64,000 bases of DNA, from positions 10,293,501 to 10,357,500 of the forward strand of contig OZ014411.1 in assembly GCA_963965975.1 (NCBI GenBank), read 5' to 3'. The notes beneath the pieces are model-generated. The model saw only the letters and a list, made by a program, of their open reading frames with translations, had not been told where the DNA came from and searched no databases. Each line of letters begins with the position of its first letter. The first letter of the stretch is position 1. Made by a program: the position numbers and the translations under genes. Below, piece after piece: positions 1 through 64,000 of the stretch. Source of the stretch: Xestospongia bergquistia. Taxonomy: Eukaryota > Porifera > Demospongiae > Haplosclerida > Petrosiidae.

Positions 1-1896
1 TTGATTACCATTTAAGGAGAAATTTCTGTTTTTTATGTAGTATGGTATGGTTGACAATAAACTGGTTAGTCAGTTGTACACTCTGTTAGGTATTAACATT
101 GCTGTATACACTAGTATATTATATTATGTTCAAAAGATGATTACATATTTGACCTTTATTATTATTATTAGTGTAGTCTTATAACATACAGAAATGTCCA
201 TATTTTATATGTACATATATTACATGTACCTTAATATATGACATATGTTGTTATATTATATGTACTTTGTCATTTAGTTAAAGACACCCATTAAACCACT
301 AAACATGCAAACAGATATGTAATAAGTATTTTATATAAGAGAGTACATTTCCTGTTGTGATAATGTACCTAATACATTGTTTATATGGTATAGTGGATAA
401 AATTGTCTTTATGATATATCATACATACCTTCTTAATGAAAAGTTAAGCACTGTACATTGTATAATTTATATATTAAGGTAGGGAAAAATATTTCAATAA
501 TATTATCAGCTTGTTGTCAACCTCAAATGTAAAAATAGACTACATTCACTTACAAGAAAAAAATAAAGTATTTTTATTAGTAGTAATGTACATAAATTAT
601 TTACTTTGTTGGACTGAAAATATCCGTGTACTATTTGTAATAAGGATATATATTATATATAAGTAGGGAAAAAACTATAATAAACAAATTATTTATTTTT
701 AAACTGTTGAATGTTGAGATGATTATATCAACATTCTCTCTATAAAATTAATAGATCAGATAGTTCTCATTGCGAAATATAAATAACCACATTATATGTA
801 CATGTGTATATTAGGAGATTAATGTTATAATAATAAGTTTATGTTAACTTTATTATGTACTACAACTAGTACTCACACTAACTCTTTTTAATATAACTCA
901 TTAATGTAACTTATCACTTGATACTTTTGTGCTGTAATTATGAAAGTGACTTCAAATGTACTTTTAATTGTGTGTACTAATTTTAGCTATTTGTATAGAA
1001 TAGAAATATAATTACTAAAATTATACTCAGTCCTTATCTATATCATAAATTAAATTAGTTATATCATGACTTAAACAATTGACAAAATGGTTGTACTTAC
1101 TGATGAAGTCCTGTCAATATATCCTGACTTCTATATTGATATATATATTATTATTGCAAGTTAGTATTTAGTTTGCAGAGGAGAGTCTATATTTTAATTA
1201 ATATTATAATTTTATATTTAACTTTCTATTATCACAACAAAAAGTACGCTATCTTTTCTTTTAACATTTGAAATAAACCATTTAATTTGACATTTATTAG
1301 TCAGATACTGGTTGGGTTAAGATGAGCTTAAACTCGCATCAAACGCATCAAAGAGGAAACAGTCGAAAAATGCACATCCAATTTCTTCCTAAAGAATTTT
1401 CTCACTAAGTCTTGTTATGTAATGAAGACATAATCACACACTAAAGTACTCTATACATAAAACATGTACTATCATGTAATAGAATAAACAGTGCAGACTA
1501 ATTTACTATTAGTTTTATTAAATTATTTATCAAGTACAAATGTGGCAGTATAATGTAACTATATGAACTTTGTACTTTTAAATTCCTTATTGAAACAAAC
1601 ATAGTCAAAGATTAAGGTACTGTAAAGGATGTTAATACCTTGTATGACAACATAGACATAGTTTTAAATGCATTATCATTATAAAAATAATTTGTCCAAT
1701 ATAACTACAAGTTGAAAGAATGTCATTGTTAAATTGCTATTATCACTGATGGAAGGCACTGACTATGTGTATACATATATAACTAGCATGTATTCTTTAC
1801 TCGTTCTTTTATCATGTTAGCTTGTTACTAGAGATATAAGAGATTAATATTTCAAATGATAAGACAATAATGGGAAATGTTGTACTATGACATAAC

Positions 1897-2364
1897 CATA
1901 GGGGTAGGAACGATTGAAAAGCTGGGGGGCTTTAAATCATAAAAATGTAATTTAATCAGAAAAATTAATTTCATGCAGTTATAAATGTGATTATTAGGTA
2001 ATAATCAGAAGTACATGTACATGCTGATAATAACTAATCGAAAAAATGCTAAGTATTAAAGTCTATGATCATTAAAAGTAAAAAATGCTTCTGCTATTTT
2101 TTTAAAGTTTATCTTATCTGTGCAATTTTTGTTAGTTCAAATGATTTTGTGACATATTCATATTGTATCGTCATCATCCTTATAATGACATTGGTCATTA
2201 GTACTCAACCTATGAGTATATATAAGAATATCAATTAAAATGCTATAATAAGTTGTGCATCAGCATCATGACTCTATTTGTATCTATCCTTTATTTGCAA
2301 ACCTTCAAAGTTGGGGGGACTTTAGCCCCTCCTGCCCCCCCCCCCCCCCATTCCTACCCCTATG
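1897..2364. mobile_element. hAT-like MITE, copy 1
   Basis: 468 bp, bounded by inverted ends CATAGGGGTAGGAACG and CATTCCTACCCCTATG and flanked by a perfect 8-bp target duplication GACATAAC (1889-1896, 2365-2372). Eight-base duplications point to the hAT superfamily. Near the right end is a run of 15 C. No transposase is encoded. Confidence 0.8.
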
Positions 2365-3010
2365 GACATAACCCTAAACCAAATATTATACCAATTGAAT
2401 TGCATTAAATACAAAAATATATATTTTGTAGAAATTATGAAGTAATGTCTGATTGTATTTTTTTACAGTAGATATTGTTCCTGATCACTCTCCCTTTATA
2501 TAGTCATCACAGATTGACATGTACTTTAGTCCTTGTTATAATCACTGAAGTACTAATAATTTATATTTATATTATCCTTAGTATTTCTAAAGTGCCAGTG
2601 TTAGTATCCCATCCATTTTTACAATGCCAAAAACTATGCTGTTCAGAGATCATCTTATAAATTTAGGTTCCTATAGTTTCCATAGTGTATTTGTCATTTA
2701 AAGATTTAACTTTCATCTATCTAGTTATGTATACTTGGACACAAAAAAGGACAAGTTGATCACAAACTTTTACTTGACTTATCAGTGTAAAAATCCATTT
2801 ATGAAATTCAATTAAAATAGTCTTCTATGAACTATCAACATTCCATAGTAACAAGAGAAGGAAGTCCCTTTACCTTTACACAAAGCATGTCTTACTTTCA
2901 GGAAAGATAGTGACCAGTAGAAAGTATTCCTTTGTAAAAGATAAATTATAATAACAACTTCCTTTTTTTAAGAGGATATACATCATAACTTGTCATTACT
3001 AATTTGCCTC

Positions 3011-3319
3011 GAGCTTCTGACTTTAGTGAGTATATTATCATTTTATGTTAGAACTTCAACTTTAATCTTGTATGTAGGGATCACAAGGTACAGGAGCTGA
3101 GTTTACTATGGAACCTATTGGTACTCAAATTAATGTTAGACTTAAGACTGTACATAATGGAGAGAATTACTACTTAAGTGTAGAAGATGTCAATGGAGTT
3201 TGCCTTGTACAGAAGCTGAGAAAAATAATGCAGAAGCCAATCAAAATACCAACACAATAACATAGAAAGAGCTACATTTTAATATCATTGGACTATCTTC
3301 ACTGTCTTCAAAACTGTAG
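3011..3319 (+). pseudogene. Plus-strand broken copy of the three-exon gene, unit 1
   Basis: Exon 3 is present from 3078 (intact TAG acceptor) to the stop at 3317-3319, but a single-base loss after GVCL shifts the frame. Of exon 2 only the last 18 bases and its donor (3011-3034) survive, and exon 1 is gone. It forms the left arm of an inverted repeat with the intact gene at 5302-5544. Confidence 0.85.
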
Positions 3320-5301
3320 AATCAACATTTTAATTAATATTATAACATATATACTGTAGAGTCATCATCTATATTTGACTTTCTATTATTACAACCAAAA
3401 GTCCACTTTATTAGATTATCACTTTATTTTATTATTATATGGAATATCTATATCATCCTATCAGATGTAATGTACATGCTACTTTGTAATTTTATTAATA
3501 AAATTTCATTGAATAACACTTGTTGTAATAAAGGATTAAAACCAAAACTAATTAATTTACATTGTTAGTATGATTATTTCATAGTACAATTTTTAGTGAC
3601 ATTAACTGTCTAACCAAATAGAAGATAACAGTAAAAATGACATGCCTTAATAAAATGTTAAGTTTGACATTTATCAAAAGTTACTGAATAATCTTAAAAC
3701 TTGAATGCATGAGGAAATCAGTCAAGACAAGTGTACATACAATTTCTTTGTTGTAAAATTTTGTCATTTAAAACATGTTATGTGGTGGATAATACATAAT
3801 CACACACTAAAATAGTCTGTACTCAAAACATGTACTATCATGTAATAGAATAAACAGTATAGGCTAGTTTGCTATTAGTTTAATTGAATTATTTATTAAG
3901 TACAAATGTGGCAGTATAATGTAACTATAAGAACTTTGTCCTTTTAAATTCCTTATTGAAACTTACATAATCAAGTACTGCAAAGGACGTTAATACCTTG
4001 TATGACAACATAGACATACTTTCAAATGCATTATTAATGTGAAATTAATTTATGAAACTTGACTTCAAGTTGGATGAATGTTGTTGTTAAACTGGTCAAA
4101 TATTGCTATTATCAATGATGTTTAAAAAATAAGACAAGCAGTAATGACAATGACTATTTCTATGAATATACAAGTTGAATGTATTTTTTACTCTTTCTTT
4201 GACCATCTTTGCTTGATATCTATTGGAGGCATAAAGACTTTATGTTTAAGGTATGTCACTAATAATGATTTACTGTCATCTTCTATTTGGTTAGAGAGTT
4301 AATATCACTAATGTTATGCTATGAACAAGTAATACTAGGGATATTTTACATATTGATGAATTAACTACTATTGTTTTTAATTCTTTATTACAACAAGTGT
4401 ATTTCAATGAAATTTTATTAGTAAATTTACAAAAATATCATGTACATTACATTTGATAAGATAGTAAAGATATGACATAGCTTTTATAAAATTATTGGTT
4501 TGAAGAGAAGTGATCCAAAAGAAACTAATAAAAGTTATAATGTAGACAGTACAATGATAATAAACTGAGTATTTTGGGATTAAGATTATATTTAGACTAA
4601 TAAAGATGACTAAAATATGGAAGCACAAAGTTAATATTTACATCATGCTGCCACATTTGTATTTAATAAATAATTAAATTAAACTAATGCCAAACTGCCT
4701 GCACTGTTTACTATGTTTTATGGATAGTGTATTTTAGTATGTGATTATGTGTTCATTACATAACATGATTTACATGAAAAAGTCTGTAGCAAAGAATTTG
4801 AATGTACATTTTTTATCGACTGATTTACTCTTTGATGTGAGTTTTAAGCCTGTCCAGTACTTGATAATAAATGTTACAATAAATGGTTTATTAAGGTATG
4901 CCACTAATAATGATTTACTATCTGTCATCTTCTATTTGATTAGAGAATTAATATCATTAATATTATGCTATGAACAATCAATACTAGGGACATTTTATAT
5001 ATAGGTCAATTAACTACTATTGTTTTAAATTTTATAGTACAGCAAGTGTTATTAAATGAAATTTTAGTAATAAAATTACAAAATTGACTACTATGATTTT
5101 AATCCTTTATTAGAACAAATTCTATTTAATGAAATTTTTATTAATAAAATTACAAAGTAACATGTACATTATATCTGATAAGATGATATAGATATTCCAT
5201 ATAATAATAAAAAAAAGTGATAATCTAGTAAAGTGGACTTTTGGTTGTAATAATAGAAAGTCAAATATAGATATATTATAATATTAATTAAAATGATGAC
5301 T

Positions 5302-5938
5302 CTACAGTTTTGAAGACAATGAAGATATTCCAATGATATTAAAATGTAGCTCATCCCATGGCATTGGGTCACTCTTGTGGTTAGCTTCTGCATTATTTTT
5401 CTCAGATTCTGTAACAAGGCGAACTCCATTGATATCTCCTACACTTAAGTAGTAATTCTCTCCATTATGTACAGTCTTAAGTCTAACATTAATTTGAGTA
5501 CCAATAGGTTCCATAATAAACTCAGCTCCTGTACCTTGTGATCCCTACATACAAGATTAAAGTTTAAGTTCTAACATAAAATGATAATACTCACTAAAGT
5601 CAGAGAGGCTGGATGTATAACAATTAATTCCATTTGTCCCATTTGACTCTGACTGATAATTTGACTTGTAGTATTTGGTTTATCACAAATTTTAAGATTA
5701 ACTAAACAAAATATGATAATTAATATAGTTCAAATCAAATTGTACTTTGTAAGACACAATATTATTAAAAAGAGATAATTCTTTTAAACTTACAGACATT
5801 ATTTAAACTTGTGATGCCTACAAGACCAATTCCTGGGATATGTGCCAAATAATATCCAGTTCCATGACAGAATAGAACATTAGTGACATTAGTAGATGGA
5901 TTGTTAACATAGTCTGTTATACTTATAAGATTTGCCAT
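5302..5938 (-). CDS. Small three-exon gene, copy 1; putative beta-trefoil cytokine-like protein
   Basis: Coding exons read on the minus strand at 5938-5794, 5701-5595 and 5544-5302, joined by GTAAGT/TAG and GTGAGT/TAG introns in phase 1 and phase 0, giving 164 aa. The start MANLISITDY has no signal peptide or membrane segment. Residues about 21-43 (VLFCHGTGYYLAHIPG, then IGLVGIT) and about 98-122 (VRLKTVHNGENYYLSVGD, then NGVRLV) look like two YYL hairpins, and a final DELHFNIIG strand closes the chain. Length and motif spacing suit one beta-trefoil of the FGF / IL-1 class, which often lacks a signal peptide; this is inference. A TATA box lies at 6071-6063 and a polyadenylation signal at 5142-5137. 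Gene reality is strong because frame and all four splice sites persist in five copies. Confidence 0.75.
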
Positions 5939-6062
5939 GATGATTGCTAATAAATTAAAGATGATAATATAATAAGTACAATTTTTATTGAAACTCTTGT
6001 TTTCTCTTTAGTTATTTTGCAATAGCTATAATTTGATGATAACTGTTAGTTGTACTCAGACA

Positions 6063-6071
6063 CTTTATATA
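6063..6071 (-). promoter_or_regulatory. TATA box of copy 1 (conserved in all five copies)
   Basis: The minus strand reads TATATAAAG at this site, 125 bp upstream of the ATG. The same motif occurs at the same relative place in the other copies: 12,365-12,373, 19,887-19,895, 28,286-28,294 and 34,793-34,801. This implies a start of transcription near 6,035 and a 5' leader of roughly 100 nt. Confidence 0.6.
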
Positions 6072-7325
6072 TCGAACTTGACAGGAACTAGTAATGACAA
6101 ATTATGATGCAATAACTTCGTTAGGACATTGCTTCCTTACACATAAAAGGTCATTGTTTGTCCTTTAAGTATGCAACATGTAACATCAGAAGACAAAGAG
6201 AATTTCCCTCTAATATTAGGGCTTCTCTCTCTTTACAATGGAATGTTAAGCTGTGTTTCACAGTTGACATCATTTATTTAGAATTCTAATTTTTCCATAT
6301 ATGGATGTTTACATTTATGAGTTAAATAAACGTTTGTGACCTATTTGTCTTTTATGTGTCCAAGTTAATACTGTTAGATAGGTTTAGTCAGCCAGAAATC
6401 ATTAAATATGTGACTTAACTATGGCTACCTGAATTAATGAGATGATTTAGATATCACATGGTTATACTTTTACCAACAAATGATAAATCATCATATGATA
6501 AATTGTACCTATGTACCTTTGAATGATTGTGTGCATATATGTCATTGACTATGTATTATGATGAAATAAATGGTGACAAAGGTCATTTTAATATTCTTTT
6601 GCTATCTGTAATGATTAACAAAAGTGAATAGCAATACAATTAACCATTTATTAAAATAATGAAATAAAATAATAGTATTTAATATTAACCACCACCATAT
6701 ATTTTATATACTCAGACAAAATATATGGTGGTGGTCCATACAGGTTGACTATTTGTATGAATACACTAAGGGAGAGTGAGCTGGAATAATATCTATTGTT
6801 AAAGGCAGACTTCAAATTTTCATAAACAATGTCTCATCAATTTCAATATAAGATTCACTTTAAGTGAGCTTGAGTGAATTATCTATTAGTAATATATGAC
6901 AAATTAAGTAATGCTAGAGGAGGCAATTCCACTTACTAGAGTCACGTCAATTCATGTTACTAACACAATGTATAGGTGGGAGTATCCATATTTAGACTGT
7001 CATCATACAGTAACATAACTGTATTATTCTATAAAGTACTACATTGTGTATAGCTACAAATACTGAGCATTATGGGTTCTGTATCCACAAATATTTACAA
7101 TGAATCAGTAACCAAATTCATGGCTATATTAAATTCAGTTGCAGTTGACATAATAAGAAGCCATATTGTGCTATTATCAATTAAAGTTGTGATGACAATT
7201 ACTGGGAGTAATAGTACAAAGTTTATAACCCATTGGTACACTATACTCTATGTAAGATGAACTTTCATGTATACATTCCCTAACAAAATATTGAGACTTA
7301 TTTATGCGATATATACCCGCACATC

Positions 7326-7618
7326 TGGAGGATGAGATCACTGGTATTCCCTGGTTTATACCTCATTTCCAGTTGCTAATATCAGCTACAAATAATGTCA
7401 TTGATTATAACATTTATATTAACAGTCTACTCAATCATTCCCAATTTGTTACATGTGATAGGAAAATGTCCCAATAATACTAAGATATGCAACATTGAAA
7501 GCATATCTAATTTGTGAAACACAAATATAGTCTTTTATTATTATGGTACTTATAGATGTAGGGACATAATTATACACAATGTGTTATATGACATGACTTA
7601 TCTTGACTATGAGGTGTG
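7326..7618 (+). pseudogene. Ig-like exon fossil, unit 1
   Basis: Reads GIPWFIPHF, then SQFVTCDRKM, then in another frame FYYYGTYRCRDIIIHN. The frame change and a stop make it a pseudogene. The interpretation is given at the 45 kb copy. Confidence 0.35.
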
Positions 7619-9395
7619 ATATAATTATTGGTAGGTAATCTTGTGGATTGACTCATATACCTATATATCTTTTGTTCTATAAATGATGTTGTAACAACTT
7701 CACTTGAAGTGGTTGATACCTTCTTTCACCATTTTCTTGTCATGACTGTCATTATAATAAATAACAACACCTGCTAGGCAGATTATCCCATTTTTGTCTT
7801 CAATTCTTCTACATTAACTTTAAGGTAAATGTTTATGATATTCCACAATAATTCTAGATAATTATTATTTAGTGAGCATCTAGTGTTCTGAAAATATTGT
7901 GGAAGTGAGAGCTATCCAAAATATACAACTTATATAGTTCAAAATGAGGGAATGATTGTGTCATTATTAACTTTAGATGATCATATTGATTACCATTTAA
8001 GGAGAATTTTCTGTTTTGTATGTAGTATGATATGGTTGACCAAAAACTGGCTAGTCAATTGTACACTCTATTAGGTATTGACATATCTGTATACACTAGT
8101 ATATTATATTATGTTCAAAAGATGATTATATTTTTGACCTGTATTATTATTAATGGCGTAGTCTATTAATATACAGAAATGTCTATATTGTATATGTACA
8201 TATATTACATGTACCTTAATATATGACATATGTTGTTATATTACATGTACTTTGTCACTTAGTTAAAGACACCCATTTAACCACTAAACATGTAAACAGA
8301 TATGTAATAAGTATTTTATATAAGAGAGTACATTTCCTGTTGTGATAATGTACCTAATACATTGTTTATATGGTATAGTGGATAAAATTGTCTTTATGAT
8401 ATATCATACCATTAAAAAACTAGCTATACCTTCTTAATGAAAAGTTAAGCACTGTACATTGTATAATTTATATATTTAGGTAGGGAAAAATGTTTCAATA
8501 ATATTATCAACTTGTTGTCAACCTCAAATGTAAAATTGGATTACATTCGCTTACAAGAACTAATAAACAAATTATTTATTTTTAAACTGTTGAATGTTGA
8601 GATGATCATATCAACATTCTCTCTATAAAATAAATAGTTCAGTTTGGAATATAACTGACTACATTATATGTACATGTGTATATTAGGAGATTATTGTTAT
8701 AATAATAAGTTTATTTCAACTTTATTATGTACTACAACTAGTACTCACACTAACTCTTTTTAATATAACTCATTAATGTAACTTATCACTTGATACTTTT
8801 GTGCTGTAATTATGAAAGTGACTTCAAATGTACTTTTAATTGTGTGTACTAATTTTAGCTATTTGTATAGAATAGAAATATAATTACTAAAATTATACTC
8901 AGTCCTCTTCTATATCATGAATTAAATTAGTTTATATCATAACTTAAACAATTGCCAAAATGGTTGTACTTACTGATGAAGTCCTGTCAATATATTCTGA
9001 CTTCTATATTGGTATACATATTATTATTGCAAGTTAGTATTTAGTATGAATTATCATTTACAAGTAGCTAGTTACCACATACAGTTCAATAAAAGTAACT
9101 GTCTGACTAAGAGATCCTGCCTTTATTGGTAGACTAGCTATGTTAATGTGACCTGTAGGATATGTTTCTTTGTAATAGATAAATAATTATAATAATAACT
9201 TCCTTTCACTTAAGAGTATATACACCATAACTTGTCATTACTACTTTACCTAGAGCTTTTTTCAAACTCAGTATATATAGGATATCAAACTGTGGTTTAA
9301 TTCTTTATAACAACAAGTGATATTTGATGAAACTACTGTTAATAAAATTACAAAAGTAACATGTACATTACATCTGATAAGATGATATAGATATG

Positions 9396-9665
9396 TCATA
9401 TAATAATAAAATAAAGTGATAATCTAGTTTTGAAAACAGTGAATATAGGCATTGGGTCAATATTCTGGTTAGCTTCTGCAGTATTTTTATCAATATAGTT
9501 CAAATTAAAATGTACTTTGTAAGACATAAAAGAGATAATTCTTTCAAACTTACAGGCATTATTTAAACTTGTGATACCTACAAGACCAATTCTTGGGATA
9601 TGTGCCAAATGATATCCAGTCCCATGATAGAGCAGAAAATTATTGACATTAATTTTTGATATCAC
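9396..9665 (-). pseudogene. Minus-strand fragment of the three-exon gene, unit 2
   Basis: An open frame of 89 codons includes the exon 1 core (YHGTGYHLAHIPRIGLVG) with its donor GTAAGTTTG, but reads into intron 1 and then into a short piece of exon 3 (TAEANQNIDPMP). Exon 2 and most of exon 3 are deleted, and the N-terminus is replaced. The open frame is therefore a deletion product and not the ancestral reading. Confidence 0.75.
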
Positions 9666-9963
9666 ACATACCAGTAAAGGAAGTGACTAGCTTTTCTTTT
9701 CAAAATATGTCATATAGAATAAAACGTTATTATCTTTATGAAGGCTTGTCATTCCAATGATCAATTGTAAACATAATTTTTCTCATGAGAGCGATGGTAT
9801 GTATCAATAAAATGTAATCTGATCACGATTCAATAATTTCTTCAAAAGTATTTATGACCATGTGAGTTCATATGAATGATATGTATTATTAGGTTTGGCA
9901 TCTATAGGATTGACATTGAAATCAGTTTTGTTAAATAGTATAATGCATGATTCTCAACACAAA

Positions 9964-10065
9964 CGAAAAAATACTGCAGAAGCTAACCACAATACTGATC
10001 CAATGCTATGGAAAGAGCTACATTTTAATATCATTGGACTATCTTCACTGTCTTTAAAGCTCTAG
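9964..10065 (+). pseudogene. Exon 3 tail fragment of the three-exon gene, unit 2
   Basis: About 100 bp match the C-terminal part of exon 3 (AEANHNTDPMLWKELHFNII and on), ending with a TAG at 10063-10065. No other exon is present next to it. Confidence 0.75.
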
Positions 10066-10499
10066 AGTCATCATTTTGATTAATAATATAATATATCTAT
10101 ATTTGACTTTCTCTTGTCACAACCAAAAGTACACTTTACTAAATTATAACTTTATTTTATTATTATATAACTTATCTATATCATCTTATGAGATGTAATG
10201 TGCATGTTACTTTTGTAATTTTATTATTAAAAGTTTCATTGAATAACACTTGTTGTAATAAAGGATTAAAATAATAGTAGTTAATTTACCAATATGTAAA
10301 ATGTCCCTAGTATTACTTGTTCAGAGTACATGCATAATGTTAGTGGCATTAAATGTTTAACCAAATAGAAGTTAGCTGTAAAAGTGACATGCCTTAATAA
10401 ACTGTTAAGTGTGACATTTACCACAAGTTACTGACCACTCTTAAAAGTCACATCCATGATGAAAACAGTCAAGATAATAATATAATTTCTTTGCTTCAA

Positions 10500-11040
10500 A
10501 ATTAAGATTGTTTTAATAATTTGATAAGAATGTGTTAAAATTGCAGTAAAATCATGTTAAGATTATTTTTAAAATGCATTAAGATTATGTTAAAATTGAG
10601 CTAAAATAATACTTTAATTGTGTTAACATTGCATTAAATTGTGTTTCAAATTATGTTAAATTGTGTTAAAATTGCATTAAAATTGTGTTATAATTGCATT
10701 AAGATTGCATTAAAATTTTGCTAAAATTGCATTAAAAATGTGTTCAAATTGAATTAAAATTGTGTTAAAATTGTATTAAAATTGTGTTAAAATTGAATGT
10801 TAAAATTGCATTAAAAGTGTGTTAAAATAGAATTAATATTGTGTTAAGATTGCATTAAAATTGTGTTAAAACTATGTTAAAAATAGTGCTAAAATTGTGT
10901 TGAGATTGTGTTAAAACCGTGTTAACATTGTGTTAAAATTGCATTAAAATTGTGTTAAAATTGAATTAAAATTGTGTTAAAATTGTGTTAAAGTTGTGTT
11001 AAGATTGCATTAAAACTGTGTTAAAATTGTGTTAAAATTC
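10500..11040. repeat. 11-bp minisatellite in the centre of unit 2
   Basis: About 540 bp of variants of GTGTTAAAATT alternating with GCATTAAAATT, period 11 bp, with scattered point changes and a few indels. Confidence 0.9.
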
Positions 11041-11600
11041 TTATAAGTTTATTTATTACATAACATGATTTACATGACAGAACTCTGTAGCAAAGAAATT
11101 GAATGTGCGTTTTTTGTTGACTGATTTACTTTTTGATGTGATACTGATTTACTCTTTGATGTGAGTCTAGTAACTTGATAATAAATGTCACAATAAATGG
11201 TTTATTAAGGTATGTCACTAATAATGATTTACTGTCTGTCATCTTCTATTTGGTTAGACAGTTAATGTCATTAATATTATGCTATGAACAAGCAATACTA
11301 GGGACATTGGTTACTATTGTTTTTGATTTTATAGTACAGCAAGTGTTATTTAATGAAATTTTAGTAATAAAATTACAAAATTAACTACTATGATTTTAAT
11401 CCTTTTTTAGAACAAATTATATTCAATGAGATTTTCATTAATAAAATTACAAAAGTAATATGTATATTAGATCTGATAAGATAATATGAGATATTCCATG
11501 TAATAATAAATTAAAGTGATAATCTAGTAAAGTGGACTTTTGGTTGTAATAATAGAATGTCAAATATAGATATATTATAATGTTAATTAAAATGATGACT

Positions 11601-12239
11601 CTAAAGTTTTGAGGACAGTGATGATATTCCAATGATATTAAAATGTAGCTCATCCCATGGCATTGGGTCACTCTTGTGGTTAGCTTCTGCATTATTTTTC
11701 TCAGATTCTGTAACAAGGCGAACTCCATTGACATCTCCTACACTTAAGTAGTAATTCTCTCCATTATGTACAGTCTTAAGTCTAACATTAATTTGAGTAC
11801 CAATAGGTTCCATAATAAACTCAGCTCCTGTACCTTGTGATCCCTACATACAAGATTAAAGTTTAAATTCTAACATAAAATGTTAATATACTCACTAAAG
11901 TCAGAGAGGCTGGATGTATAACAATTAATTCCATTTGTCCCATTTGACTCTGACTGATAATTTGACTTGTAGTATTTGGTTTATCCCAAATTTTAAGATT
12001 AACTAAACAAAATATGATAATTAATATAGTTCAAATTAATTTGTACTTTGTAAGACATAATATTATTAAAAAGAGATATTTCTTTTAAACTTACAGACAT
12101 TATTTAAACTTGTGATACCTACAAGACCAATTCCTGGGATATGTGCCAAATAATATCCAGTTCCATGACAGAATAGAACATTAGTGATATTAGTAGATGG
12201 ATTGTTAACATAGTCTGTTATACTCATAAGATTTGCCTT
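11601..12239 (-). CDS. Small three-exon gene, copy 2; ancestral start codon lost
   Basis: Exons are 12239-12095 (ancestral extent), 12002-11896 and 11843-11601, with the same introns as copy 1. The ATG used by the other copies has become AAG at 12239, but an in-frame Met four codons on, at 12227 (MSITDYVNN), would give 160 aa and keep the whole predicted fold. Codon 48 is Val, as in copy 1, and the exon 3 protein carries the DVNGVRLV version of the hairpin. The TATA box is at 12373-12365. The copy may still be functional with a shifted start, or may be at the beginning of decay. Confidence 0.7.
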
Positions 12240-12510
12240 GATGATTGCTAATAAAGTAAAGACGATAATATAATAAGTACAATTTTTATTGAAACTCTTG
12301 TTTTCTCTTTTAGTTATTTTGCAATATCTATAATTTGATGATAACTGTTAGTTGTACTCAGACACTTTATATATCGAACTTGACAGGAACTAGTAATGAC
12401 AAATTATGATGCAATAACCTCGTTAGGACATTGCTTCCTTACACATAAAAGGTCATTGTTTGTCCTGTAAGTATGCAACATGTAACATTAGAAGACAAAG
12501 GGAATTTCCC

Positions 12511-12512
<2 letters not shown>

Positions 12513-12572
<60 letters not shown>
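12513..12572. repeat. TA microsatellite, unit 2
   Basis: About 60 bp of (TA)n with one G interruption, inserted between CCCTCTAA and TTAGGGC. Confidence 0.95.
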
Positions 12573-13661
12573 TAGGGCTTCCTTCTTTTTACGATGGAAT
12601 GTTAAGTTGTGTTTCACAGCTGACATCATTTATTTAGAAGACTAATTTTTCCACATATGGACGTTTGCCTTTACGAGATAAATGAAAGTTTGTGACCTAT
12701 TTGTCTTTTTTGTGTCCAAGTTAATATTGCTAGATATATTTAGTCAGCCAGAAATCATTATAATGTGACTTAACTATGGCTACCTGAATTAATGAGATGA
12801 TCTAGATATCACATGGTCATACTTTTACCAACAAATGATAAATCATCATATGATAAATTGTACCTATGTACCTTTGAATGATTGTGTGCATATATGTCAT
12901 TGACTATGTATTATGATGAAATAAATGGTGACAAAGGTCATTTTAATATTATTTTGTTATCTCTGTAATGAATGATTAACAAAAGTGAATAGCAATACAA
13001 TTAACCATTTATTAAAATAATTAAATAAAATAATAGTAATTAATATTAATTTGATATGTAATATGTACCGCTTGACTGTTTGTATGAATACACTGAGGGA
13101 GTGTGAGCTGGAATAATATCTATTGTTAAAGGCAGACATTACTTCAAATTTTCATAAACAATGTCTTAGCAATTTCAATATAAGATTTACTTTAAGTGAG
13201 CTTGAGTAACTTATCTATTAGTGATATATGACAAGTTAAGTAATGTTAGAAAGAACCAATTCCACTTACTAGACTCAAGTAAACTCATATTACTAACACA
13301 ATGTATAGGTGGGAGTATCTATATCCAGACTGTAGCATACAGTAACATTGGATTAGAAGTGTATTATTAAAATTAACTTTAGAACTATTACATTGTGCAT
13401 AGCTACAAAATACTGAGCATTATGGGTTCTGTATGCACAAATATTTACAATGAATCAGTAACCAAATTCATAGCTATATTGCAGTTGACATAGTAAGAAG
13501 CCATATAGTGCTATTATCAATTAAAGTTGTGATGACATAACTGGTAGTAATAGTACAAAGTTTATAACCCATATGTCCTTTATAACCCCTTGGTACACTA
13601 TACTCTATGTAAGATGAACTTTCATGTATACATTCCCTAACAAGACTTATTTACATACCAG

Positions 13662-13961
13662 CACATCTGGAGGTTGAGATCTCTGGTATTCCCTGATTTA
13701 CACCACATTTCCTGTTGTTAATATCAACTACAAATAATGTCATTGATCATAACATTTTCATTAACATTCCAGTCACACGTTCCCAATTTGTTACATGTAA
13801 TAGGAAAATGTACCAAAAATACTAAGATATTCAACATTAAAAGCATATCTAATTTGTTAAATACAAATATAGCCTTTTATTATTATGGTACTCATAGATG
13901 TAGGGACATAATTATATACAATGTGTCATATGACATGACTTATCTTGACTATGAGGTGTGA
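13662..13961 (+). pseudogene. Ig-like exon fossil, unit 2
   Basis: Same exon, with a plausible CAG acceptor in front of CACATCTGGAGG. The Trp codon of GIPW has become TGA. The second half is open (NTNIAFYYYGTHRC). Confidence 0.35.
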
Positions 13962-16212
13962 TATAATTATTGGTAGGTAATCTTGTGGATTGACTCATAT
14001 GCCGATATATCTTTTGTTCTATAATTGATAATGTTGGTACCTTCTTTCTTCATTTTCTAGTCATGACTGTCAGTATGAATAATAACAACATCTGCTAGGC
14101 AGATTATCCCATTTTTTGGCTTCAATTCCTCTGCATTAAGTTTAAGGTGGGTGTTTATGATATTCCACAATAATTCTAGATAATTATTATTTAGTGTGCA
14201 TCTTATGTGTTCTGAAAATATTGTGGAAATGAAAATTATCCAAAATATACAACTTATACAGTTCAAATTGAGGGAATGATTTTCCCATTGTTTCTTTTAG
14301 ATGATCATATTGATTACCATTTAAGGAGAAATTTCTGTTTTGTATGTAGTATGGTATGGTTGACAATAAACTGGTTAGTCAGTTGTACACTCTGTTAGGT
14401 ATTAACATTGCTGTATACACTAGTATATTATATTATGTTCAAAAGATTACATATTTGACCTGTATTATTATTATTAGTATAGTCTTATAACATACAGAAA
14501 TGTTTATATTTTATATGTACATATATTACATGTACCTTAACATATGACATATGTTGTTATATTATATGTACTTTGTCACTTAGTTAAAGACACCCATTAA
14601 CCACTAACATGTAAACAGATATGTAATAAGTATTTTATATAAGAGAGTACATTTCCTGTTGTGATAATGTACCTAATACATTGTTTATTTGGTATAGTGG
14701 ATAAAATTGTCTTTATAATATATCATACCATTAAAAACTAGCTATACTATCTTAATGAAAAGTTAAGCACTGTACATTGTATAATTTATATATTAAGGTA
14801 GGGAAAAATGTTTCAATAATATTATCAACTTGTTGTCAACCTCAAATGTAAAAATGGATTACATTCACTTACAAGAAAAAAATAAAGTATTTTTATTAGT
14901 AGTAATGTACATAAATTATTTACTTTGTTGGACTGAAAATATCAGTGTACTATTTGTAATAAGGATATATATTTTATATAAGTAAGGAAAAAACTAATAA
15001 ACAAATTATTTATTTTTAAACTGTTGAATGTTGAGATAATCATATCAACATTCTCTCTATAAAATAAATAGATCAGATAGTTCTCAGTTTGGAATATAAC
15101 TGACTACATTATATGTACATGTGTATATTAGGAGATTAATGTTATAATAATAAGTTTATGTCAACTTTATTATGTACTACAACTAGTACTCACACTAACT
15201 CTTTTAATATAACTCATTAACATAACTTATCACTTGATGCTTTTGTGTTGTAATTATGAAAGAGACTTCAAATGTACTTTTAATTGTGTGTACTAATTTT
15301 AGCTATTTGTATAAAATAGAAATATAATTACTAAAATTATACTCAGTCCTTATCTATATCATAAATTAAATTAGTTATATCATGACTTAAACAATTGACA
15401 AAATGGTTGTACTTACTGATGAAGTCCTGTCAATATATCCTGACTTCTATATTGATATACATATTATTATTGCAAGTTAGTATTTAGTATGCAGAGGAGA
15501 GTCTATATTTTAATTAATATTATAATTTTATATTTAACTTTCTATTATCACAACAAAAAGTACACAATCTTTTCTTTTAACATTTGAAATAAACCATTTA
15601 ATTTGACATTTATTAGTCAGATACTGGTTGGGTTAAGATGAGCTTAAACTCGCATCAAACGCATCAAAGAGGAAACAGTCGAAAAATGCACATCCAATTT
15701 CTTCCTAAAGAATTTTCTCACTAAGTCTTGTTATGTAATGAAGACATAATCACACACTAAAATACTCTATACATAAAACATGTACTATCATGTAATAGAA
15801 TAAACAGTGCAGACTAATTTACTATTAGTTTTATTAAATTATTTATCAAGTACAAATGTGGCAGTATAATGTAACTATATGAACTTTGTACTTTTAAATT
15901 CCTTATTGAAACAAACATAGACAAAGATTAAGGTACTGTAAAGGATGTTAATACCCTGTATGACAACATAGACATAGTTTTAAATGCATTATCAGTATAA
16001 AAATAATTTGTCCAATATAACTACAAGTTGAAAGAATGTCATTGTTAAATTGCTATTATCACTGATGGAAGGCATTGACTATGTGTATACATATATAACT
16101 AGCATGTATTCTTTACTTGTTCTTTTATCATGTCAGCTTGTTACTAGAGATATAAGAGATTAATATTTCAAATGATAAGACAATAATGGGAAATGTTGTA
16201 CTATGACATAAC

Positions 16213-16684
16213 CATAGGGGTAGGAACGATTGAAAAGCTGGGGGGCTTTAAATCATAAAAATGTAATTTAATCAGAAAAAATTAATTTCATGCAGTTATA
16301 AATGATTTTATTAGGTAATAATCAGAAGTACATGTATATGCTGATAATAACTAATCGAAAAAATGCTAAGTATTAAAGTCTATGATTATTAAAAGTAAAA
16401 AATTCTTCTGCTATTTTTTTAAAGTTTATCTTATCTGTGCAATTTTTGTTAGTTCAAATGATCTTGTGACATATTCATATTGTATCGTCATCATCCTTAT
16501 AATGACATTGGTCATTAGTACTCAACCTATGAGTATTCATATAAAAATATCAATAAAAAATGCTATAATAAGTTGTGCATCAGCATCATGACTCTATTTG
16601 TATCTGTCCTTTATTTGCAAACCTTCAAAGTTGGGGGGCCTTTAGCCCCTCCTACCCCCCCCCCCCCCCATTCCTACCGCTATG
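16213..16684. mobile_element. hAT-like MITE, copy 2
   Basis: Same element in unit 3, 472 bp, with target duplications GACATAAC at 16205-16212 and 16685-16692. One base of the right inverted end is changed (CTACCGC). The 69-codon open frame at 16,382 inside it is shared with copy 3 only because the DNA is nearly identical. Confidence 0.8.
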
Positions 16685-17083
16685 GACATAACCCTACACC
16701 AAATATTATACCAATTGAATTGCATTAAATACAAAAATATATATTTTGTAGAAATTATGAAGTAATGTCTGATTGTATTTTTTTACAATAGATATTGTTC
16801 CTGATCACTCTCCCTCCATATAGTCATCACAGATTGACATGTACTTTAGTCCTTGTTATAATCAATGAAGTACTAATAACTTATAGTGTTAGTTTCTTAT
16901 CCATTTTTTACAGTCTTCTAAGGAAGTGACCTATCAACATTGCAACAAGAGAAGTTAGTCCCTTTACTTTTACATATGGCAAGTCTTACTTTCAGGAAAG
17001 ATAGTGACTAGTAGAAAGTATTTCTTTGTAAAAGATAAATTATAATAATAACTTCCTTTTTTTAAGAGGATATACATCATCAT

Positions 17084-17673
17084 GTTCTGTTTTGTAATGG
17101 AACTGGATATCATTTGGCACATATCCCAGGAGTTGGTCTTGTAGGTATTGCAAGTTTAAATAATGCCTGTAAGTTTGAAAGAATTTCTGTATTTAATAAT
17201 GTTGTGTTTTACAAAGTACAGTTTAATTTGAATTATATTAATTAGCATATTTTTGTTTTGTTAATCTTAAAATTTGGGATAAACCAAATACTACAAGTCA
17301 AATTATCAGTCAGAGTCAAATGGGACAAATGGAATTAATTGTTATACATCCATCCTCTCTGACTTTAGTCAGTATATTATCATTTTATGTAACAACTTCA
17401 ACTATTTGTATGTATTGATCACATTGTACAGGAGCTGAGTTTACTATGGAACCTATTGGTACTCAAATTAATGTCAGACTTAAGACTGTACATAATGGAG
17501 AGAATTACTACTTAAGTGTAGGAGATGTCAATGGAGTTTGGCATGTTACAGAAGCTGAGAGAAATGATGCAGAAACTAACCACAATGCTGATCCAATGCT
17601 ATGGAAAGAGCTACATTTTAATATCATTGGACTATCTTCACTGTCTTTTAAAGCTGTACATTCATCATTTTAA
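17084..17673 (+). pseudogene. Longest plus-strand copy of the three-exon gene, unit 3
   Basis: Part of exon 1 (17084-17168, starting VLFCNGTGYH), all of exon 2 (17261-17367, 107 bp) and exon 3 (17416-17673) are recognisable. The N-terminal 20 codons including the start are missing. The exon 2 acceptor is TG instead of AG, and the exon 3 acceptor is lost with its first codon turned to TGA. Exon 3 has the unbroken frame (NGVWHVTEAERN) plus a short extension past the old stop. It is more diverged than the minus-strand genes. Confidence 0.85.
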
Positions 17674-18099
17674 TTAATACTATAATATATCTATATTTGA
17701 CTTTATATTGTCACAATCAAAAGTCCATTTTACTAGATTATCACTTTATTTTATTATTATATAACATATCTATATCATCTTATCAAATTTAATGTACATG
17801 TTACTTTTGTAATTTTATTATTAAAAGTTTCATTGAATAACAGTTGTTGTAATAAAGGATTAAAATAATAGTAGTTAACTTACCAATATGTAAAATGTCT
17901 CTAGTATTACTTGTTCAGAGTACATGTATAACGTTAGTGGCATTAAATGTTTAACCAAATAGAAGTTAGCTGTGAAAGTGACATGCCTTAATAAACTGTT
18001 AAGTGTGACATTTACCACAAGTTACTGATGACTCTTAAAAGTCACATTCATGATGAAAACAGCCAAGAAAGTGTATATATAATTTCTTTGCTTCAAATT

Positions 18100-18592
18100 A
18101 AGATTGCTTTAATAATTTGATAAGAATGTGTTAAAATTGCAGTAAAATCATGTTGAAATTATTTTAAAAATGCATTAAGATTATGTTAAAATTGAGCTAA
18201 AATAATACTTTAATTGTGTTAACATTGCATTAAATTGTGCTTCAAATTATGCTAAATTGTGTTAAAATTGCATTAAAAGTTTGTTAAAATTGTGTTAAAA
18301 TTGTGTTATAATTGCATTAAGATTGCATTAAAAGTGTGTTAAAATAGCATTAACATTGTGTTAAGATTGCATTAAAATTGTGTTAAAATTGTGTTAAAAC
18401 TGTGGTAAAATAGTGCTAAAATTGTGTTGAGATTGTGTTAAAACCGTGTTAACATTGTGTTAAAATTGAATTAAAATTGTGTTAAAATTGAATTAAAATT
18501 GTGTTAAAATTATGTTAAGATTGTGTTAAGATTGTGTTAAAGTTGTGTTAAGATTGCATTAAAACTGTGTTAAAATTGTGTTAAAATTGTTA
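18100..18592. repeat. 11-bp minisatellite in the centre of unit 3
   Basis: Same 11-bp repeat as in unit 2, about 490 bp, with a different order of the two variants, so the arrays have rearranged internally after the units were duplicated. Confidence 0.9.
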
Positions 18593-19122
18593 TAAGTTTA
18601 TTTATTACATAACATGATTTACTTGACAGAACTCTGTAGCAAAGAAATTGAATGTGCGTTTTTTGTTGACTGATTTACTCTTTGATGTGAGTCTAGTAAC
18701 TTGATAATAAATGTCACAATAAATGGTTTATTAAGGTATGTCACTAATAATGATTTACCGTCATCTTCTATTTGGTTAGACATTTAATATCATTAATATT
18801 ATGCTATGAACAAGCAATCCTAGAGACATTGGTTACTATTGTTTTTAATTTTATAGTACAGCAAGTGTTATTAAATGAAATTTAAGTAATAAAATTACAA
18901 AATTAACTACTATTATTTTAATCCTTTTTTAGAACAAATTATATTCAATGAGATTTTCATTAATAAAATTACAAAAGTAATATGTATATTAGATCTGATA
19001 AGATAATATGAAATATTCTATATAATAATAAATTAAAGTGATAATCTAGTAATGTGGACTTTTGATTGTAATAATAGAATGTCAAATATAGATATATTAT
19101 AATGTTAATTAGAATGATGACT

Positions 19123-19762
19123 CTACAGTTTTGAGGACAGTGATGATATTCCAATGATATTAAAATGTAGCTCATCCCATGGCATCGGGTCACTTTTGTG
19201 ATTAGCTTCTGCATTATTTTTCTCAGTTTCTGTAACAAGGCGAACTCCATTGATATCTCCTACACTTAAGTAGTAATTCTCTCCATTATGTACAGTCTTA
19301 AGTCTAACATTAATTTGAGTACCAATAGGTTCCATAGTAAACTCAGCTCCTGTACCTTGTGATCCCTACATACAAGATTAAAGTTGAAGTTCTAACATAA
19401 AATGATAATATACTCACTAAAGTCAGAGAGGCTGGATGTATAACAATTAGTTCCATTTGTCCCATTTGACTCTGACTGATAATTTGACTTGTAGTATTTG
19501 GTTTATCCCAAATTTTAAGATTAACTGAATAAAATATGTTAAATTAATATAGTTCAAATTAAATTGTACTTTGTAAGACACAATATTATTAAAAAGAGAT
19601 AATTCTTTTAAACTTACAGATATTATTTAAACTTGTGATGCCTACAAGACCAATTCCTGGGATATGTGCCAAATAATATCCAGTTCCATGACAGAATAGA
19701 ACATTAGTGATATTAGTAGATGGATTGTTAACATAGTCTGTTATACTCATAAGATTTGCCAT
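19123..19762 (-). CDS. Small three-exon gene, copy 3
   Basis: Exons 19762-19618, 19524-19418 and 19365-19123 are all intact and give 164 aa. It differs from copy 1 at a few residues: NNI rather than NNV at the end of exon 1, EFTMEPIG rather than EFIMEPIG in exon 3, and VTETEKNN rather than VTESEKNN. The exon 2 acceptor is TTCAG instead of TTTAG, still consensus. The TATA box is at 19895-19887. About 75 bp further upstream lies a perfect AGGTCA direct repeat with one-base spacing (19,970-19,982), not present in copies 1, 2 or 5. Confidence 0.75.
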
Positions 19763-19969
19763 GACGATTGCTAATAAAACAAAGACAATAATATAATAAG
19801 TATAATTTTTATTGAAACTCTTGTTTTCTCTTTAGTTATTTTGCAATATCTATAATTTGATGATAACTGTTAGTTGTACTCAGACACTTTATATATCGAA
19901 CTTGACAGGAACTAAAAAATAGTAATAACAAATTATGATGCATTAGGACATTACTTCCTTACACATAAA

Positions 19970-19982
19970 AGGTCAAAGGTCA
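19970..19982. promoter_or_regulatory. DR1 nuclear-receptor type element upstream of copy 3
   Basis: The plus strand reads AGGTCAAAGGTCA, a perfect direct repeat of AGGTCA with a one-base spacer, the classical site for RXR/HNF4-type receptors. It lies about 75 bp upstream of the TATA box of copy 3. Copies 1, 2 and 5 have a single AGGTCA here. Function is inference. Confidence 0.35.
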
Positions 19983-20029
19983 TTGTTTGTCCTGTAAGTA
20001 TGCAACATGTAACATCAGAAGACAAAGGA

Positions 20030-21702
20030 ATTTTCCCTCTAATATATATATATATATATTAGGGCTTCTTTCACTTTACAATGGAATGTTAAGTTGTGTT
20101 TCACAGCTGACATCAATTATTTAGAAGATTTTTCCCCATATGGACGTTTGCATTTATGAGTTAAATGAAAGTTTGTGACCTATTTGTCTTTTTTGTGTCC
20201 AAGTTAATATTGCTAGATATATTTAGTCAGCCAGAAATCATTATAATGTGACTTAACTATGGCTACCTGAATTAATGAGATGATCTAGATATCACATGGT
20301 CATACCTTTACCAACAAATGATAAATCATCATATGAATAATAGTACCTATGTACCTTTGAATGATTGTGTGCATATGTGTCATTGACTATGTATTATGAT
20401 GAAATAAATGGTGACAAAGGTCATTTTAATATTATTTTGTTATCTGTAATGAATGATTAACAAAAGTGAATAGCAATACAATTAACCATTTATTAAAATA
20501 ATGAAATAAAATAATAGTATTTAATATTAAATTGGTATATGATATATTCTCAGACAAAATAATATGATGGTGGTCCATACATCTTGACTATTTGTATGAA
20601 TACACTGAGGGAGAGTGAGCTGGAATAATATCTATTGTAAAGGCAGACATTACTTCAAATTTTCATAAACAATGTCTCATCAACTTCAATATAAGATTTA
20701 ACTTAAGTGAGCTTGAGTAACTTATCTATTAGTGATATATGACAAGTTAAGTAATGTTAGAAAGAACCAATTCCACTTAATAGACTCAAGTAAACTCATA
20801 TTACTAACACAATGTATAGGTGGGAGTATCTATATCCAGACTATAACATACAGTAACATAGGAACTTTCCCTCTAATATATATATATATATTAGGGCTTC
20901 TTTCACTTTACAATGGAATGTTAAGCTGTGTTTCACAGCTGACATCAATTATTTAGAAGATTTTTCCCTGTTAGGACGTTTGTATTTATGATTTAAATGA
21001 AAGTTTGTGACTTATTTGTCTTTTTTGTGTCCAAGTTTATATTGCTAGATATATTTAGTCAGCCAGAAATCATTATAATGTGACTTAACTATGGCTAGCT
21101 GAATTAATGAGATGATCTAGATATCACATGGTCATACTTTTACCAACAAATGATAAATCATCATATGATAAATAGTACCTATGTACCTTTGAATGATTGT
21201 GTGCATATATGTCATTGACTATGTATTATGATGAAATAAATGGTGACAAAGGTCATTTTAATATTATTTTGTTATCTCTGTAATGAATGATTAACAAAAG
21301 TGAATAGCAATACAATTAACCATTTATTAAAATAATGAAATAAAATAATAGTATTTAATATTAAATTGGTATATGATATATTCTCAGACAAAATAATATG
21401 ATGGTGGTCCATACATCTTGACTATTTGTATGAATACACTGAGGGAGAGTGAGCTGGAATAATATTTATTGTTAAAGGCAGACATTACTTCAAATTTTCA
21501 TAAACAATGTCTCATAGACTTCAATATAAGATTTAACTTAAGTGAGCTTGAGTGAATTATCTATTAGTGATATATGACAAGTTAAGTAATGTTAGAAAGA
21601 ACCAATTCCACTTACTAGACTCAAGTAAACTCATATTACTAACACAATGTATAGGTGGGAGTATCTATATCCAGACTATAACATACAGTAACATTGGATT
21701 AG
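20030..21702. repeat. Local 835-bp tandem duplication in unit 3
   Basis: The segment from the CCCTCTAA-TA tract to the CCAGACTATAACATACAG motif occurs twice in a row. The motif starts at 20,836 and again at 21,671, an offset of 835 bp. The junction is near 20,867, at a short TAACAT..GGAA similarity. Confidence 0.85.
20042..20060. repeat. TA microsatellite, unit 3, first copy
   Basis: Short (TA)n tract between the same CCCTCTAA and TTAGGGC flanks. It is repeated at 20,876-20,892 by the local 835-bp duplication. Confidence 0.9.
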
Positions 21703-21884
21703 AAGTGTATTATAAAATTAACTCTAGAACTATTACATTGTGCATAGCTACAAAATACTGAGCATTATGGTGATGACATAACTGGTAGTACTAGTACAAA
21801 GTTTATAACCCATTGGTACACTATACTCTATGTAAGATGAACTTTCATGTATACATTCCCTAACAAGACTTATTTACATACCAG

Positions 21885-22184
21885 CACATCTGGAGGTTGA
21901 GATCTCTGGTATTCCCTGATTTACACCACATTTCCTGTTCTTAATATCAACTACAAATAATGTCATTGATCATAACATTTTCATTAACATTCCAGTAACT
22001 CGTTCCCAATTTGTTACATGTAATAGGAAAATGTACCAAAAATACTAAGATATGCAACATTAAAAGCATATCTAATTTGTTAAATACAAATATAGCCTTT
22101 GATTATTATGGTACTTATAGTTGTAAGGATATAATTATACACAATGTGTTATATGACATGACTTGTCTTGACTATGATGTGTGA
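21885..22184 (+). pseudogene. Ig-like exon fossil, unit 3
   Basis: Same exon with the TGA for Trp, and with FDYYGTYSCKDIII in the second half. No intact frame. Confidence 0.35.
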
Positions 22185-24422
22185 TATAATTATTGGTAGG
22201 TAATGTTGTGGGTTGACTCATATGCCGATATATCTTTTTTCTATAATTGATAATGTTGGTACCTTCTTTCTTCATTTTCTAGTCATGACTGTTAGTATAA
22301 TTAATAACAACATCTGCTAGGCAGATTATCCCATTTTTTGGCTTCAATTCCTCTGCATTAAGTTTAAGGTGGGTGTTTATGATATTCCACAATAATTCTA
22401 GATAATTATTATTTAGTGGGCATCTTATGTGTTCTGAAAATATTGTGGAAATGAAAATTATCCAAAATATACAACTTATATAGTTCAAATTGAGGGAATG
22501 ATTGTGCCATTGTTTCTTTTAGATGATCATATTGATAACCATTTAAGGAGAAATTTCTGTTTTGTATGTAATATGGTATGGTTGACAATAAACTGGTTAG
22601 TCAGTTGTACACTCTATTAGGTATTGACATATCTGTATACACTAGTATATTATATTATGTTCAAAAGAAGATTATATAATTGACCTGTATTATTATTAAT
22701 GATGTAGTCTTATAACATACAGAAATGTTTATATTTTATATGTACATATATTACATGTACCTTAATATATGACATATGTTGTTATATTATATGTACTTTG
22801 TCACTTAGTTAAAGACACCCATTAAACTACTAAACATGTAAACAGATATGTAATAAGTATTTTATATAAGAGAGTACATTCCTGTTGTGATAATGTACCT
22901 AATACATTGTTTATATGGTATAGTGGATAAAATTGTCTTTATGATATATCATACCATTAAAAACTAGCTATACCTTCTTAATGAAAAGTTAAGCACTGTA
23001 CATTGTATAATTTATACATTAAGGTAGGGAAAAATGTTTCAACAATATTATCAACTTGTTGTCAACCTCAAATGTAAAAATAGACCACATTCACTTACAA
23101 GAAAAAATAAAGTATTTTTATTAGTAGTAGTGTACATGAATTATTTACTTTGTTGGACTGAAAATATCAGTGTACTATTTGTAATAAGGATATATATTAT
23201 ATATAAGTAGGGAAAAAACTAATAAACAAATTATTTATTTTTAAACTGTTGAATGTTGAGATGATCATATCAACATTCTCTCTATAAAATAAATAGATCA
23301 GGTAGTTCTCAGTTTGGAATATAACTGACTACATTATATGTACATGTGTATATTAGGAGATTAATGTTATAATAATAAGTTTATGTTAACTTTATTATGT
23401 ACTACAACTAGTACTCACACTAACTCTTTTAATATAACTCATTAACATAACTTATCACTTGATGCTTTTGTGTTGTAATTATGAAAGTGGTATACTTTTA
23501 ATTGTGTGTACTAATTTTAGCTATTTATATAGAATAGAAATATAATTACTAAAATTATACTCAGTCCTTTTCTATATCATGAATTAAATTAGATATATCA
23601 TGAATTAAACAATTGACAAAATGGTTGTACTTACTGATGAAGTCCTGTCAATATATCCTGACTTCTATATTGATATACATATTATTATTGCAAGTTAGTA
23701 TTTAGTATGCAGAGGAGAGTCTATATTTTAATTAATTTTATATTTCACTTTCTATTATCACAACAAAAAGTACACAATCTTTTCTTTTAACATTTGAAAT
23801 AAACCATTTAATTTGACATTTATTAGTCAGATACTGGTTGGGTTAAGATGAGCTTAAACTCGCATCAAACGCATCAAAGAGGAAACAGTCAAAAAATGCA
23901 CATCCAATTTCTTCCTAAAGAATTTTCTCACTAAGTCTTGTTATGTAATGAAGACATAATCACACACTAAAATACTCTATACATAAAACATGTACTATCA
24001 TGTAATAGAATAAACAGTGCAGACTAATTTACTATTAGTTTTATTAAATTATTTATCAAGTACAAATGTGGCAGTATAATGTAACTATATGAACTTTGTA
24101 CTTTTAAATTCCTTATTGAAACAAACATAGACAAAGATTAAGGTACTGTAAAGGATGTTAATACCCTGTATGACAACATAGACATAGTTTTAAATGCATT
24201 ATCAGTATAAAAATAATTTGTCCAATATAACTACAAGTTGAAAGAATGTCATTGTTAAATTGCTATTATCACTGATGGAAGGCACTGACTATGTGTATAC
24301 ATATACAACTAGCATGTATTCTTTACTCGTTCTTTTATCATGTCAGCTTGTTACTGGAGATATAAGAGATTAATATTTCAAATGATAAGACAATAATGGG
24401 AAATGTTGTACTATGACATAAC

Positions 24423-24892
24423 CATAGGGGTAGGAACGATTGAAAAGTTGGGAGGCTTTAAATCATGAAGAAGTAATTTGATCAGAAAAATTAATTTCAT
24501 GCAGTTATAAATGTGATTATTAGGTAATAATCAGAAGTACATGTATATGCTGATAATAACTAATCGAAAAAATGCTAAGTATTAAAGTCTATGATTATTA
24601 AAAGTAAAAAATTCTTCTGCTATTTTTTTAAAGTTTATCTTATCTGTGCAATTTTTGTTAGTTCAAATGATCTTGTGACATATTCATATTGTATCGTCAT
24701 CATCCTTATTATGACATTGGTCATTAGTACTCAACCTATGAGTATTCATATAAAAATATCAATAAAAAATGCTATAATAAGTTGTGCATCAGCATCATGA
24801 CTCTATTTGTATCTATCCTTTATTTGCAAACCATCAAAGTTTGGGGGCCTTTAGTCCCTCCTGCAACCTCCCCCCCCATTCCTATTACTATG
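24423..24892. mobile_element. hAT-like MITE, copy 3, decaying right end
   Basis: Same element in unit 4, 470 bp. The right end has drifted (CCTATTACTATG), the C run is reduced to about eight, and the right target copy is GATATAAC against GACATAAC at 24415-24422. Confidence 0.75.
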
Positions 24893-25692
24893 GATATAAC
24901 CCTGCACCAAATATTATACCAATTGAATTGCATTAAATACAAAAATATATATTTTGTAGAAATTATGAAGTAATGTCTGATTGTATTTTTTTACAATAGA
25001 TATTGTTCCTGATAACTCTCCCTCCATATAGTCATAACAGATTGACATGTACTTTAGTCCTTGTTATATTCACTGAAGTACTAATAATTTATATTTATAT
25101 TATCATTAGTATTTCAAAAGTGCCAGTGTTAGTATCCCATCCATTTTTTACAATGCCAAAAACTATGCTGTTCAGAGATCATCTTATAAATTTAGGTTTC
25201 TATAGTTTCCATAGTGTATTTGTCATTTAAAGATTTAACTTTCATCTATCTAGTTATGTATACTTGGACACAAAAAAGGACAAGTTGATCACAAACTTTT
25301 ACTTGACTTATCAGTGTAAAAATCCATTTATGAAATTCAATTAAAATAGTCTTCTATGAACTATCAACATTCCATAGTAACAAGAGAAGGAAGGAAGTAA
25401 AAATCCATTTATGAAATTCAATTAAAATAGTCTTCTAAGGAAGTGAACTATCAACATTCTATTGTAACAAGAGAAGGAAGTCCTTTACCTTTACACAAAA
25501 CATGTCTTACTTTCAGGAAAGATAGTGACCAGTAGAAAGTATTCCTTTGTAAAAGTTAAATTATAATAATAACTTCCTTTTTTTAAGAGGATATACATCA
25601 TAACTTGTCATTACTAATTTGCCTCGAGCTTCTGACTTTAATGAGTATATTATCATTTTATGTTAGAACTTCAACTTTAATTTTGTATATAA

Positions 25693-25874
25693 GGATCACA
25701 AGGTACAGGAGCTGAGTTTATTATGGAACCTATTGGTACTCAAATTATTGTTAGACTTAAGACTGTACATAATGGAGAGAATTATTACTTAAGTGCAGGA
25801 GATGTCAATGGAGTTTGCCTTGTACAGAAGCTGAGAAAAATAATGCAGAAGCCAATCAAAATACCAACACAATA
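25693..25874 (+). pseudogene. Truncated exon 3 copy of the three-exon gene, unit 4
   Basis: Exon 3 begins at 25693 behind a mutated acceptor (TAA for TAG). It shows the same one-base loss after GVCL as the unit 1 and unit 5 copies, and is cut off at about 25,874 by a deletion that joins it to centre sequence. Confidence 0.8.
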
Positions 25875-27521
25875 TTCCTAAAAGTTGTACTATGAAATAA
25901 TCATACTAACAATGTAAATTAATTAGTTTTAGTCTTATCAGATGTAATGTACATGCTACTTTGTAATTTTATTTCATTGAATAACACTTGTTTTAATAAA
26001 GGATTAAAACTAAAACTAATTAATTTACATTGTTAGTATGATTATTTCATAGTACAACTTTTAGTGACATTAATTGTCTAACCAAATAGACGATAACAGT
26101 AAAAGTGACATGCCTTAATAAAATGTTAAGTTTGACATTTATCAAAAGTTCCTGAATAATCTTAAAACTTGCATGCATGAGGAAATCAGTCAAGACAAGT
26201 GTGCATACAATTTCTTTGTTGCAAAATTTTGTCATTTAAAACATGTTATGTGGTGGATAATACATAATCACACACTAAAATAGTCTGTACTCGAAACATG
26301 TACTATCATGTAATAGAATAAAAAGTCCAGGCTAGTTTGCTATTAGTTTAATTGAATTATTTATCAAGTACAAATGTGGCAGTATAAGGTACTATATGAA
26401 GTTTGCACTTTTAAATTCCTTATCGAAACGTACATAATCAAACATCAAAGTACTGCAAAGGACGTTAATACCATGTATGACAACATAGACATACTTTTAA
26501 ATGCATTATTAATGTGAAATTAATTTATGAAACTTGACTTCAAGTTGGATGAATGTTGTTGTTAAACTGGTCAAATTTTGCTATTATCACTGATGTTTAA
26601 GAAATAAGACAAGCAGTAATGACAATGACTATTTCTATGAATATACAAGTTGAATGTATTCTTTACTCTTTCTTTGACCATCTTTGCTTGATATCTATTG
26701 GAGGCATAAAGACTTTATGTTTAAGGTATGTCACTAATAATGATTTACTGTCATCTTCTATTTGGTTAGAGAGTTAATATCACTAATGTTATGCTATGAA
26801 CAAGTAATACTAGGGATATTTTATATATTGGTAAATTAACTACTATTGTTTTTAATTCTTTATTACAACAAGTGTAATTTAATGAAATTTTATTAGTAAA
26901 ATTACAAAAATATCATGTACATTATATTTTATAAGATAGTAAAGATATGACATAGCTTTTATAAAATTATTGATTTAAAGAGAAGTGATCCAAAAGAAAC
27001 TAATAAAAGTTATAATGTAAACAGTACAATGATAATAAACTGAGTATTTTGGGATTAAGATTATATTTAGAAAAATAAAGATGACTAAAATATGGAAGCA
27101 CAAAGTTAATATTTACATCATGCTGCCACATTTGTATTTAATAAATAATTAAATTAAACTAATGCCAAACTGCCTGCACTGTTTACTATGTTTTATGGAT
27201 AGTGTATTTTAGTATGTGATTGTGTGTTCATTACATAACATGATTTACATGAAAAAACTCTGTAGCAAAGAATTTGAATGTGTCGACTGATTTACTCTTT
27301 GTGAGTTTTAAGCCTGTCCAGTACTTGAAAATAAATGTCACAATAAATGGTTAATTAGAACAAATTTTATTCAATGGGATCTTCATTAATAAAATTACAA
27401 AGTAACATGTACATTACATTTGATAAGACGATATAGATATTCCATATAATAATAAAATAAAGTGATAATCTAATAAAGTGGACTTTTGGTTGTAATAATA
27501 GAATGTCAAATATAGATGACT

Positions 27522-28160
27522 CTACAGTTTTGAAGACAATGTAGATATTCCAATGATATTAAAATGTAGCTCATCCCATGGCATCGGGTCACTCTTGTGG
27601 TTAGCTTCTGCATTATTTTTCTCAGATTCTGTAACAAGGCGAACTCCATTGATATCTCCTACACTTAAGTAGTAATTCTCTCCATTATGTACAGTCTTAA
27701 GTCTAACATTAATTTGAGTACCAATAGGTTCCATAGTAAACTCAGCTCCTGTACCTTGTGATCCCTAAATACAAGATTAAAGTTTAAGTTCTAACATAAA
27801 ATGTTAATATACTCACTAAAGTCAGAGAGGATGGATGTATAACAATTAATTCCATTTGTCCCATTTGACTCTGACTGATAATTTGACTTGTAGTATTTGG
27901 TTTATCCCAAATTTTAAGATTAACTAAACAAAATATGTTAATTAATATAGTTCAAATTAAATTGTACTTTGTAAGACACAATATTATTAAAAAAAGATAA
28001 TTCTTTTAAACTTACAGGCATTATTTAAACTTGTGATGCCTACAAGACCAATTCCTGGGATATGTGCCAAATAATATCCAGTTCCATGACAGAATAGAAC
28101 ATTAGTGATATTAGTAGATGGATTGTTAACATAGTCTGTTATACTCATAAGATTTGCCAT
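27522..28160 (-). CDS. Small three-exon gene, copy 4
   Basis: Exons 28160-28016, 27923-27817 and 27764-27522 are intact, giving 164 aa. Exon 1 ends in NNA, which probably is the ancestral residue because the plus-strand copy at 17,168 has it too. Near the C-terminus it has GISTLSSKL against GISSLSSKL elsewhere. The TATA box at 28294-28286 is kept, and a one-mismatch version of the AGGTCA direct repeat lies at 28,369-28,381. A run of seven A at about 27,990 in intron 1 does not affect splice sites. Confidence 0.75.
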
Positions 28161-28368
28161 GATGATTGCTAATAAAGTAAAGACAATAATATAATAAGAG
28201 TAACTTTTATTAAAACTCTCGTTTTCTCTTTTAATTATTGTGCAATAGCTATAATTTGATGATATCTGTTAGTTGTACTCAGACACTTTATATATCCACT
28301 TTGACAGGAACTAAAAAATAGTAATGACAAATTATGATGCATTAGGACATTGCTTCCTTACACATAAA

Positions 28369-28381
28369 AGGTCAAAAGTCA
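28369..28381. promoter_or_regulatory. Imperfect DR1 element upstream of copy 4
   Basis: The plus strand reads AGGTCAAAAGTCA, one mismatch from the copy 3 element and at the same place relative to the TATA box at 28,286-28,294. Confidence 0.25.
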
Positions 28382-28442
28382 TTATTGTTTGTCCTGTAAG
28401 TATGCAACATGTAACATCAGAAGACAAAGGGACTTTCCCTCT

Positions 28443-28444
28443 AA

Positions 28445-28476
<32 letters not shown>
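28443..28476. repeat. TA microsatellite, unit 4
   Basis: About 34 bp, (TA)n with a GTGTA interruption, between the same flanks as in the other units. Confidence 0.9.
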
Positions 28477-28477
<1 letters not shown>

Positions 28478-29568
28478 TAGGGCTTCTTTCACTTTACAAT
28501 GGAATGTTAAGCTGTGTTTCACAGCTGACATCATTTATTTAGAAGATTTTTCCCCATATGGACGTTTGTATTTATGAGTTAAATGAAAGTTTGTGACCTA
28601 TTTGTCTTTTATGTGTCCAAGTTTATATTGCTAGATAGATTTAGTCAGCCAGAAATCATTATAATGTGACTTAACTATGGCTAGCTGAATTAATGAGATG
28701 ATCTAGATATCACATGGTCATACTTTTACCAACAAATGATAAATTATCATATGATAAATTGTACCTATGTACCTTTGAATGATTGTGTGCATATATGTCA
28801 TTGACTATGTATTATGATGAAATAAATGGTGACAAAGGTCATTTTAATATTATTTTGTTATCTGTAATGAATGATTAACAAAAGTAAATAGCAATACAAT
28901 TAACCATTTATTAAAATAATGAAATAAAATAATAGTAATTAATATTAATTTGGTATATAATATATACTCAGACAAAATATACGGTGGTGGTCCATACAGG
29001 TTGACTATTTGTATGAATACACTGAGGGAGAGTGAGCTGGAATAATATCTATTGTTAAAGGCAGGCATTACTTCAAATTTTCATAAACAATGTCTCATCA
29101 ATTTCAATATAAGATTTACCATAAAGTGAGCTTGAGTGAATTATCTATTAGTGATATATGACAAGTTAAGTAATGTTAGAAAGAACCAATTCCACTTACT
29201 AGAATCAAGTAAACTCATATTACTAACACAATGTATAGGTGGGAGTATCTATATCCAGACTTTAACATACAGTAACATTGGATTAGAACTGTATTATTAA
29301 AATTAATTCTATAAAGTACTACATCGTGCATAGCTACAAAATACTGAGCATTATGGTTTCGGTATCCACAAATATTTACAATGAATCAGTAACCAAATTC
29401 ATAGCTATATTGCAGTTGACATAGTAAGAAGCCATGTGCATAGTGCTATTATTAATTAAAGTTGTGATGACATAACTGGTAGTACTAGTACAAACCCTTT
29501 TTTACACTATACTCTATGTAATATGAACTTTCATGTATACATTCCCTAACAAGACTTATTTACATACC

Positions 29569-29870
29569 AGTACATCTGGAGGTTGAGATCACTGGTATTC
29601 CCTGATTTACACCACATTTCCTGTTCTTAATATCAACTACAAATAATGTCATTGATCATAACATTTATATTAACATTCCAGTCACTCGTTCCCAATTTGT
29701 TACATGTAATAGGAAAATGTACCAAAAATACTAAGATATGCAACATTAAAAGCATATCTAATTTGTTAAATACAAATATAGCCTTTTATTATTATGGTAC
29801 TTATAGTTGTAGGGACATAATTATACACAATGTGTTATATGACATGACTTATCTTGACTATGAGGTGTGA
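29569..29870 (+). pseudogene. Ig-like exon fossil, unit 4
   Basis: Same exon. The second half, NTNIAFYYYGTYSCRD, stays open for 74 codons from an unrelated start in the first half, which is a frame switch against the 45 kb copy. Confidence 0.35.
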
Positions 29871-30771
29871 TATAATTATTGGTAGGTAATCTTGTGGATT
29901 GACTCATATACCGATATATCTTTTGTTCTATAATTGATAATGTTGGTACCTTCTTTCTTCATTTTCTAGTCATGACTGTTAGTATAATTAATAACAACAT
30001 CTGCTAGGCAGATTATCCCATTTTTTGGCTTCAATTCCTCTGCATTAAGTTTAAGGTGGGTGTTTATGATATTCCACAATAATTCTAGATAATTATTATT
30101 TAGTGGGCATCTTATGTATTCTGAAAATATTGTGGAAATGAAAATTATCCAAAATATACAACTTATATAGTTCAAATTGAGTGAATGATTTTCCCATTGT
30201 TTCTTTTAGATGATGATATTGATTACCATTTAAGGAGAAGTTTCTGTTTTGTATGTAATATGGTATGGTTGACAATAAACTGGTTAGTCAGTTGTACACT
30301 CTGTTAGGTATTAACATTGCTGTATACACTAGTATATTATATTATGTTCATATTATGTTATATTGATATACATATTATTATTGCAAGTTAGTATTTAGTA
30401 TGCAGAGGAGAGTCTATATTTTAATTAATTTTATATTTCACTTTCTATTATCACAACAAAAAGTACACAATCTTTTCTTTTAACATTTGAAATAAACCAT
30501 TTAATTTGACATTTATTAGTCAGATACTGGTTGGGTTAAGATGAGCTTAAACTCGCATCAAACGCATCAAAGAGGAAACAGTCAAAAAATGCACATCCAA
30601 TTTCTTCCTAAAGAATTTTCTCACTAAGTCTTGTTATGTAATGAAGACATAATCACACACTAAAATACTCTATACATAAAACATGTACTATCATGTAATA
30701 GAATAAACAGTGCAGACTAATTTACTATTAGTTTTATTAAGTAATTGTGAGTATGTAAAATGATGACATGG

Positions 30772-30948
30772 TTCAAATGCTCTTGTGACATATTCATATT
30801 GTATCGTCATCATCCTTATCATTACATTGGTCATTAGTACTCAACCTATGAGTATTCTTATAAAAATATCAATAAAAAATGCTATAATAAGTTGTGCATC
30901 AGCATCATGACTCTATTTGTATCTATCCTTTATTTGCAAACCTTCAAA
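30772..30948. mobile_element. Internal fragment of the hAT-like MITE, unit 5
   Basis: About 177 bp match the interior of the element (from TTCAAATG to CCTTCAAA). Both ends are missing. A single GACATAAC target site lies just to the right at 30,984-30,991. Confidence 0.7.
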
Positions 30949-31209
30949 TGGAGATGTTGTACTAATGGGAGATGTTGTACTATGACATAACCCTACACCA
31001 AATATTATATCAATTGAATTGCATTAAATACAAAAAGATATATTTTGTAGAAATTATGAAGTAATGTCTGATTGTATTCTTTTACAATAGATAATGTTCC
31101 TGATAACTCTCCCCCCATATAGTCATCACAGATTGGCATGTACTTTAGTCCTTGTTATAATCACTGAAGTACTAATAATTCATATTTATATTATCATTAC
31201 TATTTCAAA

Positions 31210-31376
31210 AGTGCCAGTGTTAGTATCCCATCCATTTTTTACAACGCCAAAAAATTTGTTTTATGAAGTTTATCCTAGTCCATAGAATGTCACACATAAA
31301 TTCCAATTTTTCCCTCTGGTAACCATGCCAACCATTTACATGGACCACCACCATGTACTTTTTCAGGATCAGATAG
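31210..31376 (-). pseudogene. Gly/Trp-rich exon fossil, unit 5
   Basis: The minus strand reads LSDPEKVHGGGPCKWLAWLP, then EGKIGIYV, a stop and a frame change, then FFGVVKNGWDTNTGTFE. It matches the copies at 41 and 43 kb at the protein level. Units 1 and 4 keep only the last third (near 2,600 and 25,150), and unit 3 has lost most of it. I cannot name the family. Confidence 0.55.
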
Positions 31377-32042
31377 TGTTAATATTTTATAATTATTGTT
31401 TAGTATTATTAATTTATGGTCATTACAGTTAAGAAGTATGCATTTATTCTAATTACAAAAAATGATTAATTATTTATGTCACCAGTCATTTCATTATTCT
31501 ACATATATTATTATATATACATGTACACATTGTCAGATACATGGGTACATTTCCTTTTATCATGTTTCATTTATCATTTATTGATATTCCCAAATTATGA
31601 CTATGCTGTTCAGGGATCATCTTATAAATTTAGGTTCCTATAGTTTCCATAGTGTATTTGTCATTTAAAGATTTAACTTTCATCTATCTAGTTATGTATA
31701 CTTGAACACAAAAAGGACAAGTTGATCACAAACTTTTACTTGACTTATCAGTGTAAAAATCCATTTATGAAATTCAATTAAAATAGTCTTCTATGAACTA
31801 TCAACATTCCATTGTAACGAGAGAAGGAAGTCCTTTACCTTTACACAAAACATGTCTTACTTTCAGGAAAGATAGTGACCAGTAGAAAGTATTCCTTTGT
31901 AAAAGATAAATTATAATAATAACTTCCTTTTTTTAAGAGGATATACATCATAACTTGTCATTACTAATTTGCCTCGAGCTTCTGACTTTAGTGAGTATAT
32001 TATCATTTTATGTTAGAACTTCAACTTTAATTTTGTATGTAG

Positions 32043-32284
32043 GGATCACAAGGTATAGGAGCTGAGTTTATTATGGAACCTATTGGTACTCAAATTATTG
32101 TTAGACTTAAGACTGTACATAATGGAGAGAATTATTACTTAAGTGCAGGAGATGTCAATGGAGTTTGCCTTGTACAGAAGCTGAGAAAAATAATGCAGAA
32201 GCCAATCAAAATACCAACACAATACCATAGAAAGAGCTACATTTTAATATCATTGGACTATCTTCACTGTCTTTAAAACTGTAG
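32043..32284 (+). pseudogene. Exon 3 copy of the three-exon gene, unit 5
   Basis: Full-length exon 3 behind an intact TAG acceptor, with the shared one-base loss after GVCL, so that the reading frame ends in IPTQYHRKSYILIS-type sequence. Exons 1 and 2 are missing apart from a short exon 2 tail near 31,978. Confidence 0.8.
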
Positions 32285-34030
32285 AATCAACATTTTAATT
32301 AATATTATAACATATATACTGTAGAGTCATCATCTATATTTGACTTTCTATTATTACAACCAAAAGTCCACTTTATTAGATTATCACTTTATTTTATTAT
32401 TATATGGAATATGTCTATCATCTTATCAGATGTAATGTACATGCTACTTTGTAATTTATTAATAAAAATTTCATTGAATAACACTTGTTGTAATAAAGGA
32501 TTAAAACTAAAACTAATTAATTTACATTGTTAGTATGATTATTTCATAGTACAACTTTTAGTGACATTAATTGTCTAACCAAATAGAAGATAACAGTAAA
32601 AGTGACATGCCTTAATAAAATGTTAAGTTTGACATTTATCAAAAGTTCCTGAATAATCTTAAAACTTGCATGCATGAGGAAATCAGTCAAGACAAGTGTA
32701 CATACAATTTCTTTGTTGCAAAATTTTGTCATTTAAAACATGTTATGTGGTGGATAATACATAATCACACACTAAAATAGTCTGTACTCGAAACATGTAC
32801 TATCATGTAATAGAATAAAAAGTCCAGGCTAGTTTGCTATTAGTTTAATTGAATTATTTTTAAGTGCAAATGTGGCAGTATAATGTAACTATATGAATTT
32901 TGCACTTTTAAATTCCTTATTGAAACGTACATAATCAAATATCAAAGTACTGCAAAGGACGTTAATACTTTGTATGACAACATAGACATACTTTTAAATG
33001 CATTATTAATGTGAAATTAATTTATGAAACTTGACTTCAAGTTGGATGAATGTTGTTGTTAAACTGGTCAAATTTTGCTATTATCACTGATGTTTAAGAA
33101 ATAAGACAAGCAGTAATGACAATGACTATTTCTATGAATATACAAGTTGAATGTATTCTTTACTCTTTCTTTGACCATCTTTGCTTGATATCTATTGGAG
33201 GCATAAAGACTTTATGTTTAAGGTATGTCACTAATAATGATTTACTGTCATCTTCTATTTGGTTAGAGAGTTAATAAACAAGTAATACTAGGGACATTTC
33301 ATATATTGCATGGTGAATTAACTACTATTGTTTTTAATTCTTTATTACAACAAGTGTAATTCAATGAAATTTTATTAGTAAAATTAAAAAAATATCATGT
33401 ACATTACATTTGATAAGATAGTAAAGATATGACATAGCTTTTATAAAATTATTGGTTTGAAGAGAAGTGATCCAAAAGAAACTAATAAAAGTTATAATGT
33501 AAACAGTACAATGATAATAAACTGAGTATTTTGGGATTAAGATTATATTTAGAATAATAAAGATGACTTAAATATGGAAGTACAAAGTTAATATTTACAT
33601 CATGCTGCCACATTTGTATTTAATAAATAATTAAATTAAACTAATGCCAAACTGCCTGCACTGTTTACTATGTTTTATGGATAGTGTATTTTAGTATGTG
33701 ATTGTGTGTTCATTACATAACATGATTTACATGAAAAAACTCTGTAGCAAAGAATTTGAATGTGTCGATTGATTTACTCTTTGTGAGTTTTAAGCCTGTC
33801 CAGTACTTGAAAATAAATGTCACAATAAATGGTTAATTAGAACAAATTTTATTCAATGGGATCTTCATTAATAAAATTACAAAGTAACATGTACATTATA
33901 TCTGATAAGATGATATAGATACTCCATATAATAATAAAATAAAGTGATAATCTAATAAAGTGGACTTTTGGTTGTAATAATAGAAAATCAAATATAGATA
34001 TATATTAATATATTAATTAAAATAATGACT

Positions 34031-34667
34031 CTACAGTTTTGAGGACAGTGATGATATTCCAATGATATTAAAATGTAGCTCATCCCATGGCATCGGGTCA
34101 CTCTTGTGGTTAGCTTCTGCATTATTTTTCTCAGATTCTGTAACAAGGTGAACTCCATTGACATCTCCTACACTTAAGTAGTAATTCTCTCCATTATGTA
34201 CAGTCTTAAGTCTAACATTAATTTGAGTACCAATAGGTTCCATAATAAACTCAGCTCCTGTACCTTGTGATCCCTACATACAAGATTAAAGTTTAAGTTC
34301 TAACATAAAATGATAATACTCACTAAAGTCAGAGAAGCTGGATGTATAACAATTAGTTCCATTTGTCCCATTTGACTCTGACTGATAATTTGACTTGTAG
34401 TATTTGGTTTATCCCAAATTTTAAGATTAACTAAACAAAATATGATAATTAATATAGTTCAAATTAAATTGTACTTTGTAAGACACAATATTATTAAAAA
34501 GAGATAATTCTTTTAAACTTACAGACATTATTTAAACTTGTGATGCCTACAAGACCAATTCCTGGGATATGTGCCAAATAATATCCAGTTCCATGACAGA
34601 ATAGAACATTAGTGACATTAGTAGATGGATTGTTAACATAGTCTGTTATACTCATAAGATTTGCCAT
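34031..34667 (-). CDS. Small three-exon gene, copy 5
   Basis: Exons 34667-34523, 34430-34324 and 34273-34031 are intact, giving 164 aa. It carries DVNGVHLV where most copies have NGVRLV, so the second predicted hairpin has one Arg-to-His change. The TATA box is at 34801-34793. The gene is followed upstream (higher coordinates) by the longest TA microsatellite of the array, about 280 bp from the start codon. Confidence 0.75.
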
Positions 34668-34946
34668 GACGATTGCTAATAAAGTAAAGATGATAATATA
34701 ATAAGTACAATTTTTATTGAAACTTTTGTTTCCGCTTTTAGTTATTTTGCAATATCTATAATTTGATGATAACTGTTAGTTGTACTAAGACACTTTATAT
34801 ATCGAACTTGACAAGAACTAAAAAAAAAGTAATGACAAGTTATGATGCAATAACCTCGTTAGAACATTGCTTCCTTACACATAAAAGGTCATTGTTTGTC
34901 CTGTAAGTATGCAACATGTAACATCAGAAGACAAAGGGAATTTCCC

Positions 34947-35077
<131 letters not shown>

Positions 35078-36183
35078 AGGGCTTCTTTCTTTTTACAATG
35101 GAATGTTAAGCTGTGTTTCACAGCTGACATCATTTATTTAGAAGACTAATTTTTCCATATATGGACATTTGCATTTATGAGTTAAATGAAAGTTTGTGAC
35201 CTATTTGGCTTTTCTGTGTCCAAGTTAATATTGCTAGATAGATTTAGTCAGCCAGAAATCATTATAATGTGACTTAACTATGGCTAGCTGAATTAATGAG
35301 ATGATCTAGATATCATATGGTCATACTTTTACCAACAAATGATAAATCATCATATGATAAATTGTACCTATGTACCTTTGAATGATTGTGTACATATATG
35401 TCATTGACTATGCATTATGATGAAATAAATGGTGACAAAGGTCATTTTAATATTATTTTGTTATCTCTGTAATGAATGATTAACAAAAGTGAATAGCAAT
35501 ACAATTAACCATTTATTAAAATAATGAAATAAAATAATAGTAATTAATATTAATTTGGTATATAATATATACTCAGACAAAATATATGGTGGTGGTCCAT
35601 ACAGGTTGACTATTTGTATGAATACACTGAGGGAGAGTGAGCTGGAATAATATCTATTGTTAAAGGCAGACATTACTTCAAATTTTCATAAACAATGTCT
35701 TAGCAATTTCAATATAAGATTTACTTTAAGTGAGGTGGATTAACTTATCTATTAGTGATATATGACAAGTTAAGTAATGTTAGAAAGAGGCAATTCCACT
35801 TACTAGACTCAAGTAAACTCATATTACTAACACGAAGTATAGGTGGGAGTATCTATATCCAGACTATAACATACAGTAACATTGGATTAGAAGTGTATTA
35901 TTAAAATTAACTCTAGAACTATTACATTGTGCATAGCTACAAAATACTGAGCATTGTGGGTTCTGTATGCACAAATATTTGCAATAAATTAGTAACCAAA
36001 TTCATAGCTATATTGCAGTTGACATAGTAAGAAGCCATATTGTGCTATTATCAATTAAAGTTGTGATGACATATACTGGTAGTAATAGTACAAAGTTTAT
36101 AACCCATATGTCCTTGGTACACTATACTCTATGTAAGATGAACTTTCATGTATACATTCCCTAACAAGACTTATTTACATACC

Positions 36184-36485
36184 AGCACATCTGGAGGTTG
36201 AGATCTCTGGTATTCCCTGATTTACACCACATTTCCTGTTGTTAATATCAACTACAAATAATGTCATTGATCATAACATTTTCATTAACATTCCAGTCAC
36301 TCTTTCCCAATTTGTTACATGTAATAGGAAAATGTACCAAAAATACTAAGATATGTAACATTGAAAGCATATCTAATTTGTTAAATACAAATATAGCCTT
36401 TTATTATTATGGTACTTATAGATGTAGGGACATAATTATACACAATGTGTTATATGACATGACTTATCTTGACTATGAGGTGTGA
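36184..36485 (+). pseudogene. Ig-like exon fossil, unit 5
   Basis: Same exon, ICNIESISNLL then NTNIAFYYYGTYRCRD, with the same TGA for Trp and the same frame switch as units 2-4. Confidence 0.35.
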
Positions 36486-36833
36486 TATAATTATTGGTAG
36501 ATAATTTTGTGGGTTGACTCATATGCCAATATATCTTTTGTTCTATAATTGATAATGTTGGTACCTTCTTTCTTCATTTTCTAGTTATGACTGTCAGTAT
36601 AATTAATAACAACATCTGCTAGGCAGATTATCCCATTTTTTGGCTTCAATTCCTCTGCATTAAGTTTAAGGTGGGTGTTTATGATATTCCACAATAATTC
36701 TAGATAATTATTATTTAGTGGGCATCTTATGTATTCTGAAAATATTGTGGAAATGAAAATTATCCAAAATATACAACTTATATAGTTCAAAAGGAGGGAA
36801 TCATTGTGTCATTGTTTCTTTTAGATGATCATA

Positions 36834-39060
36834 TTGATTACCATTTAAGGAGAAATTTCTGTTTTGTATGTAGTATGCTATGGTTGACCAAAAACTGAAT
36901 TATTAAATTATTTATTAAGTACAAACGTGGCAGTATAATGTAACTATAAGAACTTTGTAATTTTAAATTTCTTATTGAAACATACATAATCAAACATCAA
37001 AGTACTGCAAAGGACGTTAATACTTTGTATGACAACATAGACATACTTTTAAAAGTATTATTAATGTGAAATTAATTTATGAAACTTGACTTCAAGTTGG
37101 ATGAATGTTGTTGTTAAACTGGTTAAATTTTGCTATTATCACTGATGTTTAAGAAATAAGACAAGCAGTAATGACAATGACTATTTCTATGAATATACAA
37201 GTTGAATGTATTCTTTACTCTTTCTTTGACCATCTTTGCTTGATATTTATTGGAGGCATAAAGACTTTATGTTAAAGGTATGTCACTAATAATGTCATCT
37301 TCTATTTGGTTAGAGAGTTAACATCACTAAAGTTATGCTATGAACAAGTAATACTAGGGACATTTTACATATTGGTGAATTAACTACTATTGTTTTTAAT
37401 TCTTAATTACAACAAGTGTAATTCAATGAAATTTTATTCGTAAAATTACAAAAACATGATGTATAATACATTTGATAAGATAGTAAAAATATGACATAGC
37501 TTTTATAAAATTATTGGTTTGAAGAGAAGTGATCCAAAAGAAACTAATAAAAGTTATAATGTAAACAGTACAATGATAATAAACTGAGTATTTTGGGATT
37601 AAGATTATATTTAGAATAATAAAGATGACTTAAATATGGAAGCACAAAGTTAATATTTACATCATGCTGCCACATTTGTATTTAATAAATAATTAAATTA
37701 AACTAATGCCAAACTGCCTGCACTGTTTACTATGTTTTATGGATAGTGTATTTTAGTATGTGATTGTGTGTTCATTACATAACATGATTTACATGAAAAA
37801 ACTCTGTAGCAAAGAATTTGAATGTGTCGATTGATTTACTCTTTGTGAGTTTTAAGCCTGTCCAGTACTTGAAAATAAATGTTACAATAAATGGTTTATT
37901 AAGGTATATCACTAATAATGGTTTATTGCCATCTTCTATTTGGTTAGAGAATTAATGTCATTAATATTATGCTATGAACAAGCAATACTAGGGACATTTT
38001 ATATATAGGTCAATTAACTACTATTGTTTTTAACCTTGTATTACAGCAAGTGTTATTAAATGAAATTTTAGTAATAAAATTACAAAATTAACTACTATTA
38101 TTTTAATCCTTTATTAGAACAAATTTTATTCCAGTATAGGTGGGAGTATCCATATCTAGACTGTCATCATACAGTAACATAACTGTATTATTAAAATTAA
38201 TTCTATAAAGTACTACATTGTGTATAGCTACAAATACTGAGCATTATGGGTTCTGTATCCACAAATATTTACAATGAATCAGTAACCAAATTCATGGCTA
38301 TATTAAATTCAGTTGCAGTTGACATAATAAGAAGCCATATTGTGCTATTATCAATTAAAGTTGTGATGACAATTACTGGGAGTAATAGTACAAAGTTTAT
38401 AACCCATATGTCCTTGGTACACTATACTCTATGTAAGATGAACTTTCATGTATACATTCCCTAACAAAATATTGAGACTTATTTATGCGATATATACCCG
38501 CACATCTGGAGGATGAGATCACTGGTATTCCCTGGTTTACACCACATTTCCTGTTGTTAATATCAACTACAAATAATGTCATTGATCATAACATTTATAT
38601 TAACAGTCTAGTCAATCATTCCCAATTTGCATGTGATAGGAAAATGTACCAATAATACTAAGATATGTAACATTGAAAGCATATCTAATTTGTTAAATAC
38701 AAATATAGCCTTTTATTATTATGGTACTTATAGATGTAGGGACATAATTATACACAATGTCTCATATGACATGACTTATCATATGACATGACTTATCTTG
38801 ACAATGTGGTATGATATAATTATTGGTAGGTAATCTTGTGGATTGACTCATATACCTATATATCTTTTGTTCTATAAATGATGATGTTGTAACAACTTCA
38901 CTTGAAGTGGTTGGTACCTTCTTTCACCATTTTCTTGTCATGACTGTCATTATAATTAATAACAACACCTGCTAGGCAGATATCCCATTTTTTGTCTTCG
39001 ATTCTTCTACATTAATTTTAAGGTAAATGTTTATGATATTCCACAATAATTCTAGATAAT
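36834..39060. repeat. Truncated tandem unit 6, small gene deleted
   Basis: After the landmark the sequence jumps at about 36,898 straight into the centre segment. At about 38,133 it jumps again to the segment preceding the Ig-like fossil, so the whole three-exon gene and its plus-strand partner are absent. The Ig-like fossil at 38,501-38,817 is still present, and similarity to the young units fades at about 39,060. Confidence 0.8.
38501..38817 (+). pseudogene. Ig-like exon fossil, unit 6
   Basis: Same exon with GIPWFTPHF intact (TGG). It breaks after the SQFACDRKMYQ segment. A short repeat of CATATGACATGACTTATC lies near its end. Confidence 0.35.
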
Positions 39061-39143
39061 TATTATTTTGAATTTTGTACTATATCATATAGTACAAAAA
39101 AGCAGTGCAGGTTAGTTTGCCGTAAGTTTAATTGAATTATTTA

Positions 39144-39422
39144 TCAAGTAGAAATGTGGTAGTATAATGCAACTATGAACCTTGTGCTTTTAAATTCCTG
39201 ACTGAAACAGACATACTCAAACATCAAAGTACCACAAGGGATATTAATACCTTGTATGACAACGAAAACATACTTTAAATGCATTATCAATGTAAAATTA
39301 TTTTGTACAATTTGACTACAAGTTGGGAGAATGTTGTTGTTAAACTGGTTAAACATTGATATTAAAATGTTGTGAAAACGAGAGTTATCTATTTCAAAAG
39401 GTTCACAAGATATATAGTTCAA
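39144..39422 (-). pseudogene. Cys-containing exon remnant with a 92-codon open frame
   Basis: The C-terminal half reads KYVFVVIQGINIPCGTLMFE, then YVCFSQEFKSTRFI. Related sequence lies on the plus strand at about 42,475-42,600 (KYVYVVIQDINILCDTLM) and 44,030-44,170 (KYVYVVIQGINIFCGTLM), with mostly conservative replacements. The first half comes from a different segment, so the open frame is a fusion made by rearrangement. The family is unknown to me. Confidence 0.35.
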
Positions 39423-39914
39423 AATGAGGGAATGATTGTGTCCTTGTTTGTTTTAGATCATCATACCATTTAAGCTTGTATGTAGTATGGTAAAGACAAC
39501 AAAGAACTGGCTAGTCATTACAATCTATTACAATTTGACATTGCTGTATTTAAAGTCAAATGTATATTACTGTATATTCTAAGGAATGATTTTATTTTTG
39601 TCCTGCATTATTATTAATCATGTAGTCTATTAACATTCAGAAATGTCTATATTTTATACATACATATATGTACATGTACTTTAGTATATGACATGTGTTG
39701 TTATAATATATGTACTTTGTCACTTAGTTAAAGACATCCATTTAACCATTGAACATGTAAACAGATACTTATGAAGTACATAGTCAATTTCCTGTTGTGA
39801 TAATGTACTTATTACATTGTTTATATACTGTAGTAGAGAAATTATACAAAGCTCTTATGACATATCATACCAGTACCCAATATTATTAAAAACAGATAAC
39901 TCTTTCAAACTTAC

Positions 39915-40020
39915 AGAGATTATTTAAACTTATGATACCTACAAGACCAATTTCTTGTATATGTGCCAAATGATATCCAGTTCCAAGACAGAACAGAACA
40001 TTAGTGACATCTGCAAATGG
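39915..40020 (-). pseudogene. Diverged exon 1 remnant of the three-exon gene
   Basis: The minus strand reads VTNVLFCLGTGYHLAHIQEI and then GLVGIISLNN, followed by a GTAAGTTTG donor. No exon 2 or 3 follows nearby. At its 5' side it abuts directly on an 11-bp minisatellite, which shows that the gene and the minisatellite were already associated in the older duplicons. Confidence 0.7.
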
Positions 40021-40220
40021 ACTTAAAATTGCATTAAAATTATGTTAAGATTCTGTTAAAATTGCATTAAAATTTTGTTAAGAGTGTGTTAAAATTGTAT
40101 TGAAAATTGCATTAATATTATGTTAAAATTGTGTTAACATTGTGTTAAGGTTGTGTTAAGATTACATTAAAATTGTCTTTAAGTTGCATTAAAATGGTAT
40201 TAAGATTATTTTTAAAAATG
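40021..40220. repeat. 11-bp minisatellite in the older duplicon
   Basis: About 200 bp of the same TTAAAATTG-type repeat, adjoining the exon 1 remnant of the three-exon gene at 40,020. It is more degenerate than the arrays in units 2 and 3. Confidence 0.8.
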
Positions 40221-41240
40221 CAATAAGTTGATTGTACATTTTTGCTCACTGATTTAGCCATCTATGTGAATTTTAAGCTTGTCCAGTAACTTGCTAATAA
40301 ATGTCATAATAAATGGTTTATTAAGGCATGTCACTTATAATGAATTACTGTCATCTTCTGTTCGGTTGTTAGACAGTTAATGTCATTAATGTTGTGCCAA
40401 AAACAAATTAAAAATAATAATGACATGCTGTGATGCATATCCTCTTTAGAAAAAGTAAGTCATTATTACATTTTATCTATTACAAAGAAACATATCCTAA
40501 AGGTCACCGTCTTTCCTGTAAACAAAATAAGTTATATAGAAGGCAAAAGGACTAGTACTTTCCCTTCAATATTATGGTTTCTCTTGTTACAATGGAATGT
40601 TGACAAGTCATTTCCTTAAAATTTAATTTCTTGAATAGATTTTTGCACTTACAAGACAAAGACAATTTTGTGACCTGCTTGTTTGTTTTTGTGTTCAAAT
40701 TAACATAATTAGGCAAATTAGTAATGACACATTATGATGCATATCATCTTTACACATTCTACAGGTCACTGTGTTTCCTATTATAAGCAAGATAACTTAT
40801 CTCAGAATGTAAAGGGATTAGTACTTTTCCTTCAATTTTATGGTTTCTCTTTCTACAATGAAATGTTGAACCATGTTTCAATTCATTTTATTTAGAAGAC
40901 TGTTAATTTAATGTTTTTCATATATTCTTGCACTTAAAATAGAAAAAGAGAAATTTGTGATCTACTTGTTTTATTTAAGTCCAAATTAACATAAGTAGTT
41001 AGATAAAAGTTCACTAAGGGATAAATCTTAAAATTAGCAATACACTATGGAAACTATGGGAACCTGAATTGATAGGATGATCTCTGAACTGCATTGTAAC
41101 TTTGTGAATTATAAAAAATGATAAATGAAACATGATAAAAGAAAATGCAACCATATATCTCACAATGTATACATGCATAACTTTCTACACAAACAACCAT
41201 CAATTTGTAATAGTAAAAATAAGTATAGAAATTTTTAACA

Positions 41241-41414
41241 CCATCTGACCCTGACAAATTATATGGTGGTTGTCCATGTAATTGGATGGCATGGTTATAC
41301 CCAGGGAAAGGTTAGTATTGATATGTGGCATTCTATGGATTAGGATAACTTCCGGAAGACAAATTCTTTGGCATTGTCATAAATGGGTACAATACAGATA
41401 CTTGTAGTTTTGAA
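41241..41414 (+). pseudogene. Gly/Trp-rich exon fossil, older copy 1
   Basis: Reads PSDPDKLYGGCPCNWMAWL, then after breaks YVAFYGLG, LPEDKFFGIVINGYNTDT and CSFE, followed by an exact GTAAGT donor at 41,415. A second short exon with MTTWREND appears at about 41,490. Frame breaks show it is not functional here. Confidence 0.55.
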
Positions 41415-42474
41415 GTAAGTAATGATAATATAAATGTGACTTATTAATAATCCATGGATTATAACGAGGAGTAAAATACATGTCTAGCTCTGATGACTAC
41501 ATGGAGGGAGAATGATCTGGAATAATTTCTATGTAAAATGATACAATCAGACATTACTTCATCTTTCCATTTGCAACAAATATAATTCATTTTTCACAAG
41601 CTAAGTTGGCATCACAATAAAGTGAAGCAGAACTTTTTATATAAGTGATATATGGAAAACACTGAACAAGTCATGAAATTTTGGACAGTTCATTCATCAG
41701 ACTTAAGCTAATTGTTACAAAATCTGGCTAACGTGATGTATTTGTGGGAGTATTCAATCACGTATGAATCTAAAAATAGTAACACTGGATTGTACTGCCA
41801 ACATTTACTATATATAATTATTGTATATACTAATATAAATATGATGAATTCTTATAGGATAAGGGATTCTGCATCCACAGATATTACAGCAGATTGCGGC
41901 AAGAAAAAATTCAATAACAGTAATATACCTCATTGTTGTACAAGTTTAAGTGTACAAGTAGTTTGTACATCAAGCTTTATATAAACTGAATCCTCAACAA
42001 AAAATACACAAGATTTTTTAAAGTTTATTGACTTATTCTCTGTTAATGTGCTATGCAGTCAAACTATCTTTCTGACAAGTGAGGTGATCTATGAAGAATT
42101 ACCCATCAATCCAAAGCTCTACTACAGGAGAGTATAAATCATTAGTCAGTCAATCAATATAGCATATAATTTATATTAATAAGTGGGCTGTAGTTAATTC
42201 AATTGCATTATAATTCACATAGGGTTATGTCATAGTACACCGCCACAATTTTTATTATTATTTGAAATTTGAAATATTAATCTCTTATGTCCCCAATATT
42301 AAAATGATACGAATAAAAAAGAGTAAAGAATACATGTAACTTGTATATGTATACAAATAGTTAGTGTTATTACTGTCTGTCTGATTTGTTTATGTATCAT
42401 TGATAATAAAAGTTGAAGAGTGATTTTCTCTGAACTTGTAGTCATGTTGCACAAATTAACTTTACATTGATAAT

Positions 42475-42610
42475 GCATTTAAAAATATGTCTATGTTGTC
42501 ATACAAGATATTAATATCCTTTGTGATACTTTGATGGTTGACTATGTTTGTTTCAGTCAGGAATTTAAAAGGACAAAGTTCATATAGTTACATTACACTA
42601 CCACATTTGT
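42475..42610 (+). pseudogene. Cys-containing exon remnant, plus-strand copy 1
   Basis: Reads YVYVVIQDINILCDTLMVD, then YVCFSQEFKRTKFI, in one short frame. No start, acceptor or donor can be assigned with confidence. Confidence 0.3.
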
Positions 42611-43432
42611 ACTTAATAGATAATTTAATTTATTTAGTTTAAGACTATTAACTTTTATACAGTTATTGCTGTGAAGGTGAGAAGTGATCCTCAGAAACTA
42701 AGGGTTTTAAAAACATTACAATGATAACAAAACTAATCATTGTAGGATTAAGATTTTATACTCATGAAAATAACTGAAGTGCAAGTTTATAGTTACATTA
42801 TACTGCAACATTTATACTTGATATATTAATAAAACTAATGACAAACTAGTCTGCACTGTTTATTCTATTACATGATAGTATATGTTTTATGTACAGAGTA
42901 TTTAGTGTGTGATTGTGTGTCCATTACATAATATGATTTACATCACAAAATTCAATAGTGAAGAAATTGTATGTACATTTTGTTGACTGTTTTTCTCATT
43001 GATGTGAGTTTTAAGCCTGTTGACTAACTCACTAATAAATGTCACACTAAATGACTTATTATCTTTGTGAACTACTAGTCCTTTTTTGTGTCCAAGTTAA
43101 CATAACTAGATAAGTGAAAGCTAACTAAGGGAGAAATCTTAAAATTAGCAAATACACTATGGAAACTATGGGAACTTGAATTAATAGGATGATTTTCTGA
43201 ACTGCATAGTCATACTTTGGGAATATCAACAAATGATAGATGAAACATGATAGAATGAAATGTAGCCATGTACCTGACATTATATACATGTATATGTAAT
43301 AGTGTATGTACAATATTGAAATAACTGGTGTGACATTAATAATATAATTTTGTTAATTAGAATAAATGCATACTTCTCAACTCAAATGACCATCAATTAA
43401 TAATAATAAACAGTAATTATAAAATATAAACA

Positions 43433-43603
43433 CTATCTGACCCTGACATATTATATGGTGGTGGTTCATGTAATTGGTTGGCATGGTTACCCAGGGAAGG
43501 TTGGTATTGATATATGGCATTCTATGGATTAGGACAACCTCCAGAAGACAAATTATTTGGCATTGTCATAAATGGATATGATACAGATAATGGCATTTTT
43601 GAA
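43433..43603 (+). pseudogene. Gly/Trp-rich exon fossil, best preserved copy
   Basis: 57 codons in one frame with a single TGA: LSDPDILYGGG, CNWLAWLPREGWY, stop, YMAFYGLGQPPEDK, LFGIVINGYDTDNGIFE, then GTAAGT at 43,604. A following exon-like stretch at about 43,658 reads DYNKNLYVMTTWRESDLEQY. The protein-level match to the copies at 31 and 41 kb, together with the kept donor, says this was a coding exon of a spliced gene. Family unknown. Confidence 0.6.
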
Positions 43604-44029
43604 GTAAGTAATGACAATATAAATGTGAAATATTAGTGTTCCACTGATTATAACAAGGACTATAATAAAAATCTGTATGTGATGACTACATGGAGGGAGA
43701 GTGATCTGGAACAATATCTATAGTAAAAAAATGTGTAATCAAATATTACTCCATAATTTTATTTATAACAAAATATACTTGTTTATATTCAATGCATTTT
43801 CAATTGGCTTAATATTTTATGTGAGGTTATGTCATAATACAACATCCCCAATTATTCTTTTATCATTTGAAGTATTAATCTCTTACGTCCCCAATATCAA
43901 ACTGACATGACAAAAGAAAGATTAAATAATACATGTAACTTGTAACTTGCCTGTGGCAATAGCAATTTAACAATGACATTCTCTCAACTTGTAGGTATGT
44001 TGGACAAATTAATTTTAGACTAATAATGG

Positions 44030-44167
44030 ATTTAAAAGTATGTTTATGTTGTCATACAAGGTATTAATATCTTCTGTGGTACTTTGATGTTTGAGTATGT
44101 CTGTTTCAATAAGGAATTTAAAAGGACAAAGTTCAGAGTTACATTATACTGCCACATTTGCAATTGA
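44030..44167 (+). pseudogene. Cys-containing exon remnant, plus-strand copy 2
   Basis: Reads YVYVVIQGINIFCGTLMFE, then YVCFNKEFKRTKFRVTLYCH, ending at TGA. Upstream sequence is related to the 39 kb copy but one base out of frame. Confidence 0.3.
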
Positions 44168-45114
44168 TGCATAATTTATTAAACTAATGGTAAATGAGTC
44201 AAATTAGTCTGCACTTTTTATTCTATTACATGATAGTATATATTTTATGTACAGAGTATTTTGTGAGAAATGTCTATAGCAAAGAAATTGCATGTGCATT
44301 TTGTAGATAAATGGTTTCAAGGGACATGTGAATTATTAGTGTTCTGTTGATTATAATAAAGACTAGAATAAATGTGTTTGTGATGAATACACGAGAGTGA
44401 TTTGGAATAATATCTATTGTTAAAGCAGATATCACTTCAAATTTCATTAACAACATGTCATCAATTTTAATATAAGATTCACTTTAGGTGAGCTTAAGTG
44501 ACTTATCTACTAGTGATATATGACAAGTTAAGCAATGCTAGAAAAAGGCAATTCCACTTACTAGACTCAAGTTAACTCATGTTACTATAATGATGTATAG
44601 GTGGAAGTATCCATACATAGACTGTCATCATACAGTAACATTAGATTAGAACTGTATTATTAAAATTTACTCTAGAAACTATCACATTTTGCATAGTATA
44701 CAAATACTCAGCATTATGGATTCTGTATCAACAAATATTACAGTAAGCTATAAACAAGCAATAAAAGCCCAATATACCCTTTGAATTATACAAATTTAAC
44801 CACATAAAAATGTTTCTCATTGTCAATAATCCTTATACTTTTCTCTCAAGTTTATTTCAGTTAATTGTAAATACATATACTAACAAGTTAGAAATAAAAT
44901 ATAAAGGCAAACTCTCCTACAATGAATCATTCATTGCTACAGTTGCAGTAGATATAGTAAGAAGCCATATAGTGCTATTACCTGTGGTGACATACAGTTA
45001 GTAATAGTACAAAGTTTATAACCGATAAGTACTATGTACATTAAACTTTGAAGTTTCATGTATACTATTTCTTAACAAAGTATTGAAACTCATCATATAG
45101 TATATATACCAGCA

Positions 45115-45392
45115 CATCACATTTGGTAGAAGAGGTCACCAGTATTCCCTGGCTTATACCACATTTCTTATATTTGTTAATATCAACTATAAATAATGTC
45201 ATTGATCATAACATTTTCATTAACAGTCCAGTCAGCCATTCTCAATTTGTTACATGTAGTAGGAAAATGTACCCAATAATACTAAGATATGTAACATTTG
45301 AAAGCATATCTAATTTGTTATATACAAATATAACCTTCTTTTATCATGGTATTTATAGATGTAGGAACATAACTATACATAGTGTTATATGA
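45115..45392 (+). pseudogene. Ig-like exon, diverged copy with the whole exon in one frame
   Basis: An 89-codon open frame starts at 45,123 and reads VTSIPWLIPHF, INNVIDHNIFIN, SHSQFVTCSRK, and then NITFFYHGIYRCRN. The two Cys are about 35 residues apart, and the second sits in an N-I-T-x(5)-G-x-Y-x-C context resembling strands E-F of an Ig domain. It could be one exon of an extracellular receptor. I see no neighbouring exons that would make a complete gene, so I treat it as a remnant. An alternative is an unrelated open frame kept by chance. Confidence 0.35.
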
Positions 45393-47180
45393 CATGACTT
45401 ATCTTGACTATCAGGTCTGATATACTTATTGATATACTTGTATATTGTCTCATATGCTAACATTTCTTTTGTCCTATAATTGATAACATTGTAACAACTT
45501 CACTTGAAGAAGTTCTTTGTTTCTTCATTAACTTCTAATAACTGTCAGTGTAATTAATTACAACATCTGCTCGGTGGGGTAGCCTATTTTTGGGCTTTCA
45601 ATTACTTTGTATTAATTTTAAAGGTAGGTATTTATGGCATTCCACAATAATTGTAGTAGGTGATAGTAACAACAATAATATAATAATTATTTAGTGGGCA
45701 TTACATCACATGGTTGTGGAAATGAGAGCAATCCATTTCAAAAAAGGTATACAACATATATAGTTCAAAAGGAGGGAATCATTGTGTCATTGTTTCTTTT
45801 AGATGATCATACTGATTACCATTTAAGGAGAAGTTTCTGTTTTGCTTGCATGTAGTATGGTATGGTTGACCATAATCTGGCTAGCCAACTGTATACTCTA
45901 TTAGGTATTAACATTGCTGTATACATTAGTATATTATATTATTTTCAAAAGATGATTAAATTTTTTGACCTATATTATTATTATTAATAACGTAGTCTAT
46001 TAACATACAGAAATATCCATATTGTATACATACATATATGTACATGTACTTTAGTATATGACATGTGTTGTTATATTATATGTACTTTGTCACTTATTAA
46101 ACACACCCATTTAACCACTAAATATGTAAACAAATACTTATGAAGTACTTTATATAAGAGAGTACATTTCCTGTTGTGATAATCTACTTACTACATTGTT
46201 ATATACTGTAGTGGAAACATTGTACCAAAGCTCTTTGTGGTATATCTTAATAGTAAACTACTAGCTATAACTTTTCAGTGAAATGTTGTACAATGTACAT
46301 TGTATGATTTATATATTAAGGTAGTATAAATTGTTTCAATAGTTCAAAAGGAGGGAATCATTGTGTCGTTGTTTCTATTAGATGATCATATTGATTACCA
46401 TTTCAGGAGAAGTTTCTGTTTTGTATGTAGTATGGTATGGTTGACCAAAAACTGTTTAGTCAATTGTACACTCTATTAGATATTAACATTCCTGTACATA
46501 CTAATATATTATATTATGTTCAAAAGATTACATATTTGACCTGTATTATTATTAATAGTGTAGTCTTATAACATACAGAAATGTCCATATAGTATACATA
46601 CATATATGTACATGTACTTTAGTATATGACATATGTTGTTATGTACTTTGTCACTTATTAAACACACCCATTTAACCACTAAATATGTAAACAGATACTT
46701 ATGAACATTTCCTGTTGTGATAATGTACTTACTACATTGTTATATACTGTAGTGGAAACATTGTACCAAAGCTCTTTGTGATATATCTTAATAGTAAACT
46801 ACTAGCTATAACTTCTCAATGAAATGTTGTACAATGTACATTGTATGATTTATATATTAAGGTAGTATATATTGTTTCAATGATATTATCAACTTGTTAT
46901 AACACCTCAAATGTAAAAATGGATTGCATTCACTTACAAGAAAATGAATAAAATATTTTTATCAGTAGTACTCTTCATGAATTATTTACTTTGCTGTATA
47001 AGATGGAGCAAAAATATTAGAGTATTATTTGTAATAAGGATATGTATATATTATATATATGTAGAGACAACTCCACTAATAAACAACTTAATCAATTATA
47101 AATTGTTGATTGTTGAAATTATACCATGCAGTGTCTCTGATAAAACCATCCTTCATCTCCTGCTAGAGCACTTTTAATGG

Positions 47181-47746
47181 AACAAGTCAAATTTACCAAG
47201 ATGACTGTAGATGGTCTGTGGACAAGACATGTCCTTGTTCATTACATTTGTGTAATATCATGACATAGTAAACATTATAATGTATATGATGATATGGTCA
47301 TTTAGTAATGAAATGATAAATACATTTAGAATAAAATTTTACTATTGTCATTACTGTAATAAAGTGACTTATCTTGTCAAGGTTTTTGTTACATACGTGT
47401 ACTACTTGACATATTATAATTTATACAGATATAAGTATATATAAACTCTGCACATCTAATGTTAATGTTTCTATGTTATTATTATGTGTTACTTGTCTGG
47501 TGAGATGAGTGACTTAGTCAGTTAACATAACAATGTTAAATGTTTTTATAATTGATACTTAATGTTATATGTTATTAATCTGTAGCATAACTTTATCTAT
47601 CTATCAACTATCTTTCTGTCTGTTCACTCACTCATAATTGAAGATAAGACTAGTACTGAGCTATATAATTGAAGACATAAGTATATTATAATCAATAGTA
47701 TGTTGTATGCGTTTATATTATTTGGCAAAGCAACATTATTGGAACA
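47181..47746. other. AT-rich intergenic stretch, no gene seen
   Basis: Between the last recognisable duplicon sequence and the hairpin at 47,747 I see only AT-rich DNA with short CTATC-type simple sequence near 47,595. No open frame, splice pattern or RNA gene stands out. Confidence 0.6.
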
Positions 47747-47790
47747 TAGCCTCGTACACAGGCTTTCGCGAACGCCTGGGTACGAGGCTA
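47747..47790. repeat. 44-bp GC-rich hairpin in the ankyrin gene promoter region
   Basis: Left arm TAGCCTCGTACACAGGC (47747-47763) and right arm GCCTGGGTACGAGGCTA (47774-47790) pair at 16 of 17 positions around the loop TTTCGCGAAC. ACA flanks both sides. It may be a small palindromic repeat element or a promoter motif. Confidence 0.8.
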
Positions 47791-47818
47791 CACCCAGCTC
47801 TGGCAACACCCACGTAAT

Positions 47819-47830
47819 CACGTGACGTCA
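47819..47830. promoter_or_regulatory. Overlapping E-box and CRE
   Basis: CACGTGACGTCA contains the E-box CACGTG (47819-47824) and the full cAMP-response / ATF site TGACGTCA (47823-47830), sharing two bases. It sits about 30 bp downstream of the hairpin, in the most CpG-containing patch of the window and upstream of the likely 5' leader exon, so a promoter role is plausible. Confidence 0.55.
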
Positions 47831-48005
47831 AAATCGTTTCGCTCTCTTTGTACAGGAAAGAAAAGAGACTTATCTAAAGACAGAGCGAAAACTAACGAGA
47901 AGATTGTAATATTGGTATGAAACAATACGTTACCATAACTACTAATAGATAAGTGTAATATAGTAGATTCGTGACCTAGTTTATTGGTCATTCAATAGTC
48001 AAGGC

Positions 48006-48308
48006 CATAGGTGTAGGAACAGGAGGGGCACAGGGGGCATGTGCCCCCTCCCCCCAATATTTTTGGTATATTGTAAGATGGTTTCACAATCAACTGATTT
48101 AGATTAGCCACTTTTCAATCCCTATCCTCAGAATACAATTTACATCTGTAGATGCACATTTTATGTGAAAACATTTCAAAAATTTTTGTCAGTGTAAATG
48201 ACAGAAGGTTTTATTTTGGTTGTTTTTGAAATACTTCATTGTTAAACTGAACAATGTTAAAATGTTACATATGTGCCCCTCAATGACAAAATTGTTCCTA
48301 CACCTATG
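48006..48308. mobile_element. Related MITE in the ankyrin gene 5' region
   Basis: 303 bp with inverted ends CATAGGTGTAGGAAC and GTTCCTACACCTATG, closely similar to the hAT-like ends in the array, and an imperfect GGGGGCATGTGCCCCC hairpin near the left end. The direct flanking match is only AAGGC on both sides (48001-48005, 48309-48313). It lies in what I read as a 5' leader intron. Confidence 0.7.
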
Positions 48309-48451
48309 AAGGCGGTCCCCAGTCAACTCTGTATTAGATGTAGGTAGGCCAACCCATAAATTACATTGACTAAGCCCCTTGACTATTTGTTATATAGTGC
48401 TATGTTAGTTATACATTGACCTTAAAATTATACGATATAATACCAGTGATT

Positions 48452-48559
48452 ATATCTCTATTCTGTCTCTCTCTATCTGTCTGTTTCTCTCTGTCTGTCT
48501 GCCTGTACATGTCTGTCTGTATGTCTCTCTCCTCTCCCTTTCTCTTTCTCTCTCAACAG
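48452..48559 (+). promoter_or_regulatory. Long pyrimidine tract and splice acceptor of the 5' leader exon
   Basis: About 100 bp of CTCT/CTGT repeats end in TCTCTCAACAG at 48,559. I read this as the acceptor of a 5' untranslated exon (48,560-48,668) just before the ankyrin gene ATG. A donor candidate is the GTATGA at about 47,915. The related MITE would then lie inside the leader intron. Confidence 0.5.
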
Positions 48560-48668
48560 AAGGTTTACAAAGGAGACAATAGAGCAATTTTAAAATATCT
48601 GTGGAAGTACTTTAAACAAGGGCATTGCACTTTTTGATTTGAAGAAAGGAGTACACACAGTATATACA

Positions 48669-49578
48669 ATGGGTAATAAAAAGAGCAAACCATTGAAAGA
48701 GGAGAAGAGGACTTCTTTAGTAAGACTACTTGTATGATATTTGTAATAAATAGTGAACTTATGTGTTCTATACTTTATAGTCATCTCATCAAATGAGACT
48801 AAGTAAGACTACTACTAATGTTTCTGAGACAGATGAAAGATCAAGTGAAGATCCAATGAAATTGGTCAGTACAATATTGAATGTAATAGTTAAATTATCA
48901 TATCTTGTAGTCTCTTTGAATGACAGATATTACTTTTATTATTGAGTGTTGTATATTTACATTAATCTAGCTAGAAATTTTAATATTCTATATATCTTAA
49001 AATATGTAGAGACAAAATGGTAATGGCCTTAAGACTAACTATATAAACCACACCAACATCCAACACAATAGAGTAACTGTGTAAGGAATATTGGATAGTC
49101 TAGTCCTACAATGAGCCATATAATCTCTATGTCATGATAAAAACAATTAAAGTCTACAATTCACAATATTTATATCATAAAAGCTCTATCAAAAAGGAAA
49201 ATAAATGATGAGATACTTATTCATTAATATCAATAACTTCAATTAACTCAAGAAAAACTGGAACTATAAAGTTCTAACTTTTATATTCTTTCTCTTTATA
49301 TTATATGTGAGATATAGTTTATGAACTGTTTAAAGTTATTTTCATCATATAATGTAATATCTTGACCAATATTGATCATTGACTAAGTTCTTATATTAAC
49401 CATTCATATTATATACTCATATAAACTGCTAAGAAAACTCTGTTGTTCATATTTTCTGTCACAGGTAACACAAGATTTGAGTCTCCAAAGAAATGAATTA
49501 GACACTTTATCATCACAACAAAATTTGAGTGACCCTCCAAAGAAATTGATTAAAAAGGATTTTGATCCCATGAACTTG
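48669..49578 (+). CDS. Exons 1-3 of the ankyrin gene: myristoylation start and linker
   Basis: Exon 1 (17 codons) carries MGNKKSKPLKEEKRTSL. Intron 1 is only 61 bp. Exon 2 (28 codons) and exon 3 (38 codons, from an ACAG acceptor at 49,464) are rich in Ser, Thr, Gln, Asp and Glu and are probably unstructured. Donors of exons 2 and 3 are GTCAGT and GTTAGT, weaker than the others but each in phase 0. The ATG at 48,669 is chosen because it opens the only frame that joins all later exons. Confidence 0.75.
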
Positions 49579-52500
49579 GTTAGTATGCAGTATCTAGTCA
49601 TTTTTAGAATATCCTTAACATTGTGTATTAAGTGTACTATTACTTGCTTGTCATGTTAGCAATAGATGTACATATACATGTCATCTTATTGACAGTCAGT
49701 GTAATATCATATTCTCTTTATATATACTAAACAGAGTTATCTTGTGTTGTAAGTTGTTTCAAATTGTTATATGATATTTAATAATAAATTATGTTAATTA
49801 TTAATAGATTGTTTGTTACTGAACAACATAATCAGAGATGAGGTTAGGTTAACTGTTTTAAAATATCAAGTAATTATAAACCTTTTAGTATTTTTTTAAT
49901 AATAGCTCTGTAATGTTTGCAAAAAGGGTCAGCTATATACTATCAATGTTAATGATATATGATAATAATATATTAATCATATTCATAGTTGTTGTATCAG
50001 TACATGAATACTGTCATTTTAATGGCCTCTTATTAACATTCTTTCATAATATTTCCTTCTATGATGTAGTTTATGATCAAATAAGACTGCTGATTTCTTT
50101 ATTAATTTAGTTTAGTCTAAGAATTTAATAAATCATTAATTATATTTTATTAAGTTTTATTATACTATATTAACCGAAGACATCACATGATATAATGACT
50201 GAACACATTAAACTCTTATATTTATAATTAACTTGTTTCTTTAGTACTTTACTATTAAATTTAAATTGAAGGTAATATTTAATATAATAAATAAGTGACT
50301 TCAGTCTTATCTATATTGACATGTAGTAATTATTAGTGTAGTCAGTATAGACTTACTTTTATAATTAATATTATATTTAATGACATATTTACTTTGATGT
50401 AGTGTGTATTTGTAGTATTAAGTTATGTAATATGTTTTTACTAGCATCTCTTTCTCAGGATTCATCTCTGTGGGTAGCAGCTTATAATGGTAATCTTAAT
50501 GACATTATAAAAGGAATACAAGATGGTACAAATGTCAATGCCGTATATAAGGTTTGTCAATATAATTATAGTAATATTAACGTATTAAAGAAATAGTGTA
50601 AAAAAATATTATGACATTAGTCAGTATGTCAAGAATCATGAAGAATTTTTTGATGACTTGGAAAGAACAATAAATGTTTATAGTCACACCCAATTTAAGT
50701 TGATGATGTTGTCATTAGTCAGCATTATTGAAATTCAACAGAACCTCTATTAAATTGAAACTGAACTATAACCTTCATTATCTAAATATTTAATATAGAC
50801 ACAATTACAATACAATATGACCACACCCACATTTCCTGCTGTAATTCATTATAACTTAATAGCTATACTAATATTATAGACAGATTGTTGTATATTGAGT
50901 TAGTCATTTCCAAGTTAAATACAATTAGTAAAACCATTTGATAATAGATATTGTATGGTCATAATTGTCCATTGTTCTTGCTGTTTTCCCTTGCTCAAAA
51001 TTAAAATAATTTATCATCATTGTATAGCCTCAATTTTGATCTTTCCAACTATTATCCTTATATCACAAGTAGTTTAAAGATATAGCTTATAAAGATAATT
51101 ACTTTTACCCTGCCCCTGAAAATGTTATTCAAAGTTACTTTAACTTACTTATTTGTGAATTAACATAGAGAGAGTACAAACAATTGAGACACTTTTATCA
51201 TTAAACATTGTAATACTTTATATGTAGTGTAGTCTCTCTAAGATGACATGAAAATCCACACATCATGAACATTCTTTAATAAACTAGCTTGCAATTTGGC
51301 CCTCCAATATAAAGAAATTCATTATACTGAATAATTGAGATTTTTTATTTTCCTGAACAACATCAAAATATTGATGGTAGATGTTACTATATGTGGCTCG
51401 ACAAAGAAATGATACCAAAAAATTAATGTGCCTTGTTTGAACTAAATCTACCCTTCAAATACATAATATTTTATTAATATTAGGAGGTACGTATTTATGA
51501 AAGTTATCAATACAAACAAGTTTGTATCATTTTCATTGCTACTTACACCTATGAATTAATTAGACCTATTAGACATTGATTTAAACCTCAGCATTACAAG
51601 CATATATATGTAATTGTAGTAAAATGTGTCGGTTTTGTTATAAAAATATATAACAATTACAGTTCATATATTAATAACATAGTATAATATATAACTTATG
51701 AACAATGTCAACTATAAAGCTTGATTACTTGTTGTTAATGTAGATTCATTGTTAAGTTAGATATACCACTAGAATAATTGTCAAAACTATCACATAACTA
51801 TCCAAACATACATTTTAATAACTATTATGTGATAGTAAGATAATGTGTTAATTTAGTATGAAGCATGACTATTATAGCAAGTCAAACAATGACAGTAGGT
51901 ACTCTATGGATATTTCATGATCCTAGATAGAATTACTTAATGATCAAGTAGCTGTTTTAAAAGCCTCTTTTATTGATTATTCACATATCACTTTAATTTA
52001 AAGTGTCTTGTCTAAAAGTTTCATTATTTGGTAGAAGATTTTTAAGCCCCAATGATCATAGCTTTTATTATCACTATGTAAACAATGTAATTTACCTTAT
52101 CATAGTGTGATGAAATATTCTGGTATTTGCATCAAAGATTTTAATCCATTTGCATCAAGTAGTGATCCTCAATGTTTCCTGTGTGCATAATAAGGTTTTT
52201 CATCTCTGTAGAGTCAACTGTTCAGTGTCAGTATTTGTTAATATTCTGTTACTTCTAAAAGGAATTATCTGTTATATCTTTGACATTGTCTTTCATTGTT
52301 CTTTTTCCTCATTATATTGTGCCATTGAAGTGTGTATAAGAATATATTACAAGACAACAGACATTTGTATACAACTACCACTTATTACATGACATTTATA
52401 ATGACTATAATAACATTGTGCATGTTATCTTTGTATCCATAGCAACAGATAATGTGTAAGGTATTGTGTTAATACAATGCAGTATGTAATGTATAGTTTG

Positions 52501-55500
52501 TATAAGCTGTGTTGTGTTACTATTGTGTAGTTGAATGTTACTATAGTTAGTACTGATATAGCAATGTACTTAGTAGTCTATGTGTATGTATGTAATTATT
52601 TACATATTGTATTATGTTTTTTATTAGTTATATGGTGACAGCATGATCACTGCTGCTTGTAGACCCAATAAAGATAATTCACATATTGTTGAGTTTTTAA
52701 TTAAGAATGGAGCAGATATTCATCTTCAAAATAATGTGAGTTATTTTTTATCATAATTTTATAATATTTATTGTAACATTTAATTTGTGTGATGTCGTTT
52801 ATTATAGCATTTTACACATGCAGGTATGTATTAGTGAAACTTGGAACATACATAATTATATAGGATTTGATGATATACTTGTTAAAGTATTTTGTGACAA
52901 TGAGTCTAGCTATAATCTGTTTGTTACTAATAAATGTTATGATCCTAGCCACACCTCTAATTATATAGTTGTAAATGTGCCAAATGTTTTTAAAATTTTA
53001 TCTAATGTATTAATTTTTTCTGTATGTTATGTTATTTGGGAAAACCACACATGTTGGACTAAAAAATTAATAAGAATAGTTGCGTATATGTGCCCATTTC
53101 GTATAAGATGTATAACAAATTTGGTATCCAGGAAGACCAGTCATTAAAATACCTTGATACCAAATGTGATAAACATTCTATACAAAATGGCCGTGTAGCA
53201 CTTATCTACACGTAAATGCTTATTCAAATTTTTTTAGCACATTCTGTGTGGTTTTCTCAAATAATATCACATATTGTTCATTTGTGTAAACTAATGAAAA
53301 TGTCAGTATATACTTTTTAATAGTTATATAAAATGATACTGATTATCATTTTATTTACATGTAGTAAGTGCTATTGAACCATATAACAGTAAAATGTCAG
53401 TTTTATCAAAGGCTATCTAGTGTGAGTAGTAATGTTATTGCCCTACCAACGTATACCTTCAAAATTAATTAAATTTAGGTAATTTTTATTAATAGATAAA
53501 TTACTAATAGTCCTACATAAAGACCAGTATGTGCTTCAATTATTTTTAAAAGTTTTATTCACACATCCATGCTCACACGTACACACATACATTAACACAC
53601 ACACACACACACACAAACACAACCTTTACTTTGTCTTAGTATATTGTTGTAAGTAAGTGAAAAATAAAACTAAACTACATCATGTAAGTATCAAGACATA
53701 TACCAATTGTGTTAACTTTAATTATGAACACTATGACAATGAATATGACATACAACTGATTATGATAGCTTGAAGTTCATTAATAGCTTTATTGTCCTAT
53801 AGTGTTATATTTCTAGCATTCTATACTCTTCTACAGACACTACTGATATTATAAATAATTGTTCATGAGGACTACCAAACAATAAGATAAGAATAACTGT
53901 TTTTCTTTTAATCTCAATACTATAATAATGTTACTTTGGCACCTAAGTTAGTCCCTACTTAATACCTAAAAGGCTAAACCATTTAAAGCACTGATTATGC
54001 TTAGGGTTGTGTCTCAAGACAAATAAGCTTCGCATACATTGTAATTACTTCTCAATCTTTCTCCTTGTTTCTATGTTCACTGTCACTGGTACTTTGATAA
54101 AATATTTTTATGTGTACTACAAGTTTAAAAGTGGAATTGACATTTGAAAGTAACTTACACAAGTTAAAATTGACAAGCTTCCAAAAACCCTGTCATTATA
54201 TTGAGTTATGTAATATTGTTTATATCATAGCATACTATACGTGTAATATAGTATGATTGGAATTGGGTTATAACCTGTTTGTGGCTTGTCACGTTACAAG
54301 TTCAAAGTGATTAATATCATAGCTGATTATTTACTGATATGAGGAATGTTTCTGGATACTGTGTTGTGAAATCATTTCTCAAGACTGAGCAAGCATTTTC
54401 AACTATGTTACATGTTATAATAGTATATACAGTAGAATAAGATTGTATGTAGCAACATCATATAAATAGTTACTGACAGTATTAACAAGGTTAATGGAAT
54501 GTGTTTGTCATATGATGATTTATTTGTTTTTGTCAGGGTGGAAACACTGCACTGCACTATGCCACATCCAGAGGATATGTTAATTGTATTAAGGTCTTAC
54601 TTGAAGAAGGAGCAGACCCTAATTTTAAAAATAAGGTTAGTATTTTATAAAATAATAAAAAGATAATATTATGTTAACAGTCACTGTAATGTACTATATT
54701 TACCATTCTGTATGGACATGCATATGTAGCATTGTTGAGAATGCACTCCCTTTATGATTTCCTTGTCTACATTGTCAGTGTAACAAGTGTACATAATGAT
54801 AACAAATCTATTTCTATAAGTGCCATTTAAACATGTTCATTTTCTTTTTTCTATTTTTGGTTATTTGCAATTATTTTGTCAGTTAAGGTTACATTGACCA
54901 TACATAGTTAATATGTCAGTGCTGTTAGACTATATTACACTGCTATATTTGTTTGAGTATAAATAGGTTGTATCATGATGTTTGTACTATAACAGTGTAT
55001 TTTGGATAGGGTATTGTTATGATATAATATTTAGTAACAAATAAAGCAGCATGGAAAAAAGCAGAAACCAGGCTATAAAGTCTAATGATGTCCTTTGATT
55101 ACTATTTCATAATACATACATAGTACAGTTGTAATTATATTGATTATGTAAGATTATGTTGATGTGGTTTATAATGATAAAGTGTTAATGTATAGATTAT
55201 AAATGAACATGGAGAAAAGTGCTGTTCAAGTAGCTTTTGGTAAGCTAAGATGTGGCAGAGTTAAGTCTGAGTAGATGAAAGCTTCAGAAGTTTTTCTTTT
55301 TGGTATGGATATATTGGTCACTTTATCATCTATTTGACACAAGTCTCATTTATGCTACAGTTTGCTAGGCCATTAAATCAATTGTTCCAATTTCATTTAT
55401 TGTAGAAATGTTCCAAGACCAGGTACTAATCTTCTCTTTTTATTTCTGTTGCTTCCATTTCATTCAATACTATGCTTTGTTAGTTACACACAAAATAATA

Positions 55501-58500
55501 AGACTTAGTGATACACATGCTGATAAAGTATGAAAGAAATCCCAAAGTCAACAAATGACAGAGAAACTAAAGAACAAGACAACTCTCAGTTTTTATGTCA
55601 ATTTATAGTCTAAAGAACTTTTTTATTATCATGTATTGTGATCTGGTCTAATGCATGTTAATTAACAGTAGTTTCACTAGGAATGCTATTGAAGTTGTGC
55701 TTTACTAGACTTCTCTCTAAGCAAAGAGACTAGTCTCACAAGACTACATTACATGTAACATGTCCTTTTTATGAGGCAGGTTATAGCTATCAACCATGTA
55801 GGGATCATGATGTTCCTTATTTATTCTCATCTTGTTTCCCTCACATCATCATAAAACTATATATAGCGGTTTTAAAGATTACTTTTTAGATATAAACATC
55901 TGATTTTATTTGTTTCCTTCTGCATATTAACATTTTAAAGTAACTATTTTATAGACTTTGAAAATAGCCTCTCCCAGAGATGCTATTTTATTTTTTTTGA
56001 ACTACTTTTGTGAGTTCAAGTTATATTAATGTGAAAAATAAATAAAACAGTCATGAAAATGACTGCAGATTAGTAAGTAGTATTCTATTATCATACTACC
56101 TACCACAATTCTAAGCTATATTTTGTCATAATTGAGAACACTTTTCTGAGAGCAAATGATAAACTTCTATTTAACATAATATAATAGCCTTTTAATTTTG
56201 GGACTCAACATTTTGTTATAAACTATTACAAAAATAAACATTATTCTAATGATATTGTAGATACTATATAAGAATATTCATATTACCATTCCTACTTTGT
56301 GGTTGCTATGTTCTTGCCATCCTTACATTAATCAAAGTTTTGATACTTTTTACTTATATCTTTAACTACAGTTCTTGAAAGACTGATTACAATACTTTCT
56401 AGTAGTAATGAGTAATACAAAGTATGTATAAAAGTAAACATTATATTTTATTAGTACTATACTAAAGCTTGAGGGCTCCTGTTTCTATAATTAGTATTTG
56501 GTTTACTATGGAACGTGCTACTTGTATCATGAAAATTATTTTTTGATTTATTCTTTTAGTATGGATGCCGTCCTCTTCTATGTGCCTATTTATGTGAAAA
56601 AGAATGTAGAGAAGGTGTTATAGAAGCACTGATGGAGGCTTGTCCTGCTGACATTGAAGAGATACATACAGTAAGATCAATGACTATGTTTGACAAATAT
56701 TTACATATTATGAAGAAAAAGTGGTTATAGAATAATGTCATGTTATCTTAATTGTGTAGTCAATTGGATGTGTTTCAGCATTGTTTATACTTTAAAAGTT
56801 TGTTTTGATTCTCCATTATTGATACACATATCTTTCTTTATAGCTTTATCATTAATGGTTTATTAACATATTGTATCCACATATAATAGAATAGTCTTGT
56901 TTGATATGCCTTGTGTAAATGGGTATAATGTGAAGGTTGTCTATTTGTACCTTTTATTTATCCAATTTATATTACGCTTTCATTTTACTTTCCAGCTATT
57001 CCTGTTTTTTTCTCATATGATATCACATATAACACCCCAACATTATACTGAAATAACCATTGTGTGGTTAAAACTAAACTTGATACTAGCATAATGTGTT
57101 ATACTTATCAATAAGTTATGCCCAAAATTATGCAAGTTTAATAGGTAAACTCAATTCAATTGCATCCATTAATCTCTAAGCTAATATAGTATGTGATAAT
57201 CATGATTACAAGATGACATATATAGTGTTTTGTACTCAAGGGGATTGTTTTTCTAAATTTAATTTACTGCTGAAACAACAAGTGTACACAATTATATGAA
57301 ATAGTTAGTGGTACAATTAAAATTCCTTATTTTTTGCTTCACATATAATTTAAATATCAAGTATCATTTCTCTGTATGTTTTATAGGAATACGAATTTTT
57401 AACAGCTGCTAAAAGTAATGATGTTGATACAGTAAAGAAGATGCTTGCAGCTAATGTTTATATCAATATTGGTGATGAGGTGAGTTAGCCTTATCATAAG
57501 TTTAACAATAATAATGTATGACCTTGTACATTTTTATATGTGAGCTAAATATAATGTATGAAATACTTTAAATAATTTACAACAAGACATACACATTCTA
57601 TAATTACAATGTGTGACCTTAAGCTGTCATTATAAGTTCTTTTTTTTACTTATAACTAAGAACATTGTATTTGCTATTATCTCTGTTGTTATATTGAAAT
57701 GCCATAACATGTGCTGTTTTACATTAAATAGTTAACAATATATGAAATGGTTTTCTTTCTCAGTTGTCATTTATTTTACGATAACTGTTTGCATTAAGTG
57801 TCTCCATAATGTAAATTGAGACAACAATATCATTACCAACTATGGATGTACTACACTTCTTACATATACATGTATATTGTCAGAACATAACAATATTAAG
57901 AATATTGTGATAGCATTAATCAACACTATGGTTCCTAATAAGTCTAGTAAAGAGAGAGTTTCCCATAATAATTTCATTGACTCAGGATACCAAAACTCCT
58001 GAGAACAGAGTTAAGACAATGAATTGCTAGTTACAATTATTGTTACATTAGCAAACTATTCATCTTCTCTGTCTATCTATGTATGTCACACTTAAGAATG
58101 CTTCTCAGAAACTGTAACACAAAGAATTATTTGTGGGTGTGGCTACATAAAAGGATGCATCTGCTTACTTGACTGGCTACTGAGAAAACAAAATGTGTCA
58201 TTAGCAAGTATCTCTCCTGATTACTGAAAGAAGTTGTATATGCTAATAGCTAAAAACCAGTTAATGACTGAAAAAATAACTTGCATGATCTAGAATTGAA
58301 TTATTGTTAGTGACCCTGGCTTATTGTCAAGTATAGTGTCCATAGCAATGACAAACATCTTAAGCATTTTACATGTAGTGATGGCAATCATAAAACCAAT
58401 ATAAATTGACTTTGTATGGTTTTTTATCACTTGTATTATAGAATATTTCCAAACTATGTTTTTATTATGTATTACAACAATGTAGTAATGTCTTTTTATA

Positions 58501-61500
58501 TTTCAATGTATTAATTATTACATGTAGTTATTATCATATATATTTGATTGTAGTATGGAAGGACTGCTCTCCATTATGCTGCTAATAAGAACAGTATTGA
58601 TATGGCTGATGTTTTAGTAAAGACTCCTAATATTGATGTGAATGCTAAAAATATTGTAAGTATGGCAAATTTATTTCTACACCTATATATTTTATTAAAT
58701 CTTATTTATGATAGCTTTAAACAATGTTTTATGACCCTGCACAATTTTGTATATGAACTAAATGGGTATTATATAAATGACCTTAAGCTATCATGCTTTT
58801 ACTTGTAATTGGTCAAATTTTCCCACCCACATTTAGCCTTTTTAAAATAAATCATTGACAAGTTTTTTCTTTACTTATAACTAAGTATATTGCATTGGCT
58901 ATTGTCTCTGTTGTTATATTGACAATATATTATAACTGATAATGTCATATCATGTGTTACTTTACATAAAATAGTTATTAATAAATTGAGATGTTTTTCT
59001 TTCTCAGTTGTCATTTATTTTACGACAACTGTTTGCATTAAGTGTCTCCATAATGTAAATTGAGACAACAATATCATTACCAACTATGGATGTACTACAC
59101 TCTTACATATACATGTATATTGTCAGAACATAACAATATTAAGAATATTGTGATAGTATTAATCAACACTATGGTTCCTAATAAGTCTAGTAAAGAGAGA
59201 GTTTCCCATAATAATTTCATTGACTCAGGATACCAAAACTCCTGAGAACAGAGTTAAGACAATGAATTGCTAGTTACAATTATTGTTACATTAGCAAACT
59301 ATTCATTTTCTCTGTCTATCTATGTATGTCACACTTAAGAATGCTTCTCAGAAACTGTAGCACAAAGAATTATTTGTGGGTGTGGCTACATAAAAGGATG
59401 CATCTGCTTACTTGACTGGCTACTGAGAAAACAAAATGTGTCATTAGCAAGTATCTCTCCTGATTACTGAAGGAAGCTGTATATGCTAATAGCTAAAAAC
59501 CAGTTAATGACTGAAAAAATAACTTGCATGATCTAGAATTGAATTATTGTTAGTGACCCTGGCTTATTGTCAAGTATAGTGTCCATAGCAATGACAAACA
59601 TCTTAAGCATTTTACATGTAGTGATGGCAATCATAAAACCAATATAAATTGACTTTGTATGGTTTTTTATCACTTGTATTATAGAATATTTCCAAACTAT
59701 GTTTTTATTATGTATTACAACAATGTAGTAATGTCTTTTTATATTTCAATGTATTAATTATTACATGTAGTTATTATCATATATATTTGATTGTAGTTTG
59801 GACAGACTGCTCTCCATCATGCTGCTAATGAGAACAGTATTGATGTGGCTGATGTTTTAGTAAAGACTCCTAATATTGACATGAATGCTAAAGATGAAGT
59901 AAGTATGGCAAATTTATTTCTACACCTATATATTTGACTAAATCTTATTTATGATAGCTTTAAGCAATGTTTTATGACCCTGCACATTTTTGTATATGAA
60001 CTAAATGGGTATTATATAAATGACCTTAAGCTATCATGCTTTTACTTGTAATTGGTCAAATTTTCCCACCCACATTTAGCCTTTTTAAAATAAATCATTG
60101 ACAAGTTTTTTCTTTACTTATAACTAAGTATATTGCATTGGCTATTGTCTCTGTTGTTATATTGACAATATATTATAACTGATAATGTCATATCGTGTGT
60201 TACTTTACATAAAATAGTTATTAATAAATTGAGATGTTTTTCTTTCTCAGTTGTCATTTATTTTACGACAACTGTTTGCATTAAGTGTCTCCATAATGTA
60301 AATTGAGACAACAATATCATTACCAACTATGGATGTACTACACTTCTTACATATACATGTATATTGTCAGAACATAACAATATTAAGAATATTGTGATAG
60401 TATTAATCAACACTATGGTTCCTAATAAGTCTAGTAAAGAGAGAGTTTCCCATAATAATTTCATTGACTCAGGATACCAAAACTCCTGAGAACAGAGTTA
60501 AGACAATGAATTGCTAGTTACAATTATTGTTACATTAGCAAACTATTCATTTTCTCTGTCTATCTATGTATGTCACACTTAAGAATGCTTCTCAGAAACT
60601 GTAGCACAAAGAATTATTTGTGGGTGTGGCTACATAAAAGGATGCATCTGCTTACTTGACTGGCTACTGAGAAAACAAAATGTGTCATTAGCAAGTATCT
60701 CTCCTGATTACTGAAGGAAGCTGTATATGCTAATAGCTAAAAACCAGTTAATGACTGAAAAAATAACTTGCATGATCTAGAATTGAATTATTGTTAGTGA
60801 CCCTGGCTTATTGTCAAGTATAGTATCCATAGCAATGACAAACATCTTAAGCATTTTACATGTAGTGATGGCAATCATAAAACCAATATAAATTGACTTT
60901 GTATGGTTTTTTATCACTTGTATTATAGAATATTTCCAAACTATGTTTTTGTTATGTATTATAACAATGTAGTAATGTCATTATATATTTCAATGTGTTA
61001 ATTATTACATGTAGTTATTATCATATATATTTGATTGTAGCTTGGACGGACTGCTCTCCATTATGCTGCTAATAAGAACAGTATTGATGTGGCTGATGTT
61101 TTAGTAAAGACTCCTAATATTGACATGAATGCTAAAGATGATGTAAGTATGGCAAATTTATTTCTACACCTATATATTTGACTAAATCTTATTTATGATA
61201 GCTTTAAGCAATGTTTTATGACCCTGCACATTTTTGTATATGAACTAAATGGGTATTATATAAATGACCTTAAGCTATCATGCTTTTACTTGTAATTGGT
61301 CAAATTTTCCCACCCACATTTAGCCTTTTTAAAATAAATCATTGACAAGTTTTTTCTTTACTTATAACTAAGTATATTGCATTGGCTAATGTCTCTGTTG
61401 TTATATTGACAATATATTATAACTGATAATGTCATATCGTGTGTTACTTTACATAAAATAGTTATTAATAAATTGAGATGTTTTTCTTTCTCAGTTGTCA

Positions 61501-63627
61501 TTTATTTTACGACAACTGTTTGCATTAAGTGTCTCCATAATGTAAATTGAGACAACAATATCATTACCAACTATGGATGTACTACACTCTTACATATACA
61601 TGTATATTGTCAGAACATAACAATATTAAGAATATTGTGATAGTATTAATCAACACTATGGTTCCTAATAAGTCTAGTAAAGAGAGAGTTTCCCATAATA
61701 ATTTCATTGACTCAGGATACCAAAACTCCTGAGAACAGAGTTAAGACAATGAATTGCTAGTTACAATTATTGTTACATTAGCAAACTATTCATTTTCTCT
61801 GTCTATCTATGTATGTCACACTTAAGAATGCTTCTCAGAAACTGTAGCACAAAGAATTATTTGTGGGTGTGGCTACATAAAAGGATGCATCTGCTTACTT
61901 GACTGGCTACTGAGAAAACAAAATGTGTCATTAGCAAGTATCTCTCCTGATTACTGAAGGAAGCTGTATATGCTAATAGCTAAAAACCAGTTAATGACTG
62001 AAAAAATAACTTGCATGATCTAGAATTGAATTATTGTTAGTGACCCTGGCTTATTGTCAAGTATAGTGTCCATAGCAATGACAAACATCTTAAGCATTTT
62101 ACATGTAGTGATGGCAATCATAAAACCAATATAAATTGACTTTGTATGGTTTTTTATCACTTGTATTATAGAATATTTCCAAACTATGTTTTTATTATGT
62201 ATTACAACAATGTAGTAATGTCTTTATATATTTCAATGTATTAATTATTACATGTAGTTATTATCATATATATTTGATTGTAGTATGGAAGGACTGCTCT
62301 CCATTATGCTGCTAATAAGAACAGTATTGATGTGGCTGATGTTTTAGTAAAGACTCCTAATATTGGCATGAATGCTAAAGATGATGTAAGTATGGCAAAT
62401 TTATTTCTACACCTATATATTTGACTAAATCTTAATTATAATAACTTTAAGCAATGTTTTATGACCCTGCACATTTTTGTATATGAACTAAATGGGTATT
62501 ATATAAATGACCTTAAGCTATCATGCTTTTACTTGTAATTGGTCAAATTTTCCCACCCACATTTAGCCTTTTTAAAATAAATCATTGACAAGTTTTTTCT
62601 TTACTTATAACTAAGTATATTGCATTGGCTATTGTCTCTGTTGTTATATTGACAATATATTATAACTGATAATGTCATATCGTGTGTCACTTTACATAAA
62701 ATAGTTATTAATAAATTGAGATGTTTTTCTTTCTCAGTTGTCATTTATTTTACGACAACTGTTTGCATTAAGTGTCTCCATAATGTAAATTGAGACAACA
62801 ATATCATTACCAACTATGGATGTACTACACTCTTAAATATACATGTATATTGTCAGAACATAACAATATTAAGAATATTGTGATAGTATTAATCAACACT
62901 ATGGTTCCTAATAAGTCTAGTAAAGAGAGAGTTTCCCATAATAATTTCATTGACTCAGGATACCAAAACTCCTGAGAACAGAGTTAAGACAATGAATTGC
63001 TAGTTACAATTATTGTTACATTAGCAAACTATTCATTTTCTCTGTCTATCTATGTATGTCACACTTAAGAATGCTTCTCAGAAACTGTAGCACAAAGAAT
63101 TATTTGTGGGTGTGGCTACATAAAAGGATGCATCTGCTTACTTGACTGGCTACTGAGAAAACAAAATGTGTCATTAGCAAGTATCTCTCCTGATTACTGA
63201 AGGAAGCTGTATATGCTAATAGCTAAAAACCAGTTAATGACTGAAAAAATAACTTGCATGATCTAGAATTGAATTATTGTTAGTGACCCTGGCTTATTGC
63301 CAAGTATAGTGTCCATAGCAATGACAAACATCTTAAGCATTTTACATGTAGTGATGGCAATCATAAAACCAATATAAATTGACTTTGTATGGTTTTTTAT
63401 CACTTGTATTATAGAATATTTCCAAACTATGTTTTTATTATGTATTACAACAATGTAGTAATGTTTTTATATATTTCATGTATTAATTATTACATGTAGT
63501 TATTATCACGTATATTTGATTGTAGCTTGGACGGACTGCTCTCCATCATGCTGCTAATGAGAACAGTATTGATGTGGCTGATGTTTTAGTAAAGACTCCT
63601 AATATTGACATGAATGCTAAAGATGAA
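48669..63627 (+). CDS. N-myristoylated ankyrin-repeat protein, 5' part of gene
   Basis: Thirteen coding exons, all joined in phase 0: 48669-48719, 48781-48864, 49465-49578, 50459-50551, 52628-52735, 54537-54635, 56560-56670, 57387-57479, 58554-58655, 59797-59898, 61041-61142, 62284-62385, 63526-63627 (421 codons). The first three encode MGNKKSKPLKEEK and a Ser/Thr/Gln-rich linker. The start fits the N-myristoylation pattern MGxxxS with following Lys, as in Src, so membrane attachment is likely. Exon 4 (LWVAAYNGNLNDIIKGI), exon 6 (GGNTALHYATSRGYVNCIKV, 33 codons) and exons 9-13 (GRTALHYAANKNSIDVADV) are ankyrin repeats; exons 5, 7 and 8 are weaker ones. A further domain may lie beyond the window. 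It is probably an adaptor or scaffold at membranes; the partner is unknown. Confidence 0.85.
50459..52735 (+). CDS. Exons 4-5 of the ankyrin gene
   Basis: Exon 4 (50459-50551) reads DSSLWVAAYNGNLNDIIKG and VNAVYK, the outer part of a first ankyrin repeat. Exon 5 (52628-52735) reads LYGDSMITAACRPNKDN, then HIVEFLIKNGADIH, a 36-residue repeat with a short insertion. The 2,076-bp intron between them holds no recognisable gene or repeat. Confidence 0.75.
52736..54536 (+). other. Intron 5 of the ankyrin gene with a 120-codon open frame
   Basis: This 1.8-kb intron contains the longest uninterrupted frame of the window, 52785-53147 (+): starting MCDVVYYSILH, with TNKCYDPSHTSNYIVVN and a hydrophobic stretch VLIFSVCYVIW. 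I recognise no family. A (CA)n tract lies at about 53,597-53,624. Nothing else in the intron stands out. Confidence 0.5.
53597..53624. repeat. CA microsatellite
   Basis: About 28 bp of (CA)n inside intron 5 of the ankyrin gene. Confidence 0.85.
54537..57479 (+). CDS. Exons 6-8 of the ankyrin gene
   Basis: Exon 6 (54537-54635) is a textbook 33-residue ankyrin repeat with TALHYAT and VLLEEGADPN. Exon 7 (56560-56670) reads YGCRPLLCAYLCEKECREG and is Cys-rich, with five Cys in 37 residues. Exon 8 (57387-57479) reads EYEFLTAAKSNDVDTVKKM. The introns (1.9 kb and 0.7 kb) show no gene. Confidence 0.8.
54636..56559 (+). other. Intron 6 of the ankyrin gene, no inner gene seen
   Basis: A 1.9-kb AT-rich intron between two phase-0 ankyrin exons. 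I see no repeat, open frame or RNA gene in it that I can support. Confidence 0.6.
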
Positions 63628-63733
63628 GTAAGTATGACAAATTTATTTCTACACCTATATATTTGACTAAATCTTAATTATAATAACTTTAAGCAATGTT
63701 TTATGACCCTGCACATTTTGTATATGAATTAAA
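57600..63733 (+). repeat. Tandem array of exon-plus-intron units in the ankyrin gene
   Basis: Exons 9-13 start at 58554, 59797, 61041, 62284 and 63526, a period of 1,242-1,244 bp, each with 102 bp of coding sequence and about 1,140 bp of intron. Introns 9-12 look about 99 percent alike by eye. Intron 8 is a more diverged version, so an older duplication preceded the recent ones. Similarity ends at about 63,733 after exon 13. Confidence 0.9.
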
Positions 63734-64000
63734 TTTATTGTATACCGTAGATTGGCTAACTTTTTCATTACAAATGTTTCATGTAAAAAATTAAGATGTT
63801 CAAATATTCAGACACAAGAGGCATGTATGAAATATTATTAACTCCTAACTTTTGCAATGTGCAGCATGTTGAGGACAATGGAAGAGTACTGTATGGATAT
63901 TTTATTTGAGGCTGTCATGTATATAATTCTATATAAGAGAAATGTGAGGCTGTAGTAATACTACAATGACTAGTGTATTTGCTAATTTTACCTCATATGT

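What the first reader, a model, noticed from the sequence alone, without database searches (positions are those of the whole stretch)
5302..34667. Tandem family of small proteins resembling FGF / IL-1 type beta-trefoil cytokines
Five minus-strand genes encode near-identical 164-aa proteins without signal peptide. Seen: hairpin motifs FCHGTGYYLAHIPG and NGENYYLSVGDVNGV, and a last strand LHFNIIG. FGFs have a comparable first hairpin (YC..G.FL.I.PDG.V.G) and IL-1 proteins a comparable KNLYLSC hairpin followed by a FNKIE strand; both often leave the cell without a signal peptide. A lineage-specific cytokine-like cluster in a sponge would be new to me. The family assignment is inference from motif reading.
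Basis: partly seen in the sequence, partly recalled or inferred. Interest (0 to 1): 0.8.

Follow-up and report, generated by a model that had tools for sequence, protein, structure and literature searches.

The report
Amplified likely beta-trefoil genes, probable sponge
In what is probably a sponge genome, a small gene without a secretion signal, whose protein looks like it folds as a beta-trefoil, has been copied about fifteen times in one region and kept intact by selection, but nothing shows that it is a growth factor or cytokine.

Summary
The window holds five minus-strand, three-exon genes at the stated coordinates. Four encode 164 aa; the copy at 12239 has AAG for ATG and would give 160 aa. 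They belong to a 0.2-Mb array; 15 of 17 reconstructed copies are intact. The frame is real: pN/pS is 0.32, and exons have no indels, unlike introns and flanks.

The FGF/IL-1 reading is only partly supported. No significant Pfam, NCBIfam or PDB match was found. The host's FGF-like and fascin genes lie elsewhere and show no significant similarity. Recalled FGF, IL-1 and QxW signatures are absent; pI is 5.6.

A beta-trefoil fold is likely. A strand-pattern score based on a published survey ranks the family with known trefoils and above all 191 E. coli segments tested. Strands modelled in exons 1 and 3 fit, at low confidence. The spliced protein was not folded: the tool takes contiguous frames only.

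Best reading: a leaderless trefoil protein amplified for dose, more likely a binding or defence protein than a cytokine.

The parts
5302..5938 (-). Gene 1: exon 1 5794-5938, exon 2 5595-5701, exon 3 5302-5544 (with stop); 164 aa; TATATAAAG at 6063-6071
11601..12239 (-). Gene 2: exon 1 12095-12239, exon 2 11896-12002, exon 3 11601-11843; AAG in place of the ATG, next Met gives 160 aa; TATATAAAG at 12365-12373
19123..19762 (-). Gene 3: exon 1 19618-19762, exon 2 19418-19524, exon 3 19123-19365; 164 aa; TATATAAAG at 19887-19895
27522..28160 (-). Gene 4: exon 1 28016-28160, exon 2 27817-27923, exon 3 27522-27764; 164 aa; TATATAAAG at 28286-28294
34031..34667 (-). Gene 5: exon 1 34523-34667, exon 2 34324-34430, exon 3 34031-34273; 164 aa; TATATAAAG at 34793-34801
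17081..17652 (+). Inverted copy with all three exons recognisable but intron 2 splice sites altered (donor GTCAGT, acceptor AG lost); probable pseudogene
   Evidence: three further inverted copies outside the window, L025, L027, L028
3078..3316 (+). Inverted, frameshifted exon 3 copy with a stop
25693..25868 (+). Inverted, frameshifted partial exon 3
32043..32281 (+). Inverted, frameshifted exon 3 copy with a stop
9447..9650 (-). Degraded copy: exon 1 match at 9558-9650 and a scrap of exon 3 at 9447-9491
9967..10062 (+). Inverted exon 3 tail fragment
39916..40023 (-). Exon 1-like fragment, 72% identical, with no exon 2 or 3 match beside it

Best explanation
A recently and repeatedly duplicated array of a three-exon gene encodes a leaderless, slightly acidic protein of about 164 aa with one or two cysteines. 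Shown: the array, the gene structure, purifying selection on the protein, lack of a match to the families searched, and block duplication on top of the tandem unit. Strongly suggested: a beta-trefoil fold, with four strands in each of three units of about 42 residues (Phe49, Phe93 and Phe152 in strands 4, 8 and 12) and an insert of roughly 14-17 residues, partly modelled as a helix, between strands 11 and 12. Inferred: the protein is made in the cytosol in quantity from many near-identical promoters (dose amplification) and works by binding a ligand, most likely as a lectin-like or defence/recognition protein released on damage or acting inside cells, not as an FGF or IL-1 orthologue. I put the fold at about 0.8 and this functional reading at about 0.35.
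For: Frame and selection: pN/pS 0.32 over 15 copies. Over 13 class A copies, substituted columns are 3.7-6.2% in exons, 11.6-13.5% in introns and 17-44% in flanks, with no gapped columns in exons. Array: 15 of 17 reconstructed copies intact. The class B exon 3 places (10195076, 10285217, 10370038) and three inverted-copy places (10198939, 10289074, 10373792) recur at about 90.1 and 84.8 kb, which points to a triplicated block. Promoter: TATATAAAG within one base of the same distance in 13 of 13 class A copies. Fold: pattern score z 3.94 (3.32-4.66 over 4 parameter sets), with 0 of 191 E. coli segments as high in any set; an earlier version gave 0 of 153. AlphaFold strands at 20-24, 29-34, 38-43 and, renumbered, 91-98, 101-110, 113-119, 125-129. 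Chou-Fasman adds 49-53, 61-65, 73-78, 152-157; the seventh strand is placed by eye only. Internal repeat 1 versus 3: Smith-Waterman p 0.011. No leader by hydropathy, pI 5.6.
Against: No sequence search finds a trefoil family. Foldseek of the exon 3 model (pLDDT 62.7, pTM 0.49) finds nothing at E 0.001. Trefoil-repeat HMMs built here gave p below 0.05 in only 4 of 12 family tests (fascin model 1 of 4, FGF model 3 of 4, combined model 0 of 4). Hydropathy autocorrelation at lag 41-43 is not significant (p 0.13); the best lag is 53, which is not the trefoil period. In the best pattern path the first repeat is out of the register I expect. Repeat 2 does not align with 1 or 3. The pattern score was written after I had seen the sequence; one non-trefoil host segment reached z 2.47, and with the widest gap setting up to 6 E. 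coli segments score as high as one of the known trefoils. No expression or functional data were seen.
Confidence: 0.5

Rival explanations
1. A lineage-specific cytokine: an FGF-like or IL-1-like beta-trefoil released without a signal peptide that acts on a cell-surface receptor.
For: Probable trefoil fold, length of 164 aa, no leader by hydropathy. An HMM of FGF-type repeats gives p 0.034 for the whole protein and 0.0085 for repeat 3. In the sponge Spongilla, FGF receptors and an FGF ligand that sequence searches missed are reported (PMC10176882, passages).
Against: No Pfam FGF or IL-1 match. Recalled FGF and IL-1 signatures absent, pI 5.6 rather than basic. The host has separate FGF-like genes with no significant similarity (p 0.22 and 0.70; hhalign E 0.35). 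The p values do not survive correction for the 12 family tests made.
Confidence: 0.12
2. A cytoskeletal or membrane-associated intracellular trefoil of the fascin/hisactophilin type.
For: No leader and few cysteines; fascin domains score alike on the pattern.
Against: No significant similarity to the host's own fascin (p 0.50) and none of the 16 PF06268 matches listed lies in the cluster. Cytoskeletal proteins are not usually amplified in near-identical arrays (recalled).
Confidence: 0.15
3. A small beta protein of another fold, for example a beta-sandwich, with a chance trefoil-like pattern.
For: All sequence and Foldseek searches are empty of significant hits; autocorrelation peaks at lag 53, not 42; one non-trefoil host segment reached z 2.47.
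Against: 0 of 191 E. coli segments reach its score; in the 27 segments that I chose as beta-rich the maximum was 2.81 over the four settings.
Confidence: 0.2
4. A non-coding repeat or an assembly artefact.
For: The region is repetitive, with few long open frames, and 27.7% GC.
Against: Purifying selection, no exon indels, conserved splice sites. Over the 1.8-kb stretch compared, class A copies differ by about 1-10% and class A from class B by up to 29%, so they are not one locus counted many times.
Confidence: 0.03

Closest known systems
FGF family (Pfam PF00167)
   Same: Probable trefoil fold, similar length; hhalign pairs VRLKTVHNGENYYLSVGDVNGVRL with the host FGF-like hairpin IKLQSVEHKFYLAVTDDGTVTV (E 0.35, not significant)
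   Different: No profile match, no recalled FGF signature, acidic, leaderless, three-exon tandem array
IL-1 family (Pfam PF00340)
   Same: No leader, similar length (recalled for IL-1), probable trefoil
   Different: No profile or recalled signature match; the genome search for IL-1 rang in no control either and is uninformative
Fascin / hisactophilin type trefoils (Pfam PF06268)
   Same: Strand pattern; no leader, few cysteines
   Different: No significant sequence similarity; one domain instead of fascin's four
Mytilectins (trefoil lectins reported from a few demosponges; PMC10744619, passages)
   Same: Animal trefoil proteins without a signal peptide in sponges
   Different: Poriferan mytilectin genes are single-exon and most mytilectins carry a pore-forming domain; here there are three exons and no added domain
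Ricin-B type lectins (QxW)
   Same: Three-fold repeat, if the fold is right
   Different: No QxW motif in 17 of 17 reconstructed sequences, two of them broken

Membership tests
beta-trefoil fold | Twelve strands in three units of 40-50 residues with the published hydrophobic/aromatic pattern | tested here: met
   z 3.94 with 0 of 191 negatives as high; host FGF-like and fascin positives 2.72-3.85. Rules from passages of PMC9062101; the S3 rule, weights and gap ranges are mine
beta-trefoil fold | Confident three-dimensional model | tested here: inconclusive
FGF | Match to Pfam PF00167 | tested here: not met
   hmmscan of gene 1's protein at E up to 10 and of single exons; the genome search at E up to 1 lists two matches, on C5 and C12
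FGF | HBGF/FGF PROSITE signature (recalled) | tested here: not met
   0 of 17 sequences, two of them broken
FGF | Binding to FGF receptor and heparan sulphate | not testable with these tools
   pI 5.6 argues against a basic heparin site
IL-1 | Match to Pfam PF00340 or IL-1 signature (recalled) | tested here: not met
IL-1 | Release without signal peptide | tested here: inconclusive
   No leader by hydropathy; release itself not testable
Ricin-B lectin | QxW in the repeats | tested here: not met
   0 of 17, two of them broken
Fascin | Match to Pfam PF06268 | tested here: not met
   similarity to host fascin p 0.50
Mytilectin | Single-exon gene in sponges, usually with a pore-forming domain | tested here: not met
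   Three exons, 164 aa, no added domain (mytilectin features from passages); no direct sequence comparison with a mytilectin was made

The most novel reading that the evidence does not exclude
A leaderless beta-trefoil cytokine family that arose within one sponge lineage, independent of FGF and IL-1, and was amplified into an array of about 15 genes used as a damage or alarm signal.
Probability: 0.1. Interest if true: 0.75.

Novelty: new member of a known kind. Interest (0 to 1): 0.4.

Why it matters
The array is a gene family with no recognised relatives in the collections searched, probably on the trefoil scaffold, that has grown to about fifteen near-identical intact copies in one genome. 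If it proved to be a released ligand, it would be an independent trefoil cytokine in an early-branching animal; if a lectin or defence protein, it would add to the few sponge trefoils known. It also shows how a published strand pattern can test a fold where sequence search and fragment modelling fail.

Tried and rejected
Looked for relatives: one scan each of viral contigs and prokaryote genome contigs with the exon 3 alignment confirmed none (prokaryote genomes, 36 pattern matches, viral contigs, 14 pattern matches; none a relative). NCBIfam gave none; PDB by sequence, by a profile of 5 of the 15 intact proteins, and by a repeat-only profile gave nothing significant and no trefoil. Rfam found nothing in the window at gathering scores. 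Foldseek of the exon 3 model was uninformative. Hydropathy autocorrelation did not favour a 42-residue period. Trefoil-repeat HMMs gave weak, uncorrected signals only.

Considered a signal peptide in the hydrophobic in-frame stretch before the ATG: rejected because in the copy printed (L012) no ATG lies between the TATA box and the start codon, and AT-rich DNA reads hydrophobic; an upstream exon is not excluded without transcripts. Considered haplotype duplication: unlikely, as copies sit in tandem on one contig and class A copies differ by about 1-10%, though the closest pairs differ by only about 1%. Considered other genes in the repeat unit: of 220 window frames of 50 aa or more counted, six were scanned; only an ankyrin repeat at 58554 passed a Pfam cut-off, and two others had sub-threshold matches (E 0.038 and 0.021).
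Full report
What is there. The window is C1:10293501-10357500 of a 146-Mb assembly in 21 contigs. It is AT-rich, 27.7% GC. On the minus strand, five copies of a three-exon gene lie at 5302-5938, 11601-12239, 19123-19762, 27522-28160 and 34031-34667. Their introns are 92-93 and 50-52 nt and start with GTAAGT and GTGAGT. Four copies encode 164 aa. In the copy at 12239 the ATG is AAG, leaving a 160-aa frame from the next Met.

The array. Searching the genome with exon 3 at E up to 1 gave 35 matches, all on C1 between 10.16 and 10.39 Mb. Searching with exon 1 at E up to 5 gave 28 matches, of which 27 lie in that region and one is a degraded copy at C1:18057467. Counts from these searches are lower bounds. 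I reconstructed 17 minus-strand copies. 15 are intact (12 of 164 aa, one of 160 aa, two of 154 aa); L024 has an in-frame stop and L030 is frameshifted. Two intact copies (L015, L016) and the broken L024 form a class B with another N-terminus. The class B exon 3 places recur at 90,141 and 84,821 bases, and three inverted copies at 90,135 and 84,718 bases (coordinates). This points to a block of about 85-90 kb triplicated on top of a tandem unit of about 4-8 kb. Over 1.8 kb around the gene, class A copies are 90-99% identical, in two subgroups, and class B copies 71-75% identical to class A. Exon 3 of the 16 full minus-strand copies is still 94% or more identical to that of gene 1.

Evidence that it is a gene. 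Over 15 copies the mean proportions of nonsynonymous and synonymous differences are 0.016 and 0.050, ratio 0.32. Over 13 class A copies the substituted columns are 5.6, 3.7 and 6.2% in the three exons, 11.6 and 13.5% in the introns, 19-26% upstream and 17-44% downstream; exon columns have no gaps. A TATATAAAG box sits within one base of the same distance in 13 of 13 class A copies; it is missing in 3 of 3 class B copies in the 500 bases looked at, and L030 has only TATAAA. I saw no expression data.

Family searches. Gene 1's spliced protein has no Pfam match except a chance-level E 0.13, no NCBIfam match, and no significant PDB match. Profiles of 5 of the 15 intact proteins and of repeats 1 and 3 found nothing significant in the PDB. 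Exon 3 alone has a sub-threshold Pfam match, E 0.018, to a bacterial sorting domain, which I take as chance. No relatives were confirmed in prokaryote genomes or viral contigs; other animal genomes could not be searched. The host has FGF-like matches on C5 and C12 and a four-domain fascin on C12. Smith-Waterman comparison of the family with these gives p 0.22 (L053), 0.70 (L052) and 0.50 (fascin); the control pair L053-fascin gives p 0.14, so this test has little power. hhalign with L053 gives E 0.35 while pairing the expected hairpins.

Fold. Exon 3 gave pLDDT 62.7 with strands 7-14, 17-26, 29-35, 41-45 and a helix 46-55. Exon 1 gave pLDDT 60.2 with strands 20-24, 29-34, 38-43. Foldseek with the exon 3 model found nothing at E 0.001. 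Chou-Fasman adds strands at 49-53, 61-65, 73-78 and 152-157; strand 7 is placed by eye only. A survey of trefoil structures states which strand positions are hydrophobic or aromatic (PMC9062101, passages). I wrote a score from those rules, with a rule of my own for strand 3 and my own weights and gap ranges, after having looked at the family sequence. Against 500 shuffles the family scores z 3.76, p 0.004. In the larger test it scores 3.94; the host FGF-like protein scores 3.35 and the fascin domains 3.85, 3.75, 2.72 and 3.14. None of 191 overlapping segments from 65 E. coli proteins reaches the family's z in any of four parameter sets; their maxima are 3.04, 3.06, 2.87 and 2.87. Some of these negatives do reach the weaker known trefoils, up to 6 of 191 in the widest setting. 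A smaller test on 153 open-frame segments, taken from all six frames, gave 0 as high, maximum 2.08. Six non-trefoil segments from the host gave z from -0.38 to 2.47. Internal repeats 1 and 3 align with p 0.011; repeats 1-2 and 2-3 do not.

Results against the fold. Repeat HMMs built from host fascin and FGF-type repeats gave p below 0.05 in 4 of 12 family tests and none with the combined model. Autocorrelation of hydropathy did not favour a lag of 41-43 (p 0.13); lag 53 was best. The best pattern path places the first three strands of repeat 1 at Tyr10, Leu22 and Leu31 rather than where the exon 1 model has them.

What it may do. The protein has no leader by hydropathy, pI 5.6, and one or two cysteines. 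FGF and IL-1 signatures and the QxW motif, all recalled, are absent in all 17 reconstructed sequences, two of which are broken. In Spongilla an FGF ligand was found by structure only (PMC10176882, passages), and a few demosponges have mytilectins, trefoil lectins without a signal peptide and with single-exon genes (PMC10744619, passages). The present family differs from both in the features tested. Near-identical copies with the same promoter point to dose. I commit to a leaderless trefoil binding protein, more likely recognition or defence than signalling; this last step is inference.

Host. It is not proven.

Print. In the searches made (15 of 80 papers listed, 10 of 18, 6 of 6, 4 of 4), no listed title or abstract start describes such an array. 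Only listings were seen, apart from the passages cited, and the library is open-access papers only.

Noticed in passing
window 10502-11039, 18127-18590, 40023-40207: Three arrays of an 11-base minisatellite (TTAAAATTGTG type; about 49, 42 and 17 units), each close to copies or fragments of the family.
   Followed up: no
window 58554-58805 (+): Frame with an ankyrin repeat (Pfam Ank E 3e-7), probably an exon of another gene.
   Followed up: no
L053 (C12:4985561) 1324-1914: FGF-like protein in one open frame, over the Pfam cut-off, with a leader-like N-terminus by eye; its best PDB matches are designed trefoils at E 0.0055 and above.
   Followed up: partly
L052 (C5:8622893) 1444-1698: Frame of a second FGF-like gene over the Pfam cut-off.
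   Followed up: partly
G000:C9:1502856-1522489 and C9:3183978-3186502: Clusters of cathepsin/silicatein-like exons; one at 3186395 has Ser in the active-site position.
   Followed up: partly
C1:10195076, 10285217, 10370038 (L015, L016, L024): An 85-90-kb block carrying the family seems triplicated.
   Followed up: partly
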